From Neolewinella agarilytica (GTDB lineage Bacteria; Bacteroidota; Bacteroidia; Chitinophagales; Saprospiraceae), in the NCBI RefSeq assembly GCF_900110645.1, contig NZ_FOFB01000010.1, positions 1-64,000 of the forward strand: DNA of 64,000 nucleotides, read 5' to 3'. This document shows positions 1 to 64,000 of this stretch, one piece after another. A model generated the notes under the pieces. That model ran no database searches. It saw only the letters and a list, made by a program, of their open reading frames with translations, and was not told the origin of the DNA. Every line of letters starts with the position of its first letter. Within the stretch, counting starts at the first letter, position 1. The position numbers were made by a program, and so were the translations under genes.

Positions 1-2939
1 GCTTCCATGATGTCATCAGGAAGCGTAGCACGAGCTACGATACAGCTCATTTCAACGGGACCGGGAGCAATACAGGTAGGAGCGTTCTTGTCTTCCACCA
101 GTACGTCCAACCAGCAGAAGTTCATGTTGCCTTCCGCATCGGTTACTTTCAGACCAACGCGAACCGTACCGAGATCAGCACAAGTCAGCACCAGTTCCTG
201 GTCGTAAGCTTCCGTAGCAATGTTATCAGCGCCTACGCGAGCGATTTCCAGCGTTACACCGGAACAGTCATCGTAAGAACCTGCATCAATCATTTCAGGC
301 GTCAGGATAGCAATACCCGTGCTGGCACCACCGGCAGCAGAACCGCTGGAGATGCTTACGTTCAGACCATCTTCACAGATAGCAACGGGAGCAGTTCCGT
401 CTTCTACAACGAACTCAACATCTGTAAAGTCACTATTACCACACTGGTCAGTATAGGAATAGCGAAGAATATGTGACCCAACAGGAATCGCAGAAGTAAC
501 TTCTGCATCATTATCAAAATAGTTGACTTCAAATGAGCCAATTGGTGTAGCACTTAAGTCACCACCGGGATAAATCGAGGCAACTACTTGAATATCCAAT
601 GGGCTATCTCCACAATCATCTGAAATGCTTCCTCCAGCATCCAAGCGTATATAAGCAGCACAAACATTCCCAGCGTTAGTTGTGAAAACCAATGGACCTT
701 CATCAGCTACACCATCAAAATCAAGATCTTGAGTAGGAGCGGTAAAAGTAGGCGCAGTAAAGTCTCCTACTTTTACAATTTGTGTGAAAGTGCGAACATC
801 GCTTGGGTCACACCAATCAATAACCGTATAGGTACGTACGTACTTGTAAGTGTTTGGGCAAGTTACAATAGCCGGACCATCAGAGTAGGTAACACCAATA
901 TTACATACAGCTTCACCGGCATTGAGGTTAAATGTACGGTCACCAATCTGTAGGAAAGGAAAGTCTACCTCAAGTGGATCAACTGGTCTAGTATCATTTC
1001 CACCTCCAGCACGAGGATCACTACAATCTACAATAACAACTGGTTCTACATTTTCAGCATTCAGGTCATCCAAAGTAGGACGCGTGAAAGTGATCGTGTA
1101 AGAAGCCGTTACGCTTGGGTTTTCTTCGCCGGCAGCACTTGCACAAACAGCGATTTCTGTTGCCGTAAAGGTACGCGTCAGTACAACGTCGTTACAGTTA
1201 GGATCTTCTTCGTCGAAAACAAGTACGTCGTTTACACAAACTTCGATCTCCTCGGTACAGCCGTCCGTGAAGGTCGGTACGAGTGGAGAAGAACCACCAG
1301 CAAACAGGCGGTTACGAAGAGCAGTAGCCATAGAACCAGGAACCGTAGCACCGGTTGCAGAAGAGACACGGTAACACTTGTTAACCGTCTCGTCAAGTGT
1401 CGTCAGCGTGTTACCATCGATATCAACGCAGAGAAGCTCAACATCATCAGGAGTCGTTACAACAGCTGGAGGAGTCTTGTCTTCAGCGTTAACGATACCC
1501 CAACAGTTATTGAAGGTAAATTCTGCTGCAGGAGCACCACCTTCAACAGAGAAGTTAGAAATTGTAAGGATCGTAGCGAGAATATCTCCGATGGGCTGAA
1601 GTCCGTCATCTTCGATACGGAACTCAAGCGTGTAACCAGCCTCTACATCAAATGTGGCAGAACCTGAAGCAGGTTCGTCCGTGTTAAGTACTTCTTCAAC
1701 AACATCACCTTCAAAGTTGAAAACGATGATAGCGTCATCAAAGCCGTCATCCACGCCATTCAGGTCATAATCGAAAGACACAGTGCTCATTCCGCTGAAC
1801 ATAATAGAAGCAGACAGTTCAAAGTCTGTTCCGCCACCTACACCGAAAGGAGAACCGGTAGTAGACATTACGAGGGTAGACTCCGTAAAGGTTGCAGAAG
1901 CAAGCTGCTGCTCATCATCGTTAGAGTTATCGGTTACTGTCCAGTTGCTACCAGCAAAGTCGCCAGTGAAACCGTCAGCACTTCCACCACCACCACTAAG
2001 GCCTTCACCAGTGACAGTATAGTTAAAGGTACCACAACCATCAACAATAGGACCATTAGATGGATCCTCATCCATTACAATGATGGTCAGTGAGTTAGGA
2101 TCAAGACAGCCAAACTCTCCGGTAAGTACCATCTCAGGAATTACAAGACCTTGGCAGTTATCGTTCAACGTCAGGTTAATGCTCGTAATACAAGCAAGGT
2201 TAGTAGCATCACAGTCTTCCGGATCATCATCATTACCACCACCGTTATCAGCACTGGCAACACCAGAAACGGTGAAAGACATCATTTCGCCGCTAATGTC
2301 ACCAGTGTCACCAGTGCCAGCATCGCCAGCGTAAAGCGTCCAGGTACCATTCAGGGCATCACCCTGAGCAGCCAGATCAGCAAAACTGGTAACCAAAGCG
2401 CCCGTTGCACCAGCAGGAAGGCCCAGGCCATCACCGTTGACAAAGTAGTCACACAGAGCGTCATCAACACACACTGCCTCACCGCCTGCGATACTGCCAC
2501 CCATAGTTTCAGGGTCAGTAGTTCCAGCATCAGAAAAGGTAAGTGGGCCAGCTTCGCTAAAATTTGAAGAATCCCCAGCACCATTACCAGAGCCGGAGCC
2601 AGCAGCACCAGGTTCTGAGAAAAGTGGAAGAATATCACCATTGGGAGCCGCAACGTATACCGTTACATCACCAACCCATGAGTGGTTTAACTTCATTGAC
2701 ACAGCCAGGTCACTTACCGTAGCGCCAGCACCAATGCCAGAAACAGTCACCGAAGTGCTGGCCATAGTAGCCAAATCCGGAGCTGAAGGATCAAATTGGG
2801 AATCTGGAATATCGACAGCCGTACCTGCGGGCGTTGATGCGCTAAAAGCCTGTGCATTCAAGCCCGAAAAGGCCAGGCACGCCAGCAGCGTAAAGAATAA
2901 TCCACGGCCAAAAGCCGCGTTGAGTAAATGTCGTCTCAT
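1..2939 (-). CDS. Giant secreted adhesin-like protein, 5' part (runs off the left edge)
   Basis: Reading the minus strand from the ATG at 2939 gives an uninterrupted frame of at least 979 residues that leaves the window without a stop. Residues 1-30 form a Sec signal peptide ending in GLNAQ. About residues 55-235 resemble a proprotein-convertase P-domain: LNHSWVGDVTVYAAPNG and later GTWTLYAGDAGTGDTGD. After this come Asp/Cys-rich HYR/Ig-like segments with recurrent TAPVAICEDG and DKNAPTC type junctions. In this group such proteins are exported through the Sec and type IX systems to the cell surface; the sorting domain would be beyond the window. The domain names are inferred from motifs, while signal peptide and open frame are seen directly. 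It has a TACCTTCG promoter-like box upstream. Confidence 0.85.
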   Translation of the reverse strand, partial: MRRHLLNAAFGRGLFFTLLACLAFSGLNAQAFSASTPAGTAVDIPDSQFDPSAPDLATMASTSVTVSGIGAGATVSDLAVSMKLNHSWVGDVTVYVAAPNGDILPLFSEPGAAGSGSGNGAGDSSNFSEAGPLTFSDAGTTDPETMGGSIAGGEAVCVDDALCDYFVNGDGLGLPAGATGALVTSFADLAAQGDALNGTWTLYAGDAGTGDTGDISGEMMSFTVSGVASADNGGGNDDDPEDCDATNLACITSINLTLNDNCQGLVIPEMVLTGEFGCLDPNSLTIIVMDEDPSNGPIVDGCGTFNYTVTGEGLSGGGGSADGFTGDFAGSNWTVTDNSNDDEQQLASATFTESTLVMSTTGSPFGVGGGTDFELSASIMFSGMSTVSFDYDLNGVDDGFDDAIIVFNFEGDVVEEVLNTDEPASGSATFDVEAGYTLEFRIEDDGLQPIGDILATILTISNFSVEGGAPAAEFTFNNCWGIVNAEDKTPPAVVTTPDDVELLCVDIDGNTLTTLDETVNKCYRVSSATGATVPGSMATALRNRLFAGGSSPLVPTFTDGCTEEIEVCVNDVLVFDEEDPNCNDVVLTRTFTATEIAVCASAAGEENPSVTASYTITFTRPTLDDLNAENVEPVVIVDCSDPRAGGGNDTRPVDPLEVDFPFLQIGDRTFNLNAGEAVCNIGVTYSDGPAIVTCPNTYKYVRTYTVIDWCDPSDVRTFTQIVKVGDFTAPTFTAPTQDLDFDGVADEGPLVFTTNAGNVCAAYIRLDAGGSISDDCGDSPLDIQVVASIYPGGDLSATPIGSFEVNYFDNDAEVTSAIPVGSHILRYSYTDQCGNSDFTDVEFVVEDGTAPVAICEDGLNVSISSGSAAGGASTGIAILTPEMIDAGSYDDCSGVTLEIARVGADNIATEAYDQELVLTCADLGTVRVGLKVTDAEGNMNFCWLDVLVEDKNAPTCIAPGPVEMSCIVARATLPDDIME

Positions 2940-3071
2940 GTTATCGTCTTATTTTCTGAGATAATGAAAAGAGTGCAAATGCACGAAAAAAGGTAAAAAG
3001 CACTCTCCTCTTGTAGGAAAAAGGTTAGTACAAAAAGCTGCCCCCATGGAAAGACCTAGAGGAATCAAGTT

Positions 3072-3079
3072 CGAAGGTA
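3072..3079 (-). promoter_or_regulatory. Bacteroidota -7 box (TACCTTCG) for the adhesin gene
   Basis: The minus strand reads TACCTTCG, one base from the Bacteroidota consensus TAnnTTTG, 133 nt ahead of the start codon. The same variant precedes parA and three other genes in this window. Confidence 0.5.
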
Positions 3080-3300
3080 GCAAACACTTGCCTTTTATCG
3101 TTAATCTTATTGGCTTTTTTTCTTTTATGCTGCACTAATACTTAAAAAACATCACCCATGAGCCTCTTCTATTGGGTAACCACCCTTAAAAATGGCTTTG
3201 ACATCCCGTTTTCCCGACTAGTCATTTCTTTACGTTCCACCTTCCCCAACGCCCCCTGAGATAAGCCAAGCCATAAAGCACCTTTTATCAACACGCAAAG

Positions 3301-3330
3301 TTTGAAAATAATTTTATTGAAATTTATTTG
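3301..3330 (+). promoter_or_regulatory. Possible Bacteroidota promoter for the nuclease-like gene
   Basis: TTTG at 3301-3304, an 18-bp spacer and TTTATTTG at 3323-3330 fit the Bacteroidota -33/-7 arrangement. The ATG at 3346 follows closely, so the leader would be very short. Confidence 0.4.
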
Positions 3331-3345
3331 CATATTTGCGCCTTC

Positions 3346-4593
3346 ATGGCAGAAAAATCCCTTTCCGAAAAATTTGTGCAAAACACCGTTGCGGAGCAGT
3401 TGAACAAACGCTATTATCGCAGAAAGTCTGCTTATGTCAACACCGAAGTTTATACGCGCTTAAAACGTGCGGATGTTTTGCTCGCCTTTATGCGCAGCAA
3501 CAAACGCCCTTATGTTGTCGTCGTGGAAGCCAAAAGCCGGACGACCATTCATCAGCTCAAATTGAAAGAAAACCCGGACCGGACCAGGTGGGTGGGCAGA
3601 ATCATAACCGCCGCGCTAATCGCTTTGCTTTCGGTTATACTCGGTTATCAGTGGTATTTCAACGCACTCAACACTTTACTCCTGCTTGGGCTATTTGTGG
3701 CGGGTTCGGCATTGATCTCTTCCATCGTCAGCCGCATGGAGCTAAGTCTGGTGGGCTCCATCGGGGCAATTGAGCAGTTAGCCCGCTACCCGGCCAACGA
3801 AAAGTGGATCGCCATTGGGGAAGACAGTTTCGTTAGACCCGATGAATACCAAACCTTGCGCAGGCAGTGTCGTAAAAATGGAATCGGACTAATTGTAGTT
3901 ACCCGAAAAGGAAAAATGTCCCTGCGTGTAATTCCGGAACCCAGACACACCTTTAATAATTACTTGGGTAAATACGGCAAAGAGAAAAGTATCCTGGCCA
4001 TCATCAGCAAACAACCGGATTATGGCTCCACCCCACCCGAGCGCCGAAAAAAAAGACGACAGCTGCTCAACTCAGCCCTCCTGCTGGCCATTATCGGCAC
4101 ACTCGCACTCATTGGTTATGAGGAAAGCCACCGGCCAATTGTCCCCGATCCGTTTGAAGAATCTTTTCTTCCGGTTGACGAAGAAAACGGAGGAGAAGAG
4201 TCCGAAGAAGTGGACGACGTGCCAGGCCCGGAACAAGATGGAGATACTTTGGCGGGGCCCGCAGGTGCAGAGGATACTGCCACAGGATGCGAAGCTCTTA
4301 CCGTTACGCAACGGTCCTTCATTGTAGTAGATGCCCTGCTGAAAGAAAAGTTAGCAGAGCAAAGGCTGGAGGAGTTGAACCGTGCGGGGATTGACGGCCT
4401 GAGCGCTATTCCTACGGATTGCCTCAACAGTTGGCCCGCTCCAGGTAGGATAGCTTTGTATACCGGTATCGTTTATCCTAACCGGCCAACGGCCGCCGCC
4501 GCCGCTAAAGCGTACAATTTACGCCTGAAAGAGATCGGTATTTCCAGGGCCTATGGCCGCCCGGTTAAAGTACGTCCACCCGTTCAGGAATAG
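3346..4593 (+). CDS. Membrane protein with PD-(D/E)XK nuclease-like signature and SPOR-like C-terminus
   Basis: 415 residues starting at MAEKSLSEKF; an upstream in-frame ATG at 3328 falls inside the promoter-like sequence and is less likely. The N-terminus shows the order expected of a PD-(D/E)XK fold: E17 in helix 1, D43 (RADVLL), E61-A-K63 at the end of a hydrophobic strand (YVVVVEAK) and Q70 in the next helix. Two adjacent membrane segments (about 84-100 and 108-125) follow, then GIGLIVV and SLRVIPEP strands that could complete the same fold, a third membrane segment near residue 250, an acidic linker and a SPOR-like end (RIALYTGIVYPNRPTAAAA). I do not recognise the protein. The residues are seen; the fold and any nuclease activity are inferred. 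It lies 85 bp upstream of parA on the same strand. Confidence 0.75.
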   Translation: MAEKSLSEKFVQNTVAEQLNKRYYRRKSAYVNTEVYTRLKRADVLLAFMRSNKRPYVVVVEAKSRTTIHQLKLKENPDRTRWVGRIITAALIALLSVILGYQWYFNALNTLLLLGLFVAGSALISSIVSRMELSLVGSIGAIEQLARYPANEKWIAIGEDSFVRPDEYQTLRRQCRKNGIGLIVVTRKGKMSLRVIPEPRHTFNNYLGKYGKEKSILAIISKQPDYGSTPPERRKKRRQLLNSALLLAIIGTLALIGYEESHRPIVPDPFEESFLPVDEENGGEESEEVDDVPGPEQDGDTLAGPAGAEDTATGCEALTVTQRSFIVVDALLKEKLAEQRLEELNRAGIDGLSAIPTDCLNSWPAPGRIALYTGIVYPNRPTAAAAAKAYNLRLKEIGISRAYGRPVKVRPPVQE

Positions 4594-4642
4594 TTTCTTT
4601 ATCTTACGTCTCTACGAGGGGCATAGTTAAAGCTCGTTTCCC

Positions 4643-4650
4643 TACCTTCG
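4643..4650 (+). promoter_or_regulatory. Promoter -7 box (TACCTTCG) for parA
   Basis: TACCTTCG followed by a C-run, 29 nt before the parA ATG. This suggests parA can be transcribed independently of the membrane protein upstream. Confidence 0.5.
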
Positions 4651-4678
4651 CCCCCCAAACTAAGGCCCATTTTCTTTT

Positions 4679-5476
4679 ATGGCAACCGTAATCAGCTTAC
4701 TGAATCACAAAGGTGGCGTTGGTAAAACCACCAGCGCTATTAACATTGGTGCCGGGCTCGTGGAGCTTGGCAAGCGAGTCCTTCTGGTCGACCTCGACCC
4801 ACAGGCTAACCTCTCCCTCTCTCTTGGTATTCCCCGCCAGTCGGTTACCATCTATGAGAGCATCATGGGAGAGAGTGACCTGGTCCCCTTCGTCGTTCGC
4901 GAGGGCTACCACGTTATTACCTCCAGCCTGGACCTGTCCAGCGCAGAGATGGAACTGGTCAATGAAGCAGGAAGAGAATTCATTCTCCGCGAACTTTTTG
5001 CCGGTGTGGACGACGACTATGACTTCATCATCATCGACTGTCCCCCAAGCCTCGGCCTGCTCACCCTTAATGCTCTGACCAGCAGTCAGCAGGTAATCAT
5101 CCCGCTGCAAACGGAGTTTCTCGCCCTCCAGGGACTGGCGAAAATCAAGCAGGTTATTCAGAAAGTTAAGCTTCGGCTCAACAAGGAATTACACATCAGC
5201 GGCGTTCTGGCCACGATGTACGACCACAGAAAGGTCCTCAACCGGGACGTAGTGGAAACCATCCAGAAATACTTCGGCCCGCTTTTACTGGAGACTTATA
5301 TCCGCGACAACGTCGCGCTGGCGGAAGCTCCGGCCAGCCGGCAGGACATTTTCGGCTACGCCCGCAGCAGTAACGGTGCGAAGGACTACCTCGCCGTCTG
5401 TAAGGAAATAATCGACCGGACGGAGAACCCAATTCACCTGCGGGAACGTTCCCCTAAAGAAAACACCGCCAAGTAA
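4679..5476 (+). CDS. parA: ParA/Soj family partition ATPase
   Basis: 265 residues. The deviant Walker A motif of the ParA/MinD family, K11-GGVGKTT, opens the protein; VLLVDLDPQANLS (A' region) and YDFIIIDCPPSLG (Walker B) follow at the usual spacing. ParA proteins bind DNA non-specifically in an ATP-dependent dimer and are released by a partner bound to a centromere site. Full length for the family, with no break. The next gene starts 10 bp after the stop, so the two are almost certainly co-transcribed. That partner has a ribbon-helix-helix-like end instead of a ParB/Spo0J domain, so this is probably not the main chromosomal parABS locus. Symbol by family only. Confidence 0.93.
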   Translation: MATVISLLNHKGGVGKTTSAINIGAGLVELGKRVLLVDLDPQANLSLSLGIPRQSVTIYESIMGESDLVPFVVREGYHVITSSLDLSSAEMELVNEAGREFILRELFAGVDDDYDFIIIDCPPSLGLLTLNALTSSQQVIIPLQTEFLALQGLAKIKQVIQKVKLRLNKELHISGVLATMYDHRKVLNRDVVETIQKYFGPLLLETYIRDNVALAEAPASRQDIFGYARSSNGAKDYLAVCKEIIDRTENPIHLRERSPKENTAK

Positions 5477-5486
5477 ACCCGGCACC

Positions 5487-5999
5487 ATGGCAAAGAAGCG
5501 CTTTACCGACGATCTTTTTGGACTCTTTGAAGAACCGACGCCCCAGGCGGAGGCCAGTGGTCAGGAGCCCGACGCCGCCGTTGCGCCCAGCCAATCGGAA
5601 GAAGAAAGCGTTGAGGTAAAAGTTCCTACGCGCAGCTCCCGTGCTAAACGCAAACTGTCCAGCAAAAAATTTACGGCTGACCTCGACAACTTCCTGAGCG
5701 AAAGCTTTGAGCGAGAGAGCAACAATGCTTCCTCAAGCTCCTCTGCACCTGCGTCCGCGCCCCAAAAAGCTTCCCGTCCGCGCCGTCGCAAAACCGGCCT
5801 GGACCTCCTCATTCGTTCCACCGTTGCCGATGAAGACCGTTCCACCCGCGGCGGCAACACCGCCGAGACCAAGCGCGTCACCCTGATCTTTAAAAAAGAC
5901 CACCTCACCGAATTAAAGGAACAGGCCAAAGAACGTGGGATGTTCCTCAAAGATGTGGTGCAGGAAATGGTATCTAAGTATCTGGAGGAAGAGGGATAG
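5487..5999 (+). CDS. Small ParA partner with C-terminal ribbon-helix-helix-like domain
   Basis: 170 residues, starting 10 bp after parA. The N-terminal two thirds is low-complexity and charged, with two related short motifs, KRFTDDLFGLFEE and KKFTADLDNFLSE, which could be ParA-interaction elements. The last 40 residues (KRVTLIFKKDHLTELKEQAK, then a helix ending MVSKYLEEEG) have the strand-helix-helix pattern of Arc/CopG/ParG-type DNA-binding domains. Known type Ib partition systems pair ParA with such small proteins; that this one does so is inferred from position and pattern. A near-exact copy of the dispersed 20-bp repeat lies inside the gene and encodes SAPASAPQ of the linker. Confidence 0.8.
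   Translation: MAKKRFTDDLFGLFEEPTPQAEASGQEPDAAVAPSQSEEESVEVKVPTRSSRAKRKLSSKKFTADLDNFLSESFERESNNASSSSSAPASAPQKASRPRRRKTGLDLLIRSTVADEDRSTRGGNTAETKRVTLIFKKDHLTELKEQAKERGMFLKDVVQEMVSKYLEEEG
5744..5764 (+). repeat. Dispersed 20-bp word, coding copy
   Basis: TGCACCTGCGTCCGCGCCCC then A: one extra C relative to the window consensus. It is translated as APASAPQ in the linker of the ParA partner. Confidence 0.75.
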
Positions 6000-6148
6000 T
6001 TTGGCAAGTTGCCGCACCTTGGCGGTCAGTGGTAAGGAAGACGCTACTCTTTCCTGGGCAACTAGGTCATTCGCCAATAATCTCTCCTTTGTGTTCTATG
6101 TGTCTTTGTGCCCTTTGTGTCATAGCGAGCGCCCTTAAAATTCTAGAG

Positions 6149-6430
6149 ATGCAACATAAAACCTGGATCAAGAACTACGAGCAGGACTTCGGACGCCTCG
6201 CCGAAGAGGTCGGTGACCTTCGCTACGATAGCCTCGCTGAGTTCCTCAAGCTACTGGCCAGGAAGCTAAGCATCGACGCAGGTAAAGACCGGGACCGCGG
6301 GCGGCGGCACCTTTCGGAGGCCCTGAACGAAGCAAAAGAGGGTTTAGCAAAAGCCGCGGATTCCATTGGTGTAGCGTGGAGAATTTGCGAGCCCTATATG
6401 CCGTCTTCGGACGAAGATTTGCCCGTTTAG
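6149..6430 (+). CDS. Small helical protein of unknown function
   Basis: 93 residues from ATG 6149 (MQHKTWIKNY). An in-frame start further upstream would run through AT-rich spacer containing CTTTGTG repeats and is rejected. The protein is soluble and highly charged with predicted helices (DSLAEFLKLLARKL; HLSEALNEAKEGLAKAADS) and no Cys cluster or membrane segment. I do not recognise the family. It follows the parA pair on the same strand with a 150-bp gap, so it may or may not belong to the same unit. Confidence 0.6.
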   Translation: MQHKTWIKNYEQDFGRLAEEVGDLRYDSLAEFLKLLARKLSIDAGKDRDRGRRHLSEALNEAKEGLAKAADSIGVAWRICEPYMPSSDEDLPV

Positions 6431-6554
6431 TTTGTCGTTAATCAGCCAATTATTCGTTCGGCGAACAAAATTTCGCTGTCTGGCGTGTGAACAACATAAC
6501 CTTCCAGCCATCTTATCGTTATATTGAACACCATTGGTGCCCAAACGATTCGAG

Positions 6555-9500
6555 ATGCGTCTATCCCTTTACTTTTTATTGAGTTTGTTTTCTCTTGGCG
6601 TGTTTGCCCAGACTTCCCAGGTGGAGTTCGGTAAAAACCGGGTACAGTACCATAAAGATTTCGAGGACTGGGAGAAGTACGAATCCGACAATTTTATTAC
6701 CTATTGGTATGGTGAAGGGCGGAACCTCGGCCAATCCGTCGTGCAAATGGCGGAGTATGACTTTGGCTACATCCAGAAAATGCTGGAGCATCGGATGAAT
6801 GAAAAGGTACAATTGATCGTGTACCGGGACGTAACGGACCTGAAACAGAGTAATATCGGCAGTGAGGAAGTGTTCACCCTGCCGGGCAACCAGAATCTGG
6901 GAAGAAGCACCAGCTATATCTCCGCCACCCAGACAAAATTCCTTGGTAATAAAGCCTTTGTTTACTTCAACGGTGACCACACGGACCTGCGCCGGCAAGT
7001 CCGGGAAGCCATGGCCAGTGTTTATATCGAGCATATGCTTTACGGGAGTTCCGTACAGGAGGTCGTGCAAAATGCCGTACTCCTCAACTTACCTCCCTGG
7101 TTTAAAAGCGGCCTTATTGCCTATCTCGGAGAAGATTGGAACACCCAAAAAGACGAACAGCTGCGCCAGCTACTGATGGGCGGGGAGTACGAAACCTTTA
7201 AAGACCTCGCTTCTGATTACCCGCAACTTGCCGGCCATTCTTTTTGGCACTACGTTTCCCAGAACTACGGCAAACCTACCGTCTCAAACCTGCTTTACCT
7301 GACCCGGGTCAACCGCTCGGTAGAAAATGGTTTTCTGTACATTCTGGGTAGCAACTATGATAATATTCTGTTCAACTGGATGGAATTTTACCGGACGCGA
7401 TACACGGAAGATCTGGCCAGCCGGGCGGCCATCAGCTCTGCAGAAGTTCCCATAAAAAACAAAAAGCAACTCCCCATTACGGATGTGAAGATCAGTCCCG
7501 ATGGAGGAAAAATAGCTTACGTACTTAATGAAATTGGCCGCTACAAGGTCTTCCTTCAGGATCTGGCCACCGGTGAGCGGACGCTCGTCCACAAAGGCGG
7601 TCAACGCAACCTCCTGCAAGCTACTGACTACAACTATCCCTTGCTCGATTTCTCCCCCACCAATCAGGAACTAGCCATCCTGTATGAATACCGCGACCGG
7701 CCCCGCCTGATGCAGTATGACCTGAACACAGGAAAAGACGTGACGAAAGATCTGGACATTACGCTGGACCGCGTCTTCAGCATGGCCTACATCGACCCGG
7801 GTTCCATGGTACTCTCCGCCAGCGCGTTCGGTTTTACAGACCTGTACACCTACCTGCCGGCCACAAGAGCCTCCATCAGGATCACGAATGACTTCTGGGA
7901 TGACCTCGACGCTGTACCCGTCAACATTCGTGGCCGAAGAGGCATCGTCTGGTCCAGTAACCGTATTGATACGGAATTGAAAACGGCTCGCCTGGACACC
8001 ATACTCCCCATCGGAGATTATGATCTTTGGTATTACGATTTGGAGGCAAAAAGCGGTGAACTCGTTCAGGTTTCCGACACTCCGCTGGCTGACGAGCGGC
8101 AACCGGCCGTCATTGACGGTACTCACTTTAGTTACCTCAGTGATGCCAGCGGGGTATACAATCGTTATCAGGCTCATCTGGAGGAGTACATCGACCACTA
8201 CGAGCAAACCATTTACCTCAACGATGGCAGTGAAATTACGCTCCATGCGGACAGTACGATGGAGAAACTGGACACCGCGGTGGTGGACTCCATCGTCGTC
8301 TTCCCCATCATCAAGGAACGAGCCGTTGTGGAAGCCGTCACCAATGTACAGGCCAATATCGAACGGCAAAGCAGCAGCCGGAAGCTCCCCAAAGGAGTGG
8401 AGCTCTACCTGGCTGACCGGGGTCAACTCGTAAGAACCTTCACCTTTGACACCACTCAGAATGTACGCTTAGCGCCAACGGCTTTCCGCCGGGAAAGTTA
8501 CCGGGCTGCGGGGCAGGCTGTGCCTTCCTTCACGAGTGCCGGAAGCAGTACGAATGGTACTGGTAACGGAAACTTGATCGCTCCGAATAAGGTAAACCCC
8601 AATGCATCTACTTCTGCAGAAGATAACGCCTATCTGTTTCAAACCCGCTTTGAAGATTTTGTTACGCCGCCAGACCCATCGGAAGACAACATTCTTCTGA
8701 AAGAGCCTACGACGGCTACGGCCGCGCCAACTCCGGCTGCCGCTGATACTACCGGAACCCGGCCCAACCTTACGGTGGTTGCTCCGCCGAAATCCCGAAA
8801 TGTCCGCCGGGCCGTCAATAAGCTACTGAAGGGCGAACGCCCCATTGCGGAGCTCAACCGGAATTACAAGTTCAATTTTGCCCGCATCACGCCTTACCGC
8901 CTCACCTTCCGGGTCAACTACGTAAAGACCGAGGCGGATAATGATCCTCTCTTCGCCGGGCTCAACAACTTCAGCGCTAACCCCAATGGCTTTACCCAAC
9001 AACCCCTTGGCATTCTCTTCAAGGGTAATATTATGGACCTCTTCGAAGACTACTCCATCACGGGTGGTGTTCGTATCCCCACCAGCTTCAATGGCACGGA
9101 ATACTTCGTCACCTACGAAAATCGGAAGCGCCGGCTGGACCGGATATTCTCCGTTTACCGCCGTAACCGCCGATTGGAAAACGGCTTCTTCAATGCCCTG
9201 CGCCCCAACCAGCCACGTCTGATCGAAGAAAACACCTTACTGGCTCAGTATGGTGTTCGCTATCCGCTGGACGTATTCCGCTCTCTGCGGGCTACCGCTA
9301 CGGTACGGCGCGACCGGGTGCAGACGCTGCCAACCGAGCTGGCCGCATTACAGGAAGGCGCGGAAAGTGAGGCCCGCGTAGGTGCCAGGTTAGAGTATGT
9401 ATTTGACAACACCCTCAACCTGGCGACTAACCTAAGAGTAGGCACGCGCTATAAAGTATACACTGATTTTTATAAAAGCTTCAACATCAGCTTCAGTGAG

Positions 9501-10151
9501 GGAGGAGAAGAGACGGGCTTCGAGCCTGGCTTCCTGGGCATTCTTGGTTTTGATGCCCGACACTACCAACGGCTGGACCGACGCAGTATCCTGGCCGTCC
9601 GCCTGGCGGGATCCACCAATTTCGGCGGTCAGAAGCTGCTGTATTATTTGGGTGGAGCCGACAATAGCCTGATCAATAACTTCAACCAGGGAATCCCGAC
9701 GCCGCAGGGTGAGAACTTCGTCTTCCAGGACCTCGCCAACCCGCTGCGAGGCTTCGACATCAACATTCGTAACGGAGGTACCTACGTACTCAGCAACGCT
9801 GAGCTGCGGGTGCCGGTCTTCAACTACCTTTTCCGGAATCTGCGCTCTCGTCTGCTACGTGATTTCCAGCTCGTTTCCTTCTTCGACGTAGGTACAGCCT
9901 GGTCAGGTTCTGATCCATTTGACGAGGACAATCCCGTCAACATCACCACTTACCCAGACCCTAGTCTGGGGCAATCCGGCCCGGTTTCCGTGCGGGTACG
10001 TCGCTTCCGCGATCCCATCATTTACGGCTATGGCTTCGGCGCCCGCACTACCCTATTCGGATATTATATCCGGGCGGATTATGCCTGGGGTGTTGAAACG
10101 GGAATCCGGCAGAAGGCGAAGCTGCATATTTCCCTGGGGTATGATTTTTAG
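6555..10151 (+). CDS. Outer-membrane protein: degenerate peptidase-MA-like domain, TolB-like propeller, C-terminal beta-barrel
   Basis: 1198 residues from ATG 6555 (MRLSLYFLLSLFSLGVFAQ, a Sec signal peptide); the frame opens a little upstream at a TTG but that would bury the signal. Residues about 30-290 match the layout of peptidase-MA-like domains, but where HExxH is expected the protein has R150-E-A-M-A154, and the later WFAEG motif of the paralogue at 61292 reads WFKSG. Residues about 300-520 hold TolB/WD40-like blades (ISPDGGKIAYVLNE). A Ser/Thr/Ala linker then leads to a long beta-barrel ending HISLGYDF, typical of an outer-membrane strand. Likely an outer-membrane protein with a non-catalytic periplasmic part. 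Substrate unknown. Confidence 0.85.
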   Translation: MRLSLYFLLSLFSLGVFAQTSQVEFGKNRVQYHKDFEDWEKYESDNFITYWYGEGRNLGQSVVQMAEYDFGYIQKMLEHRMNEKVQLIVYRDVTDLKQSNIGSEEVFTLPGNQNLGRSTSYISATQTKFLGNKAFVYFNGDHTDLRRQVREAMASVYIEHMLYGSSVQEVVQNAVLLNLPPWFKSGLIAYLGEDWNTQKDEQLRQLLMGGEYETFKDLASDYPQLAGHSFWHYVSQNYGKPTVSNLLYLTRVNRSVENGFLYILGSNYDNILFNWMEFYRTRYTEDLASRAAISSAEVPIKNKKQLPITDVKISPDGGKIAYVLNEIGRYKVFLQDLATGERTLVHKGGQRNLLQATDYNYPLLDFSPTNQELAILYEYRDRPRLMQYDLNTGKDVTKDLDITLDRVFSMAYIDPGSMVLSASAFGFTDLYTYLPATRASIRITNDFWDDLDAVPVNIRGRRGIVWSSNRIDTELKTARLDTILPIGDYDLWYYDLEAKSGELVQVSDTPLADERQPAVIDGTHFSYLSDASGVYNRYQAHLEEYIDHYEQTIYLNDGSEITLHADSTMEKLDTAVVDSIVVFPIIKERAVVEAVTNVQANIERQSSSRKLPKGVELYLADRGQLVRTFTFDTTQNVRLAPTAFRRESYRAAGQAVPSFTSAGSSTNGTGNGNLIAPNKVNPNASTSAEDNAYLFQTRFEDFVTPPDPSEDNILLKEPTTATAAPTPAAADTTGTRPNLTVVAPPKSRNVRRAVNKLLKGERPIAELNRNYKFNFARITPYRLTFRVNYVKTEADNDPLFAGLNNFSANPNGFTQQPLGILFKGNIMDLFEDYSITGGVRIPTSFNGTEYFVTYENRKRRLDRIFSVYRRNRRLENGFFNALRPNQPRLIEENTLLAQYGVRYPLDVFRSLRATATVRRDRVQTLPTELAALQEGAESEARVGARLEYVFDNTLNLATNLRVGTRYKVYTDFYKSFNISFSEGGEETGFEPGFLGILGFDARHYQRLDRRSILAVRLAGSTNFGGQKLLYYLGGADNSLINNFNQGIPTPQGENFVFQDLANPLRGFDINIRNGGTYVLSNAELRVPVFNYLFRNLRSRLLRDFQLVSFFDVGTAWSGSDPFDEDNPVNITTYPDPSLGQSGPVSVRVRRFRDPIIYGYGFGARTTLFGYYIRADYAWGVETGIRQKAKLHISLGYDF

Positions 10152-10179
10152 GTGGGATACAGGATTGAAATCATTGTTA

Positions 10180-10209
10180 TTGTAGAGACAGGTCATGCCC
10201 TGTCTACAA
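10180..10209. terminator. Hairpin between convergent genes
   Basis: TTGTAGA(GA)CAGG pairs with CCTGTCTACAA around TCATGC. It lies between the converging ends of the propeller gene and the DUF3089 gene and overlaps the latter's stop. The arms match the GTAGAGACAGG hairpin at 38754. Confidence 0.55.
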
Positions 10210-11253
10210 CCGCGCAAACGCCCCTACCCGATCCACTGCATTCTCCCGGACGTTCATCCAGAACAGGTTATAATCGCCGATGTGGTAGTTTTTGGTCCTG
10301 AAGAAGATATCGCCAAAAAACTTGGGTTTATTGGTAAACAGCCCGTCGCCACGGATTTCTGCCCAGACGAGTTCCGGGAGTAAGCCAGCATCGTAGTTAT
10401 ACAGAACGCCTCCCCGGTTGAGGCTGGCGGGTGCCCGGCCTTCCTGAGTGGTCCAGGTGAGAGGGTTGACGACGGCAATGTCCGGCACCGTATCCCGGTA
10501 GCCTTCCTTGGGAACAAAGTCTTCGCGGTAGGTGCGCCAGCTGACGAAGCAGCCCGTCTGCTGCGGGCTTTCACAAACGGGGATACTGCGGTAAGCCTCC
10601 CGGGAGACGGGCATCCCTACGAGGTAGGCGGCCACCAGCTGATCTTTCAGCGGCTGCCCATCAAAGCGATCGGCGAGTAAGCGTTTAGCGTGGGTCGTCC
10701 CCTGGCTGTGGCTGGCGATGATGATGGGCCGCCCTCGATTATAAGTTGACAGGTAATAATCGAAAGCCGCCAACACGTCCTGATAGGCCGTGTCCAGTGC
10801 CCGTTCGGACACTTCCCTCCCTTCGGGGTAAAACACTTTGATATTGGCCTGCCGATAGCGTGGGGCATAGATCCGCCCGGCGGCGTTGAAAATGCTGGCG
10901 TGGTTGGGCAGCACGAAGTCGTCCACGGTCTCGTTTACCTTTTCGTCGGCCAGGTTCGCGTTCCACAGCTCGTTTCCGCGGTGGGTTTTAGAGTAGACCG
11001 TGGGGTGAAGGTAGAAGACATCCGCCGTGGCGGTCAGCTGCCCGTCGGCCAGAGTATCTCCGGGGGTGCGGTCGGCACCGTCGTTTGTGGTGGGCAGGGC
11101 GGCCCAGTTTTTCACTTCGGAATAGTCCGGGGCGGAAGGCACCGGGAAATTGTTTCCGGCAGGCAGTTCGGGGATACCAGCGCAGGCAGCCATCAGAACA
11201 GAAAGTAGTAGTCCGGCAAAGAGGCCGTGGTGGGGTACAGTTTTTTTGTGCAT
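10204..11253 (-). CDS. DUF3089-type alpha/beta hydrolase lipoprotein
   Basis: 349 residues starting at MHKKTVPHHG (11253). The signal peptide ends in a lipobox, LLSVLMAAC, so the mature protein should be a membrane-anchored lipoprotein. The nucleophile elbow IIIASHSQGT, preceded by LAAFDYYLSTYNRGRP and by DVFYLHPTVYS, is the DUF3089 pattern. Enzymatic role unknown; esterase or lipase-like activity is a family-level guess. The frame stays open upstream to 11364, but that stretch encodes no signal sequence and contains the dispersed 20-bp word, so the lipoprotein start is chosen. Confidence 0.85.
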   Translation of the reverse strand: MHKKTVPHHGLFAGLLLSVLMAACAGIPELPAGNNFPVPSAPDYSEVKNWAALPTTNDGADRTPGDTLADGQLTATADVFYLHPTVYSKTHRGNELWNANLADEKVNETVDDFVLPNHASIFNAAGRIYAPRYRQANIKVFYPEGREVSERALDTAYQDVLAAFDYYLSTYNRGRPIIIASHSQGTTHAKRLLADRFDGQPLKDQLVAAYLVGMPVSREAYRSIPVCESPQQTGCFVSWRTYREDFVPKEGYRDTVPDIAVVNPLTWTTQEGRAPASLNRGGVLYNYDAGLLPELVWAEIRGDGLFTNKPKFFGDIFFRTKNYHIGDYNLFWMNVRENAVDRVGAFARL

Positions 11254-11290
11254 ACACAGACCCAAACGGGATCGGGAGGAGAAATGTTGG

Positions 11291-11310
11291 GGGGCGCGGA
11301 CGCGGGTGCA
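11291..11310 (-). repeat. Dispersed 20-bp word, upstream copy
   Basis: Minus strand reads TGCACCCGCGTCCGCGCCCC, about 40 nt upstream of the DUF3089 lipoprotein start, oriented toward the gene. Confidence 0.75.
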
Positions 11311-11533
11311 ATGGGGGAAGAAACGGAGCAACGTTGGGTCGCAGGAGAGTATCGTACAAACCATATTAATAGATGGGCGGCGAGATTATTCAACCACTCA
11401 TCTTGCAGGTAAAAGATGGTTCTGTACAATCTGGCAGCAGCAAAAAACGGAACACCAATCCTACTCGCCGCTAAATGCCGTTTTCTGCTACAACAAGCCC
11501 GGATTTAGCTACACCCCTCCTTTTTTAAGCCTT

Positions 11534-11541
11534 TACTTTTG
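11534..11541 (+). promoter_or_regulatory. Promoter -7 box (TACTTTTG) for the SDR gene
   Basis: TACTTTTG is an exact TAnnTTTG match 28 nt before ATG 11569. It lies across the alternative in-frame ATG at 11539, which supports the later start. Confidence 0.6.
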
Positions 11542-11568
11542 TTCCATCACTTAATTAAAAAAGGAATC

Positions 11569-12435
11569 ATGAATTTATCAGGAAAAGTAGCGATCGTAAC
11601 GGGTTCTAATACCGGTATAGGGTACGAAACGGCATTGGACCTATACCAGAAAGGAGCAAGGGTTTACGTTGCTTGTCGGAATGAAGAGAAAGCATTAGAC
11701 GCCATAGCAAGGATGAAGACGCGGGGCGGAACGGGTGAACTTATATTTGGTCGTTTGGATTTGGCAAGTCTACGTTCCGTTAAAGAATTTGCCGGCGAGG
11801 TAATCGGAACAGAAGCAAGGCTTGATTACTTGGTCAACAACGCAGGAATTATGATACCACCTCCCTCAAAAACAGAAGACGGTTTTGAAATCCAGTTCGG
11901 GGTGAATTTCATTGGGCATTTTGCTCTTACCGGTCATTTGTTTAATCTGTTGGAAACAACACAGGGCTCTAGAGTAGTTACCTTAAGCAGCATAGCGCAT
12001 AGAAATTCCGCAATTGACTTCGACAATTTCCGATTAGAAAAAGAGTACAACCATTGGAGAGAATACGGACAAAGCAAACTGGCTGATATCATTTTTGCAC
12101 TTGAATTTGACAAGAGGCTAAAAAGCAATGGTTACCAAATTAAATCTCTGGCAGCACACCCTGGTTTCAGCAAAACAGATTTGCAGAAAAACATGGACAA
12201 GGACACACTTGCTTCGCTTGATTTAATGACCGCTCAGGAAGGCGCTCAACCGACGCTTGCGGCTTGCTTGCGAGAGAATGCAGAAGGGGGACAATACTGG
12301 GGTCCTGACGGACCCAACGAACAAAAGGGCAAGCCCGCCTTGGCGAAAATTGATAAAGCGGCTTTAAACCAGGAACTTAACGCCAAACTATGGAATTGGG
12401 CCAGGGAAGCTACAGCGGCTAACTTCCCTTTCTAA
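11569..12435 (+). CDS. Short-chain dehydrogenase/reductase
   Basis: 288 residues beginning MNLSGKVAIVTGSNTGIGYE, preceded by AAAAAGGA as a ribosome binding site. The classic SDR features are present: TGSNTGIG cofactor loop, LDYLVNNAGIM, the catalytic Ser in VTLSSIAH, and YGQSK (Tyr-x3-Lys). It most resembles the retinol-dehydrogenase-like branch; the substrate cannot be read from the sequence. Base composition is visibly richer in A+T than in flanking genes. The AraC-type regulator starts 44 bp downstream on the same strand, which suggests a small acquired module. Confidence 0.92.
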   Translation: MNLSGKVAIVTGSNTGIGYETALDLYQKGARVYVACRNEEKALDAIARMKTRGGTGELIFGRLDLASLRSVKEFAGEVIGTEARLDYLVNNAGIMIPPPSKTEDGFEIQFGVNFIGHFALTGHLFNLLETTQGSRVVTLSSIAHRNSAIDFDNFRLEKEYNHWREYGQSKLADIIFALEFDKRLKSNGYQIKSLAAHPGFSKTDLQKNMDKDTLASLDLMTAQEGAQPTLAACLRENAEGGQYWGPDGPNEQKGKPALAKIDKAALNQELNAKLWNWAREATAANFPF

Positions 12436-12479
12436 ACAAGCTACGCCATAAGGCCTCACGGTTCTTTAAATCCTGAAAC

Positions 12480-13403
12480 ATGCCCTCTTTGAGTCCAACA
12501 AGGTTAAAAACCATCAGTGACCTGCACCGGTACAACAATATCGCTCCGCCAGAGCATCCTTTGATCAGCTTAATAGATTACAGCCAAATCAACCCTGCTC
12601 CGGAGAACAATGTGTTGAAGTGGGTGCAACAGTTTTATTCAATTTCCATAAAACGAGATGTAGTTGGCAAATACCGATATGGTCAGCAATCATACGATTT
12701 TGATGAAGGGTTAATGACCTTTTTTTCTCCTGAGCAGCTTGTTTCAGTACAGTTGACCGAGGATGACGCAACGAGCAATCCATCTGGTTGGATTCTGGCC
12801 ATTCACCCTGATTTTTTGTTTGGAACCTCGCTGGCAACAAGCATCAAAAAGTATTCATTCTTAAAGTACTCCGTTCGGGAGGCACTTTTTCTGTCAGAGA
12901 AAGAAGAGACCGTAATTAATGAAATACTTCAAAACATACAGACGGAATACCAGAGTAACATTGACCAGTTCAGTCAACAAATAATCATCAATCAGCTGGA
13001 ACTGTTGCTCAGCTATGCGGAGCGGTTTTATCAACGGCAATTTTTAACCCGGAAAGTTTCTAATCACCAGATATTAGACCAACTGGAGCAGCTTTTAGAA
13101 GATTACTTCAGTCAGGATGATGCGATAGTTAATGGACTACCATCCGTTCAGGAAATGGCCCAAAACCTGAACCTTACGCCGGATTACTTAAGCAGCATGC
13201 TAAAGAGCTTAACGGGGCAGACAACCCAACAACATATCCATCAGAAATTAATAGAAAAAGCCAAGGTACAATTGTCAACGACCAATTTATCCGTGGGTGA
13301 GATTGCCTACGGGCTGGGGTTTGAACATCCACAATCCTTCAGTAAATTATTCAAATCCAAGACCCGGCAAACACCCATAGAGTTTCGTACTTCGTTTAAT
13401 TAG
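12480..13403 (+). CDS. AraC-family transcriptional regulator
   Basis: 307 residues. The C-terminal third carries the two helix-turn-helix units of the family: MAQNLNLTPDYLSSMLKSLTG and IAYGLGFEHPQSFSKLFKSK, ending TPIEF. The N-terminal part is a ligand- or dimerisation-type domain without a recognisable binding signature. Relatives often sit next to, and control, an oxidoreductase gene; here the SDR lies 44 bp upstream on the same strand. AT-rich like its partner. Confidence 0.92.
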   Translation: MPSLSPTRLKTISDLHRYNNIAPPEHPLISLIDYSQINPAPENNVLKWVQQFYSISIKRDVVGKYRYGQQSYDFDEGLMTFFSPEQLVSVQLTEDDATSNPSGWILAIHPDFLFGTSLATSIKKYSFLKYSVREALFLSEKEETVINEILQNIQTEYQSNIDQFSQQIIINQLELLLSYAERFYQRQFLTRKVSNHQILDQLEQLLEDYFSQDDAIVNGLPSVQEMAQNLNLTPDYLSSMLKSLTGQTTQQHIHQKLIEKAKVQLSTTNLSVGEIAYGLGFEHPQSFSKLFKSKTRQTPIEFRTSFN

Positions 13404-13466
13404 AAGTGCGCATACGGAGCAACAGTACACAAATGGCTGTTACTGGCTATTCTAAAGCTTCAAGCA

Positions 13467-14714
13467 TTAGCTCACCACTTCCCCCAGAATTTTCACCGCC
13501 CGACTTACCTCCTCCTCCAAAGCATACAAAGGAGCCGGCGCCATCCGCAGCACCCCACCCGCGCTGCCGGCGAGGTTATCCTCCCGGTAGTCAACAATGA
13601 GGCCGGCGGCGGAGAGTTGCTGTTCCAGTTCCGGCCGGTGGCCGGGCACGTAAACGGAAAGCTGAGCGCCGCGGGCTTCCGGATCGGCGGGGGTGAGGAT
13701 CTCCAGGCCGGGCAGCTCGCTCAGGCCGGCGTAAAGGTCGGCCGTCAGCGCCAGGGAGCGTTGGCGGAGGGCCTTCATGCCGCCCGCTTCTTCAAACAGT
13801 GGCAGCGAGGCCAGCAAGGGTGCCATGCCCAGCACGGGAATAGTAGAGACTTGCCAGCCAGCCGCACCGTGTTCGGGGCGGAAGGTCCGCCGCATCTGAA
13901 AGCGGTCACTTTCTCGGTGGCCCCACCAGCCGGCGAAGCGGGGCAGGGTTTCGTCTTCAGCGTGGCGCTCGTGGACGAAAAGTCCACCCGGAGCCCCGGG
14001 TCCGCCGTTCAGGTATTTGTAGGAGCACCAGACGGCGAAGTCTGGCCCCCAATCGTGCAGCTGCAGTGGTACGTTGCCCACTGCATGCGCCAGGTCAAAG
14101 CCCACCTTAGCACCAGCGGCATGGCCGGCGGCAGCGATCGCCTTCAGGTCGAAGAACTGACCGGTGTAGTAATGAACGCCGGTCCAGAGGACGAGCGCAA
14201 GCTCGTCGCCCGTCTTCTCGATGGTGGAAACGATGTCTTCCGTCCGGATGCTATGCTCTCCCTCCCTGGGGGCAATTTCAATCAGGTCGGCCTCCGGATC
14301 CAGCCCATGAAAGCGGAGCTGACTGATAATGGCGTGTTGGTCGCTGGGGAAGGCCCCGGCTTCCATGATTACCTTGCGGCGTTTTCCCGCGGGGCGGAAG
14401 AAAGAGACCATCAGCAGGTGGAGGTTGACCGTCAGGGCGTTGGCGACCGTCACCTCAGCCGGCCGGGCACCGACGATGCCGCCCAGCGCGCCTTCGGCGC
14501 GGCGGTGGAAGCCGAGCCAGCCACCTTCGGGGCCGTTCCACCAACCCTCCACGGCGCGCACGCGCCAGCTTTCCATCTCCGTAGCCAGGCGCTCCGCCGC
14601 CGCCAACGGCTGCGGGCCAAGGCTGTTGCCACAGAGGTAAATCTTGTTTTCGGGGAGGTGGAAGTGGTGGCGGAGATGGCTGATGACTGGTTGATTTAAA
14701 AAACCTCTCCCCAA
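13467..14714 (-). CDS. kynU: Kynureninase
   Basis: 415 residues with strong kynureninase features: FHLPENKIYLCGNSLGPQP at the N-terminus, VTVANALTVNLHLL, DLAHAVGN, the PLP-lysine motif CSYKYLNGGPGA, and HRESDRFQM. The enzyme cleaves L-kynurenine to anthranilate and alanine in tryptophan breakdown. The N-terminus is a little short: residues before FHLPEN are MGRGFLNQPVISHLRHH, and the only start I find is a TTG inside a CCTCTCC-type inverted repeat. Either this TTG is used or the original 5' end was replaced by the repeat. Confidence 0.93.
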   Translation of the reverse strand: MGRGFLNQPVISHLRHHFHLPENKIYLCGNSLGPQPLAAAERLATEMESWRVRAVEGWWNGPEGGWLGFHRRAEGALGGIVGARPAEVTVANALTVNLHLLMVSFFRPAGKRRKVIMEAGAFPSDQHAIISQLRFHGLDPEADLIEIAPREGEHSIRTEDIVSTIEKTGDELALVLWTGVHYYTGQFFDLKAIAAAGHAAGAKVGFDLAHAVGNVPLQLHDWGPDFAVWCSYKYLNGGPGAPGGLFVHERHAEDETLPRFAGWWGHRESDRFQMRRTFRPEHGAAGWQVSTIPVLGMAPLLASLPLFEEAGGMKALRQRSLALTADLYAGLSELPGLEILTPADPEARGAQLSVYVPGHRPELEQQLSAAGLIVDYREDNLAGSAGGVLRMAPAPLYALEEEVSRAVKILGEVVS

Positions 14715-14778
14715 CCCCTCTCCGGTACTTCTCGCCTACGGCTCGACGGAGAGGGGCTTGGGAAAACGCTTCGCGTTT
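14700..14778. repeat. Double hairpin at the 5' end of kynU
   Basis: CCCAACCCCTCTCCG pairs with CGGAGAGGGGCTTGGG across a 23-nt loop, followed by AAAACGC-TTC-GCGTTTT. The first arm contains the putative TTG start of kynU. The second hairpin resembles the last unit of the array at 26031. Confidence 0.7.
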
Positions 14779-14824
14779 TTAGTTAGTTGCTGGTGGTGAA
14801 ACATGGCTCTTTAAAGCCTCACAT

Positions 14825-14844
14825 TGCACCTGCGGCTGCGCCCA
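14825..14844 (+). repeat. Dispersed 20-bp word, intergenic copy
   Basis: TGCACCTGCGGCTGCGCCCA, two substitutions from the consensus, between kynU and the inverted-repeat element at 14884. Confidence 0.7.
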
Positions 14845-14883
14845 AAATACGTTACAGAATTGGTTGTGACGTTTCCAATCGGT

Positions 14884-15012
14884 TGGTCGAGACGCTATGC
14901 GTTGAGCCGGGCAAAAGGAACGAAAGCGATTTTGACCGTAGATGAGCTCCCAGGCATACACGCTCCAAGGGCCTTTGGCCCCGTTCGCAATCGACGCATA
15001 GCGTCTCAACCA
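14884..15012. repeat. 129-bp inverted-repeat element, copy 1
   Basis: Bounded by TGGTCGAGACGCTATGCGTT and TCGACGCATAGCGTCTCAAC in inverted orientation. Its interior, read on the minus strand (GCGAACGGGGCCAAAGGC, GGAGCGTGTA), matches copy 2 at 21062 in the opposite orientation. No coding potential; it ends 2 bp before the stop codon of the DUF58 gene. Confidence 0.75.
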
Positions 15013-15014
15013 GA

Positions 15015-16367
15015 CTACACCAGCCCCCGTCGCTTCAGCTCCAGGTACTGATTAATCACGTCCCCCGTCAGATTTTCCGGCCGCGTCAGCACTACCTTGA
15101 TGCCGTTCTGCCGTAAGCGGGCGGCCATGAGACTGCGCTGCACGAGATGGCGGCGGGCGGTTGATTTCAGATACACGTCTTCTACTTCAGTTGTGGGCTC
15201 TTCGAGTAATTCTGCTACCTCCGTGTTTTCGAAAAGGATGACGACCAGCTGGTGTGATTTGCTGATCCGCCGCAGTCCGGGCAGTACCCTGTCCAGGGCA
15301 TAATTACTCTCAAAATTGGTGAAGAGAATAATGAGGCTCCGGCCGCCCAACAGCTTCCGACTCGCATAATAGAGCAGGTCGTAGTTACTCTCCATCTGCC
15401 TGTCTTGCTGGCGGTAGAGTGCTTCCATAATCCGGCGCAAATGATCCGGCTTGCTGTCCGCCGGCAGCACCGTTCCGATCTTATCGGAGAAGGTCAACAG
15501 CCCCGCACGGTCCTGCCGTTTCAGGATCACGTTGCTCAGTGCCAGGGTACTGTTGATGGCATAGTCCAGCAGGCTCAGGCCGTTAAAGGGCATCAGCATC
15601 GTGCGGCCCTTATCGATACAGCAAAAAACGCGCTGGGCGCGTTCGTCTTCGTATTGATTGACCATCAGCTGGTTCTGCCGGCCGGTAGCTTTCCAGTTGA
15701 TGCTGCGAAAATCATCCCCGAGGACATATTCTTTGATCTGATCGAATTCGTAGCTCTTGGCCAGCCGGCGCATCCGTTTACGGCCTTCGGCGGGTACGGT
15801 CGTTTTTGCCTTAAGCGCAAACTCCTGCATCTGGATAATACTCGGGTAAACGGGCACCGTTTCCGCAGCGGGGAACTCCAGCCGGCGTTCGGCCAGTTGC
15901 CAGTCGGTCGCCAGGAAGAGATTGATGTTTCCAAAGCTGTATTCTCCCCGCGTCATGGGCCGGATGGGGTAGCTCAGTTCTTTGTCTGACTGCGGCTCCA
16001 GCTCAAAGGCAATCCTATGGTCGCGCACCTGCAGGTCGACCGGCAATTCATCGGTAAGCGTTGCGCTGATTTTTTTGTCTCCGGTGTTATGCAGTTGTAT
16101 CCGGACCTTCATCACGTCGCTCAGTGACAAAACCTTGGGGGTGCGTCGCGTTGCGGTCACCTTTCCGGATAATCCGTAGAGCAGGTAAATGTCGTAAAAG
16201 AGGGCCGCAATCAGGGCAATCAAGCCAAGGATCGCCAGGTAGAAAAGCGGCCTCCACCAAAAACCCATTGCTGACAATACCACTACTGCCGCCAGCCCCA
16301 TGAAGAAGCGGTTCCCCAGGTAGAGGTAGCGGATATGATCGTAGAGGGCTTTTAACTGCGGTGGCAT
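15015..16367 (-). CDS. DUF58 (vWA-like) membrane protein
   Basis: 450 residues from MPPQLKALYDHIRYLY (16367). Two N-terminal membrane helices (about residues 17-60) are followed by a beta-sandwich region and the DUF58 signature SYEFDQIKEYVLGDDFRSINWKATGR near the middle. Later LLTFSDKIGTVLP and SLIILFTNFES fit the vWA-like fold. DUF58 proteins are usually encoded beside MoxR ATPases; no moxR gene is visible next to this one. The frame is open upstream to 16592 but that part covers repetitive spacer sequence, so the internal ATG is chosen. Confidence 0.88.
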   Translation of the reverse strand: MPPQLKALYDHIRYLYLGNRFFMGLAAVVVLSAMGFWWRPLFYLAILGLIALIAALFYDIYLLYGLSGKVTATRRTPKVLSLSDVMKVRIQLHNTGDKKISATLTDELPVDLQVRDHRIAFELEPQSDKELSYPIRPMTRGEYSFGNINLFLATDWQLAERRLEFPAAETVPVYPSIIQMQEFALKAKTTVPAEGRKRMRRLAKSYEFDQIKEYVLGDDFRSINWKATGRQNQLMVNQYEDERAQRVFCCIDKGRTMLMPFNGLSLLDYAINSTLALSNVILKRQDRAGLLTFSDKIGTVLPADSKPDHLRRIMEALYRQQDRQMESNYDLLYYASRKLLGGRSLIILFTNFESNYALDRVLPGLRRISKSHQLVVILFENTEVAELLEEPTTEVEDVYLKSTARRHLVQRSLMAARLRQNGIKVVLTRPENLTGDVINQYLELKRRGLV

Positions 16368-16652
16368 GGTAGGGCTAAGATAGTTTAATAGTGGGATAGA
16401 TTGATAGTAATGATAGTTTGATAGTAGCTCCCGCGAGGGAAAGGCGGGAGCGCTATACGCAGGTGCAAGGGGAGGGAATATTAAAGCAGGGTACCGGAGC
16501 CACTCCCACTGCCCCAAATCATTCAGTGGGTTGGGGCGCCTGGATGCTCTCCCGTCGCTTCGCGTTTCTACTAAATCTGCCGACAGTTTCAAGGGGGCTC
16601 TAAGCGTCCTGAAAGGACCTGAGAGCGTGCCGGCGGCTACCTAAGCAGAGCC
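16368..16652. other. Repeat-rich spacer between hemF and the DUF58 gene
   Basis: Holds GATAGT-type simple repeats (16380-16426), a GCTCCCGC/GCGGGAGC hairpin around 16428-16452 and a truncated copy of the 20-bp word (GCGCTATACGCAGGTGCA, 16449-16466). No gene seen. Confidence 0.5.
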
Positions 16653-17555
16653 CTACCCTTCCAACCAATCCTTCCCCTTCACCAGCCCCGCCAGCGTTTC
16701 CGCCTCGCGGCTTCCGGGCACTGTTTTAAAGTCATACTCCCACCCCGCCAGCGGCGGGAGGCTCATGAGGATGGACTCGGTGCGGCCGTTGGTGGTCAGG
16801 CCGAACTTTGTGCCCCGGTCCCAGACCAGGTTAAACTCCACGTAGCGCCCCCGGCGAATCTTCTGCCAGTGAGCCTCTTCTTCGCTTACGGCCTGGTCTT
16901 TATTTTGCTCCAACAGGGCCAGGTAGGTCGGTACGAAAGTGCGACCAACGGCGGCGGTGAAGTCGAAGAGCGTCCGCTTGTCCTTACCTTCCGTAGCGGG
17001 CTCCAGGCGGTCGAAAAAGATGCCGCCTACGCCCCGGGTCTCCTGGCGGTGGGGGATGTAGAAGTAATCGTCCGCCCACTCCTTAAAGCGGGGGTAATAG
17101 CTTGGGTCGAAATCGTCGCAGGTATTCTTCAGTTGCTGGTGAAAGAAGGCGGCTTGCTCCGGGACGAGGTAGTGCGGCGTCAGGTCAATCCCGCCACCAA
17201 ACCAAAAGCGCCCGCCGTCGAGCTCGAAGTAGCGTACGTTCATGTGGATGATCGGCACGTGGACGTTCTTCGGGTGCAGCACAATACTGACGCCGGTAGC
17301 ATAGAAGCTCGTCGCTCCGGAATCCAGCTTCAGGCTTTTGGCTGCTGCTGCGGGCAGGTCGCCGTGCACGGCACTGAAATTCACACCGCCTTTCTCGATG
17401 TGGTTGCCGGAGAGGACGCGGGCCCGGCCTCCGCCCCCTCCGGGGCGGTCCCAGCTATCCTCCCGGAAGGCGCCGCCATCGGCGGCGCTGAGGGAGGCGC
17501 AGATCTCATCCTGAAGAGACTGGAAGAAGGTGGTGATTTCTTTGCGGGAAGGCAT
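16653..17555 (-). CDS. hemF: Oxygen-dependent coproporphyrinogen III oxidase
   Basis: 300 residues from MPSRKEITTFFQSLQ, the normal HemF length. Diagnostic stretches are present: GGGGGRARVL, GVSIVLHPKNVHVPIIHMNVRYFE, FWFGGGIDLTP, RGVGGIFFD, and RRGRYVEFNLVWDRGTKFGL near the C-terminus. The enzyme oxidatively decarboxylates coproporphyrinogen III to protoporphyrinogen IX in heme synthesis and needs oxygen, indicating an aerobic organism. A longer in-frame N-terminus (to 17609) would be translated from the GCTACCGCA repeat and is rejected. hemA is at 57784, far away. Confidence 0.95.
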   Translation of the reverse strand: MPSRKEITTFFQSLQDEICASLSAADGGAFREDSWDRPGGGGGRARVLSGNHIEKGGVNFSAVHGDLPAAAAKSLKLDSGATSFYATGVSIVLHPKNVHVPIIHMNVRYFELDGGRFWFGGGIDLTPHYLVPEQAAFFHQQLKNTCDDFDPSYYPRFKEWADDYFYIPHRQETRGVGGIFFDRLEPATEGKDKRTLFDFTAAVGRTFVPTYLALLEQNKDQAVSEEEAHWQKIRRGRYVEFNLVWDRGTKFGLTTNGRTESILMSLPPLAGWEYDFKTVPGSREAETLAGLVKGKDWLEG

Positions 17556-17583
17556 TTTAGTATTTTGGTCCGTTAGTATTTTG

Positions 17584-17665
17584 GGGCTACCGCATTTTAT
17601 AGGCGGCAAGGTGTTAGAGGCTACCGCATTTTGGAGGCGGGAGAGCTACCGCACCTTGGAGAATG
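17584..17665. repeat. GCTACCGCA..TTGGAGGCG repeat, three tandem degenerate copies
   Basis: Three units at about 17584, 17616 and 17644, each GCTACCGCA followed by a TTTTGGAGGCGG-like tail of varying quality. The same word recurs at 30996, 56532 and 59407. Confidence 0.6.
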
Positions 17666-17673
17666 GGGAAGTA

Positions 17674-18018
17674 TTATTCCGCCAGCGCAGCCTTTGTTCC
17701 CGCAACGCTCTTTTTGGCACTACCAATGAAAATCTGATCACCGACGATAGTAACCGGGCGTTTCAGGAAGGTGTACTCTTCCAGAATCAGTCGGCGGTAA
17801 TCCTCTTCGCTAAGTTCCTGGTCCGCCAGGCCCATACTACGGTACTTCATTGCTCGCCGACTAAAGAGGGCTTCATAGCTACCGGCTAGTGTAGCCATAT
17901 GATCCAGCTCCTTCGCCGTAATCTTTTCTTCCTTGATGTTACTGATCTCCAGATCGGGCTGATCGCCCAGCTCTCCGATGATGCGCTTACAGGTGTTGCA
18001 GCTGCTGAGTTGATACAT
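17674..18018 (-). CDS. ArsC/Spx-family thioredoxin-like protein
   Basis: 114 residues from ATG 18018 (MYQLSSCNTCKRIIGEL); a GTG nine bases upstream is an alternative. The N-terminal CNTC motif on a thioredoxin-like strand-helix, RRLILEEYTFLKRPVTIVGDQIFIG in the middle, and the overall length match the ArsC/Spx/YffB family. Members act as glutathione- or thioredoxin-linked arsenate reductases or as redox-sensing regulators; the arsenate-reductase Arg triad is not evident, so I do not claim arsenate as substrate. A perfect TATATTTG box lies upstream. Confidence 0.85.
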   Translation of the reverse strand: MYQLSSCNTCKRIIGELGDQPDLEISNIKEEKITAKELDHMATLAGSYEALFSRRAMKYRSMGLADQELSEEDYRRLILEEYTFLKRPVTIVGDQIFIGSAKKSVAGTKAALAE

Positions 18019-18070
18019 TTTTGCCACGGGAAATGAATAATTGAAGGGAGGAATGAGTGAATGGAAGGTG

Positions 18071-18078
18071 CAAATATA
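18071..18078 (-). promoter_or_regulatory. Promoter -7 box (TATATTTG) for the ArsC/Spx-like gene
   Basis: Exact TAnnTTTG on the minus strand, 53 nt upstream of the ATG at 18018. Confidence 0.6.
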
Positions 18079-18126
18079 ACTTGCTTGAAGTGGAGCTCTT
18101 CACTCACTCATTCTATCATTCTCTTA

Positions 18127-18858
18127 TCACTTCAGAAACTCCGGCTTCAACCGATCCTTAAACACCTTCATTACCTTCTCCACCTTCGGCCGGCTCACGT
18201 TCTGCACGTAGCCCTGGTTGGGATTAGAGGGATCTTCGTAGTAATCCTGGTGGTAGGCTTCGGCGAGGTAAAATTCGATGGGATCCTCGATGGTAGTCGC
18301 GATCTTTTTGCTGAACTTACCGCTTTGGTTAAGGGCCCCGATTTTCGCTTCAGCCGCCATACGCTGCTCCTCGTTGATGGGGAAGATGGCGCTTCGGTAG
18401 TGTGGCCCGACGTCCGGTCCCTGGCGGTTGACCTGGGTAGGATCGTGGGCGACAAAGAATACGTCCAGAACGGTATTGTAATCAATCACGGCCGGGTCAT
18501 AGTAAACGACGATGGCTTCGGCGTGGCTGGTTTTACCGGCGCTCACTTCCTTGTAGGTAGGGTTGACTTCCTTGCCTCCGGCATAGCCGCTGTGTACATC
18601 AACGACGCCCTGAATACGATCGAGCGCAGCCTCCGTGCACCAGAAACATCCTCCGGCGAGGTAGGCTTTCTCCAGGCCTTCATAGTTTTTGTCAAGTTCC
18701 TGAATGGTGATTCCGGCAACGGGCTCAGGATTCCCCTTGCGGTCGGGCATAGCCGTGGTTTCAGAACCGGCACTGGCGTTCGTTTTCTGGCTGTCGCAGG
18801 CGCTGGAGCTAAAGATCAGACCCAGAAGAAGTAAAAAGGTAAGGGCGGGGGATTTCAT
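18127..18858 (-). CDS. msrA: Lipoprotein peptide-methionine (S)-S-oxide reductase
   Basis: 243 residues. A lipoprotein signal (LLLGLIFSSSAC) precedes a complete MsrA domain: AYLAGGCFWCTEAAL with the catalytic Cys, GVVDVHSGYAGG, YDPAVIDYNTVLDVFF, HDPTQVNRQGPDVGPHYRSAIF and the tail AEAYHQDYYEDP. MsrA reduces the S-epimer of methionine sulfoxide; the lipobox places it in the periplasm or on a membrane. The frame ends before the ArsC/Spx-like gene begins, with 109 bp between them, so each probably has its own promoter. Confidence 0.95.
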   Translation of the reverse strand: MKSPALTFLLLLGLIFSSSACDSQKTNASAGSETTAMPDRKGNPEPVAGITIQELDKNYEGLEKAYLAGGCFWCTEAALDRIQGVVDVHSGYAGGKEVNPTYKEVSAGKTSHAEAIVVYYDPAVIDYNTVLDVFFVAHDPTQVNRQGPDVGPHYRSAIFPINEEQRMAAEAKIGALNQSGKFSKKIATTIEDPIEFYLAEAYHQDYYEDPSNPNQGYVQNVSRPKVEKVMKVFKDRLKPEFLK

Positions 18859-18953
18859 CGTTAATCGCTTTGTTGACGAGTATAACGTGAAAAAGGCAGG
18901 ATGGGTTATCCGGCCAGGATGTCAATGTCGCTTTCCGACCTAAACTATCGGCT

Positions 18954-20348
18954 CTAGAAGCTCTTACGAATCCCCAGTTGCAAACCCGCGACCCAATACT
19001 TTTCGCTTACCGGGGCACCTTTGACCGTAAAGGCGCCGGGGTAAGACTTGAAGAAAGGCTCAACCACCAGCAAGAAAGGCTCTTTATGCCCAATCCGGTA
19101 AGTAGTTGACAAAGAAGCCATCAGGCCAACACCGATATTATTGCGGTAACTACCTTCTGCTGATAAATCCTGCGGAACGGGTAAGTCCGGATTCAGGAAG
19201 CGCCCCCGAGCGCTGGTACTGAGATTGAAGATCGGGCCGGCATTCATTGACACCTGCAAGCGACGCCCCGGAATGCGGTAGCCAAGAAGAATGGGCGCTT
19301 CCAGCAGGCGAATCTGATTATTCGTAGCAATATCAACGGCGCTACCATTGATGAACTGACTGTACTCTACCCGGTTACGGATCTCAGCATAGGTAATGCC
19401 CCCCAGGAGCATCATCCGCTCCCCCAGCTTGCGGGTTCCCCGCAGAGTGATCTGATAGCTTACTTCCGGAAACTCCGTTACTTCCCGAATCTCTCTCAGG
19501 GGCAGTTGGCTGGCATCCGACTCGCGGAAGATCTGATTAGCATAAGCCACTCCAAAGAGCAACTCCGCCTGAAGACGATGGCGAGGGCTGACGGGAAAAG
19601 CCGGTGTCAGGTTCGCCCGTGGGCGATACTGGCGCTTTATTTCCGGAAAGGCCGTCTCATCAGTCGGCAACAACGTCAGAGAGGCAGCCGGCACTTCACT
19701 GACGGCATATAGCGCAGCGCGGGCTTCTTCAGTATTGGGGAGACGCTCTCCGGTAACCATTTCATCAGCCTCTGTAGTTAATTCCGCTAAGGCGAGACTG
19801 GCAGCTGAAGGCGTAGTGCCCATCGAGACGGGTTCTTCCCTTACCGATTCCGGCGGAATCGCCTGTTCATTCATCCGGCCCGATCCTTCCGGAATCGTAG
19901 TTAGATTAACACGGTTTTCTGCCTCAATACCAGACTGGGCGGATGCCTCTACAATATTTTTGTCGCCAGCAGGTACCGCCTCCTCAATCGCCACCGGTTC
20001 GGCTGGCGAAGCAACCTGCTCCATCGGAAATTCTCCGTTCAGGGGGCCAGCAAAAGAACGGTTCTGGTAGATGGTATACCCTACAGTGGAAACCAACAGC
20101 AATAGCGCTGCGGCAGTGGCCATGAGTAGTCTCATTGGCTTGCGGCTGCGCGCGGCCACGATGCGGTCCCACATTCCGGCGGGGACTTTACCCACCCGGC
20201 TTCTTAGTCCTGCGGCAAAAATGGCGTCCAGCTGTTCGCCTTCGGGCACGGTTGACTTAGCCGAATTAATCCGGCTCCACATATCTTCGGGAACGGCTGA
20301 TTTGCGTCCGCTCAGCCCATCGCGGAATAGATCGTCGATCTGCTTCAT
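18954..20348 (-). CDS. Sigma-factor partner: cytoplasmic motif repeat, one membrane segment, C-terminal beta-barrel-like domain
   Basis: 464 residues. The ATG overlaps the stop of the sigma-factor gene (ATGA), implying translational coupling. The N-terminus contains two copies of a 24-residue motif: IDDLFRDGLSGRKSAVPEDM... and LDAIFAAGLRSRVGKVPAGM..., each ending MW-x-RI. One membrane helix (MRLLMATAAALLLLVSTVGYT) follows, then a Ser/Thr/Glu linker and from about residue 250 an alternating-strand domain ending LQLGIRKSF, like small outer-membrane barrels. By position and topology it is probably an anti-sigma-type regulator, but this is an inference. Confidence 0.8.
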   Translation of the reverse strand: MKQIDDLFRDGLSGRKSAVPEDMWSRINSAKSTVPEGEQLDAIFAAGLRSRVGKVPAGMWDRIVAARSRKPMRLLMATAAALLLLVSTVGYTIYQNRSFAGPLNGEFPMEQVASPAEPVAIEEAVPAGDKNIVEASAQSGIEAENRVNLTTIPEGSGRMNEQAIPPESVREEPVSMGTTPSAASLALAELTTEADEMVTGERLPNTEEARAALYAVSEVPAASLTLLPTDETAFPEIKRQYRPRANLTPAFPVSPRHRLQAELLFGVAYANQIFRESDASQLPLREIREVTEFPEVSYQITLRGTRKLGERMMLLGGITYAEIRNRVEYSQFINGSAVDIATNNQIRLLEAPILLGYRIPGRRLQVSMNAGPIFNLSTSARGRFLNPDLPVPQDLSAEGSYRNNIGVGLMASLSTTYRIGHKEPFLLVVEPFFKSYPGAFTVKGAPVSEKYWVAGLQLGIRKSF

Positions 20349-20890
20349 ATGGCGATGCGTTGGCGGATTTCAATTTGGCGCTGCAGCACCTTACGGGCCT
20401 TTAGCAGCTGAGAGCGGGAACTGGCCTCCTGGATGTTCAGCATATCGCCGATTTCCTTGTGGCTGTACCCTTCAATGGCGTAGAGGTTGAAGACCAGACG
20501 GTAGCCGTCGGGCAGTGCCTGCACCATTTCCAGTAATTCTTTTTCGCCCAGGTCGGCGTAGGCCGTCGGAGCGCCGGATCCTTCGGGGATGTTATCGAGC
20601 CCGGTTTGCTCCAGTTGGTAGCGTTTACGTTGGTATGTTTTCAGGGCAACGTTGACCGTCAGGCGCCGGGCCCAGCCGGCGAAAGAGCCCTGAAAACCGT
20701 ATTTCGGCAGCTTGGCAAAGAGTCGGATGAAGGCATCCTGCAGCACATCTTCGGCTTCTGCCTGCGTACGGCAATAGCGCTGGCAGACGCCCATCAGCAT
20801 CGGGGAATACCGTTCGAAGAGCAGGCGCGACGCCCGCTCATCGCCCCGCAGAGCGCCTTCGATCAGTTCTTTTTCCTTCATGCTTAACAT
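20345..20890 (-). CDS. ECF RNA polymerase sigma factor
   Basis: About 181 residues from MLSMKEKELIEGALRGDERA; the second ATG three codons later is also possible. Region 2 reads FERYSPMLMGVCQRYCRTQAEAEDVLQDAFIRLFAKL and FQGSFAGWARRLTVNVAL; region 4 reads LPDGYRLVFNLYAIEGYSHKEIGDMLNIQEASSRSQLLKARKVL. This is a typical sigma-70 extracytoplasmic-function protein. It overlaps the downstream membrane protein, its likely regulator. A longer frame to 21046 runs through the 20-bp word and the promoter and is rejected. Confidence 0.93.
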   Translation of the reverse strand: MLSMKEKELIEGALRGDERASRLLFERYSPMLMGVCQRYCRTQAEAEDVLQDAFIRLFAKLPKYGFQGSFAGWARRLTVNVALKTYQRKRYQLEQTGLDNIPEGSGAPTAYADLGEKELLEMVQALPDGYRLVFNLYAIEGYSHKEIGDMLNIQEASSRSQLLKARKVLQRQIEIRQRIAI

Positions 20891-20950
20891 CAATGGTCTA
20901 TTGCTTTTCAACACGTAGACACGGTGAGAGGGGGGAATGTGGCCCGGGTA

Positions 20951-20958
20951 CAAAGATA
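20951..20958 (-). promoter_or_regulatory. Promoter -7 box (TATCTTTG) for the sigma factor
   Basis: Exact TAnnTTTG on the minus strand about 60 nt before the start codon. The dispersed 20-bp word lies just upstream of it. Confidence 0.6.
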
Positions 20959-20980
20959 AAGTTTTGTAGGTTGGCTTTAC

Positions 20981-20999
20981 GGCGCGGCCGCAGGTGCAA
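20981..20999 (-). repeat. Dispersed 20-bp word, upstream copy
   Basis: Minus strand reads TTGCACCTGCGGCCGCGCC, oriented toward the sigma-factor gene and directly upstream of its TATCTTTG box. Confidence 0.75.
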
Positions 21000-21061
21000 G
21001 CGAATGGATAGCGAAGCAATGCAGTAAGCATACGGTTAACGTCCAAACTAGTTGTTTTCGT

Positions 21062-21190
21062 TTGGTTGAGACGCTATGCGTCGACCGCGAACGGGGCCGA
21101 AGGCTCCCGGAGCGTGTAAACGCGGTAGCAGTACACGCCCAAAGTCGCTGTCGCTCCCTTGACCGGCTCGACGCATAGCGTCTCAACCAA
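21062..21190. repeat. 129-bp inverted-repeat element, copy 2 (best preserved)
   Basis: Ends are perfect 23-bp inverted repeats whose inner 20 bases are GGTTGAGACGCTATGCGTCG. The interior carries CGAACGGGGCCGAAGGCTCC and AAAGTCGCTG, shared with the copy at 43441. No open frame. It sits between the divergent sigma-factor and hppD genes. Confidence 0.85.
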
Positions 21191-21267
21191 TCTACTCCGC
21201 GCATTACTAAAGGCCTCAAAGAAACAATTATTTGACCTTAAATTAGGCCATTATAAAGGCAAAACCC

Positions 21268-21275
21268 TAAATTTG
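21268..21275 (+). promoter_or_regulatory. Promoter -7 box (TAAATTTG) for hppD
   Basis: Exact TAnnTTTG match 38 nt upstream of ATG 21313. Confidence 0.6.
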
Positions 21276-21312
21276 CGCAAACAATAGTTGCACAGACAAT
21301 AAAATATTGATT

Positions 21313-22440
21313 ATGTCCTCGACCCTCGCCGCTCCTCAAGCAGAAGTACTTGCTGATGACTTCCCCCTTTTAGGTACTGACTACGTAGAACTTTACGTCG
21401 GCAACTCCCGCCAATCGGCGCTGTTTTACCAGGCCTGCATGGGCTTTCAGCCGCTGGCTTACGCAGGCTTAAGCACTGGTTTAAAAGATCGGGAGAGCTA
21501 CGTGCTCGTTCAGGATAAGATTCGCCTGGTGCTCACCAGCCCCCTGAAGGGAGGCACGGAAATCGGCCGGCTACACGATCTGCACGGAGACACCGTCCGT
21601 TGTGTAGCCTTGTGGGTAGAAGATGCGACCAAAGCCTTCAACACCGCAGTGGAACGCGGTGCGCAGCCGGTGATGGAACCTTGCTCTTTTGAAGACGAGC
21701 ACGGCACCTGCGTCCGCGCCCAAATCCAGAGCTTTGGCAATACCATCCATGAATTTGTGGAGCGCAAAGCTTACAACGGTCCTTTCCTGCCTGGCTACCA
21801 GGCCTGGAATCCTGAGTACCGCCCGGAGCCCGTTGGCCTGAAGTATATTGACCACATGGTGAGCAACGTCGACGAAGGCGAAATGAACACCTGGGTAAAC
21901 TGGTACGCTGACGTGATGGGCTTCAAGCAGCTGATCAGCTTTGATGACAAAGACATTTCCACCAAATTCACCGCTCTGATGAGTAAGGTGATGAGCAACG
22001 GCAACGGCCGGGTAAAATTCCCGATCAACGAGCCGGCTCCCGGCCTAAAAAAGAGCCAGATCGAGGAATACCTCGAATTTCACGGCGGGCCGGGCATCCA
22101 GCACATTGCCGTTGCGACGGATGATGTGATCAGCACCGTACGGCAGCTCCGCGCCCGTGGCATTGAGTTCCTCCGGGTACCCGACACCTACTACGACACC
22201 CTACTCGAACGGGTGGGCGACATTGACGAAGACCTCTCTCCTCTCCGGGAGCTCGGCATCCTCGTTGATCGTGATGACGAGGGTTACCTCCTCCAGATTT
22301 TCACCAAGCCCGTACAGCCTCGCCCTACGGTCTTTTTTGAGATCATCCAACGAAAAGGCGCCACCAGCTTCGGCAAGGGCAACTTCAAGGCACTGTTCGA
22401 AGCCATTGAGCGGGAGCAGGAGTTACGGGGGACGCTGTAA
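21313..22440 (+). CDS. hppD: 4-hydroxyphenylpyruvate dioxygenase
   Basis: 375 residues from ATG 21313 (MSSTLAAPQ); a TTG two codons earlier is not needed. Two vicinal-oxygen-chelate halves are visible. The iron ligands are H in YIDHMVSNV, H in GIQHIAVATDD and E in VFFEIIQRKG, and the family C-terminal stretch SFGKGNFKALFEAIE is intact. The enzyme converts 4-hydroxyphenylpyruvate to homogentisate in tyrosine breakdown using Fe(II) and O2. A dispersed 20-bp word lies inside the N-terminal half, encoding GTCVRAQ. No homogentisate dioxygenase gene is adjacent. Confidence 0.96.
   Translation: MSSTLAAPQAEVLADDFPLLGTDYVELYVGNSRQSALFYQACMGFQPLAYAGLSTGLKDRESYVLVQDKIRLVLTSPLKGGTEIGRLHDLHGDTVRCVALWVEDATKAFNTAVERGAQPVMEPCSFEDEHGTCVRAQIQSFGNTIHEFVERKAYNGPFLPGYQAWNPEYRPEPVGLKYIDHMVSNVDEGEMNTWVNWYADVMGFKQLISFDDKDISTKFTALMSKVMSNGNGRVKFPINEPAPGLKKSQIEEYLEFHGGPGIQHIAVATDDVISTVRQLRARGIEFLRVPDTYYDTLLERVGDIDEDLSPLRELGILVDRDDEGYLLQIFTKPVQPRPTVFFEIIQRKGATSFGKGNFKALFEAIEREQELRGTL
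21704..21723 (+). repeat. Dispersed 20-bp word, coding copy in hppD
   Basis: GGCACCTGCGTCCGCGCCCA: 19 of 20 bases match the consensus, translated GTCVRAQ inside a conserved enzyme. Confidence 0.75.
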
Positions 22441-22588
22441 GGTAGTCTGGTAGTCCTTATAGTCTGGTAGTCTTGTCGTTCATCAGGCTCCGCATTTTGG
22501 ATGTGCTACAGGGCTCCGCTCTTTTACAGAGTGCTGCTCGTTGGAGGCGGCTACTACGCGCCTTAGGTTGCCGAAAATACATTGTTTT

Positions 22589-22625
22589 AGCCCCTTTCGG
22601 ATCAAAATTCCGGGAGGGGCTTTTT
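22589..22625 (+). terminator. Rho-independent terminator after hppD
   Basis: AGCCCCT...AGGGGCT stem followed by TTTTT, about 150 bp downstream of the hppD stop; the loop also has a short CGG/CCG pairing. Confidence 0.7.
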
Positions 22626-22678
22626 CAGATATCGGGCCGCAAAGAAGGAGCAAAGCCCCAAACGAATTGAGGGAAATT

Positions 22679-22709
22679 CTGCTTTTTTCGCAGTTGCGAA
22701 AAAAAGCAG
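22679..22709. terminator. Long hairpin with A/T-rich stem
   Basis: CTGCTTTTTTCGCA and TGCGAAAAAAAGCAG pair over a 2-nt GT loop. It could terminate in either direction or shape a stable RNA end. Confidence 0.5.
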
Positions 22710-23084
22710 CGGGGTACAGGCGAGAAGCTGAACGTTAAGTAGTTAGCCTTTAAAAAATTAGCGAAAATTCGCACACAAAACACCTTTAAAGAATCTAATT
22801 CCGAAAAAACAAATGTAGGCACAACATTTTACGGTATATTGCAAAAATACCGTAGATAAAAAAGTAGTTCTGGCCATGTACACCAGGATTGGTTACGCGG
22901 ATATTAAACCAAGCATATCGGCTGAACGGCTCTTTCCTTTCCACCAAACGCTATACAAAAAAACAAGTGTATTCCTTCCCGGAAGGAATTGAAATCACCC
23001 AGTGGTATCACAACTGGCGTGGTGGAGCACACTAATAAACCTTACCGGTCCGGGCGGTCATTTCTCACATAACGTAATTAGTAT

Positions 23085-25817
23085 ATGAAACCTCTTTATT
23101 TCAAGATTTTAGCCCTGTTGCTTGCGCTGCCTTTTGCGGCAACGGCACAAACGGTTTCCGGAACGGTAACGGACAATGGTGAGCCCGTTATCGGCGCTAC
23201 CATTAGCGCGGGGTCCATGGGCACTGTTTCTGATCTGGATGGCAACTACTCTCTCAACCTTACCGGAGCAGGCACCTATGAGCTTACGGCCAGTTACATT
23301 GGCTACGCTTCCACCACCAAAACCTTTACGCTTTCGAGCGGGGAGACCGTCACCTGGAACATCGCGCTGGAAAGCGGAGCGACCAATCTGGAAGAACTTG
23401 TCATCGTAGGATCCCGGACAGCACCCCGTTCGAATACGACCTCTCCCCTACCGGTTGACGTATTCCGTTCAAAGGACCTGATTTCTACCGGGCAGACGAC
23501 CTTCGACAAGGCCCTGCAGTACCGCGTCCCCTCTTTCAACACGGTTCAAACGCCGGTTAACGACGCAACGTCGCTGCTTGACCCCTACGAAATTCGTAAC
23601 ATGGGCCCAAGCCGCACGCTCATCCTGATCAACGGAAAGCGGAAGAACCTTTCTGCCCTGCTTTACACGCAAACCTCTCCGGGACGTGGAGAGACGGGTG
23701 CTGACATTTCCGGTATTCCGGTAGACGCCATCAAACGCATTGAGATTCTCCGTGATGGTGCCTCGGCCCAGTACGGCTCTGACGCTATCGCCGGTGTAAT
23801 GAATATTATCCTTAAAGACGATGATGAAGCTGGCAGCTTCACCCTGCGCACCGGTATCACCAGTGAAGGTGACGGTGAGATGTACGGCATTGCCCTTAAC
23901 AACGGTTCCAGCCTGGGCCGCGATGGTTTTATCAACTACACACTCGACCTGAGCAAGACCAACCTCGCCAACCGCCCCGGCACCGTAAGTGCAGAAGGCG
24001 AAGCTGGTGACTTTGGTGCAGACCTGGCTGATGTACAGCGCTTCCTGTCCGCTTACCCTGATGCCCGCAACATTAATGGCTCACCGGAGACAACGGCTTC
24101 CAAAATCGCGGTCAACTTCGGAAACAACCTTACGGAGACCACAGAGATCTATGGCGACGCCGCTTACATTTATAAGCGGGTAAACTCCTTCGCCAACTAC
24201 CGTACTCCTTACTGGCGTACCGAAGAAGACTTCCCTTACCTGGCGGACTTCTTCCCCGACGGACCAAACGGTGAGTACATCGGTTACGTTCCTACCTTCG
24301 AAGGTCTCCTGAATGATTACAACGCCACCCTCGGCTTCCGTACGGAAAAGAATGGATGGATTGCCGACCTGAGCTTCACCGTTGGTGGAAACCAGCAGAC
24401 CTACAAAGTCAACAACTCGCATAACCGCAACAATACCCTTAACCCGGATGGAACCTTCACCTACCGGGAGAACAGCCCGATTACTTTCGATCCCGGTGGC
24501 ACCCGTTTCACCCACACTGTTGGTAACATTGATGTCACCCGCCGCCTTTCTGACAAGGTGGGTATTGCATTCGGTTCCGAATTCCGAAACGAGAACTTCA
24601 CCATTATCGAAGGACAACTTTCCAGCTATGAGGACGGAGGAGCCGACTCTTTCGCCGGTAACGACCCTCGTAACTCCGGTAAGTTTAATCGTTACAACTT
24701 TGGTGGTTACGCTGACGCAGCATTTGACATCACCGATGATTTCCTGGTAAACGCAACCGTTCGCCTCGAGAACTACTCTGATTTTGGTAACGCCTTCGTT
24801 TATAAGGTGAGCTCACGTTATAAATTCAATGAAGATAAGATCACGCTCCGCGCGTCTTTCTCTACGGGCTTCAAGGCTCCTACGCTACACCAGATTTTCA
24901 CGCAGAAAGCACAGTACAGCTTTGTTCCCGGCCAGGGTATCCAGGTAGGCGGATTGGTTAACAACGTTAGCCGCGAAGCACGCCTGCTGGGCCTCCCTGC
25001 TCTTGACCCCGAGAAGTCTACTAACTTCACCGTTGGAGTTGGCCTTCGCCCATCTGACGACCTGAGCATCACGCTCGATTACTTCAACATTAGTGTTAAA
25101 GACCGGATTATACTCTCCACGGAAATCGGTGGGACTGATGGCGGAGGCACCGAACTGGACGCCATCCTGTCTGACAATAACCTGTCTGACCTCAGTTTCT
25201 TCGTAAATGGCCTTGACACCCGCACCTCCGGTATCGACTTCGTAGCTAACTACCGCGGCTTCAAGCTTGGTGAGAATGCCCTGAACATCAATCTTGCCGG
25301 CAACTACATGCTCCAGAACGAACGTGACGGTGACGTTAAGAACCCGGCCATCGTTGCCAGCGCCGGCCAATCCGTTGCTAATCAGACACAGGAAGCCCTG
25401 TTTTTCACTTCCCGCCCAAAGTACAAGGCAATCCTCGGTCTCAGCACTGACTTTGGCAAGTTGGGTGTCTCTCTGAACAACACCGTATTCGGCCCGACTA
25501 CTTTCTACCAGCAGGGCCTTGATGCAGGTATTTTTACCGAGTTCAGCACAAAGGTTGTAACCGATCTCGCCCTCAACTACGGGATCACAGAGATGACGAC
25601 CCTATCGCTCAACGTGAACAATCTGCTCAACGTACTGCCCGAGTGGGAATTCAAGTCTGAAATCAGCGGCGACAGCCGCCTCAACGACGCCGAGTTCCTC
25701 CAGAACCAGTCTAACCTGATTACTTTCAACCAACGTTACTCGCAAATGACTTATGATGGCTACCACTTCAGCCAGCTGGGCACGATGCTGAGTGCGGCGC
25801 TGAACGTTCGGTTCTAA
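23085..25817 (+). CDS. TonB-dependent outer-membrane receptor
   Basis: 910 residues. Signal peptide MKPLYFKILALLLALPFAATAQ; a carboxypeptidase-regulatory-like Ig domain (VSGTVTDNGEPVIGATISAG, GNYSLNLTG) at about 22-110; a plug domain (DVFRSKDL, IEILRDGASAQYGSDAIAGVMNIILK) to about 245; then a long beta-barrel ending MLSAALNVRF with the terminal Phe expected for outer-membrane insertion. In Bacteroidota such receptors import oligosaccharides, peptides, cofactors or iron complexes. No SusD-like gene lies next to it, so it is not a standard SusCD pair, and the substrate is unknown. Confidence 0.95.
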   Translation: MKPLYFKILALLLALPFAATAQTVSGTVTDNGEPVIGATISAGSMGTVSDLDGNYSLNLTGAGTYELTASYIGYASTTKTFTLSSGETVTWNIALESGATNLEELVIVGSRTAPRSNTTSPLPVDVFRSKDLISTGQTTFDKALQYRVPSFNTVQTPVNDATSLLDPYEIRNMGPSRTLILINGKRKNLSALLYTQTSPGRGETGADISGIPVDAIKRIEILRDGASAQYGSDAIAGVMNIILKDDDEAGSFTLRTGITSEGDGEMYGIALNNGSSLGRDGFINYTLDLSKTNLANRPGTVSAEGEAGDFGADLADVQRFLSAYPDARNINGSPETTASKIAVNFGNNLTETTEIYGDAAYIYKRVNSFANYRTPYWRTEEDFPYLADFFPDGPNGEYIGYVPTFEGLLNDYNATLGFRTEKNGWIADLSFTVGGNQQTYKVNNSHNRNNTLNPDGTFTYRENSPITFDPGGTRFTHTVGNIDVTRRLSDKVGIAFGSEFRNENFTIIEGQLSSYEDGGADSFAGNDPRNSGKFNRYNFGGYADAAFDITDDFLVNATVRLENYSDFGNAFVYKVSSRYKFNEDKITLRASFSTGFKAPTLHQIFTQKAQYSFVPGQGIQVGGLVNNVSREARLLGLPALDPEKSTNFTVGVGLRPSDDLSITLDYFNISVKDRIILSTEIGGTDGGGTELDAILSDNNLSDLSFFVNGLDTRTSGIDFVANYRGFKLGENALNINLAGNYMLQNERDGDVKNPAIVASAGQSVANQTQEALFFTSRPKYKAILGLSTDFGKLGVSLNNTVFGPTTFYQQGLDAGIFTEFSTKVVTDLALNYGITEMTTLSLNVNNLLNVLPEWEFKSEISGDSRLNDAEFLQNQSNLITFNQRYSQMTYDGYHFSQLGTMLSAALNVRF

Positions 25818-25902
25818 AGTCCAATTGGCCAGCCGTCAATTAGCCAAACAGTCTTAAGGGGCTGCCCCGCTACGTTTCCGCCGGCTGATTTTACTATCGA
25901 CT

Positions 25903-25941
25903 AAAAAGTCCCCATTGACGAAGTGTCAATGGGGGCTTTTT
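25903..25941 (+). terminator. Rho-independent terminator after the TonB receptor
   Basis: AAAAAGTCCCCATTGAC and GTCAATGGGGGCTTTTT pair around GAAGT; the T-run works for the plus strand and the A-run for transcription from the other side. Confidence 0.85.
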
Positions 25942-26030
25942 AGGTTTCGCTTATTCGTTGGTTCGGCTTGTCCTTCCTACAGTTGTCGGACGTTGCTCTA
26001 CTACCAGTAGATCACCTTCCTCCATAACCT

Positions 26031-26231
26031 ACTTCGCCTCCGGTATTGATTTACCGGAGGCGTAGTGCTAAAAGACCGAAGGCCGTCTTAAAGAAAAACA
26101 AGCGAAGCGCATTTTTCGTCTACAAGAGAGCGAAGCGAACGTCTTAAAGGAAGAGGAGCGAAGCGATCTCTTCCGTCTAAAAGAAACCGCGCGCAGCAAG
26201 GTTTCGTCTAAAAAAACGCTTAGCGTTTTTT
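26031..26231. repeat. Serial hairpin array 1, ending at the bamA stop codon
   Basis: A leading hairpin (ACTTCGCCTCCGGTA/TACCGGAGGCGTAGT) is followed by short units separated by GTCTTAAAG, GTCTACAAG, GTCTTAAAG, GTCTAAAAG and GTCTAAAAA. Most units fold with different arms: GAAAAA/TTTTTC, GGAAGAG/CTCTTCC, GAAACC/GGTTTC and AAAAAACGC/GCGTTTTTT; loops share GCGAAGCG or GCGCAGC. Two units fold weakly. The last hairpin overlaps the bamA stop, so the array would be the 3' end of the bamA transcript. Confidence 0.8.
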
Positions 26232-28770
26232 ACTCCGGCTCAAAGCCAAGAATAATGTTAAATGTGGAAGGCTTCACGCTCTCATCCAACAGGTCTTTAT
26301 CAAATCCGTAGCCCCAGTCAAAGCCAAGGGTACCGAACATCGGCAGGAAGACACGGGCACCGAAGCCTACGGAGCGCTTCAGGTCAAATGGGTTGAAGTC
26401 ACGGGCAGAGCGCCAGGCGTTACCGCCCTGGGCGAAGGCCAATACATAGATAGTACTGGAAGGATTCAAACTAAGCGGGTAGCGGAGTTCTACGGTGTAC
26501 TTGCTGAAGATGGGCGTAGCAACCTCACGCTCGAGTCCTGTACTACTAATAATGGAGTTATTGGGCAGATCGGTCGTTTCGTAACCACGCAGGCTGATAA
26601 TGTCAACGCCGGCAAACTGGAACTGCTGGTTGTTGATACCGTCGCCACCGAGCTGGAAACGCTCAAAGGGAGCAACACCAATTTCGTTGTCATAAGCCCC
26701 CAGGAAGCCGATCTTGGCCTGGGTCTTCAGCACCAGCTTACCCACCAGTGGTGTGTACCAGTCGGCATTCAAGCGCCATTTGTGGTACTCCAGATAGCGG
26801 AAGCGGTCTTCCGGGTTGTTGAGCTTTTCGGGGTCGTCGTCCACCAGACCGAGTTGGCGGTAGGGAGGCGTCAGCTTAACCGTCAGCTCGATGTTAGAGC
26901 CCTGCTTAGGGAAGATCGGGTCCGTAGCCGTTGTGCGGGCCAGGGTGAACTGGAAGCTGAAGTTATTATAGTTACCCGTCGTAACGGCCTCACCGGCATC
27001 GGTGGTAAAGAGTTGGCTCCAGTTATCAAGGACCAGCTGCTGAACGTTGATACCGCTACGGAGGATGAAGTTATCATCCGGCCAGCGGAGGCGGGTACCG
27101 AGGCTTACGGAAGCCTGCTTAATGATCAGCTTACGGGGTGCCGTAGTAATACCGAGGTCATACTTGTTGTAGAAGCCGGAAACCGTCAGGGAAGCAGGAC
27201 GCTTACCACCGAGCCATGGCTCGGTCAGGCTGACGTTGTAGCTCTGGAAGAAGCGGCCGTTGGTCTGTGCCCGCAGGCTCAGTCGCTGCCCGTCTCCCTG
27301 TGGGAGCGGGTGCCAGGCTTCTTTGTTGAAGACGTTGCGCAGGGAGAAGTTATTGAAGGTCACGCCCAGCGTGCCAATAACGCCCCGGCGTCCACCCCAA
27401 CCAGCACTGAGCTCCAACTGATCACTTGGCTTTTCTTCTACGGTGTACTTGATGTCCACCGTTCCACGATCCGGGTTAACGGGCGTATCGATGCCGAGGG
27501 TCTCCTGATTAAAGTAGCCCAGGCCGATGATTTGCCGCTGGCTGCGGATGATGTCCGAGCGGGAGAACTTCTGCCCCGGGCGGGTGAAGACTTCGCGGCG
27601 GATGACGTGCTCGTGCGTCCGGTCATTACCTTCGATGGTCACTTTATCAATCGTCGCCTGCGGGCCTTCAAAGATGCGCATCTCCAGGTCGATAGAGTCG
27701 CCGGCAATGGCGACCTCGATGGGGTCTACGCTGAAGAAGAGGTAGCCATTGTCCATGTAAAGGGAAGATACGTCCGCATTGTCCGGGCTGAAGCTCAGGC
27801 GGCTTTGCAGTTCTTCTTCGTTGAAAATATCTCCTTTTTCGATGGCCAGTACGCGGGCAAGCGTCTCATCGTCGTAAATGGAATTTCCTTTCCAGGTGAT
27901 ATTGCGGAAGTAATACTGGTTGCCTTCATTCAGGTCAACGTTGATCACCAGCTCACCGTCTTCGTTTCGGTAAATGCTATCTCCCAGTACCCGCGCATCC
28001 CGGTAACCCTGGGTGTTATAGAAAGCGATGATTGCTTCCTGATCAATTTTATATTCTTCCGGACGGAATTTGGAACTTTTGAAGATTCGCCCCTTCTGAG
28101 ACGTCTCCTTCATTTTCTTACGCAGCTTCTTGTCTTTGATGGCCGTGTTGCCATTGAAGTTAATCTCCGCAATTTTCACCCGGTCTCCGCGCTCTACGTC
28201 AAACACCAGGCGAACAGAATTCGCACGGGAAGAGTCAACGATTTCTTCCACCTCAACGGCAGCGTCAAGAAAGCCTTTCTCAATGAAAAACTTCCGGACT
28301 CCCTCAGCAGCGTTCACCTTAGCGTCTTCCGTAACGATGCCTCCGCGAACGATGTAGGTGTTCACTACCTCATTCAGGTCTTCGTGCAAGCCCTGTTTCA
28401 CTCCTACATAACTGTGGCGCAGAAAACGGGGGCGTTCCTCCACCCGTACGACAAGGAAGATAACATCTCCGATCGTTTTTTCCTGCTCGATGGATACATC
28501 GGTGAAGAGACGAAGTCTCCAAAGGTTTTTGATGGCACGGGGGATGTCTGGTCCGGGAATCCGGACTTTATCGCCTACGCTCAGGCCCGTCACACCAATA
28601 ATGGCGTTCTGCTCGGCAAAGAACGCACCGGCCACCGTGATGGCACCGATCTCATATTCCTGAGGTTGCGTGTAGTTGTAAACGGGAAGGTCCAGTGAGT
28701 CCGTTTGTGCGCTTACCGTAGCAAACGTGAACAGACAGAAAACGGATAAGAAGAATACACTTAGTTTCAT
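26230..28770 (-). CDS. bamA: Outer-membrane assembly factor BamA
   Basis: 846 residues. Signal peptide ends VSAQ; about 430 residues of POTRA repeats follow (for example VRIPGPDIPRAIKNLW, VKIAEINFNGNTAIKDKKL, ATIDKVTIEGNDRTHEHVI), then the Omp85 barrel with GWGGRRGVIGTLGVTFNNFS and the loop-6 signature IISLRGYETTD. BamA inserts beta-barrel proteins into the outer membrane. It lies 89 bp downstream of uppS on the same strand, an arrangement I recall as common in Bacteroidota, so the two are probably one transcript. The stop codon overlaps the hairpin array. Confidence 0.95.
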   Translation of the reverse strand: MKLSVFFLSVFCLFTFATVSAQTDSLDLPVYNYTQPQEYEIGAITVAGAFFAEQNAIIGVTGLSVGDKVRIPGPDIPRAIKNLWRLRLFTDVSIEQEKTIGDVIFLVVRVEERPRFLRHSYVGVKQGLHEDLNEVVNTYIVRGGIVTEDAKVNAAEGVRKFFIEKGFLDAAVEVEEIVDSSRANSVRLVFDVERGDRVKIAEINFNGNTAIKDKKLRKKMKETSQKGRIFKSSKFRPEEYKIDQEAIIAFYNTQGYRDARVLGDSIYRNEDGELVINVDLNEGNQYYFRNITWKGNSIYDDETLARVLAIEKGDIFNEEELQSRLSFSPDNADVSSLYMDNGYLFFSVDPIEVAIAGDSIDLEMRIFEGPQATIDKVTIEGNDRTHEHVIRREVFTRPGQKFSRSDIIRSQRQIIGLGYFNQETLGIDTPVNPDRGTVDIKYTVEEKPSDQLELSAGWGGRRGVIGTLGVTFNNFSLRNVFNKEAWHPLPQGDGQRLSLRAQTNGRFFQSYNVSLTEPWLGGKRPASLTVSGFYNKYDLGITTAPRKLIIKQASVSLGTRLRWPDDNFILRSGINVQQLVLDNWSQLFTTDAGEAVTTGNYNNFSFQFTLARTTATDPIFPKQGSNIELTVKLTPPYRQLGLVDDDPEKLNNPEDRFRYLEYHKWRLNADWYTPLVGKLVLKTQAKIGFLGAYDNEIGVAPFERFQLGGDGINNQQFQFAGVDIISLRGYETTDLPNNSIISSTGLEREVATPIFSKYTVELRYPLSLNPSSTIYVLAFAQGGNAWRSARDFNPFDLKRSVGFGARVFLPMFGTLGFDWGYGFDKDLLDESVKPSTFNIILGFEPE

Positions 28771-28859
28771 TCGTCGCTGATTTGCGCCCCGCCAAAATCG
28801 GGGTAGGCCGGAAGTACCGGTTGAATAGACAGGGATTATGCCGCTGGGGTTGGTTGAGC

Positions 28860-29603
28860 TTAGCTGAGTTGTTCGCTGGTTTTGCCAAAACGTCGTTCCC
28901 GTTGCTGAAAGTCGATGATGGCAGCGTAAAGATCGGGCTTTCGGAACTCCGGCCAGAAAACGGGACTGAAGTAAAATTCGGAGTAGGCCGCCTGCCAGAG
29001 AAAGAAGTTGCTTAGTCGGTTTTCGCCGCTGGTCCGAATGATGAGTTCGGGGTCAGGGAACTCCCGGGTAGACAACTGTTGATCGATGAGTTCTTCGTCG
29101 ATATCGACGGGGTTTAGCCTGCCGGCAGCGGCCTCTCCGGCGATGCGCCGGATGGCGTGGGTCAGGTCCCACTTACCGCTGTAGTTAAGTGCCAGGATGA
29201 GTTCCATACCCTCGTTCTTCGCCGTGTTCGCGATGCCAAACTTCAGTGCATCACGAGTGGCCTCGGGCAACTTGCTGGTATCCCCGACGGAGCGCAGGCG
29301 GATATTATTTTTCAGCAAAGTCTCCATTTCGGAGCCAATAGTGTCCACCAGCAACTGCATTAAAGCGCCCACTTCCATCTCTGGCCGACTCCAGTTTTCG
29401 GTACTGAAGGCGTATAAAGACAGGCAATCGACGCCCAGCTCTGCGCAGGCTTCCACCGTGGCTCTTACGGATTCTACGGCACTGTGATGCCCGAAGACGC
29501 GGGGCTTCCCCCGGTCCTTGGCCCAGCGGCCGTTGCCGTCCATAATCACCCCGATGTGACGGGGGAGGCGGCTTTTGTCAACTTGATCCAATAATTCACT
29601 CAT
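28860..29603 (-). CDS. uppS: Isoprenyl transferase (undecaprenyl diphosphate synthase family)
   Basis: 247 residues from MSELLDQVDKSRLPRHIGVIMDGNGRWA. The catalytic Asp in MDGNGRWA, GHHSAVESVRATVEACAELGV, YAFSTENWSRP and the C-terminal ELIIRTSGENRLSNFFLWQ are the diagnostic cis-prenyltransferase blocks. It makes the lipid carrier for cell-wall synthesis from farnesyl and isopentenyl diphosphates. The frame continues upstream to 29921 across spacer repeats and the promoter, so the internal ATG next to the TACCTTTG box is the true start. Confidence 0.96.
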   Translation of the reverse strand: MSELLDQVDKSRLPRHIGVIMDGNGRWAKDRGKPRVFGHHSAVESVRATVEACAELGVDCLSLYAFSTENWSRPEMEVGALMQLLVDTIGSEMETLLKNNIRLRSVGDTSKLPEATRDALKFGIANTAKNEGMELILALNYSGKWDLTHAIRRIAGEAAAGRLNPVDIDEELIDQQLSTREFPDPELIIRTSGENRLSNFFLWQAAYSEFYFSPVFWPEFRKPDLYAAIIDFQQRERRFGKTSEQLS

Positions 29604-29919
29604 ATCAAAAAGTGCCGCAAAGGTACGGATAGCAAGAAGAAGATTAGCGATTTGGGATTCTCGATTCTCGATTCCCGATTTTGCGCGACACAATGATCGG
29701 TATCCGAAACCTTGAGGCATAGCGAGGTAAGCAGACTTATACGCAGCGACTGCCGTAGTGCCCCGCAGCGGGGAAAAGATAAGCGAGATGGAATAGATGA
29801 CAGGCGATTTTGGCGCACACGCAGGTGCAATGTGAAAAGTATCAGCGCAAAGTTTTCCCTCCCGCAGTGTGCATTCTCTCTCCAGCCTGCATCTACTGAT
29901 CAACCAGAACATCTTTACC
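29604..29919. other. Divergent spacer upstream of uppS
   Basis: Besides the uppS promoter it holds a GATTCTCGATTC-type tandem (29650-29680) and a partial copy of the 20-bp word (TTGGCGCACACGCAGGTGCA, 29809-29828). No other gene or clear signal is seen. Confidence 0.5.
29618..29625 (-). promoter_or_regulatory. Promoter -7 box (TACCTTTG) for uppS-bamA
   Basis: Exact TAnnTTTG match on the minus strand 15 nt before the uppS ATG, implying a very short leader. Confidence 0.6.
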
Positions 29920-30960
29920 ATGGCTTACACTCCGTTGAAAATATCCGTCCCTACTCCCTGTCATGAGGACTGGAATGGCATGACCCCGGTTTCCGGCACT
30001 ACTGCCCGCCACTGCGACAGTTGCGCGAAGAATGTAACCGACTTTACGGGCTTCACCGACGACCAACTCCATGCCTACGCCCGGGAGAACAAAGGCCGTA
30101 TGTGTGGTCGCTTCCGCCCCGATCAGCTCGAACGGCCACTCCGCGCCATCTCTGACCGCCGGGCGAGCCCGCTGAAAGTAGCCGCCGCTACGGCCGGCCT
30201 GCTGCTCTCGTCAGCGGCGATGGAGGCTCAGTCGGCCCTCCCGACTCCGGAGAGCCCCGCCAAAGTGGAAACAAAAGATGCTACCCTGGCTAACATACGG
30301 GCCATCAACGCCGCGCACCTTTCTACGGACGCTGACGCTACAACCATCCGCGGTGAAATGACGGCCAAACCGGTAACGGCGGACAGCCTGCCACCTCGTC
30401 CGCCCGTAGTCGGCAAGATCGCCATCCACCCTCGCATAGAGGATGAAATCGTTGGGGACATCGTCGTCGAGCCCATTCCGGACACTATTCCCGGAGGAGA
30501 AATTATTTGTCCGATTCCGGATACCATCCCGCTGCCCGAGGAGCAACACCCAATGATCATGGGCATCATGATCATGGAAGTTCCTGAGCCTACCGGCATG
30601 GATTGGGTTAAGGATACGATTAAGCAAATGCTACCTCAACTTCCCTTGCCTCCCAAGGAACCCACCTCGCACCCGCGGCCGCGCCCGGAAGCCACTTATC
30701 TCGAATCACTCGTCGTCTCTCCGAATCCCTTTGACCGTGAGCTTCGCCTGGACCTCAACGTCCCTAAAGACGGCTCTTTGGTCATTGAGCTCCTTAATGC
30801 TAACGGCCAGCTCGTGCACAGCCAGCTGTGGCACGTCGTTGCCGGCGACAATTTCCTGAACCTGGCCCCTAAGCGACGTAAAACCAGCCCCGGCATTTAC
30901 TACCTCCGGATTACTGACTTTAATGAATTGGAAGTGGTGCGGACGGTGGTGAAGAGGTGA
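29920..30960 (+). CDS. Cys-motif N-terminus, internal hydrophobic segment and T9SS-type C-terminal domain
   Basis: 346 residues from MAYTPLKISVPTPCHEDWN; an upstream in-frame start has no codon character. The N-terminal 60 residues have ARHCDSCAKNVTDFTG and GRMCGRFRPDQL, a Cys-rich motif that looks metal- or redox-binding. A hydrophobic segment follows (SPLKVAAATAGLLLSSAAMEAQSA) that ends like a signal peptide, then a Pro-rich region with IPDTIP repeats, and finally a type IX sorting-like domain: VVSPNPFDRELRLDLN ... GIYYLRI ... VKR. The topology is a cytoplasmic Cys domain plus an internal signal anchor; whether the rest is exported is unknown. A weak copy of the 20-bp word is at 30668-30687. 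Confidence 0.8.
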   Translation: MAYTPLKISVPTPCHEDWNGMTPVSGTTARHCDSCAKNVTDFTGFTDDQLHAYARENKGRMCGRFRPDQLERPLRAISDRRASPLKVAAATAGLLLSSAAMEAQSALPTPESPAKVETKDATLANIRAINAAHLSTDADATTIRGEMTAKPVTADSLPPRPPVVGKIAIHPRIEDEIVGDIVVEPIPDTIPGGEIICPIPDTIPLPEEQHPMIMGIMIMEVPEPTGMDWVKDTIKQMLPQLPLPPKEPTSHPRPRPEATYLESLVVSPNPFDRELRLDLNVPKDGSLVIELLNANGQLVHSQLWHVVAGDNFLNLAPKRRKTSPGIYYLRITDFNELEVVRTVVKR

Positions 30961-31158
30961 TTGGTTTGTTGGTTCGTTGGTCCTTTGGTTCGTTGGGCTA
31001 CCGCACGTTGGAGGCGTTGGAGGCTACCGCACGTTGGAGGCGTTGGAGGCTACTGCAATTTGGAGGCGTTGAGGCAAAATCTTCCTTTGCCGCCTATAAC
31101 ACCTCCAACGTGCGGCAGCCCAAAAGACCAACAGACCAAAAAACCAACGGACCAACGA
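30961..31158. repeat. GGCTACCGCA..TTGGAGGCG repeat cluster with simple TTGGTTCGTTGG repeats
   Basis: Direct copies start at 30996, 31022 and 31048; an inverted copy (CACCTCCAACGTGCGGCAGC) is at 31100. TTGGT/CGTTGG phrases on the left mirror GACCAACAGACCAAA phrases on the right, so the whole spacer can fold on itself. It lies between convergent genes and is probably non-coding. Confidence 0.7.
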
Positions 31159-31159
31159 A

Positions 31160-32086
31160 CTAAAAAACTTTAGTGTACAGCTCCTTCCCCTCCCGCTCCG
31201 CCGGGGTCCGGTCTTCCAGAATTTCGAAGACGTTCCGCTTGATGGTGTGAGCGATGTCTGCGGTGGGGAGATCATTGCAGTCCAGGCCAAAGGGGTCTTC
31301 GATTTCTTCACCCATTAATTCTATTCCCAGCAGTGCGAAAAAGACGAGCATGGTGATGGGAATTGTCGTCCAGCCGAAGCCTTCCGCCAGGCCGCAGGGC
31401 AAGAGAATACCGTAGGCGGTGATGAAAATTTTCAGGTACACATTGTAGCTGAAAGGGATGGGTGTTTTCTTGATTCGTTCACACGCTCCGAGAATATCCA
31501 GCAAGCTTTGGTGCTGCGCCTTGATGTTGATGTAATCTCCCTCATTAATTACCCCGTCGCGGTGAGCCGCGGCAATGCGCTGAAAGATGCGCAGCGCGAT
31601 GAAGTTCGGGACGTGATCCTTACTCTGGTAGTAGCCCTCTTCTTCCGGGCTCAGGTAGATGAGCTTCTCCAGCTCCACCCCATCGCGGAGGTGCCAGGCC
31701 AGGCCGATACAGAAGTTGGCAATGTGCTTGGCCATGAAACGGCGGATCCCCGTATCGGATTCCGGCCACATGCTGTCTACGTAGATCGCCAGATTACGGG
31801 AATTATTGACCAATGCTCCCCATTGCTTACGTGCCTCCCACCAACGATCGTAGGCCGTGGTCGTACGGAAGCCCAGGAACAGGGACAGAATAACCCCCAA
31901 AAGAGAGAATACTGTTGTGTCCATCATCAGGAACTCCTCCAATTCAAAATATTCCGTAGCCCAAACAAAGACGGCTGCGTAAATGCCAATCCCCACTACT
32001 GAACGCACAATTCGTTGCATCGTCCAGGAGGTAAACAAGTGGCTTATGTCACTGAACCAATTGTCGTTAGTCTTATATAAAATCAT
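31160..32086 (-). CDS. Bestrophin-family anion channel
   Basis: 308 residues with the bacterial bestrophin (UPF0187) pattern: membrane helices near residues 28-48 and 57-75, the signature LSLFLGFRTTTAYDRWWEARKQWG, FCIGLAWHLRD, and late helices around TAYGILLPCGLAEGFGW and PITMLVFFALLGIELMGEEIEDPFG. Relatives form pentameric inner-membrane channels for anions or cations. No truncation. It is convergent with the gene at 29920 across the repeat cluster. Confidence 0.92.
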   Translation of the reverse strand: MILYKTNDNWFSDISHLFTSWTMQRIVRSVVGIGIYAAVFVWATEYFELEEFLMMDTTVFSLLGVILSLFLGFRTTTAYDRWWEARKQWGALVNNSRNLAIYVDSMWPESDTGIRRFMAKHIANFCIGLAWHLRDGVELEKLIYLSPEEEGYYQSKDHVPNFIALRIFQRIAAAHRDGVINEGDYINIKAQHQSLLDILGACERIKKTPIPFSYNVYLKIFITAYGILLPCGLAEGFGWTTIPITMLVFFALLGIELMGEEIEDPFGLDCNDLPTADIAHTIKRNVFEILEDRTPAEREGKELYTKVF

Positions 32087-32188
32087 GGAAGAGGAAGTGT
32101 AGGTTACGATTTAAAAAGAGCAATCGTTAATTCTCGTTAATAGGACCAGGCCCGATCGTTATTAAATAATTAAACTGGCGACGGAAAG

Positions 32189-32196
32189 TAACTTCG
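32189..32196 (+). promoter_or_regulatory. Promoter-like -7 box (TAACTTCG) for a 29-aa gene
   Basis: TAACTTCG matches the TAnnTTCG variant seen at parA, 26 nt before ATG 32222. Confidence 0.4.
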
Positions 32197-32221
32197 GGGC
32201 CTTGGTTTCGTCAATACTAGC

Positions 32222-32311
32222 ATGAATATCGATAATAAAAGCTGGAGACTTTTGGTGCTGATCATCCTGCTCATCATGCCGGCATTTTTGCTGTCATTGA
32301 TACCGGCTTAA
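32222..32311 (+). CDS. Candidate 29-aa single-span membrane protein
   Basis: ATG 32222 opens a 29-residue frame ending in TAA: MNIDNKSWRLLVLIILLIMP, then AFLLSLIPA. A charged N-terminus and one hydrophobic helix are a typical small membrane protein layout. A promoter-like box precedes it and the gap between its larger neighbours is otherwise empty. No homology can be checked here, so it remains a candidate. Confidence 0.45.
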   Translation: MNIDNKSWRLLVLIILLIMPAFLLSLIPA

Positions 32312-32346
32312 TACGCCAATTCTGAAAGCGTCCGGTATCATCCTGC

Positions 32347-33936
32347 CTACTGCACCCTTCTTACGGAGGTACCGGGATAGCCCGCTTCACTGAGTTTATC
32401 TTTCAGGTCTTCGGCCTGTCCCTGAAAATAGTACTTCCCGGCAAAGACCCGGGTCACTTTTCCTACCGTAGCGGTGAAGACCATCGGGAAGCCTTTCGCT
32501 TCCAGATCTTTGGCGACCTTTTCTGCTCCTGCCTTTGATTTATAGGCGCCTACCTGTACGCCAAAGAGAATATCTGCGGGGTCAAAGGTTGGTGCATCCG
32601 TGGGCTTAGCCGTGTATTGGGTCTCCGCTTGTGTAGCGGGCGTGGGGGGCGCTACTGCTGCCTGACCGTAAGTAACCGGCGCGGCATCCGAAGCGGGCAC
32701 CCTGACTTTTTTGACGACCGTTTTCGGATATCCGCCCTTGGTCAGTGCCTGCTTGGTGGGGGCGGCATCTTCCGCCGTAGGAGCTTTGCCCACGTAGACA
32801 CGAGAGATCTTCCCGTCCGTGATGGTGTAAGCATCCGTAAATCCTTTTTCTTTCAAATCGGCAACCGCCTGTATGGCGTTCGCCCGGTTCCCAAAGGCCG
32901 CTACCTGTACGCCGTAGACTTCTGCCGTAGGGACAGCAGTAGAAGCCGGGGCCGTGTTCGGCGGTGCCGGGGTCTGGTAGGTAGCGGGTGCAGAGCCCTC
33001 ACCCGTTACCGTTGGGGCGGGTGGTGGTGCCTGGCCGGGGCTGAGAGCAGTAGTATTGGCCTCGCTGGTGGCTTCCCGCTGGGCTTTAGCCCAGGCGCCA
33101 CGGTCGCAGGTAGGCCCGTCCTGGCCCATGCTCACCACCCGTACGTGCACACGGGCAACGCCCGCCTCCAGAATGCCCGCCTGCTTGGCAGCAGCCCGGC
33201 TCAGGTCCAGAATGCGGTCCTCATAATGCGGACCACAGTCATTTACACGTACGCGGGTTTTAGCTCCACTAACGACGTTAGTTACTTCCAGAATGCTGTT
33301 GTAAGGGTATAGTTTGCTGGCGGCAGTAAACTTTGTCAGGTCATATGTTTCGCCGGTACTGGTCGAGCGGCCGTTTAACCGATCGGCGTAGTAGCTGGCC
33401 ATTCCCTCGACAGTTCCCGTGGGCAATGGAGTGGTTACGACCGTAGAACCACCGTTCGTGCTGCCTGGTGTCCAGGCCGGAGGCGGTGGTGGAATCGACT
33501 TCCCTTCTTTACGAAGTTGCTTAGCCCATGCTCCCCGGCTACAGGTCGGACCGGAGTCACTGCTCCGGATGATGCGCAGGCTCACCTTGGCTTCTCCTTG
33601 CTTGATGAAATCCAGATCGGTAGCGGCGGCTTTCGTCAGGTCGATGATCCGGCCTTTGAGGTGAGGACCGCAGTCGTTGATCCGTACCTGGACGCTTTTA
33701 CCGTTTGCAACGTTCGTCACTTCCACGATGGTTCCCCAGGGCAAATCCTTACTGGCAGCCGTATATCCTTTGTGGAGAAAAACCTCTCCCGTACTCGTTA
33801 GTTTGCCATCAAAGCGATCACCATAAAAAGTAGCAATACCTTCCAGCTGCTGGCTGCTGAGTGGCAGCGCCAGCACAAAGGCGAAAAGTATCAGGAAGAG
33901 TCGGTTGTTCAGTATCGTTTTTTGCTTGGTATACAT
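32347..33936 (-). CDS. Secreted protein with two RlpA domains and two SPOR domains
   Basis: 529 residues from MYTKQKTILNNRLFL (33936), with a signal peptide ending PLSSQ. Two RlpA-type double-psi beta-barrels follow: ATFYGDRFDGKLTSTGE...VRINDCGPHLKGRIIDL and ASYYADRLNGRSTSTGE...VRVNDCGPHYEDRILDL, each followed by GPTCxRGAWAK. Then come Pro/Ala linkers and two SPOR domains (VYGVQVAAFGNRANA... and LFGVQVGAYKSKAGA...). RlpA proteins bind or cleave denuded glycan strands at division sites, and SPOR binds the same glycan. The usual NDRGP is NDCGP in both repeats, with a second Cys downstream. The frame is open upstream to 34080 but lacks a signal there. Confidence 0.9.
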   Translation of the reverse strand: MYTKQKTILNNRLFLILFAFVLALPLSSQQLEGIATFYGDRFDGKLTSTGEVFLHKGYTAASKDLPWGTIVEVTNVANGKSVQVRINDCGPHLKGRIIDLTKAAATDLDFIKQGEAKVSLRIIRSSDSGPTCSRGAWAKQLRKEGKSIPPPPPAWTPGSTNGGSTVVTTPLPTGTVEGMASYYADRLNGRSTSTGETYDLTKFTAASKLYPYNSILEVTNVVSGAKTRVRVNDCGPHYEDRILDLSRAAAKQAGILEAGVARVHVRVVSMGQDGPTCDRGAWAKAQREATSEANTTALSPGQAPPPAPTVTGEGSAPATYQTPAPPNTAPASTAVPTAEVYGVQVAAFGNRANAIQAVADLKEKGFTDAYTITDGKISRVYVGKAPTAEDAAPTKQALTKGGYPKTVVKKVRVPASDAAPVTYGQAAVAPPTPATQAETQYTAKPTDAPTFDPADILFGVQVGAYKSKAGAEKVAKDLEAKGFPMVFTATVGKVTRVFAGKYYFQGQAEDLKDKLSEAGYPGTSVRRVQ

Positions 33937-34018
33937 AGTAAGTTGGGCTTGAAATCGACCGTAATTTACGGCTGGCGGGGTGAAAGCGATGGATAATGTT
34001 TCAATGATGAATGGGTGA

Positions 34019-34037
34019 GGGCGCGGACGCAGGTGCA
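34019..34037 (-). repeat. Dispersed 20-bp word, upstream copy
   Basis: Minus strand reads TGCACCTGCGTCCGCGCCC, all matching, 80-100 nt upstream of the RlpA/SPOR start and downstream of its TAATTTTG box, so it would be in the 5' leader. Confidence 0.8.
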
Positions 34038-34077
34038 GAGAAAAGACTTTAGAAGCCGGATTTCCCGGCCGCCCCAG

Positions 34078-34085
34078 CAAAATTA
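34078..34085 (-). promoter_or_regulatory. Promoter -7 box (TAATTTTG) for the RlpA/SPOR gene
   Basis: Exact TAnnTTTG on the minus strand about 140 nt before the start. The leader would include the 20-bp word. Confidence 0.5.
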
Positions 34086-34326
34086 TGGGCGCAGCAGAAG
34101 ACGATACCCACCCTGTTGCACAGTACAGTAAACGCTCCCCACTGCTCCGTCAGTACCCTCGATAAAAAGATCGATAAAAGCCAGCAGGAAGGGCTGGCAG
34201 GGCAGGCGATTGGACTGGCCCGGTAAGGTACGGGGTGCTGGTTGGTCCCTCACTCCCCACTAATCTGTACATATCCTGAGACGGTAGATTAAGGCTATTC
34301 ACATGAGGCCGGTCCAATATAAACCC

Positions 34327-34334
34327 TACCTTCG
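34327..34334 (+). promoter_or_regulatory. Promoter -7 box (TACCTTCG) for the hydratase gene
   Basis: TACCTTCG followed by CCCC, 31 nt before ATG 34365, the same form as at parA and at 53833. Confidence 0.5.
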
Positions 34335-34364
34335 CCCCACCCAACCACCACATAAATCCAACAC

Positions 34365-35126
34365 ATGAACCCCAACGGTGAAATCAACAGCCAGCTGATG
34401 CCCAGCGGCGTCCGTCACATCACTTTTTCTCATCCGGCGCACAACAGCTTCCCGTCTAATCAGCTGCGGGCAGTGGTAGCCGCCATCGATGCTGCCGGCA
34501 ACGATGAAGATACCCGCTGCATCCTGCTGCGTAGCGGTGGCGAACGGACTTTCTGCGCGGGGGCCAACCTCGACGAGCTACTGGCCATTGAAGACCGTAA
34601 AGGAGGCAAGGAATTTTTCATGGGCTTCGGCAATTTGCTACTCGCCATGCGGGCCTGCCCCAAGCCCATTGTTGTCGCCGTACAGGGCAAGGCTATTGGT
34701 GGTGGCGTCGGCATCGCCGCCGCAGCGGACTACTGTCTCGCCACCGAAGCCGCCAGTATTAAACTCAGTGAACTGGCCATCGCCATCGGGCCCTTCGTCA
34801 TCCTTCCGGCGCTGCGCCGGAAGATGGGCACGGCGGCCACCTCCGAGCTCTGCCTCGACACGGAGTGGCACAACGCCCGCTGGGCCCACGAAAAAGGGCT
34901 TTACCAACGACTCTTTCACACTTATGAAGAGCTCAATACCGCCGCTGAAGACCTGGCCACTAAGCTGGCAAAGTATAGTCCGCAGGCCGCCGCCGAGCTT
35001 AAAAAAGCCCTCTGGGAGGGCACCCGGGGCTGGCCCTACCTGATCGAAGAGCGTGCGGAGATCTCCGGTCGGCTGGTGCTGACGGCAGAGGCGAAGCAGG
35101 CGCTGGCGAAGTTTAAGAAGAAGTGA
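34365..35126 (+). CDS. Enoyl-CoA hydratase/isomerase family protein
   Basis: 253 residues of the crotonase fold. The first oxyanion-hole segment is ERTFCAGANLDELL, the second is VQGKAIGGGVGIAAAADYCLATEAASIKLSELAIAI, and the C-terminal helices LAKYSPQAAAELKKALWEG are normal. Members hydrate or isomerise acyl-CoA esters; the pattern is compatible with a methylglutaconyl-CoA hydratase-like enzyme but I cannot fix the substrate. It is transcribed alone, divergent from the RlpA/SPOR gene. Confidence 0.9.
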   Translation: MNPNGEINSQLMPSGVRHITFSHPAHNSFPSNQLRAVVAAIDAAGNDEDTRCILLRSGGERTFCAGANLDELLAIEDRKGGKEFFMGFGNLLLAMRACPKPIVVAVQGKAIGGGVGIAAAADYCLATEAASIKLSELAIAIGPFVILPALRRKMGTAATSELCLDTEWHNARWAHEKGLYQRLFHTYEELNTAAEDLATKLAKYSPQAAAELKKALWEGTRGWPYLIEERAEISGRLVLTAEAKQALAKFKKK

Positions 35127-35160
35127 GCAGAGGGGCTAAAGTCGTCAGACCAGGAAATTA

Positions 35161-35196
35161 AAAACCCCACCGCAGCAAGCCACGGTGGGGAAAAAA
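35161..35196 (-). terminator. Rho-independent terminator (minus strand)
   Basis: CCCCACCG/CGGTGGGG stem; on the minus strand it is followed by TTTTT, so it would stop leftward transcripts from the T9SS gene at 35432. Confidence 0.65.
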
Positions 35197-35276
35197 CCGA
35201 ATGTCGCTCCATTCGGACTATGTTACAAACCATCATTGATCAATATGATCACCAACGACAGTGTTTCTTTGGGGGA

Positions 35277-35417
35277 GAGGAGCTCCAGCTCCGACATCGA
35301 CGGTAGCGAGAAACGATTTTGCCCGGATTACACACCGTGAATGAAACAAGCATGCTACAGCGCAAGCCCACTCCAAAAGCCTTCGGCTTCAGTCGTGAGT
35401 CGGAGCTGGAGCTCCTC
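35277..35417. repeat. 141-bp element with perfect 19-bp inverted ends
   Basis: GAGGAGCTCCAGCTCCGAC at 35277-35295 is inverted perfectly at 35399-35417. The 103-bp interior has an AAGCC-TTC-GGCTT hairpin and no gene. It sits just downstream of the T9SS gene's stop. Confidence 0.75.
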
Positions 35418-35431
35418 CGCCCGATGGTTGA

Positions 35432-38400
35432 TTACCGTTTCACCCAGCGCAGCGTCTCCGTTGGGAGTTGGAGCAGGTAGATGCCTGAAGGCAGAGCGCG
35501 CACATCAAGCGATTGCCCTTCCAGAAGGCTTTGCCCCAGAACTATACGACCCTGTGCGTCAAGCACCCGAACGTTTCCTCCGACGAAGCCTTTGACCCAA
35601 AGTTCATCCACCGTCGGATTGGGGTACAGGCTAAGCTGGCTGGCGCCCGTCACCTCTACTACCCGAACTTCGCTCAGCGTCTCCGTGCCATCGAAATCAA
35701 TCTGGCGTAGGCGGTAGTAGTTGAGGCCGGAGACGGGGGTTTCGTGGACGAAGTCATACCACTGCTCCTCCGAACTGCCCCCTGCACCTGCGACCGCGCC
35801 CAGCTGCGTGAACGTTTGCCCGTCCACACTATGCTCGATCTCGAAGCGGTCATTATCTGTTTCGGTCGTCGTCATCCAGTCCAGTTGTACGCGCTGCTTT
35901 TCGATGGCGCGGGCTTCGAAAGTGGTCAGCTCTACCGGCAATAGCGCATCGTTGGAAAAAAGGTAAAAGGTAGAAAAGGAGCCCGTAAAGAATTCGAAAT
36001 AATAATCTTCATCCGCACATCCGGTTCTTTCCAGGGTCGCACTTATTGACGTAGCATTCTGCCCCGTATATCCGCTTCCACACTCTTCGCCGTCGGCTTT
36101 GATGATGGCCAGATCGCCAATCCCCATTTCAGGGTCGGCCGCCAATAAGGCGTTTACTTCAGCTTCCGTGTAGTAAAGCCGAACGTAGAGCGGTTCGCTG
36201 TTTGGCTGAACGACTTGTCCGCTTCCGTCCAACAGCTGCAGGAAAGTTCGCTTACTGAGTAAGGGATTACCACTCACCGTTTCGGTCATAGCTGCTGAAG
36301 TATAGATACCGGCTCTGACTCCACTGATGTTCGTATTGTTCCCAACGATCACCTGAGCGATCAGCTTGCCATCAGGGTCTTCGATGTCCCACCAGGCCTG
36401 CCCGCCCGTAACGGGAGTCACCGTCTGCACACAATTCCCCGCTGATCCGGAAGAGATCGCCTCTTCTACCACCACCGTCACCGTTGCGGTACAGCTGGCA
36501 GAGTTTCCTGCCAGATCCCCTACCGTCAGGGTTACCGTATTCGGCCCTTCGTCATCACAGGTAAAAGAAGATATGTCGATACCGCCTCCGGCTAAATTTC
36601 CGCAGCCATCGAAACTTCCGTCATCGATCTGACCGGCATTGATGTTAACCGTTTCTCCTTCGGTAAGCGTTACCGTCCGGTCCTGACAAAGCGCGGTAGG
36701 CGGAGCAAAATCTCCCAGAGAACAATCTACAACCACCTTAAAAGTGACCGTTTCAGTAATGACATTGCCCCCTTGGTCCGTAATGGTCAGGGTCTGGCTC
36801 CAGTTGTAAGTGCCAGGACTATCTGGTGCTTCCCAATGACGGGCGGAGATCAGCGTTTGACCGGGAGTCTGGTCGAAACCAGTGTTGGCAATCTGGAAAC
36901 CATCCTGATCGACGATATTAATGAGGTCATAGTCGCCAAGGCCGGTGTTCGTCCAGGCAAAGCGGGTCGTCAACGTATCTCCGGCGCCCAAGGTGACCGT
37001 TTGGCTATTTACAGGTCCGTAAGGAACCGGGCAGTTTGGAGCGATGGTATTATCACAAACGTCTGACTGGCGAGCCACGCCAAATTCAATTTCCACCATG
37101 GGGGCTTCAACGATGACGATGTAGGTCACCTCGGCCGTCACCATATTTCCTCCCTGATCGGTAATCGTCAGCAGCTGACTGAAGTTGTAGGTGCCGGGCA
37201 AAGCAGGAGCTTCCCAGTGGCGGGAGGAAATTAAAGTCTGCCCGGGCTCCTGGTCAAAGCCGGTGTTCGCAATCTGAAAATCGTCCTGATCAGCCAAATT
37301 GATCAGGTCATAGTCTCCCAGACCGGTATTCGTCCATGCATAGCGGGTGGTGAAAGTATCCAGCGCACCGACGGTAATGGTCTGCCCGTTAAGGGCACCG
37401 TAGGGAACGCTACAATTCGGCGCTGTAGGTTCGTTATCGCAGACATCCGCCTGGCGGGCAACGCCGAATTCAATTTCCACCATAGGAGCTTCAACGATGA
37501 CGATGTAAGTCACCTCGGCCGTCACCATATTTCCTCCCTGATCGGTGATCGTCAGCAGCTGGCTGAAGTCGTAGGTGCCGGGCAAAGCAGGAGCTTCCCA
37601 GTGGCGGGAGGAAATTAAAGTCTGCCCGGGCTCCTGGTCAAAGCCGGTGTTCGCAATCTGAAAATCGTCCTGATCAGCCAAATTGATCAGGTCATATTCT
37701 CCCAGACCGGTATTCGTCCATGCATAGCGGGTGGTGAAAGTATCCAGCGCACCGACGGTAATGGTCTGCCCGTTAAGGGCACCGTAGGGAACGCTACAAT
37801 TCGGCGCTGTAGGTTCGTTATCGCAGACATCCGCCTGACGGGCAACGCCGAATTCGACACTTACCTGTGGGGCCTGTACAATTACCACGAAGGTGACCGT
37901 CCGAACAGCTTCATTGCCGGCAAAATCGGTAACCGTCAGCGTCTGGCTGTAGTTATAGGTTCCGGGCAAAGCCGGAGCCTCCCAGTGGCGGGAGGAGATA
38001 AGGGTCTGGCCGGGTACTTGATCGAAGCCGGTATTGCCGACCTGAAACCCGTCCTGATCGACCAGGTTTTCCATGTCGAAGGTACTCAGGCCCGCGTTGG
38101 TCCACGCAAAGCGGGTCGTGAAGGTATCCAGCGCACCGACGGTAATGGTCTGCCCGTTAAGGGCACCGTAGGGAACGTTACAATTTGGCGCTGTAGGTTC
38201 GTTATCGCAAACATCCGCCTGGCGGGCGACGCCGAATTCGACATCCACCGCTGGAGCCACAACATCCAGCGTGTATTGGCCCGTCACCGTAGCGCTGGCG
38301 CCGGCGGCATTCTGGACGTTAGCGGTAACGGTGGCCGTTACCGTTCGGGGAAGTGTTTCGGCGGGAAAAATCCGGTTGGCCGTCACGGTTTGCCCCGGCA

Positions 38401-38701
38401 CAATGGTAATTGGCGAAACCGGCACAATGACACCCCGGTCGCTATCCGTAACGGAAGCCATAGTAATGGTACCGCCGGAGTTATTGGTCAGGCGATAGGT
38501 AATGATGATGTCTCCGTCCTGCCCAGGCAGGTAACTGAGCATGTCCTCACCGTTTGGAACGGCAATACAATCCGTATTCGGGTCAGTGATGGGCGCCGTA
38601 CACTGTTCATCCGCCAGGCCGATAGAAGCCGTCATGGTGAACTGGGCGCGGGCGCAGGTGCAGAGGAAAGTTATTAGAAGCAAGAGGAAAAGATAGCGCA
38701 T
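35432..38701 (-). CDS. T9SS-sorted surface protein with four 128-aa tandem repeats
   Basis: 1089 residues. The signal peptide MRYLFLLLLITFLCTCARAQ contains a dispersed 20-bp word. An N-terminal beta domain is followed by four repeats of about 128 residues, each with FGVARQADVCDNEPTAPNC, GQTITVGALDTFTTRFAWTN, FQVGNTGFDQVPGQTLIS and RHWEAPALPGTYN. Then come an HYR-like domain (PPTALCQDRTVTLTEGETVN) and a fibronectin-like stretch (RLRQIDFDGTETLSEVRVVE). The C-terminus, LSLYPNPTVDELWVKGF ... GIYLLQL ... RWVKR, is a type IX sorting domain. Probably an adhesin. Repeats 2 and 3 are nearly identical at the DNA level. Confidence 0.92.
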   Translation of the reverse strand: MRYLFLLLLITFLCTCARAQFTMTASIGLADEQCTAPITDPNTDCIAVPNGEDMLSYLPGQDGDIIITYRLTNNSGGTITMASVTDSDRGVIVPVSPITIVPGQTVTANRIFPAETLPRTVTATVTANVQNAAGASATVTGQYTLDVVAPAVDVEFGVARQADVCDNEPTAPNCNVPYGALNGQTITVGALDTFTTRFAWTNAGLSTFDMENLVDQDGFQVGNTGFDQVPGQTLISSRHWEAPALPGTYNYSQTLTVTDFAGNEAVRTVTFVVIVQAPQVSVEFGVARQADVCDNEPTAPNCSVPYGALNGQTITVGALDTFTTRYAWTNTGLGEYDLINLADQDDFQIANTGFDQEPGQTLISSRHWEAPALPGTYDFSQLLTITDQGGNMVTAEVTYIVIVEAPMVEIEFGVARQADVCDNEPTAPNCSVPYGALNGQTITVGALDTFTTRYAWTNTGLGDYDLINLADQDDFQIANTGFDQEPGQTLISSRHWEAPALPGTYNFSQLLTITDQGGNMVTAEVTYIVIVEAPMVEIEFGVARQSDVCDNTIAPNCPVPYGPVNSQTVTLGAGDTLTTRFAWTNTGLGDYDLINIVDQDGFQIANTGFDQTPGQTLISARHWEAPDSPGTYNWSQTLTITDQGGNVITETVTFKVVVDCSLGDFAPPTALCQDRTVTLTEGETVNINAGQIDDGSFDGCGNLAGGGIDISSFTCDDEGPNTVTLTVGDLAGNSASCTATVTVVVEEAISSGSAGNCVQTVTPVTGGQAWWDIEDPDGKLIAQVIVGNNTNISGVRAGIYTSAAMTETVSGNPLLSKRTFLQLLDGSGQVVQPNSEPLYVRLYYTEAEVNALLAADPEMGIGDLAIIKADGEECGSGYTGQNATSISATLERTGCADEDYYFEFFTGSFSTFYLFSNDALLPVELTTFEARAIEKQRVQLDWMTTTETDNDRFEIEHSVDGQTFTQLGAVAGAGGSSEEQWYDFVHETPVSGLNYYRLRQIDFDGTETLSEVRVVEVTGASQLSLYPNPTVDELWVKGFVGGNVRVLDAQGRIVLGQSLLEGQSLDVRALPSGIYLLQLPTETLRWVKR
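35783..35802 (+). repeat. Dispersed 20-bp word, antisense coding copy
   Basis: TGCACCTGCGACCGCGCCCA on the plus strand, one substitution; on the coding strand it encodes part of LGAVAGAGG near the C-terminus of the T9SS protein. Confidence 0.75.
36725..38252 (-). repeat. Four 384-bp tandem coding repeats
   Basis: Equivalent positions recur at 37049, 37433, 37817 and 38201, exactly 384 bp (128 codons) apart. The central pair differs at only a handful of sites; the outer copies are more diverged. Confidence 0.9.
38643..38662 (-). repeat. Dispersed 20-bp word in a signal peptide
   Basis: Minus strand reads TGCACCTGCGCCCGCGCCCA, one substitution, translated CTCARAQ across the signal-peptidase site of the T9SS protein. 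Confidence 0.8.
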
Positions 38702-38753
38702 AGTCCGTGGTTTTATCTAGGGACGATGGGCAGGGGAGTATTCCACAAACAGG

Positions 38754-38810
38754 TTCAATAAAAAAACGTAGAGACAGGGAGCGCCCTGTCTCTACGTTTT
38801 TTTTATTGAA
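38754..38810. terminator. 57-bp palindromic terminator
   Basis: A 26-nt left arm ending AAACGTAGAGACAGGG and a matching right arm starting CCCTGTCTCTACGTTT enclose AGCG. The outer part is A-rich/T-rich on both strands, so it can terminate in both directions. It lies upstream of the 35432 gene and just after the hydrolase gene end. Confidence 0.75.
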
Positions 38811-38823
38811 CGGGGTTGTTCAC

Positions 38824-39666
38824 TCACCCCACAAAACTCTCCCTCCGCAGGAACGGCAGTAAGCGCTCCGCCGTCTCGGCTGCGTGGACGCTGCGGAAAT
38901 CAGGGCAGCTGAAAGCGTCCGTAGCGCCAATGCCTTGCATCACCCGGTCAGCATCCGCGGCAGAGTGTAGAGGGTCTTGCAGGGAGCGGACGATGAGCGT
39001 CCGCCCGGTCGGGCGGCAGTTGCTGCAGGCCAATGGGTCCGGCATGGTGAGCAGCTGCTGAACGGAAGCCTTCATCACCGCAATTTCGGTAAAGTCCTTC
39101 TCCGTCATGGCCCGGCGCAGGGTTTTCTGGACCGACTTCAGCCGGGGAGAGACACACAACAAGCGGTACAGCAAAGGCGCGTAGCGCGTGAACGTTTTGA
39201 TGTCAATAAAGGGAAAGACCCGGAAGTAAGCCGGCATCTTCACCTTTAGCACGGGGCAGAGAAGAATCAGTGACTCCGGCTTATTTGTCAGCTTGGCCCA
39301 AGACCGTAGAATAACGGAGGTGCCAACGGAAACGCCCAGCAAATGATAGGGGCGTTCCACCAGATTGAGAAAACGAGTAAGATCTTCTGCCATGGCCGTT
39401 ACGGACAGGTCCGGAGCTTCCGTCCGGTACTGTGTTGCTTCCTTCTCGCGGGTTTCAAAGTAGAGCACGCGGTGCTTCTGCTGCAATACTTTGATGAAGG
39501 ACTTCCAGTGCTTCAGTTTTGCCCGCCAGTTCGCCACAAACACCAGCAGTGGAGCTCCCGCAGGGCCGGGAAAAGACACCACCCGGTTGTTCACCTCTCC
39601 ATTAGCGAAGTAATAGACGTTACTCTTTCCCTGAAGGGCTTGTAAAAAAGATTCGGGCTTGTGCAT
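38824..39666 (-). CDS. Alpha/beta-hydrolase-fold protein
   Basis: 280 residues. LLVFVANWRAKLKHWKSFIKVLQQKHRVLYFETREK looks like the first strand and loop of an alpha/beta hydrolase, and YHLLGVSVGTSVILR has the nucleophile elbow G-x-S-x-G; GRTLIVRSLQDPLHSAADADRVM gives the usual acid-bearing loop and SCPDFRSVHAAE a candidate catalytic His. No signal peptide, so probably cytoplasmic. Substrate not readable. A possible 43-aa membrane peptide lies 54 bp upstream on the same strand. Confidence 0.75.
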   Translation of the reverse strand: MHKPESFLQALQGKSNVYYFANGEVNNRVVSFPGPAGAPLLVFVANWRAKLKHWKSFIKVLQQKHRVLYFETREKEATQYRTEAPDLSVTAMAEDLTRFLNLVERPYHLLGVSVGTSVILRSWAKLTNKPESLILLCPVLKVKMPAYFRVFPFIDIKTFTRYAPLLYRLLCVSPRLKSVQKTLRRAMTEKDFTEIAVMKASVQQLLTMPDPLACSNCRPTGRTLIVRSLQDPLHSAADADRVMQGIGATDAFSCPDFRSVHAAETAERLLPFLRRESFVG

Positions 39667-39720
39667 AACGGGCGGGATGTAGAAGAAAAAAATGACGGTA
39701 AGCGGGGAGGATCGATCTGT

Positions 39721-39852
39721 CTATCTCAGATCATCAATCATTTTGCTCATGAAGGGGTTAGTTACATCGTAATCGGCCCGGAGAATACGCGTTACGGGGC
39801 GGAAGAAGATGGCAACAGAAGTAGCGAAAAGGGTGATGGGAAGTAAAAGCAT
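39721..39852 (-). CDS. Candidate 43-aa membrane protein
   Basis: From ATG 39852: MLLLPITLFATSVAIFFRPV, then a charged tail ending SKMIDDLR. One hydrophobic helix and a basic/acidic tail. A longer frame to 40023 runs into the inverted-repeat element at 39895 and is rejected. No promoter is obvious; kept as a candidate because composition and position upstream of the hydrolase are plausible. Confidence 0.4.
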   Translation of the reverse strand: MLLLPITLFATSVAIFFRPVTRILRADYDVTNPFMSKMIDDLR

Positions 39853-39894
39853 GAGTGTGTTGATTTGGTGGCAATGGAAAACTGCCGGGTGGTA

Positions 39895-40057
39895 GTGGTC
39901 GGGGATTGAGATTCGACCTAGCTTAAGCGCCGTTAGCGTGGTGCTAGGTGGTGCGGAACGAACTTCAGCATAGCCGTAGCTACGGTGGAGTTCGGGCCGT
40001 GCCGCATAGCGCCGCGACAACAAGCTTAAGGTGTGTCGAATCTCGGTTCCCGACCAC
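39895..40057. repeat. 163-bp hairpin element with 33-bp imperfect inverted ends
   Basis: Left end GTGGTCGGGGATTGAGATTC... is mirrored by ...GAATCTCGGTTCCCGACCAC on the right, and an inner pair (GGTGCGGAACGAACTTCA against GGAGTTCGGGCCGTGCC) extends the fold to a centre at GTAGCTAC. Non-coding, MITE-like in size; no target duplication is certain. Confidence 0.75.
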
Positions 40058-40260
40058 TAGTAGTAGCCGGGAATAAGCTTCCCCGTTTGCTGCTTAATGC
40101 GGCTGGATCAGCATCCGTTACAGCAAGACATTTTGTGAGCTATTGAACAGCTGTATTCAGCCGCTTCGCCCAACTTTCACCATAGGGACGCCATGGGCAT
40201 TCCGATTCCATAAACGAGAGAAACTTTTTTACTCCCGGTTCAGGAAGCCCCATATATCCT

Positions 40261-40268
40261 TAATTTTG
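40261..40268 (+). promoter_or_regulatory. Promoter -7 box (TAATTTTG) for the Crp-like gene
   Basis: Exact TAnnTTTG, ending only 4 nt before ATG 40273, so the mRNA would be leaderless or nearly so. Confidence 0.6.
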
Positions 40269-40272
40269 GACC

Positions 40273-40812
40273 ATGCTTTCTCCCCTGAAAACCCTCCACG
40301 ACTATATCCAGGAGCACCAGCTCTGGCAGAAGACCATTGTGCTTAAACGGGGAGACTATCTCCACATGGCGGACGATCTGGACGACAACATCTATTACGT
40401 GGTTGGGGGGACGTTACAGTCCTTCGTGCTGGTCAATGACGAAGAGCAGATTATCCGCTTTGGGTATGAGGGAGATTTCTTTACGGCTATAGATTGTTTC
40501 ATCAGTGGGCAACCAACGATACTGTACGCCCAGGCCATCAGGAAGTGTACGCTGAAGATGATCCGCAAATCAGATTACATCAAACACATCGCGGAGCAAC
40601 CGGAGTTGAGTAGCTTGTGGCAGAACATCATGTCCTGGATGATCATCGGTCAGCTGGAGCGGGAAATTGATCTGTTAACCAATGATCCGGCGGAGCGCTA
40701 CCGCAGAGTCCTGGAACGCAGCCCGCGGCTTTTTCAGGAAATTCCCGCTAAGTACATCGCCAATTATTTGCGGATGACGGCGGAGACGCTGTCGCGGATT
40801 CGTCGGTCATGA
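40273..40812 (+). CDS. Crp/Fnr-family regulator
   Basis: 179 residues. The N-terminal beta-roll shows the cyclic-nucleotide-binding-like pattern (LKRGDYLHMADDLDDNIYYVVGGTLQSFVLV, EQIIRFGYEGDFFTA), followed by a long dimer helix and a short C-terminal helix-turn-helix ending IPAKYIANYLRMTAETLSRIR. The cAMP-contacting Arg/Glu motif is not clearly present, as in many Bacteroidota members, so the ligand is unknown. Probably single-gene and autoregulated or stress-responsive, but no operator is evident. Confidence 0.88.
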   Translation: MLSPLKTLHDYIQEHQLWQKTIVLKRGDYLHMADDLDDNIYYVVGGTLQSFVLVNDEEQIIRFGYEGDFFTAIDCFISGQPTILYAQAIRKCTLKMIRKSDYIKHIAEQPELSSLWQNIMSWMIIGQLEREIDLLTNDPAERYRRVLERSPRLFQEIPAKYIANYLRMTAETLSRIRRS

Positions 40813-40904
40813 TGAAAATTTCCATCTATTCTCGTTTGGTTATTTCTCTAAACCAACTTTAGCCTCTAACTTACCGGAGTACTAAAACATCAAAATATCA
40901 GGTA

Positions 40905-41102
40905 TTGTACCTGGCACTATTTTATTCACCAAACAACCCAATTGAGTTATGTTTACTCCGCCCAAGATTACTACACCATGTAGGAATCGTACTAGCCTTT
41001 CTTTTCATTAATGGCTCCTTGTTTAGTCAGGCCTCTAATACTACTTGTGGTGTATTACCAGGCACAGCCACATCTGAGGCTAACAAAGCCATGACAAGAT
41101 AA
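40905..41102 (+). pseudogene. Possible truncated secreted-protein remnant
   Basis: A frame opening at a TTG encodes 65 residues with a plausible signal peptide (HHVGIVLAFLFINGSLFSQ) followed by ASNTTCGVLPGTATSEANK and then a stop. The part after the signal looks like the beginning of a larger Cys-containing surface protein. There is no ATG and no downstream continuation, so a decayed gene is more likely than a functional peptide. Confidence 0.3.
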
Positions 41103-41134
41103 TTGCCTATTGGCGCAGCTTATTTCCAGAGACT

Positions 41135-42769
41135 ATGAACTCCTCTATTTTCCCGGGCATACTACTATCATCGCTTTTTGTGTTACTATTTTTTAGCGGG
41201 AGCGAAGCAGCTGCTCAAACTCCGTGCACCTTTAACGTAAGAACGGAGACAAGTCAGCTAAACACTATTTTCAATGCTGTGGTGCCGTATGAGAACAGCT
41301 ATAAAACAGTTGGAATAGTTCGCAGTAATGAGTTCCCCCATCCAATCGGCTCGATAATTTATACCGCAGACTATACCGGAAATTACTTTGTCAACAAGAC
41401 TGCTTACAATGATGAAAAAAGCCTGGAATCATGGGCAAGAGAGAGTTTCATCAGTAAAAGCGAACAACTATACTTTACGGGTTATGTCAACGGAACTGGT
41501 AGAGAGCTTTTACTCGGCAAGCATGACCTAAACTCAGACTCTCTTTTGATCCGTACCGTACCACACTTTTCTTATCCCGATCAAGGTTTTTTTACGGGAA
41601 TCGGAGTAAAGGAAATTAATGAACAGTTCTTTGTTTATGGTAATTACAAAAGTGAACACCCGGACTTCTTTCAAGACGCTATTGTACTTGAAGTAGACTC
41701 TATGCTAAACTTAAACAAATCATTAATAATACAAGTATCACCTCTTTCCCAAACTTCTGTACAAGACCTATTAGCTAGAGACAATGGAAATATTCTAGTT
41801 TTATTTTGTGAAATCGAATCAGGTACGTTCTGTGAACCATACACAAAACTACATATACGAGAGTATGATCCTACCTTGAGTTTCTACTTACATGAATTTA
41901 GCTTTAACGACACCTCATTAATTTCTTCTTCCAACACCTCCTTACATGAAGCCCCTGACGGCTCCATCTACCTTCACGCCCAACGATTAACCTATTTAAA
42001 TACTAATCCCAGGTGTAATGCTGCTTACTATGAAGATCCTCGAATTTTCAAATTTAACGACACCCTGGGGCTGGAGTGGGAAAGAGACTTCACCCGGCCC
42101 GATGATTTTGAGTGGGAGAGCCGAATTGCGGACATTGCACCTACCCAGGACGGAAATTTTGTTACGGTCTACAGTCAGGCTATTCCCGCCGACACTCCGG
42201 AACTAACTTTTCAAAAGGTCGTACAGCTCATTAAGTTTACGCCGGATGGCAAGCTCCTCTGGCGGCGATTGTATTCTGCCTTTGGGGAGAGCGATACGAT
42301 TAGTGTTAACAATAAAATTTATGACCTCAAGCCGACTTCGGACGGTGGTTTCATCATGGTAGGAGAGAGTCAGCGGGAAATCACTAACTTCGAGACAGAT
42401 ACCACTGAAGCCTTTCGGCAACGCGGCTGGATATTGAAAGTAGACGCGGAAGGCAGACTGCGTCCTTCTTGCCTGGACACAACATCGGTGAGTGTACCTT
42501 GGAACTCAGCAGAAGTCGTAGGTGGAATAGCATTTCCCAACCCGACAAGCGATTTGCTCAACGTACAGCCCCGAGGGGATTGGGGACAGCATCTCGTTTT
42601 TTCCATTACGGACCAACTTGGCAGGCTAATCAGGAGGCATCGCGCCAGCATTCCTTTTACGGGCGAAGTCAACTACAGCATTGACGTAAAAAGCTTACTC
42701 CCCGGGGTCTACCACCTGACGGTGGAAGATGGAGAACAGCGCTGGGCGTCTACTTTTGTGAAGCGATGA
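41135..42769 (+). CDS. T9SS-sorted secreted protein of unknown function
   Basis: 544 residues. Signal peptide ends GSEAAAQ. The middle has delta-repeat/propeller-like blades (for example FTPDGKLLWRRLYSAFGE, LKPTSDGGFIMVGES, WILKVDAEGRL), a pattern I associate with beta-propeller secreted proteins. The C-terminus, GIAFPNPTSDLLNVQPRG ... LLPGVYHLTVEDGEQRW ... TFVKR, is a type IX sorting domain. AT-richer than most of the window through its first 900 bases. Ligand unknown. Confidence 0.85.
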   Translation: MNSSIFPGILLSSLFVLLFFSGSEAAAQTPCTFNVRTETSQLNTIFNAVVPYENSYKTVGIVRSNEFPHPIGSIIYTADYTGNYFVNKTAYNDEKSLESWARESFISKSEQLYFTGYVNGTGRELLLGKHDLNSDSLLIRTVPHFSYPDQGFFTGIGVKEINEQFFVYGNYKSEHPDFFQDAIVLEVDSMLNLNKSLIIQVSPLSQTSVQDLLARDNGNILVLFCEIESGTFCEPYTKLHIREYDPTLSFYLHEFSFNDTSLISSSNTSLHEAPDGSIYLHAQRLTYLNTNPRCNAAYYEDPRIFKFNDTLGLEWERDFTRPDDFEWESRIADIAPTQDGNFVTVYSQAIPADTPELTFQKVVQLIKFTPDGKLLWRRLYSAFGESDTISVNNKIYDLKPTSDGGFIMVGESQREITNFETDTTEAFRQRGWILKVDAEGRLRPSCLDTTSVSVPWNSAEVVGGIAFPNPTSDLLNVQPRGDWGQHLVFSITDQLGRLIRRHRASIPFTGEVNYSIDVKSLLPGVYHLTVEDGEQRWASTFVKR

Positions 42770-42872
42770 GTGGGGCTGGATTACTTGATTAGCTAAATTC
42801 TTGCGTCAAATCAAGATTCACGCAATTCAGTGGCCAGAACTTTGCGGTATACTTTAACCAAAACAGTACCCG

Positions 42873-43448
42873 ATGAAAGCTCGTTCCGCCCAGGACCTCC
42901 TCTCCCAACTCACCGAACGCACCCGCAGTAACCTGGCTGCCGGCCGGGACTTCCTTGCGCTCGATGACACCACCCTGCACCTGTCCCGCAGTACTGCGGG
43001 ACGCCCCGATGCCTGGAATGCGCTGGAAAATTTTGCTCATCTGAATTACTACGGTGACTATTACCTACCCGAAATCCGTAAGCAAATCAACGCAACGAAG
43101 CACCGTACTAACACCGAAACCTTCACTTCTTCCTGGCTTGGCAATTACTTTGCCGCCGGCATGAAGCCCGGCCCACAAACGCGCAAGATTAATACTTTCA
43201 AAAAAGCCAACCCCGTTAACTTTGACCCCGCTCCGGATCGCTCCGCCATCGAGGAATTCATCCGCCAGCAAGAGGAAATACTGGAGCTACTCCAACTCGC
43301 CAGCCGCGTAGACCTGACGCGGACTAAAACCGGTACCAGCCTCTCCGAGCTCGTTCGCCTTCGGCTGGGGGATACGCTACGGGTGGTGATTTACCATAAC
43401 TGGCGGCATGTGGAGCAGGCTCAACGGGCTTGTGTCGTTGCTGGTTGA
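42873..43448 (+). CDS. DinB-like four-helix-bundle protein
   Basis: 191 residues. FAHLNYYGDYYLPEI supplies the first His of a DinB-type metal site and VVIYHNWRHVEQAQR the final His-x3-His pair; helices between them (SAIEEFIRQQEEILELLQLA) complete the bundle. DinB-like proteins include thiol S-transferases and metal-dependent hydrolases; no specific activity is claimed. The final codons, ACVVAG and the TGA stop, lie at or inside the left end of an inverted-repeat element, so the original C-terminus may have been replaced. Confidence 0.82.
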   Translation: MKARSAQDLLSQLTERTRSNLAAGRDFLALDDTTLHLSRSTAGRPDAWNALENFAHLNYYGDYYLPEIRKQINATKHRTNTETFTSSWLGNYFAAGMKPGPQTRKINTFKKANPVNFDPAPDRSAIEEFIRQQEEILELLQLASRVDLTRTKTGTSLSELVRLRLGDTLRVVIYHNWRHVEQAQRACVVAG

Positions 43449-43583
43449 GACGCTCCCGCGTCGAACGCGAACGGGGCCGAAGGCTCCCGGAGCGGGTATG
43501 CGCGGCAGCTTTGGATCGTGACGGGCTTACACAGGCAAAGTCGCTGCGCTCCCTTGCCTGATTCGGACCGGAGGTCCTCAACC
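43441..43583. repeat. Inverted-repeat element, copy 3 (diverged ends)
   Basis: Starts CTGGTTGAGACGCTCCCGCG and ends GGAGGTCCTCAACC; the interior GCGAACGGGGCCGAAGGCTC is identical to copy 2 at 21062. The TGA in GGTTGAG is used as the stop of the DinB-like gene. Confidence 0.75.
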
Positions 43584-43599
43584 GAGGTAGCCCAAAACC

Positions 43600-43713
43600 A
43601 CTTCGCCTCCGGCAAATCATTACCGGAGGCGAAGTCCTAAAAGCCGCGAAGCGGCGTATACAAGGGAAAGCGCGCAGCGCCTTTCCCGTCTACATAAAAG
43701 CCTCAGGCCTTTA
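43600..43713. repeat. Serial hairpin array 2, ending at the prc stop codon
   Basis: Begins with the same leading hairpin as array 1 (ACTTCGCCTCCGG/CCGGAGGCGAAGT), then GCCGC-GAA-GCGGC, GGGAAAG-loop-CTTTCCC and a final AAAGCC/GGC(C)TTT, separated by CCTAAAA, GTATACAAG and GTCTACAT. The end overlaps the stop codon of the protease gene. Confidence 0.8.
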
Positions 43714-45819
43714 CTCCAACTCCCGCATATCCGCAATAATGTTCAGCGCCTCCTGGATGTACACATCCTTGCCGACACCTTTCTTAAATTCATCGTTGCG
43801 AGCTTCCTTGGATTCATCGACCATGATTTCTTCCAGGTCGACTTCGATGTTAAAAACACCAGGGTTCACGACGTCGTCAAAGAGGTCTTTATACATTTCT
43901 GCTTCCGTCTTATTGGCGCGGTCCATGGCCTGATACTCCGTCAGTGAAAGCGGATAGGTCTTGCGGTCGCGCTGCCGCTTAACGCGCTTGGCGTTCTCGG
44001 CGATTTTCTGGAAGGTAGCATTAGAAGCAACCCGCTCGTTTGACTTTTCGCGGAGGGTTTCCATGAAGTCAATCTGATACACATTCTGGCTATAATCTGC
44101 CGCGTCGATCTTGGTCCACTTCAGGGGAGCCGTTTGCTGGCGCTCGCCGGTTTCCAACAGGGAGCGACTGTCGGGCAGCACAATATCGGGCTCAACACCA
44201 CGTAGCTGGGTAGAGCCTCCGTTGATGCGGTAGAACTTCTGCATCGTCAGCTTGACGGTGCCGAGGGGCTTGATGTCCGTACGGCCGGGAATCGTGCGAT
44301 CCAGATCGATGAAACGCTGAACGGTACCCTTGCCGAAGGTAGAGGTACTGCCGACGATGACGGCGCGGTTATAATCCTGCAGGGCCGCGGCGAGGATCTC
44401 ACTGGCGGAAGCAGAGTATTGGTTAACAAGTACGACCAGCGGGCCGTCCCAGATCACGCTCGGGTCTTTGTCGCGGAGGATTTCCTTCCGGCCGCCACGG
44501 CCGGCCACCTGAACAACGGGGCCTTCGGGGATAAAGAAGCCGGTCATATCCACTACGTCGCGCAGCGATCCACCACCGTTGTTGCGCAGGTCAAGAACGA
44601 TACCATCCACTTCGCGGTCTTTGAGCTTTTCGAGCTCAATCTTAATGTCTTTGGCGCTGAAGCGGCCGTCTTCGTTCTGGAAGTCGGCGTAGAAGCTGGG
44701 CAGATTGATGTAGCCTACTTTCTCGCCTTCGCCAGCTCCGTCCACGATGAGCGACTTGGCGAAACGATCGTCGATCACCACCACGTCGCGTACGATGCTG
44801 ATCTCCTTGATCGTGCCATCGGGCTTCTTGATCTTCAGAAATACAGTGGTTCCCTTTTTACCACGGATGTACTGCACGACGTCTTCGACGAGCATATCCT
44901 TGATATCCACGGCTTCCTCTTCGCCTTCCTGGCGGACGGCCATAATGAGGTCTTCTTCTTCCAGTTCCTTGGCTTTCCAGGCCGGTCCACCCACTACCAG
45001 CGTAGCCACCTTGGTATAGGTATCATGGTTTTGCAGCGTTGCACCGATGCCTTCCAGTCGACCACTAAAGCGGATATCGAAGCTTTCTTTATCCTTCGGC
45101 CGGTAGTAGCTGGTGTGGGGGTCGAACATGCTCGTGAGCGCGTTCAGGTACTGGCTGCGGCGCATGGAAAGCTTGGCCTCCCGCATCCGTTCGAACCAGC
45201 CTTCGTAGCGTTCGAGGGTTTTCTTGCGCACCTGCTCTTCCACCTCTTTGGTGCTTGGCTTTACGGTAAGCTCTTCATCTTTTTGGTTTTCTTCTTCTTT
45301 CTGAATGATCTGATTCAGAATATCCCGGGTGATGTACTCCTCCCAGTAATTGCGCAGTGCTTTATCGTTGGCCGCCCAGCCGGAATCATCGTCCCGGACG
45401 GTGATTTCACCCCCGCGCTCCAGGTCGATGGGCTTACTCAGGATGTCCTTGAAGTATGCCTCTGTTTTATCGAGAGCATTTCCCCAGCGCTCCTGCACGA
45501 GGTCAAAAAATTCGTAGCTACCGGTTTTTACCTGATCGTCGACCATGAACTTGTTCGGGGCGAAGGCGGCGATGTCCTCCTGGGTGAAGAACAGACGGGC
45601 ACCGTCCACATCGTTGAGGTAGTAGTCATAGGCACGGCCGGAGAACGCGTCATCGATCTTCATCGGCTGATAATGGAAGCGGGCCAGGTTCTGCATCATC
45701 GTTTGGATGATGACGGACTGTTTGTCGCCGGGAGGCGTTGGCTCAGGCAGGTAAGCGGCCAAAAAGCCAAAAAGTGCCATGAAGAGGGCGGAAAATAGGA
45801 GCGTACCTCGGGATTTCAT
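43711..45819 (-). CDS. prc: Tail-specific carboxy-terminal processing protease (S41)
   Basis: 702 residues. The N-terminal membrane/signal helix (LLFSALFMALFGFLAAYL) is followed by the Tsp N-domain with SMFDPHTSYYRPKD, a PDZ domain (GIGATLQNHDTYTKVATLVVGGPAWKA), and the S41 catalytic core: GIVLDLRNNGGGSLRD, LVNQYSASASEILAAAL with the nucleophile Ser and STFGKGTVQRF with the Lys. The long C-terminal DUF3340-like tail is typical of Tsp/Prc. Periplasmic quality control of tailed proteins. A TAAATTTG promoter lies 117 nt upstream. Confidence 0.95.
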   Translation of the reverse strand: MKSRGTLLFSALFMALFGFLAAYLPEPTPPGDKQSVIIQTMMQNLARFHYQPMKIDDAFSGRAYDYYLNDVDGARLFFTQEDIAAFAPNKFMVDDQVKTGSYEFFDLVQERWGNALDKTEAYFKDILSKPIDLERGGEITVRDDDSGWAANDKALRNYWEEYITRDILNQIIQKEEENQKDEELTVKPSTKEVEEQVRKKTLERYEGWFERMREAKLSMRRSQYLNALTSMFDPHTSYYRPKDKESFDIRFSGRLEGIGATLQNHDTYTKVATLVVGGPAWKAKELEEEDLIMAVRQEGEEEAVDIKDMLVEDVVQYIRGKKGTTVFLKIKKPDGTIKEISIVRDVVVIDDRFAKSLIVDGAGEGEKVGYINLPSFYADFQNEDGRFSAKDIKIELEKLKDREVDGIVLDLRNNGGGSLRDVVDMTGFFIPEGPVVQVAGRGGRKEILRDKDPSVIWDGPLVVLVNQYSASASEILAAALQDYNRAVIVGSTSTFGKGTVQRFIDLDRTIPGRTDIKPLGTVKLTMQKFYRINGGSTQLRGVEPDIVLPDSRSLLETGERQQTAPLKWTKIDAADYSQNVYQIDFMETLREKSNERVASNATFQKIAENAKRVKRQRDRKTYPLSLTEYQAMDRANKTEAEMYKDLFDDVVNPGVFNIEVDLEEIMVDESKEARNDEFKKGVGKDVYIQEALNIIADMRELE

Positions 45820-45935
45820 AGATCATCATTTGCGGCCGGCGGTTTTGCCGGCTGGGGAAGCGATTTGCCGGACGAAAGCCCGGGAGTATACAACGGCCAA
45901 ACACCCTTGATTATTAGGTAGAAAGAGCCGGTCAG

Positions 45936-45943
45936 CAAATTTA
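45936..45943 (-). promoter_or_regulatory. Promoter -7 box (TAAATTTG) for prc
   Basis: Exact TAnnTTTG on the minus strand 117 nt before the prc ATG. Confidence 0.55.
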
Positions 45944-46111
45944 AGGTTTCGCTTCCGGACCTACCAACCCCATACGATGGTGTTTTGCGCCTGTGGGAAG
46001 TAAATGTTTGGCGGGGGGCGAGGGTTGAGTCAGGGGGCGACTTGGGCGGGTTTTAAGGGGAATTTAAGAGAGCGTTGTACGCTGGGTTGAGCTAGCTTAC
46101 CTGTGCAAATT

Positions 46112-46131
46112 TGGGCGCGGACGCGGGTGCA
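46112..46131 (-). repeat. Dispersed 20-bp word, intergenic copy
   Basis: Minus strand reads TGCACCCGCGTCCGCGCCCA, one substitution, at the border of the AT-rich islet and oriented toward prc. Confidence 0.8.
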
Positions 46132-46239
46132 AAAAAGCTTTTAGAGAGCAAAGGAAAGCAAGAGTATCCGTGAGGAAAAAGCAATTTCGCTTGTGTAAAC
46201 TCCGAACACGGGCTTTGTTGAGATTGAACCCGTACACGC

Positions 46240-46743
46240 TCAAAACTTAATCGCTTCATCTTCTAATAGAAGGTAATTTTCAAATTTGATTAAGTCTTGA
46301 ACAATCAGCCACCCGTTAGGTGTCAAATAAACGTCTCTATCCTGATTCGATTGATGGACTTGAAATGTTGCAAATTCTAAGATAACTCCCGCAACTAGAT
46401 CTGATATTAGATGCGCACTAAGAATATTTTCACTCCTGCTTTTAATAAAAACCTTTGGAGAATCGTTAACAACGCGGTCAATCTCTCCTGAATCATACAA
46501 CCAAATGCTATATGACTCTGACTCAAACAAGTAAATTGAACCACCAGTAAAAACGACCACTCTACCATCTTCAAAGGTATAAATCAGACTTTGATTATTC
46601 TTGTAAAAAATGTCGTGCTCGTCAAGTTCTACTTGTCCCTCTCTGTCTAATTCGTCGATAACCTCTTGAAAAGAATCAAGATTATAATATCTGAATGAAT
46701 AAGGAACGCCTAACTTAGAATTTAAAAAATAGTCCTTAATCAT
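46240..46743 (-). CDS. Hypothetical protein, candidate immunity protein
   Basis: 167 residues, acidic, no signal peptide and no membrane helix, so likely cytoplasmic. Alternating strands (SLIYTFEDGRVVVFTGGSIY, SIWLYDSGEIDRVVND) and a long final helix are visible. I do not recognise the family. It starts 47 bp after the stop of the secreted nuclease-like gene, on the same strand, and shares its strongly AT-rich composition. Small cytoplasmic acidic partner after a secreted nuclease is the usual toxin-immunity order, which is the only basis for the functional suggestion. Confidence 0.65.
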   Translation of the reverse strand: MIKDYFLNSKLGVPYSFRYYNLDSFQEVIDELDREGQVELDEHDIFYKNNQSLIYTFEDGRVVVFTGGSIYLFESESYSIWLYDSGEIDRVVNDSPKVFIKSRSENILSAHLISDLVAGVILEFATFQVHQSNQDRDVYLTPNGWLIVQDLIKFENYLLLEDEAIKF

Positions 46744-46790
46744 ACTCTGTCTATATTTATCAACTTTTAAACCGGAAAGACAATATCATT

Positions 46791-47750
46791 TTAGGTTCTG
46801 TCTTCACACTCTTCTTCTGCGTCAGAGGGTATGGAAGAAGGAATTAGATAAGACTGTTCGAAATCATTTGCCCAATTTTCAAAATTTGCTTCAATGACAT
46901 TATAATCAAAGGAACACATCGTCCTATATTCAAGAGTTACCTCAACTAACCAATAGGGAAATCTCCTAGCATTAGTATAAGAATAATCTAGCTTATCAGC
47001 ATTTTTTAAATTAGGAGGCGTGACTCTTGTAAGAAATTTAGGATTTCTAGCTGTATTTACTTTTTTCTGTACTCTTGCTATGTAAAATGGAATATTTTTT
47101 CTTGAACATTTCTCAATATCGTCAGGTGAAAATTCGATTCCAGACGGCAAGACCATAATTAGAGCATGCGAAATTGTTTCATTTGGCCTATAAACATTAT
47201 TAGGGTCACTTAGATAATCTAAATACCTATTAAACTGAGTACTATTAATGCTCGTGTAATCAAAAAAATCATTCGCATATCGAGCCTTTATTTCTACCAT
47301 TATAGGAGCATAAAAAGTTGTCGGAATAAAACTTTCCGAATCATCAAAGTCCCAAAAATAACCTTTTCCATAAGCATCTGGTTTACCACCGAAATTAGAC
47401 GGACTAGTATTGTTATGAGGTAACCCTAGCGCATCAAGAACAATTTGTTCTTGAAGCCCTCCATATGTAAAACATCGATAGAAAGAATTGATTGTACTTA
47501 ATTTGTGAGGGTAATTTTCTATAAAATCATCTTCAAATTGATTTCCAGCAGCAAAAAAATCCCCCCTATTGAATGGGCCACTATTACCAAGTGCTATTGC
47601 ATTGATCACCCCGCTGCATCTACCGTCGTGGGACATCATAAGGCCACCCCGCCCTCCATCATGAACACGTATTTCTGTTCCAATCTGGGCCGAAACAACG
47701 GTGAAGTATCCGAAAAAAGAAATCAATAATAGTAAGTGCAAGGGTTTCAT
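46791..47750 (-). CDS. Secreted protein with PD-(D/E)XK nuclease-like domain (candidate toxin)
   Basis: 319 residues from MKPLHLLLLISFFGYFTVVSAQ; a start 15 codons upstream would precede an already complete signal peptide. A Sec signal (1-22) is followed by RVHDGGRGGLMMSHDGRCSG and then a region with the nuclease order: E101 (GLQEQIVLDALGLP), D125 in GGKPDAYGKG, E153-I-K155 in APIMVEIKAR and Q172-x3-Y176 (TQFNRYLDYL). This is the pattern of restriction-endonuclease-fold toxins. Catalysis is inferred from motif spacing only. Strongly AT-rich relative to neighbours, with a possible immunity gene directly downstream. No T9SS or other known toxin-delivery domain was seen. Confidence 0.72.
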   Translation of the reverse strand: MKPLHLLLLISFFGYFTVVSAQIGTEIRVHDGGRGGLMMSHDGRCSGVINAIALGNSGPFNRGDFFAAGNQFEDDFIENYPHKLSTINSFYRCFTYGGLQEQIVLDALGLPHNNTSPSNFGGKPDAYGKGYFWDFDDSESFIPTTFYAPIMVEIKARYANDFFDYTSINSTQFNRYLDYLSDPNNVYRPNETISHALIMVLPSGIEFSPDDIEKCSRKNIPFYIARVQKKVNTARNPKFLTRVTPPNLKNADKLDYSYTNARRFPYWLVEVTLEYRTMCSFDYNVIEANFENWANDFEQSYLIPSSIPSDAEEECEDRT

Positions 47751-47974
47751 TAATAATGCTATTTTAGGTATTGAGAGGATAAAATTTTTCATCAAAAGGT
47801 AAATAGCTTTTGATAATAACCTATTTCAATTCTGGCCTAAACCTAATAAGATCAACTGACCTTACTAAACACAATACCTGAATTCAGACAAACCGGTAGC
47901 TTTTCATACTGAAACGTTGGTTCGGTGACCGACCGTAGTTTTATTTACACAGCTCCGGCGGGCTTTTACGCACT

Positions 47975-48031
47975 GCTAGTCAGCGGCTGAAGCCGCGACT
48001 ACTGTAGCCTCGGCTTCAGCCGATGGCTAGC
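47975..48031. repeat. 57-bp inverted repeat (GCTAG..CGGCTGAAGCCG)
   Basis: GCTAGTCAGCGGCTGAAGCC is mirrored by GGCTTCAGCCGATGGCTAGC around CGCGACTACTGTAGCCT. The words CGGCTGAAGCCG and CTACTGTA recur in the element at 55515. Confidence 0.7.
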
Positions 48032-48249
48032 AAGCGTAGCGCTGACAAAATCATGGTGCATAAACTAGTGGGTTGTCAGGTAGATTTCCTACACTCGGCG
48101 GGCGAGCGAAACTCCTTCGTCGTAACGCTCGGCCGACGAGCTGACTAGCAACCCCATAAACCGCAGTGCATCACGATACAAAGCGGGCAAGACGGCCCTT
48201 ATGTCCAGCACCCGACCAGAAGTTAAGGCTACCAACCCCTCACTTTTCT

Positions 48250-48257
48250 TAGCTTTG
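48250..48257 (+). promoter_or_regulatory. Promoter -7 box (TAGCTTTG) for the TonB receptor operon
   Basis: Exact TAnnTTTG match 38 nt before ATG 48296; it should drive the three-gene cluster. Confidence 0.6.
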
Positions 48258-48295
48258 CGCTTTGTTTCCCGCCACCACCCCAGCCATATCACTAG

Positions 48296-51019
48296 ATGAA
48301 ACGACTACTTTCCCTTGCTTTTCTGGTCTTGCTATGCACCTGCGTTAGCGCCCAGAAAGACCTCACGCTTAACCTGACGGATGCTTCCATCACCCGCTCC
48401 GCCGCCCTGCAACGGATCAACGACGGCTTGCCCGTCCGCATCTTTTTCCAGGAAGACCAGCTGCCTACGGGGCCCATTGCGCTGGACCTGAAGGACGCCA
48501 CCATGCGAGAGGCTCTCGACGCGATCCTTAAAAACACGGTACTCGACTTCATTGACTACCGCGACCGGGTGTACGTCATCGGTCCGGCCATTACCATCGG
48601 TACGGAGTTCGACGCTGCCTACTACGCCGCCGTGGCTGAGCGTATTGAAGAAGCCGAACCCGCCCCGGAAACCCGTCGGGGTGCCGCCAACGACGGCCCG
48701 GCCTACATCGGTACCCTGGAGAGCCTGGGCACCGACGGTATGGCCACCCTCAAAGGACAGATTACCGACCAAAACACGGGCGAGACCTTCATTGGCGCCA
48801 CCGTGCAGGTCGAAAACAGTACAACGGCCACGGTGACCGATACGGACGGCAACTACGAATTAAAGCTTCGCCCCGGCAGCTATACGCTGGTGGTCAGTTA
48901 CGTTGGCTTCGGCGCTAACCGCCGGGAGGTGAAAGTGAACGGCAGCGGCGACTACAACATCGCCCTGGGCTCCAGTGCTACCAACCTGCAGGAAATCGTG
49001 GTAACGGAAACGGCCGCTGATGCCAACGTGGATCGGGTACAGGCGGGCGTACAGCGCATCGACATGGCCCAGCTCGAAAAACTGCCCACTTTCATGGGCG
49101 AGACGGACGTAGTGAAAGCCCTGCTGCTGAATCCTGGCGTTAGCTCCATTGGGGAAGGCGCTTCGGGCTTCAACGTTCGCGGCGGTGAGATCGACCAGAA
49201 CCTGCTGCTGATGGATAATGGCGCGCTGATTAATTCCAGCCACGCCCTGGGCTTTTTCAGCACCTATAATGCCGACCTGATCAAGAGTGTAGATCTTTAC
49301 AAAGCCAATATTCCTGCTCGCTTTGGCGGACGCCTGGCGTCCGTACTCGACGTACAGATGCGCGACGGCAACTTCGATCACTTCCGCGTAAAGGCCGGCG
49401 TTGGTCCGGTAACCGGTAAGGTGATGCTCGAAGGTCCGATCGTGAAGGAGAAGAGCAGCTTCATCTTCGGCGCCCGTTCCAGCTACGCCAACTGGGCGAT
49501 TCAGCTGGCCAGTGTACCGGAAGTAAAGGCCAGTTCGGCTTTCTTCTTCGACGGCAACCTACGGCTGACGCAGCGCTTTGGGGAAAAATCCACCCTCATC
49601 CTACAAGGTTATGGCTCACAGGATGAGTTCACTTACAATAACACCTTTGCCTTCGATTACCAGACGATGATGGGGCAGGCAAGCTGGAAACAAATTTTCA
49701 GTGATAAGCTATACGGCGATTTGAGTGTAGTCTACAACGATTACACCAGCAGCCAGAGCGACCTGCGTACGCTGACGGCGGAGCAGGTGGACAACGGCAT
49801 CCGCTACCTGACGATCAAGCCCACCATCAACTACGAGGCCAATGAGAAGCTGAGCGTTGAGGCGGGGCTGGACATCAATCAATACTTCGTCAATCCCGGT
49901 GAGCGGACGCGCGCATCGGAGGAGTCTTTGGCCACCGAAAGCAGCCTGGAAGAAGAACAGGGCATGGAGGCCAGCCTCTACGCCAGTGCTGATTTTGAGA
50001 TATCCGAACGCTTCAGCGTAAGTGGTGGCTTCCGTTTTACGAACTACCGCTTTCTGGGCCCCGGCACGGAGTTTCAGTACGAAGACGGCATCCCGGCCCG
50101 GGGCCGGATCACGGATTCCATCCGCTTCGGTGCGGGCGAGCTGATCGAGGCCTACAACGCCTTTCAACCACGGGTAAGCGCGCGCTTCCGCCTGACGGGT
50201 AAGGCTTCCATCCGGGCCGGCTACAGCCGGACGGCACAGTTCCTGAACCAGATATTCGTGAGCGACTCCCCTACCCCGAGCTCTCAGTACCAGCTCAGCA
50301 CGGGTTATATCCCTCCCTTCCTGTCGCACAACTTCTCTATAGGTTACTTCCTTAACCTGGAGGATAACAATGTAGAACTGGGCGCGGAGGTCTATGGCCG
50401 ACAAATCGACCAGTTGTGGGATTACCGGGACTTCGCCGAAGTAATCGTCAACCCCAGCCTGGAGACAGAAATCCTGATCGGCGAAGGCCGGGCCTACGGT
50501 TTGGAGCTGAGCGGCAAGCGTAAGGTCGGTGTGCTTAACGGGCTGGTGAGTTACACCTACAGCCGTACGGAGCGGCAGATTCCCGGCATCAACAACGGTA
50601 ACTACTACAACAGTAATTTCGACAAGCCGCACAACTTCGTAGCAACCATCAACTGGAATCCCAACAAGCGAAACACCCTGACGGCTAACTTTACCTACGG
50701 TACTGGTCGGCCCGTAACGGCACCAGTGGGTAACTACCGGGTGGAGAACGGACTTTTTGTGCCCGTGTACAGTAACCGCAACGAAGTCCGCATCCCCGAT
50801 TATCACCGCCTGGATCTGGCTTACACTCTGGGCAAGGGCTATAATAAGACGAAGACTTTCCAGACCAGCTGGACGGTATCCCTCTACAATGTCTACGGAC
50901 GCAAGAACGCCTTCTCTGTCTTTTACACCCAGGCGCCTGATCAAACTAATGTGGCCAACCGGCTGGCCGTATTAGGTACGGTATTCCCAGCCATTACCTT
51001 TAACATCGAGACACGCTAA
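48296..51019 (+). CDS. TonB-dependent receptor with STN-like N-domain
   Basis: 907 residues. Signal peptide MKRLLSLAFLVLLCTCVSAQ (carrying the 20-bp word), a secretin/TonB short N-terminal-like stretch (GPIALDLKDATMREALDAILKNTVLDF), a carboxypeptidase-regulatory-like domain (LKGQITDQNTGETFIGATVQ), the plug (LLLNPGVSSIGEGASGFNVRGGEIDQNLLLMDNG) and a long barrel. STN domains are often linked to sigma/anti-sigma signalling, but no such pair is adjacent. A DUF4249 lipoprotein and a large secreted protein follow with short gaps, a familiar Bacteroidota uptake layout; substrate unknown. Confidence 0.93.
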   Translation: MKRLLSLAFLVLLCTCVSAQKDLTLNLTDASITRSAALQRINDGLPVRIFFQEDQLPTGPIALDLKDATMREALDAILKNTVLDFIDYRDRVYVIGPAITIGTEFDAAYYAAVAERIEEAEPAPETRRGAANDGPAYIGTLESLGTDGMATLKGQITDQNTGETFIGATVQVENSTTATVTDTDGNYELKLRPGSYTLVVSYVGFGANRREVKVNGSGDYNIALGSSATNLQEIVVTETAADANVDRVQAGVQRIDMAQLEKLPTFMGETDVVKALLLNPGVSSIGEGASGFNVRGGEIDQNLLLMDNGALINSSHALGFFSTYNADLIKSVDLYKANIPARFGGRLASVLDVQMRDGNFDHFRVKAGVGPVTGKVMLEGPIVKEKSSFIFGARSSYANWAIQLASVPEVKASSAFFFDGNLRLTQRFGEKSTLILQGYGSQDEFTYNNTFAFDYQTMMGQASWKQIFSDKLYGDLSVVYNDYTSSQSDLRTLTAEQVDNGIRYLTIKPTINYEANEKLSVEAGLDINQYFVNPGERTRASEESLATESSLEEEQGMEASLYASADFEISERFSVSGGFRFTNYRFLGPGTEFQYEDGIPARGRITDSIRFGAGELIEAYNAFQPRVSARFRLTGKASIRAGYSRTAQFLNQIFVSDSPTPSSQYQLSTGYIPPFLSHNFSIGYFLNLEDNNVELGAEVYGRQIDQLWDYRDFAEVIVNPSLETEILIGEGRAYGLELSGKRKVGVLNGLVSYTYSRTERQIPGINNGNYYNSNFDKPHNFVATINWNPNKRNTLTANFTYGTGRPVTAPVGNYRVENGLFVPVYSNRNEVRIPDYHRLDLAYTLGKGYNKTKTFQTSWTVSLYNVYGRKNAFSVFYTQAPDQTNVANRLAVLGTVFPAITFNIETR
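48335..48354 (+). repeat. Dispersed 20-bp word in a signal peptide
   Basis: TGCACCTGCGTTAGCGCCCA, two substitutions, translated CTCVSAQ at the signal-peptidase site. Confidence 0.75.
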
Positions 51020-51051
51020 ACCGGCTTACCTCCACCCCCAACCCAAGAAAA

Positions 51052-52173
51052 ATGAAAAACCAAGCAATCAAACTGACGGCCCTGTCCCGGGTGTTCGCGC
51101 TGATCATTTTCTCTCTGCTAAGTGTTGCCTGTCTCGATGAGATCGACCTGGCGCAGGGCGCTGCCCTGCCGGACGGCATCGTTGTCCAGGGCCGGCTAAA
51201 CGCTGACGTGGAAACCGGTAGTGCCGACGTTCAGGTACGGCTCGAGCGTTTATTTCAATTCGAGAACTCCAACCGGCCGGATCAGGTAGTAACCGCTACG
51301 CTGACGCTGGAGAACAGTGACGGGCAAACGCTTTCCCTTCCCTTCCGGGACGGTGCTTACCGGGCAACCGTTGCTTCCGGAGATGCTTCATTCCAAATAG
51401 CTCCCGGTGTAGGTTACCGCTTACGGGTACAGACCAGGGAAGGCGAAGAGTACCTCTCCGCCTTCGACGTATTACCTCCACCACTGCAGGCAGAGTCCGC
51501 CGGAGCAAGCATCGGACTCACTACCGTTGATGATCTCAACGGCAACCCTTCTCAGGAACTTGCCATCTTTTACGACATCACCGCTCCGGTACGGTACTCA
51601 GACGGTAGTCCTACCTTTCTCCGCTGGACACTGGAGCAAACTTACAAGGTAACGGACACCCCGCAGGTTGGCCCTAACCGGGATAATCCTCCCAAGCCCT
51701 GCTACGTCAGCATTTCCTTCGAAAGCGATGAGCTTTTCCTCTTCAACAGCCTGGAACAATCCGGCGATCGGGTGGAGAACTTCCCGCTGGCTTTTCAGCT
51801 GGCGGACTTTCGGTATGCGGAAGGCAACGTGATGACGATCATTCAGGAAGCCATCAGCCGGGATGCCTACGAATACTTCAACCAGGTTAATCAGATTGCC
51901 ACCCGGGATGCCAGCCTTTTTGAGCCGCCCGGCGGTCCGGTTGTAGGTAATGTCATTGACGTAAACGGTACAACGGCCAACGTATTCGGTTTCTTCTACG
52001 CCGCTAACCGTACCGTAGCCCGCGTAGCCGTATCACCGGAGGACGCGATGAACCCCAATTTGTTCTGTCCCCTCCTACGCTCCCCCTCTCCTTTCCCACA
52101 ACCTAACTCCTGTGACGACTGCGAAAGCCTCTCCGGGTCTGAAATCGTCAAACCGGACTTCTTCCCCTTCTAG
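51052..52173 (+). CDS. DUF4249 lipoprotein
   Basis: 373 residues. Signal peptide with lipobox (FSLLSVAC) and a DUF4249 layout: IVVQGRLNAD near the start, a beta domain with ATLTLENSDGQTLSLPF and GVGYRLRVQTREGEEYLS, and a later domain ending in CPNS/CDDCESLSG Cys clusters. The family is Bacteroidota-specific and regularly encoded next to a TonB receptor, as here (32 bp downstream). It is presumably an outer-membrane accessory lipoprotein that helps substrate capture. Confidence 0.88.
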   Translation: MKNQAIKLTALSRVFALIIFSLLSVACLDEIDLAQGAALPDGIVVQGRLNADVETGSADVQVRLERLFQFENSNRPDQVVTATLTLENSDGQTLSLPFRDGAYRATVASGDASFQIAPGVGYRLRVQTREGEEYLSAFDVLPPPLQAESAGASIGLTTVDDLNGNPSQELAIFYDITAPVRYSDGSPTFLRWTLEQTYKVTDTPQVGPNRDNPPKPCYVSISFESDELFLFNSLEQSGDRVENFPLAFQLADFRYAEGNVMTIIQEAISRDAYEYFNQVNQIATRDASLFEPPGGPVVGNVIDVNGTTANVFGFFYAANRTVARVAVSPEDAMNPNLFCPLLRSPSPFPQPNSCDDCESLSGSEIVKPDFFPF

Positions 52174-52234
52174 ACCGCTCAGATCAGACACTCCGGACTT
52201 TTCCTTTCCCTTCCCGCTTACAACTTACGCTGCT

Positions 52235-53767
52235 ATGCGAACCCTTTCCTTCATCATTGCTCTTACTCTGGCCACTTTCTCCCTGAATGCACAGACCGCT
52301 ATTCACTTCGACCGGCCCTTCCACGTAGCCGGGGAGGTAGCCTGGTTTGCGGCTTACGCTCCTCAGCCTGCACCAAAGAAAATCAAGGCAACTGTTTTCG
52401 CTCCGGACGGCACCGCTGTCGATTACTTTTTTCTAAAGGAAGATGCTAACGGACAATTAAACGGATACTACCGCTGGCCCTTCGAAGTCGCTACCGGCTA
52501 CTATCGTATTAACCTGCAGGCGTTCACAACGGATCGCCGGGTCATAGACCTGGGAACTTTCCGCCATGCCGTGTACAGTGATCAGCGAATGGAGCCTTCC
52601 GCTACGGCCACTGCCGGAAAGGGCAACAAACTCCCTGCAGCTAACGGACTAACGCTGCAGGCCAGCCCGGACGGTCTGCAAATCGGCGGATTAAACGGTG
52701 CGGCTTACAGCGTGAGTGTAGTTAATACCGACGTAAGCGGAGAAACCGGGGAAGCCTTTCTGCAGGGCACGGAAACACCACGCGGACCCTGGCTGGACAC
52801 CCTTTTCTACAACGCCAACGTCAGCCTTCAGGACGGTTCTCCCGTAGTGACCAACCTGCTGCCCGTTTTCGATCCGGGCCGTTATGAATTTGGCTTTGCC
52901 AAAACGGGCCCCAACGGCAATTTCACGCTGCAGCTTGGTGCCTTCGAAGGAGAGAAAGACCTTCAGGTTCGTGCCCTTGACCCCGCAGATATTAAGCCCA
53001 CTGTGGCCCTGCCAAAATTAGCCGCTATCGGGCAGGAGCCACCGCTCACCAAAGAAGTTGCTGCCTACGTAGACCTGAGTCGTCGACGCCGGAAGATCTA
53101 CCAGCTTTTTGCGACCGTAGAGACTGAGATAGAAGCCAAGATCACTGCGGAAGAGCGTAGAAAACTTTCCCCTAATCGTGATTTTGACGTTCAGGATTAC
53201 AAAGCCTTCCCGGATATGTACACCTTCTTCAAAGAGGTTGGTGGTGAGCTGCGGGTAAAGGTAAAAAAGGGTAACTACAGCGGCAGACTCTACAATGCGC
53301 CCAACCAGCGCTTCTTTCTGGACAGCCCACTATACATCGTTGATGGAAAGCTGACCCAGAACGAAAATTACATCAATACGATGAGTCCGGCAGAGGTGAG
53401 TTATCTGGCCTACTATTACGTTGGATCGGAGCTCCGTAAGTACTTCCCGGCACTGGGCAACAACGGAGTAATCCAGATTGAAACCCTGCGGGAGCCCACT
53501 AAATTCCCGGAGGAAGATGCCGATGACATCTTCGCCGTCAAGGGGCTACAGCCTAAAGCAAGTTTTCAGGTTCGGGATGCGGCAGACAGCGACGTGCCTG
53601 CACTTTCTCCACTGCTGCTTTGGAAGACGGGCAAAGGAGAAAGTAGCGCCAGTATTTCCCTTCCGGCTACGGATGACTTTGGCAGCTACCGGGTCCTCGT
53701 CATTGCCCGGGCAGCGGACGGTAGTCTGCGCTCTGTGAGCAAAAGCTTTACGGTAGAGGTGAAGTAG
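52235..53767 (+). CDS. Large secreted protein downstream of the TonB receptor pair
   Basis: 510 residues from MRTLSFIIALTLATFSLNAQ; the frame is open back to 52112 inside the lipoprotein gene, but the signal peptide fixes the start. The N-terminus (IHFDRPFHVAGEVAWFAAYAP, ATVFAPDGTAVDYFFLKED) resembles macroglobulin MG2-type strands. The rest is beta-rich with plug-like words (PLYIVDGKLTQNENYINTMSP, VIQIET) reminiscent of TonB plug domains but no barrel. Function unknown; its position suggests a role with the receptor upstream. Confidence 0.75.
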   Translation: MRTLSFIIALTLATFSLNAQTAIHFDRPFHVAGEVAWFAAYAPQPAPKKIKATVFAPDGTAVDYFFLKEDANGQLNGYYRWPFEVATGYYRINLQAFTTDRRVIDLGTFRHAVYSDQRMEPSATATAGKGNKLPAANGLTLQASPDGLQIGGLNGAAYSVSVVNTDVSGETGEAFLQGTETPRGPWLDTLFYNANVSLQDGSPVVTNLLPVFDPGRYEFGFAKTGPNGNFTLQLGAFEGEKDLQVRALDPADIKPTVALPKLAAIGQEPPLTKEVAAYVDLSRRRRKIYQLFATVETEIEAKITAEERRKLSPNRDFDVQDYKAFPDMYTFFKEVGGELRVKVKKGNYSGRLYNAPNQRFFLDSPLYIVDGKLTQNENYINTMSPAEVSYLAYYYVGSELRKYFPALGNNGVIQIETLREPTKFPEEDADDIFAVKGLQPKASFQVRDAADSDVPALSPLLLWKTGKGESSASISLPATDDFGSYRVLVIARAADGSLRSVSKSFTVEVK

Positions 53768-53779
53768 TAATGTAGTCGA

Positions 53780-53819
53780 TAGTTTTGTAGTAATGTAGCG
53801 CTACATTACTACAAAACTA
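53780..53819. terminator. Perfect 40-bp palindrome
   Basis: TAGTTTTGTAGTAATGTAGC followed directly by its exact reverse complement. It stands 12 bp after the stop of the previous gene and 13 bp before the TACCTTCG box of the next. Confidence 0.8.
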
Positions 53820-53832
53820 CACCGCTACCTAC

Positions 53833-53840
53833 TACCTTCG
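53833..53840 (+). promoter_or_regulatory. Promoter -7 box (TACCTTCG) with almost no leader
   Basis: TACCTTCG is followed by CCCCC and then GTG 53846, so a transcript starting at the usual distance would begin at or very near the start codon. Confidence 0.5.
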
Positions 53841-53845
53841 CCCCC

Positions 53846-55507
53846 GTGCGCCGCAACCTGTTCCTTCTAAGCCTGATCCTACTGCCCGCCGCCCTGCTGA
53901 TCAACCTGGGCGTCATGGTTTTCATCGACGATGAGGCGATCCGCTCGCTCGTCGCCCAGGAGATGCTGTGGAGCGGGCAGTACGTCTCCCCCTCCATGCA
54001 CGGCGATGCTTACCTGAATAAGCCGCCGCTTTGGAACTGGATCCTGGCCCTCAGTTTCACCCTTTTCGGCAGCGCCAGTGAATTAGCCGCCCGGGTACCA
54101 ACGGTAATTGGCTTGTTGGGCTTTGCGGCAACGACCTACTTTTTCAGCCGTAAACACTTCTCCCGCTACCTGGCCGGCCTCCACGCTCTGACGGTGATCA
54201 CCTGCGGGCGAATGCTGTTCTGGGATTCCATGCTGGCCCTGATTGACGTCACCTTCAGTTGGGTCGTTTACGCACAGATTATGCTGCTGTATGAACACGG
54301 GCGAAAAGGAGAATGGTGGAAAGCTTTTGCCTGGAGTTACGCGCTGACGGCCGTGGGTTTTATGCTCAAGGGTTTACCCGCCATCGTTTTTCAGGGCATT
54401 ACGGTACTGGCCATTCTTGGCTGGACGCGTAGCTGGAAACAATTTTTCCGCCCCGCTCACCTGCTCAGTGGACTGGGCTGTGTAGCCCTGCTGGCCCTGT
54501 ATTACTGGCAATACAGCGAATACGTAGACCTGGCTAAAGTAGCCCAGCGACTCTTTGTGGAAAGCGGAAAAAGAACAGCAGTTGCCCACGGATTTTGGGA
54601 ATCTGTGCAGCACATTATTGCTTTCCCTTTCGAGATGAGCTATCACTTTCTGCCGTGGACGCTACTTCTCCTTTATTTGCTACAGCCCGGAAGTTGGCAG
54701 CGTTTGAAAACCAATGATTTCGCTGCGTTTTCCCTGCTTGCTTTCCTGGTTAATCTGCCGATATACTGGCTGTCGCCTAATGTGTACCCCCGGTATTTAC
54801 TCATGCTTTTCCCATTGCTCTTTGGCAGTTTATTGCACCTGCATCTGTGCCACAAAAAAGCGCGAACGCGGAGTTACCTGGGGCTGCGGTACCTGCTGTT
54901 GGGGCTGATGACGGTTTGCACCCTGATTATCCCCTTTGCGCCGCTATTTCCGGAAACCGCCATCGTGGAGTGGGCCTGGGCCAAGAGCCTGGTGTTGGGC
55001 GCGGCCGCAGGTGCTGTGTGTGTTCTGGCGTGGCGCAGTGAACGTAACCTGCTACTACTGTTTGCGCTCCTGCTGTTGATTCTTCGCATCGGCTTTAACT
55101 TTTTCGTCCTGCCGCCCCGGGCGGCAGGAGACGAGCGCGGCATCGCCGTGCGGGAAACGGCCTATGAGGTGGTGACCGGACACGAACAAGACTCCCTGGC
55201 CATCTTCGGCTTCACCCTGATTGAGCCCGCCACGGGCTACTATCTGACGGAAGCCCGGGGCCACGTCATCCCCCGAAAGTGGGAAGGTTTTGACCGAACC
55301 ACCCGCTACATCGTATCCTCTTTGCAGTACCCCGAGATAAAGATGACCGAGACGGACAGCCTCTACCTCCGCCATCTCTCCCGTGCCTCCTGGAAGGGGG
55401 ACGTCTACTACCCCGTCGGCCTGCTCGTTAATCCGCCCAAAGCCTGGATTCACAGCGGAGAGAAACTACTGGACGGAATGGGGTCGGGGATGCCGGTGGA
55501 AGAATGA
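53846..55507 (+). CDS. GT39/ArnT-like membrane glycosyltransferase
   Basis: 553 residues from a GTG (MRRNLFLLSLILLPAALLINLG). The catalytic-type loop FIDDEAIRSLVAQEMLWSG after the first helix, NKPPLWNWILAL, and some eleven membrane helices match the lipid-linked-sugar glycosyltransferases of the GT39/PMT/ArnT group, which modify proteins or lipids on the outer side of the inner membrane. The C-terminal 130 residues form a periplasmic domain. Sugar and acceptor unknown. The 20-bp word lies antisense within the gene. Confidence 0.85.
   Translation: MRRNLFLLSLILLPAALLINLGVMVFIDDEAIRSLVAQEMLWSGQYVSPSMHGDAYLNKPPLWNWILALSFTLFGSASELAARVPTVIGLLGFAATTYFFSRKHFSRYLAGLHALTVITCGRMLFWDSMLALIDVTFSWVVYAQIMLLYEHGRKGEWWKAFAWSYALTAVGFMLKGLPAIVFQGITVLAILGWTRSWKQFFRPAHLLSGLGCVALLALYYWQYSEYVDLAKVAQRLFVESGKRTAVAHGFWESVQHIIAFPFEMSYHFLPWTLLLLYLLQPGSWQRLKTNDFAAFSLLAFLVNLPIYWLSPNVYPRYLLMLFPLLFGSLLHLHLCHKKARTRSYLGLRYLLLGLMTVCTLIIPFAPLFPETAIVEWAWAKSLVLGAAAGAVCVLAWRSERNLLLLFALLLLILRIGFNFFVLPPRAAGDERGIAVRETAYEVVTGHEQDSLAIFGFTLIEPATGYYLTEARGHVIPRKWEGFDRTTRYIVSSLQYPEIKMTETDSLYLRHLSRASWKGDVYYPVGLLVNPPKAWIHSGEKLLDGMGSGMPVEE
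54996..55014 (-). repeat. Dispersed 20-bp word, antisense coding copy
   Basis: Minus strand reads GCACCTGCGGCCGCGCCCA; on the plus strand it encodes LGAAAGA within a membrane helix. Confidence 0.7.
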
Positions 55508-55514
55508 CCGGTTC

Positions 55515-55593
55515 TGGTGGAGACGCTACGCGACGAGCCTACGGCTGAAGCCGTGGCTACTGTACCGCCGGCTGAAGCCGGCGTCTCAACCAA
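55515..55593. repeat. Inverted-repeat element, short variant
   Basis: Ends TGGTGGAGACGCTACGCGAC and GGCGTCTCAACCA relate to the 129-bp family, but the interior consists of two hairpins, ACGGCTGAAGCCGT and GCCGGCTGAAGCCGGC, joined by GGCTACTGTA as in the 47975 element. Confidence 0.7.
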
Positions 55594-55633
55594 AGGCATG
55601 AGCCATTGTTAATCATGTACATACATTAAAGCT

Positions 55634-56503
55634 ATGCAATTTCGCTCCCTTGCCCACATCCTTCCCGCCGAGCCGATGCAGATGGGCCCCATCACGATCC
55701 ATCAGCCGCTGCCTACGCAGCGGGTTGACCAGATCGACCCCTTCCTGCTGCTTCATCACTTCGGCCCCTGGGAGGTAGAGCCCGGCCATGATCCCCTTGA
55801 TCTGGGTCCCCATCCTCACCGGGGTTTTGAGCCCGTCACCTTCCTTTTTCAGGGTGGCCTGCGTCACCGCGACAGCCGCAACAACACCGGCATTCTGACC
55901 GGTGGTGATGTGCAATGGATGACCGCCGGCCGGGGGATCATCCACAGCGAGCGCGGCAGCAAAGATTTCCTCGCCAGTGGCGGCGTGCTGGAAGGCATTC
56001 AACTATGGGTAAACCTGGCGCCGGAGCATAAAATGGTGCAACCCCGCTATCAGGACATGAAAGCTGATTCTTTCCCCTTGATCGATCTCCCCGGAGGAGC
56101 GAAGCTAAAGGTAGTAGCCGGACAGTTTGCTGGTCAGCAGGGTCCGGCCCAGACCTACAGCCCCATCATCGCCTGGCTGCTGGACTTGCCCGCAGGAGCC
56201 ACCGTGGAGCTGCCCGTACCGGAAGACTACAACTTCGCCGCCTATATGCTGGACGGCAAACTCAGCCTGCCCTCCGGCTTTGGCTATGAAGGCCGAAACC
56301 TGCTCCACTACAAAAAAGACGGAGCGGGAATTTCCCTTAGCGGACAAGCCCCTCTCACCCGTCTGCTTCTCCTCGGCGGTATTCCCCTCGGCGCGCCCGT
56401 GAAGCAACATGGCCCCTTCGTGATGAATACCCAAACGGAAATCATGGAAGCGATGCGGGATTACCAGATGGGGAAGATGGGCTTTTATATTGAAGAGGGG
56501 TAA
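55634..56503 (+). CDS. Pirin-family bicupin protein
   Basis: 289 residues. The N-terminal cupin has the pirin metal motif: LGPHPHRGFEPVTFLFQGGLRHRDS and later GRGIIHSERG, providing the three His and Glu ligands. The C-terminal cupin is present (YSPIIAWLLDLPAGATVELP). Pirins include quercetin-dioxygenase-like enzymes and redox cofactors; no function is assigned. It is a single gene between two repeat regions. Confidence 0.92.
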   Translation: MQFRSLAHILPAEPMQMGPITIHQPLPTQRVDQIDPFLLLHHFGPWEVEPGHDPLDLGPHPHRGFEPVTFLFQGGLRHRDSRNNTGILTGGDVQWMTAGRGIIHSERGSKDFLASGGVLEGIQLWVNLAPEHKMVQPRYQDMKADSFPLIDLPGGAKLKVVAGQFAGQQGPAQTYSPIIAWLLDLPAGATVELPVPEDYNFAAYMLDGKLSLPSGFGYEGRNLLHYKKDGAGISLSGQAPLTRLLLLGGIPLGAPVKQHGPFVMNTQTEIMEAMRDYQMGKMGFYIEEG

Positions 56504-56529
56504 GGTAGCCTGGTGGCCTTGTAGTCTGG

Positions 56530-56670
56530 CAGGCTACCGCACGTGGGAGGCGAGGCCGGGGCGGGAAGATCACTCAACTCGCCGATCAAGAATATATTCC
56601 TCCCCGTTATTTTCTGGCAACTACCCCCGCTCTTTGTCCACGCGTTACCGCCCAGAATGTGCGGTAGCCT
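56530..56670. repeat. GGCTACCGCA repeat, inverted pair
   Basis: GGCTACCGCACGTGGGAGGC (56532) and AGAATGTGCGGTAGCC (56654) face each other across about 100 bp, giving a large hairpin after the pirin gene. Confidence 0.6.
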
Positions 56671-56694
56671 ATCAGACGATCAGTCTGCAAGACT

Positions 56695-56728
56695 ATGGGA
56701 AATTTTGGCTTCAGCCAAAATCTCCCAT
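56695..56728. terminator. Strong hairpin upstream of the antiporter promoter
   Basis: ATGGGA(A)ATTTTGGCT pairs with AGCCAAAAT(C)TCCCAT over a 2-nt TC loop. It likely ends upstream transcripts; the next promoter box begins 7 bp later. Confidence 0.6.
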
Positions 56729-56735
56729 ATCCATC

Positions 56736-56743
56736 TATCTTTG
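56736..56743 (+). promoter_or_regulatory. Promoter -7 box (TATCTTTG) for the antiporter
   Basis: Exact TAnnTTTG match 11 nt before ATG 56755, a very short leader. Confidence 0.6.
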
Positions 56744-56754
56744 CCGCCTAGATT

Positions 56755-57684
56755 ATGGATTTACTTTTACAAATTGGCCTCTTCGTTGTCAGTATCGTCG
56801 CGCTCTTATGGGCCAGTGATCGCTTTGTGGAGTCTGCCGAACGCATTGGCCTTTCGCTGGGCATCTCCCCCTTCATCATCGGAGTAACCATTGTTGCCTT
56901 CGGCACTTCCCTGCCCGAGCTGGCCACCAGCATCGTGGCTGTGATGAACGGGACACCGGAGATCGTGATCGGCAACGTAGTAGGTTCCAACATCACGAAT
57001 ATTGCCCTGGTACTGGGCCTCACGGCAGTAGTCGTTAAGAACATTGACCTGGAGTATAACCTCTGGCACATCGACATCCCCTTCCTTTGGGGCTCCGCCT
57101 TTCTGCTATATTTCTCCGTTTTTGACGGCAATCTGTCTATCTACGAAGCACTGCTCTTTCTGGTTGGCATCTGCATTTTCCTGGGGTACAGCCTCAAGGG
57201 GCAAGAACGACCCGATAAAGCTGACCGGCCCTCCGCGAGCTGGAAAGACTATGTATTGCTCTTCGTTGGCGGCGCGATCGTCAGCTTATCCGCCACCGGC
57301 GTCATTGAGGCAATTACCAACATCAGTGCGATGCTCAATATTGCACCAACGGTGATTGCGCTCTCCGCCGTAGCGATTGGTACCAGCCTGCCGGAAGTAG
57401 CCGTCAGCCTGGCCGCCGCCCGCAAAGGGAAAGCCAGTATTGCCGTTGGTAATGCCATCGGCTCCAACGTTTTCAATACCTTCATCGTGATGTCCATCCC
57501 CCGCTTCTTCGGTAAGCTGGAGATCCCTCAGGACATCATTACTATCTACCTCCCGCTCATGATCGCCATGACAATTCTGCTCGGCGTTATGAGTAACAAC
57601 CGCAAGATCACCCGCTGGGAAGGACTCGTATTACTGCTGTTCTACCTCTGGTATTTCGGGGCAATCATTGAAACGGCGGCCTAA
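56755..57684 (+). CDS. Calcium/sodium antiporter (CaCA family)
   Basis: 309 residues with two alpha-repeats: SPFIIGVTIVAFGTSLPELATSIVAVMNGTPEIVIGNVVGSNITNI in the first half and APTVIALSAVAIGTSLPEVAVSLAAARKGKASIAVGNAIGSNVFNT in the second, each with the GTSLPE ion site. About ten membrane helices. YrbG-like exchangers swap Ca2+ or other cations for Na+ at the inner membrane. Complete and single-gene; hemA follows 99 bp later with its own promoter. Confidence 0.94.
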   Translation: MDLLLQIGLFVVSIVALLWASDRFVESAERIGLSLGISPFIIGVTIVAFGTSLPELATSIVAVMNGTPEIVIGNVVGSNITNIALVLGLTAVVVKNIDLEYNLWHIDIPFLWGSAFLLYFSVFDGNLSIYEALLFLVGICIFLGYSLKGQERPDKADRPSASWKDYVLLFVGGAIVSLSATGVIEAITNISAMLNIAPTVIALSAVAIGTSLPEVAVSLAAARKGKASIAVGNAIGSNVFNTFIVMSIPRFFGKLEIPQDIITIYLPLMIAMTILLGVMSNNRKITRWEGLVLLLFYLWYFGAIIETAA

Positions 57685-57754
57685 TCAATTCTATTTAGAA
57701 CAATTCTAAGCGTCTTTATACCTCCCCATGACAGAAACAGACGGGTACTGAATT

Positions 57755-57762
57755 TACCTTTG
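57755..57762 (+). promoter_or_regulatory. Promoter -7 box (TACCTTTG) for hemA
   Basis: Exact TAnnTTTG match 21 nt before ATG 57784. Confidence 0.6.
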
Positions 57763-57783
57763 CAGTAGTTCTGTTATATCTCT

Positions 57784-58998
57784 ATGCTCCAGCACGTCCA
57801 CCTTCTAACGCTTACACACCGTCACGCCAAACTCAAGGAGATTGGAGAGATTGTCGCTGCATTTGAGTCAGAGGACAAGTTACAGGAGCGACTAACCGCC
57901 CTGCGGCAAAGCCAAAAGGTAGATGAGCTTTTTTACCTCTCTACCTGTAACCGGATTATTCTCTTCTTCACGACTGACCGTGAAGTCAATGATGCCTTCC
58001 GTAAAGGCCTAGTAGAAAATGCTACGACTGACGCCATCGGAGAGATGCAGTACCTCCAGGGCCTGAAGGCCATTTACCACCTCTTCGAAGTAGCTTCCTC
58101 CATCGATTCTCTCGTTGTTGGGGAACGTCAGATCCTCGGGCAGTTTCGCGATGCCTACGCCCGCTGCCGGGAGTGGGACCTGATCGGTGACGACCTCCGC
58201 ATCATCTGTGATCGCGTAGTGCTGGCCGCCAAAGATGTGTATAACAATACCCGAATCGGCGAAAAATCTGTTTCCATCGTCTCTCTGGCAATGCAGCAGC
58301 TCCGCCGCCTGAAGCCCAAAACTGACGCCCGCATATTGATGATCGGCGCAGGACAAACGAACGTACTGGTCTCTAAATTCCTCCGCAAGGAAGGCTGTGA
58401 AAGACTCACCGTGGTGAACCGTACAGCCGCCCGGGCTCAATCACTGGCAGCCTCTTTCCCGCAGGGCAAGGGTATTGCCCTGAGCGAACTGGAAAATTAC
58501 GAGGAAGGCTTTGACATCATCGTCGCCTGTACCGGCTCCGCTGAAGCCATCGTCACCCCCGAGCTATTCCACTGGCTGCTGGCCGGTGATGCCCCCGACA
58601 ACAAGATCGTCATCGATCTCGGTGTTCCGGCAGATGTTGCCGAAAGCACGACCTCTCACTACCCCTTCCACTACGTCGGCATCGAACAACTCCGCGCCCT
58701 CGCCGAAGAGAATATGAGCTTCCGCCGTGAAGAGATCAAACGCGCCCACGGTGAGCTGCACCAGCACCTGAAGGTGATGGAAAACAGCTACCGCCAGCGC
58801 CTGCTCGAACGCGCTATGGCCGGCCTGCCCGCCGAGATCAAAGCCGTGAAGCACGCCGCCGTCAACAATGTCTTCGCTAAGGAACTAGACAAGCTCGACC
58901 CCGAAGCACAAGACCTCCTGATGCGCATGATGACCTACATGGAGAAGCGCTGTATCGGAATTCCGATGAAGGCGGCGCGGGAGGCGGTGTTGGGATAG
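57784..58998 (+). CDS. hemA: Glutamyl-tRNA reductase
   Basis: 404 residues. The catalytic Cys in LSTCNRI, SSIDSLVVGERQILGQFRDAYA, NNTRIGEKSVSIVSLAM, the NADPH-binding ILMIGAGQTNVLVSKFL and VNRTAARAQSLA are all present, with the C-terminal dimerisation helices. The enzyme commits glutamyl-tRNA to tetrapyrrole synthesis through glutamate-1-semialdehyde. Usual downstream heme genes are not adjacent; hemF is 40 kb away. The stop is followed at once by a small hairpin run. Confidence 0.96.
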   Translation: MLQHVHLLTLTHRHAKLKEIGEIVAAFESEDKLQERLTALRQSQKVDELFYLSTCNRIILFFTTDREVNDAFRKGLVENATTDAIGEMQYLQGLKAIYHLFEVASSIDSLVVGERQILGQFRDAYARCREWDLIGDDLRIICDRVVLAAKDVYNNTRIGEKSVSIVSLAMQQLRRLKPKTDARILMIGAGQTNVLVSKFLRKEGCERLTVVNRTAARAQSLAASFPQGKGIALSELENYEEGFDIIVACTGSAEAIVTPELFHWLLAGDAPDNKIVIDLGVPADVAESTTSHYPFHYVGIEQLRALAEENMSFRREEIKRAHGELHQHLKVMENSYRQRLLERAMAGLPAEIKAVKHAAVNNVFAKELDKLDPEAQDLLMRMMTYMEKRCIGIPMKAAREAVLG

Positions 58999-59110
58999 GC
59001 TGCTGCGCAGCAGGTTCCAACCACAGATTTCACGGATTTTCACAGATTCAGAGCACAGATTAGAGTGAAGCCACAGGCTTCGCCCCACTTTCATATAGTC
59101 CGTAAGGACT
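58999..59110. repeat. Hairpin run after hemA (array 3, looser)
   Basis: CTGCTGCGCAGCAG touches the stop codon; GAAGCC-ACA-GGCTTC (59067) and AGTCC-GTAA-GGACT (59097) follow. Between them lies ACCACAGATTTCACGGATTT and CACAGATT phrases, a repeated word I recall from many bacterial spacers. Confidence 0.6.
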
Positions 59111-59463
59111 TCATACCACAGGCTGCAGCTTTCGCCGTAAGCAAGGTTGCCCAACGTGTACGTATAACCAAATGAACGAATAATGCCCCTCCACTCCCTG
59201 CGGTCGGTCGGTGTTCACTCGGGGACCAGTACCTTGGGTGGAGGCCGTCAACTAAGATCAATGGTGCCCGAGCAAAGCCCGACCCCATGGAGGGCGAAGC
59301 CGAGGGGTATTTTAGGCTGTTTGTGCAACTTGCTATTTACCCCCCAACGTAATGGTAAGCCTGACCCGCAAATAAAAAGCTAATTTCACCGCCAGGCACT
59401 ACCCTTAAAATGCGGTAGCCCAAAAGACCAAAGAACCAAAAGACCAATCCCTCTCCCTCCAAA
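59111..59463. other. Spacer upstream of the M23 peptidase gene
   Basis: About 350 bp with no gene I can support. Near the right end are GACCAAAGAACCAAA simple repeats and two copies of AAAATGCGG(T/C)AGCC, the reverse form of the GGCTACCGCA repeat. Confidence 0.5.
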
Positions 59464-59475
59464 ATGCGGCAGCCT
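59407..59475. repeat. GGCTACCGCA repeat (inverse orientation), two copies
   Basis: AAAATGCGGTAGCC at 59407 and CCTCCAAAATGCGGCAGCC at 59456. The ATG in the second copy is the start codon of the M23 peptidase. Confidence 0.7.
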
Positions 59476-61176
59476 ACAAGACGACAAGACTACAAGATCA
59501 CCTTACTCTTCCTTCTTCTCCTAACCCTTCCCCTCTCCGCCCAGGACCTTGACTACCGCGCGCCCCTCAACGGTCCGCTGCTCGTCACCGGCACCTTCGG
59601 GGAGCTGCGCAGCGACCATTTTCATGCAGGCCTCGACTTTCGGGCCAGTACCAATACACCGGTTTATAACGTAGCAGAAGGCTATGTGAGCAGGATTGTG
59701 GTCAGCCCCGGCGGCTACGGACAGGCGGTGTACGTGGACCACCCGGACGGGCACCGGAGCGTATACGCTCACCTGGAGACGCTGCGGCCGGAGCTACTGG
59801 ACACCGTGCGGGCACGGCAGTTTGCGGAGGAGAAATTCCGGCAGGACCTGCGTTTTGACTCAACGGCCTTCCCGCTGCAGCAAGGCGAGCAGATCGGCGG
59901 CGTAGGGAACCGGGGCCACAGCTTCGGGTCGCACCTCCACTTCGAGATGCGGGACGCGAAGACGGATGCGGCGCTTAATCCGCTCGACTTTGGTTTCTCG
60001 ATACCGGACACCCGCGCGCCGCAAATCCGAAACCTACGGGTATATGAGCTGGACAACCACGGCTTGGAAACCCACATTCAGACCTTCAAAATAGCCGAAA
60101 GCCGGGGAAAATACCGGGCGCCGGACACCATCGTCGTCGGCTCGCCCCGCATCGGGCTGGCGCTCAAGGCCTACGACCGGCAAAACGCCATGCCGAACTG
60201 GAACGGCATTTATGGCGGCGAACTCTACGCCGACACGACCCGGATTTTTGACTTCCGCTTTGGGCGCATCCCCTTTGAAGAGACGGAATACCTCAACGCC
60301 CTGACCGACTATGAAGAATGGAATAAAAACACCTCCTGGTATCATCGTTTTTGGGCGCTGACGCAGGATGCCATGTTCCTTGAAACAGCCATGGACAAGA
60401 CCTACGATGGCAGCCTGAGGCTGCTCCCCAACCGCCCGCTCCCCGTGCGAATGCTCGTCAACGATCAGGCTGGTAATGTTTCCGGGATCACCTTCGCGCT
60501 GGTCTACCGCCCGCAGGAGCGGGCGCCACAGCCCCGCCCCCACCAGTATTTCCTCCCCGCCGGAGAGCGCAGCATCATCGACAACGGTGCCATGCGCCTG
60601 GAGCTGGACGCCGACGCCCTCTACCGCGACCTGTTTTTCCGCTACGCCCAGCTGCCCGACGCTTCGGCGGGCCACCTAAGTCACACCCACCAGCTACACG
60701 ATCCGCTGACGCCCCTGCACGGTCACGGTAAACTCAGCATCCGCCCCGACCAGCACATCGCCGATTCCCTCCGCGACCACGTCTTCCTCGGCAAATGCCA
60801 GCCCGACGGACAGTGGAGCGGCAACGGTGGCAACTGGACCGACGACGGACGTTTCCGCGCCAACGTCTACTCCTTCGGCGACTACGCCCTCTTCCTGGAC
60901 ACCATCCCCCCGCAGGTAGCCATCAATTACTTCGCTACGGATCTGCGCCGGGGCGCAGGCTTCAGCCTCCTCATTACGGATAACGTACAGGGCGCCCTGC
61001 AATACCGGGGCACCATCAACGGAGAATGGGTACTCCTGGAATACGACATTAAAAACGATAAGCTCACCTACAACTTCAAAGACGGAGACCCGGGGCCGGG
61101 CCAGCACCGCTTCGCCATTGAGGTAACGGACCGGCAGGGAAATAGTACTGTTTGGGAGCGAAGCTTCCGGCGTTAA
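59464..61176 (+). CDS. Secreted M23 (LytM-type) metallopeptidase
   Basis: 570 residues. The start, MRQPTRRQDYKI, is translated from the spacer repeat; the hydrophobic signal (TLLFLLLLTLPLSAQ) follows at once and no other ATG is available. The LytM fold is N-terminal: DHFHAGLDFRAS with the metal-binding His and Asp, VYVDHPDGHRSVYAHLE, and GSHLHFEMRD. M23 enzymes cut peptidoglycan cross-bridges or act as activators of amidases. The C-terminal 350 residues are beta-rich and unidentified (LLPNRPLPVRMLVNDQAGN, FAIEVTDRQGNSTVW). Probably periplasmic. Confidence 0.9.
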   Translation: MRQPTRRQDYKITLLFLLLLTLPLSAQDLDYRAPLNGPLLVTGTFGELRSDHFHAGLDFRASTNTPVYNVAEGYVSRIVVSPGGYGQAVYVDHPDGHRSVYAHLETLRPELLDTVRARQFAEEKFRQDLRFDSTAFPLQQGEQIGGVGNRGHSFGSHLHFEMRDAKTDAALNPLDFGFSIPDTRAPQIRNLRVYELDNHGLETHIQTFKIAESRGKYRAPDTIVVGSPRIGLALKAYDRQNAMPNWNGIYGGELYADTTRIFDFRFGRIPFEETEYLNALTDYEEWNKNTSWYHRFWALTQDAMFLETAMDKTYDGSLRLLPNRPLPVRMLVNDQAGNVSGITFALVYRPQERAPQPRPHQYFLPAGERSIIDNGAMRLELDADALYRDLFFRYAQLPDASAGHLSHTHQLHDPLTPLHGHGKLSIRPDQHIADSLRDHVFLGKCQPDGQWSGNGGNWTDDGRFRANVYSFGDYALFLDTIPPQVAINYFATDLRRGAGFSLLITDNVQGALQYRGTINGEWVLLEYDIKNDKLTYNFKDGDPGPGQHRFAIEVTDRQGNSTVWERSFRR

Positions 61177-61216
61177 GCCCGGTCACTAGGCGCTCCCGCT
61201 CCTGGTAAACACTTTT

Positions 61217-61237
61217 CCTGCACCCGGAGTGTGCAGG
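61217..61237. terminator. Small hairpin between the M23 gene and the next
   Basis: CCTGCAC pairs with GTGCAGG around CCGGAGT, preceded by TTTT. It may act as a terminator or attenuating structure for the last gene. Confidence 0.4.
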
Positions 61238-61291
61238 TACCCGGGATTATCCGCATATTGGGCAGCGAGCTAAACCTACCGGCAACGAACT

Positions 61292-64000
61292 ATGCGCTAC
61301 CTCCCCCTGCTGATATTACTTCTTCTTTGCACCTGCGTCCGCGCCCAAATCGGGTTGCACCCACCGGCGGTGGACTGGCAAAAAATCGAGACGACGGAGG
61401 GACGGGTGCTATTCCCCAAGGGTTACGAAGCCCGCGCCAAGCGCGTCGCCACACTCATCGAGTTGCTCAACGAGAAGCACACCCGCAGCATCGGGGAGCA
61501 GCAATTTGACGTAGACATCGTGCTGCAGACGCCCAATATGACCATCAACGGATTCGTGGGGCTGGCGCCCTTCCGTTCCGGTTTTTTCGCGACGCCGCCA
61601 CAGTCGTTCAGTCTGCTGAGCACGGCGGACTGGATGGACCTGCTGACGATTCACGAGTTCCGCCACGTGCAGCAAAACAGCAATGAGCGGCGTGGACTGA
61701 CCAAGCTGGTCAGCTACCTGCAGGGGCAATTCGGCTGGGCCGTGCTCTCCGGCATTGCCGTACCGAACTGGTTTGCGGAAGGTGACGCGACGATCTACGA
61801 AACGGCCATGAGCCCCGGCGGCCGCGGCCGGACCCCGGCCTTTTCTGGCACCCTCCGCAGCCTGCTGGCTGAGGATATCATCTATAAATATCCCGTAGCG
61901 AGAAACAACAGTTTCCGCCGGATCGTACCCGACCACTACCGTTACGGTTACGGAATGCTGGCCTACGCCCGCGAGCGCTACGGCAACGACGTTTGGCGAA
62001 AGGTGCTCCACCAGGGCGCAGCCCAGGGCGGCCTGCTTTACTCCTTCAGCCGGGCGCTGAAGAAAGAAACCGGGCTGAGTACGCCGGAGCTGTATGCCAC
62101 CACGATGGCCGACCTGAAGGCGGCCCAGGACAGCCTCACCGCCGCCCGCGCGCCCTTCATCGAAGGTCAGCCCATCGGTGCCACCCGTAAAGACATCGTC
62201 AATTATCGTTTTCCGGCAATGGACGGCGAGGGCCGGCTAATGGCCTTGCGCAGCGGCTTCAAAGTATTGCCGCAGCTGGTGGAGATTGACCCGGCGGGCG
62301 GGCCGGACCGCGTGGTCACCAATGTGGGCATCCAACGGGAGCCCTACGTGGACGTACGCGGCAAGTTCGCCGTCTGGATGGAACGGCGGCAGCACCCCCG
62401 CTACACGAACCTGCAGTTCAGCGACATCATCCTGTACGAGCTGGGCAGTGGTCGGAAGCGGCAGTTAACGGAGAAGGGCAAGTACGTCTCTCCTTCCCTG
62501 AGTTTTGATGGCCGGCAAATTGTATCGGTCTACCACGACCCGCTGGCCGGCCCCCCGGAGATCGTGATCCTGAACACCGTTAGCGGCGAAGTAGAGAGTC
62601 GCTTCCGCCGTAACGCCACCTCGGTTAGCTTCCCGCGCTTCTCGCCGGACGGCAAGACGGTCTACTTCTTCGACCAGCAATACAGCGGCATCGCCATAAT
62701 GGCGCTGGACCTGGCCTCGGGGCAAACCACAACCCTCAAAGAACGGTCGCCGGAAGCGATTGATCTGCTGCGGGTAGCCCCGGGCGGCACGCTGGTCTAC
62801 GCCAGCGGCCGGGACGGCGTGGATAACATCTACCAGCTGGAGCCGGCCAGCGGCGACATTGTCCAGCTGACGAACGTCGCCGTAGGAGCTACCATGCCCT
62901 TACTGACTAAAGACGGTTATCTTATCTACAGCACCCCGACACCGAAGGGGCTGCGACTTCAGCGGTTGGCATTTGGCGGAGACAAAAACCTGAACGGCGT
63001 ATATGGCGGTTTGTACGCGGGTATTCCGGGCGGGCTGCTGCCCGCCGGCCCCAGCTATTACGAGCGGGCAGCGGGCTTCGTGGAGGAGGCCGTGGACCTC
63101 TCCAGTACGGTGGAAGCTAAAGAGTACCCGGTGAGCGATTTCTCCGACAACCTGGGGGGTATTAAGCTACACAGCTGGTCGTACAACGGCAGTTACGTGA
63201 GTCCGGGGGCGATCATCGCGGCCACGAACGCGCTGAACACCATCGCCATTGACGTAGACGGGCAGTACAACCTGAACGAGAAGCGGTCGGCCGCCAGCGC
63301 CTCGGTGAATTACGGGGGACTGTTCCCCGTATTGCGTGCAGCCGTGGAGCTGCGGGACCGCAACTACTCCACCTTCCGGGCGGGCGTAGACACGGTTTTT
63401 AACCGGGTCAATCTGAACCAGCTGACGGTTAGTGGTGGCCTCCGCGTTCCCCTGACCTGGGTGAGCGGCAACTTCCAGACCAACCTGACGCCCGCCGCAG
63501 AATACACCTACTATGCGCTGAGCAACAACGAAGGCGGAGAGCTGCCGGACAACTTCGGCGGGCTGGGCTTTCAGTTGACTTTTTCCAGCTTTCAGCGGCT
63601 GGCTTATCAGCAGGTGCAGTCGCGGCTGGGTGCCTCCCTCTTCCTGCGCTACGATCAGGGCTTTGGAGAGGAGGACCTGGGAGATCGGTTTCTGCTGCGC
63701 TCGGCCATCAACCTTCCGGGGCTGTTCGCTACGCACGGCCTGAAGCTGGACTTCGACTACCAGCGGGAGCCCATCCGCAACGCTTATCAGTTTCCGGATG
63801 CCTTCCGGTATGCACGGGGCTACGTTGCGCCGGCCGCTGACCGGGTCTATCGCCTGGGGGTGAATTATCAACTACCGATTCTGTACCCTGATTTCGGTAT
63901 CGCCGGCGTCACCTATTTCCAGCGGGTGCGGCTCAATGCTTTTTACGATTACCACAACTATAGTCTGGAGGGAACAAGTATCCAGAATATTTCGGCCAGC
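61292..64000 (+). CDS. Peptidase-MA-like/propeller/beta-barrel protein (partial, runs off the right edge)
   Basis: At least 903 residues with no stop in the window. Signal peptide MRYLPLLILLLLCTCVRAQ holds an exact 20-bp word. A gluzincin-like site is intact: H121-E-F-R-H125 (LTIHEFRHVQQNS) and E163 in NWFAEGDATIYE. TolB-like blades follow (PSLSFDGRQIVSVYHDP, PRFSPDGKTVYFFD), then barrel-like strands. The architecture equals that of the gene at 6555, where these metal ligands are missing. Likely an outer-membrane metalloprotease or binding protein; substrate unknown. Confidence 0.85.
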   Translation, partial: MRYLPLLILLLLCTCVRAQIGLHPPAVDWQKIETTEGRVLFPKGYEARAKRVATLIELLNEKHTRSIGEQQFDVDIVLQTPNMTINGFVGLAPFRSGFFATPPQSFSLLSTADWMDLLTIHEFRHVQQNSNERRGLTKLVSYLQGQFGWAVLSGIAVPNWFAEGDATIYETAMSPGGRGRTPAFSGTLRSLLAEDIIYKYPVARNNSFRRIVPDHYRYGYGMLAYARERYGNDVWRKVLHQGAAQGGLLYSFSRALKKETGLSTPELYATTMADLKAAQDSLTAARAPFIEGQPIGATRKDIVNYRFPAMDGEGRLMALRSGFKVLPQLVEIDPAGGPDRVVTNVGIQREPYVDVRGKFAVWMERRQHPRYTNLQFSDIILYELGSGRKRQLTEKGKYVSPSLSFDGRQIVSVYHDPLAGPPEIVILNTVSGEVESRFRRNATSVSFPRFSPDGKTVYFFDQQYSGIAIMALDLASGQTTTLKERSPEAIDLLRVAPGGTLVYASGRDGVDNIYQLEPASGDIVQLTNVAVGATMPLLTKDGYLIYSTPTPKGLRLQRLAFGGDKNLNGVYGGLYAGIPGGLLPAGPSYYERAAGFVEEAVDLSSTVEAKEYPVSDFSDNLGGIKLHSWSYNGSYVSPGAIIAATNALNTIAIDVDGQYNLNEKRSAASASVNYGGLFPVLRAAVELRDRNYSTFRAGVDTVFNRVNLNQLTVSGGLRVPLTWVSGNFQTNLTPAAEYTYYALSNNEGGELPDNFGGLGFQLTFSSFQRLAYQQVQSRLGASLFLRYDQGFGEEDLGDRFLLRSAINLPGLFATHGLKLDFDYQREPIRNAYQFPDAFRYARGYVAPAADRVYRLGVNYQLPILYPDFGIAGVTYFQRVRLNAFYDYHNYSLEGTSIQNISAS
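61328..61347 (+). repeat. Dispersed 20-bp word, exact copy in a signal peptide
   Basis: TGCACCTGCGTCCGCGCCCA, translated CTCVRAQ at the signal-peptidase site. Confidence 0.85.

Follow-up and report, generated by a model that had tools for sequence, protein, structure and literature searches.

A dispersed word in the Neolewinella agarilytica genome with alternating orientation and features of a DNA uptake signal

Why should a 20-bp word recur about a dozen times within 64 kb, in genes as well as in spacers? The window analysed here, i.e. the whole stretch of 64 000 nucleotides from Neolewinella agarilytica, had been described in a first-pass annotation that listed 12 near-exact copies of such a word and offered four candidate explanations, the first of them an uptake-type sequence. 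The upstream arm, dialects, even spacing and alternating orientation reported below are absent from that annotation.

Abundance, shape and placement of the motif

Allowing up to three mismatches, 13 copies of the word were detected in the window (mean of 0.02 and largest value of 1 in 100 shuffles), and a weight matrix scan retrieved 18 motif sites. All 12 near-exact copies were recovered by word match, three with slightly corrected coordinates (20981 to 20979–20998, 21704 to 21703 and 34019 to 34018). Minus-strand copies are found close to the start of a DUF3089 gene (11291–11310, also retrieved by the matrix), close to the start of a sigma-70-like gene (20979–20998) and at the 5′ end of a DPBB/SPOR gene (34018–34037). 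Others fall into what appear by eye to be signal-peptide regions, namely those of gene 35432–38701 (38643–38662, minus) and of a TonB-dependent receptor gene (48335–48354, plus), as does the exact copy at 61328–61347 (plus). Plus-strand copies also lie within the ORF 5487–5999 (5744–5763, one mismatch, matrix score 40.0) and within hppD (21703–21722, codons 133–139), where orthologues were compared as well. Antisense copies occur close to the 3′ end of gene 35432–38701 (35783–35802, plus) and within a PMT_2 gene (54996–55015, minus), and spacers hold those at 14825–14844 (plus, word match and matrix) and 46112–46131 (minus), the latter pointing the same way as its neighbour at 38643. Two weaker copies previously claimed at 29809 and 30668 are real word matches with three (29810–29829, minus) and four mismatches (30668–30687, plus), and that claimed at 16449 corresponds to a weak minus-strand site (16450–16466, matrix score 16.4). 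The matrix further revealed a weaker copy missing from the earlier list (4252–4268, minus, score 25.6), a very weak one close to the threshold (14110–14126, plus, score 15.0) and a weaker one (54835–54851, plus) located 163 bp ahead of 54998 and facing the same way as its neighbour at 48335.

At the genome scale, the exact core TGCACCTGCGNNNGCGCCCA has 183 matches in 6.2 Mb (85 plus, 98 minus) and its reversed control none. The initial claim hinged on this count being far from expectation, and the dispersed word is thus confirmed as real. The matrix detected 135 sites in 464 kb, or approximately 0.29 per kb, versus 4 in the reversed sequence, on which its threshold was itself set; this control replaced a Markov background, with which matrix refinement drifted into codon periodicity.

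The word proved to be the centre of a motif of approximately 45 bp, with a core of approximately 20–25 bp, CTTTGCACCTGCGnCCGCGCCCAAA, and a weaker T/C-rich arm extending approximately 20 bp upstream; conservation extends beyond the core by approximately 24 bp on the upstream side and 6 bp on the downstream side. The uptake signal sequences (USS) of Pasteurellaceae likewise combine a core with weaker flanking positions, and the DNA uptake sequences (DUS) of Neisseriaceae are 10–12-mers. The 135 matrix sites are split 69 to 66 between strands, and 67 of them are intergenic although 85% of the DNA is coding; genic copies are read in sense (34) or antisense (33) and in several frames. As the first-pass annotation had proposed, the level at which constraint or spread operates is therefore that of the DNA rather than of a protein motif. 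Indeed, a protein-level constraint such as the signal-peptide end LCTCVRAQ, suggested by the several copies in signal-peptide regions identified by eye, is contradicted by this distribution and can be set aside. Spacing between sites is also more even than random (CV 0.77, p = 0.003). A copy number far above chance, occurrence on both strands, presence in both genes and spacers, and even spacing are all features by which uptake signals are recognized.

Orientation of neighbouring copies

Neighbouring copies face opposite ways in 106 of 126 pairs (p = 2.5e-15), a pattern already visible in the 12 near-exact copies of the window (+ - + - + - + - - + - +). In named relatives (99 loci, of which L088 and L144 overlap slightly, dropping one leaving the counts unchanged), 85 of 107 neighbour pairs alternate. 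When orientation was coupled to that of genes, only 55.5 ± 5.2 alternations of 111 were expected, versus 93 observed. Genome G003 displays no alternation (13 versus 15).

Distances are also structured, divergent (‘-+’) pairs being close and convergent (‘+-’) pairs far apart. On contig C27, all 12 close pairs are ‘-+’, 66–183 bp apart, whereas the opposed close pairs counted for USS within 14 bp come in both orders (69 ‘-/+’, 40 ‘+/-’). Genome G010 shows mostly ‘+-’ rather than ‘-+’ close pairs (7 versus 2). The existence of separate left- and right-hand motif classes was considered and rejected, as none of the 77 columns tested differed beyond p = 0.012. Same-direction gaps (n = 20) show no excess of degenerate opposite copies (p = 0.57), which disfavours a perfect pairing rule. 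In a toy simulation of six rules, alternation emerged from the three that demand an inverted pair, and the ‘-+’ order of close pairs emerged additionally from the divergent-pair rule only; this fitting rule yields a spacing CV of 1.12 versus 0.77 observed.

Dialects in relatives and the hppD copy

The core was found in 99 stretches, and the 80 titles listed among them are Neolewinella, Lewinella, a Saprospiraceae MAG or a Bacteroidia MAG. Sister species carry other dialects, and the two counted genome-wide are near-exclusive: the G010 word has 224 matches in G010 and none in the 20 remaining genomes, and the G001 word has 333 in G001 and 0–6 in the others. Conversely, the word of the window has no match in either genome. 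Using the matrix with its reversed-sequence control, dialects appeared weak in G003, G012, G016 and G020, and no convincing one was retrieved in G006.

The copy within hppD, a name taken from the first-pass annotation for a gene with Pfam Glyoxalase above the cut-off and the HPPD N-terminal domain slightly below, gives access to the origin of a site. Comparison of orthologues from 20 genomes indicates that this copy arose via substitution, with no indel in any of them. The core GGCACCTGCGTCCGCGCC is identical in eight of nine genomes of the window's own clade, to which it is confined, and is replaced by other residues in the 11 others, so that gaining the motif altered the protein sequence of the enzyme. 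This in-place origin, as expected of an uptake signal, is based on hppD as a single site; 16 matches over 14 other sites gave a mixed picture of little weight.

Candidate mechanisms and uptake genes

We consider it moderately probable that an uptake-signal-like sequence has this word as its core and owes its spread to putative biased uptake and recombination, with a two-site, orientation-dependent step. The uptake-type sequence is thus the best-supported class among the initial candidates, short of proof. In this scenario, DNA would enter through a machine of Bacteroidota type that works independently of pili and whose surface receptor prefers motif-bearing DNA, and because of this preference uptake followed by homologous recombination would add and restore motif copies, as in molecular drive; a change of receptor would start a new dialect. 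More tentatively, a fragment may have to carry a pair of outward-facing copies to be taken up productively, or may be taken up better if it does. Divergent pairs would then end up close together and convergent neighbours far apart, and neighbours with the same direction would be few.

In the reports on which we draw, uptake signals come from Pasteurellaceae and Neisseriaceae (PMC7811141, PMC1939737, PMC3630211). As portrayed in PMC3630211, the DUS share with our motif very many dispersed copies, dialects tracking phylogeny and copies within genes, but they are recognized by the pilin ComP, whereas here the host is a member of the Bacteroidota, the PF00482 pilus platform was not found, the motif spans approximately 45 bp and its orientation alternates. 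The USS resemble it by their presence on both strands, in coding and non-coding DNA, and by some close pairs (PMC7811141, PMC1939737); their spacing is described as even, as here, a point disputed in PMC1939737. In these two studies, however, orientation has no effect on uptake by H. influenzae and two close sites bring no increase, so that alternation does not belong to the known traits of uptake signals. Statistically the feature is strong, and the cited uptake studies do not predict it.

The main rival, which we regard as unlikely, is an oriented chromosome boundary, in which an intracellular protein would bind the motif and anchor loops between convergent copies a few kilobases apart, as CTCF and cohesin do, close divergent pairs being domain borders. 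Vertebrate CTCF anchors are indeed long, non-palindromic, oriented motifs, with convergent sites bounding segments and divergent pairs at borders; that system is eukaryotic, its segments are far longer, and the likeness lies in the arrangement of sites alone. Alternation with long ‘+-’ and short ‘-+’ distances, even spacing and the intergenic preference would all suit such a boundary. However, a genome-wide replacement of dialects within one genus is hard to conceive if a shared DNA-binding protein maintains each site, the hppD copy alters an enzyme, and we know of no such oriented system in bacteria. The site for a nucleoid or recombination protein envisaged by the first-pass annotation survives through its nucleoid-type part, as this main rival. 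Under either mechanism, alternation points to a reader acting on inverted pairs. It is conceivable, although we would not favour it outright, that the motif alternates because it is read in such pairs, either by a pilus-free outer-membrane uptake machine that has to engage two outward-facing sites or by a loop-anchoring system of bacteria analogous to that of CTCF.

It is improbable that the motif is a transcription-linked element, be it a divergent promoter, a leader or a terminator. The gene lying 250–500 bp downstream of a copy, where present, is in sense for 63–65% of copies, 26 intergenic copies occupy divergent spacers versus 19.5 expected, and several copies lie in the signal-peptide regions noted by eye. 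Yet this orientation bias is mild, genic copies are evenly sense and antisense, convergent spacers are not enriched (9 versus 10.0 expected), and 5000 runs of the gene-coupled null never exceeded 74 alternations of 111, versus the 93 observed. Recognition by a two-site enzyme for restriction or recombination, similar to type III and requiring inverted sites, would account for the inverted paired orientation but is very improbable: such targets are generally short and are not known to be enriched in genomes, whereas the motif reaches approximately 45 bp. Close inverted pairs 66–183 bp apart recall a small, MITE-like mobile insertion, an early candidate that we consider hardly tenable given the indel-free substitution at hppD (the sole site concerned), the end of conservation on both sides of the core, and interiors of close pairs (n = 12) that look unrelated by eye, one look-alike couple excepted.

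Returning to the uptake-signal reading, we know of no transformation or uptake in the genus Neolewinella. ComEC is present in the genome of the window, the only one searched for it, and DprA, HHH_3 and NamZ each in 20 of 21 genomes; all four also occur in control genomes and alone do not indicate transformation. They are nonetheless part of the set described for Riemerella, also a member of the Bacteroidota, whose transformation requires ComEC, DprA, ComF, RecA, an HHH protein, a DUF1343 protein (NamZ-type) and an outer-membrane pair, a list that, as given in PMC8459023, includes no known pilus gene. Riemerella columbina prefers its own DNA (PMC7965970), and no specific uptake motif is established there, the table consisting of A/T-rich k-mers.

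The type IV pilus with its pilin receptor, a hallmark of DUS and USS systems, is represented here by a single searched family: the platform PF00482 was detected in none of 21 genomes and in 13 of 14 controls, which makes a ComP-like minor pilin receptor unlikely. As the only control without a match was Bacteroides, a divergent Bacteroidota platform could be missed by this search; F. johnsoniae, for instance, carries PilB-, PilC- and PilQ-like proteins. Of the Riemerella outer-membrane pair, the DUF5689 member was retrieved in one of 21 genomes only, G010, where the DUF5689 surface protein accompanies a CarboxypepD_reg barrel. With this barrel as query, matches in the 20 other genomes cover at most about 220 of 933 residues, and barrel and DUF5689 matches elsewhere comprise only the N-terminal region or part of the plug; for these reasons, no receptor is named. 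Barrels near hppD were rejected as receptor candidates, appearing by eye to have other partners.

If the reading is correct, the motif would be a ligand for fishing out the receptor of the poorly known Bacteroidota transformation machine, and a dialect-forming uptake signal in this phylum, apparently without pili, would represent an independent origin and a test case for the molecular-drive theory of such repeats.

A dispersed motif shared with close relatives

The first-pass annotation held that a 20-bp word recurs here far beyond chance, and our counts bear this out: a pattern search of the window returned 13 copies with at most three mismatches against 0.02 expected, and exact matches to TGCACCTGCGNNNGCGCCCA number 85 on the plus and 98 on the minus strand of the 6.22 Mb Neolewinella agarilytica genome (74 contigs), versus none for the reversed control (183 versus 0 overall). 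In an alignment of 78 inner-core copies from 464 kb of this genome, the conserved stretch runs from about -24 to +22 relative to the core start (0), with a T/C-rich arm, TGCT near -19, then CTTT GCACCTGCG nCC GCGCC CAAA. Plus and minus copies appear to be the same motif, a column comparison revealing no distinct left and right forms. With a refined matrix, 135 sites were detected in the 464 kb versus 4 in the reversed sequence, the control on which the threshold was itself set; this density (0.29 per kb) extrapolates to approximately 1,800 sites genome-wide if they are evenly spread.

The exact word was present in 19 of 60 searched genomes, N. agarilytica included: 18 of 20 other genomes of the genus matched (2 to 179 copies each), versus none of the 39 genomes of other genera. 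Scanning named genomes yielded at least 99 stretches, and the 80 titles among the matches listed were Neolewinella, Lewinella, a Saprospiraceae MAG or a Bacteroidia MAG. Among the matches listed from open-licence PubMed Central, which is weak evidence of absence, no motif of this kind was reported in Bacteroidota beyond a Riemerella k-mer table.

According to approximate gene calls from our own script (85% coding), the 135 sites (69 plus, 66 minus) comprise 67 intergenic, 67 genic (34 sense, 33 antisense) and one on a gene edge, with a mild bias towards a gene 250-750 bp downstream in sense (63-65% of copies). Across 400 kb of contig C27 of this genome, sites are spaced more evenly than randomly placed ones (CV 0.77, equalled by 0.3% of 2000 simulations). 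A 57-repeat CRISPR array lies within or next to two of the eight widest intervals lacking a site (9.8 and 8.8 kb), but not the remaining six. This CRISPR-like array (loci L025-L026, C27:299967-304212), whose 57 repeats contain CCATCACAAGAAGGATTAAGAC and are initially 71-76 bp apart, includes no motif site and adjoins genes that look type III (RAMP) effector-like by eye.

Dialects and the origin of copies

Two same-genus genomes, G010 and G001, lack the N. agarilytica word and carry species-specific versions of the motif (dialects) instead. The G010 dialect is CATTGCTACTTTGttAGCCAAAA, its 11-mer TTGCTACTTTG occurring 38 times in 200 kb versus 0.35 expected; genome-wide, its pattern was found 224 times in G010 and never in 20 others. 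The G001 dialect, TTTTACCTGCGCtCCGCCGCCCAAA, gave 333 matches in G001 versus 0-6 elsewhere. GCACC/GCTCC and TGCG/CGCG variants in other species, from 80 kb each, are less certain, and the 80 kb sampled from G006 yielded no dialect. Exact copies of the word number 30-179 in the eight genomes with 85-87% hppD protein identity, 0-34 in the ten with 75-80%, and 0 in G010, with 73%; G009 (107 copies) falls outside this grouping, as it lacks an hppD match.

The copy in hppD occupies codons 133-139. No indel was found there in 20 orthologues; the core GGCACCTGCGTCCGCGCC is identical in eight of the nine genomes of its own clade while nearby codons vary (G014 has three base changes), and the 11 orthologues outside the clade encode different residues. 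Thus, the hppD word was formed by substitution and is maintained at the DNA level, the enzyme being altered as a cost. At 14 other sites (16 matches), some with subject loci picked because they bear the word, a few matches align through the core without a gap and do not carry the word, others retain it, and several are gapped or poor.

Substitution gain, dialects, even spacing and tolerance within genes are together expected of molecular drive through biased uptake and recombination, as described for uptake signals in PMC3630211 and PMC1939737. We propose that the motif may have spread in this way.

Alternating orientation

On C27 (117 sites), neighbouring sites are divergent ('-+') in 49 pairs, convergent ('+-') in 49 and co-oriented in few ('++' 10, '--' 8). 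At a stricter threshold, the 464 kb contain 106 alternating versus 20 same-direction neighbours (p = 2.5e-15), and 13 of 15 pairs alternate in the window alone, where two breaks (38645-46114 and 48336-54835) show no opposite copy near threshold. A null tying orientation to local gene direction gives 55.5 +/- 5.2 of 111 (maximum 74 in 5000) versus 93 observed. The same matrix detects alternation in 99 named loci (727 kb; 85 versus 22, p = 6e-10) and in hppD regions of six species (21 versus 5), and G010's own matrix gives 49 versus 13 (p = 5e-6), or 49 versus 19 at a lower threshold. Ten other genomes, pooled at base thresholds, give 136 versus 79 (p = 1e-4); singly, only G017 is significant at 0.05, the other nine not, and alternation is absent from G003 (13 versus 15).

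Distance follows orientation. Each of the 12 C27 pairs closer than 200 bp is divergent (66-183 bp), 42 of 75 above 2 kb are convergent, and the medians are 1.2 kb for '-+' and 3.8 kb for '+-'; the window has a single convergent pair at 163 bp. Close pairs in G010 are mostly '+-' (7 versus 2 '-+'), and its word may be written in the opposite sense. By eye, the GC-rich interiors of two C27 close pairs (~54421-54614 and 63192-63383) are alike and unlike the other ten, possibly through spacer duplication.

Uptake could generate such a pattern if it required two sites facing apart, giving short '-+' and long '+-' distances. In an unfitted toy simulation, run once per rule with 118 sites on 400 kb and arms averaging 5 kb, alternating versus same-direction counts were 61/56 for orientation-blind uptake, 67/50 for one-site directional uptake, 59/58 for any two sites, 83/34 for any inverted pair, 93/24 for convergent pairs, but with short and long distances reversed from those observed, and 91/26 for divergent pairs (medians 565 bp for '-+', 5.2 kb for '+-'). 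As spacing under the divergent-pair rule was less even than observed (CV 1.12 versus 0.77), this modelled rule would at best be part of the explanation. It would also differ from known uptake signals, since in Haemophilus influenzae orientation and close pairs make no difference, according to PMC1939737 and PMC7811141. The main rival, that sites are CTCF-like loop anchors, accounts directly for alternation but leaves dialect turnover unexplained, and we consider it unlikely.

Candidate uptake machinery

Transformation in Bacteroidota is possible with no known pilus gene on the essential list: for Riemerella, PMC8459023 lists ComEC, DprA, ComF, RecA, an HHH protein, a DUF1343 protein and an outer-membrane pair as essential. 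PMC7965970 reports that R. columbina favours DNA of its own kind, without identifying a convincing motif. ComEC was found in N. agarilytica, the genome searched for it, and DprA, HHH_3 and NamZ each in 20 of 21 genomes, missing from the 55%-complete G009 alone. The pilus platform PF00482, the single pilus family searched, was found in 0 of 21, its control being unmatched in Bacteroides. DUF5689 was detected in G010 only, adjoining a CarboxypepD_reg barrel; this arrangement is essential for transformation in Riemerella.

This G010 tandem (L375:5673-10601) pairs the barrel with a triple-DUF5689 lipoprotein, and its bearer also has the most divergent dialect. On C27 (L024-L025, 278887-280272), a 461-aa open frame with three HHH_3 matches is ComEA-like by eye, and its Pro/Ala linker is encoded by a motif copy. 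Finally, loci L148-L157 of G001 hold a separate repeat family, unrelated to the motif, in which TGGAGCTCC palindromes and TGCATTTCGGC occur within long, almost identical stretches.
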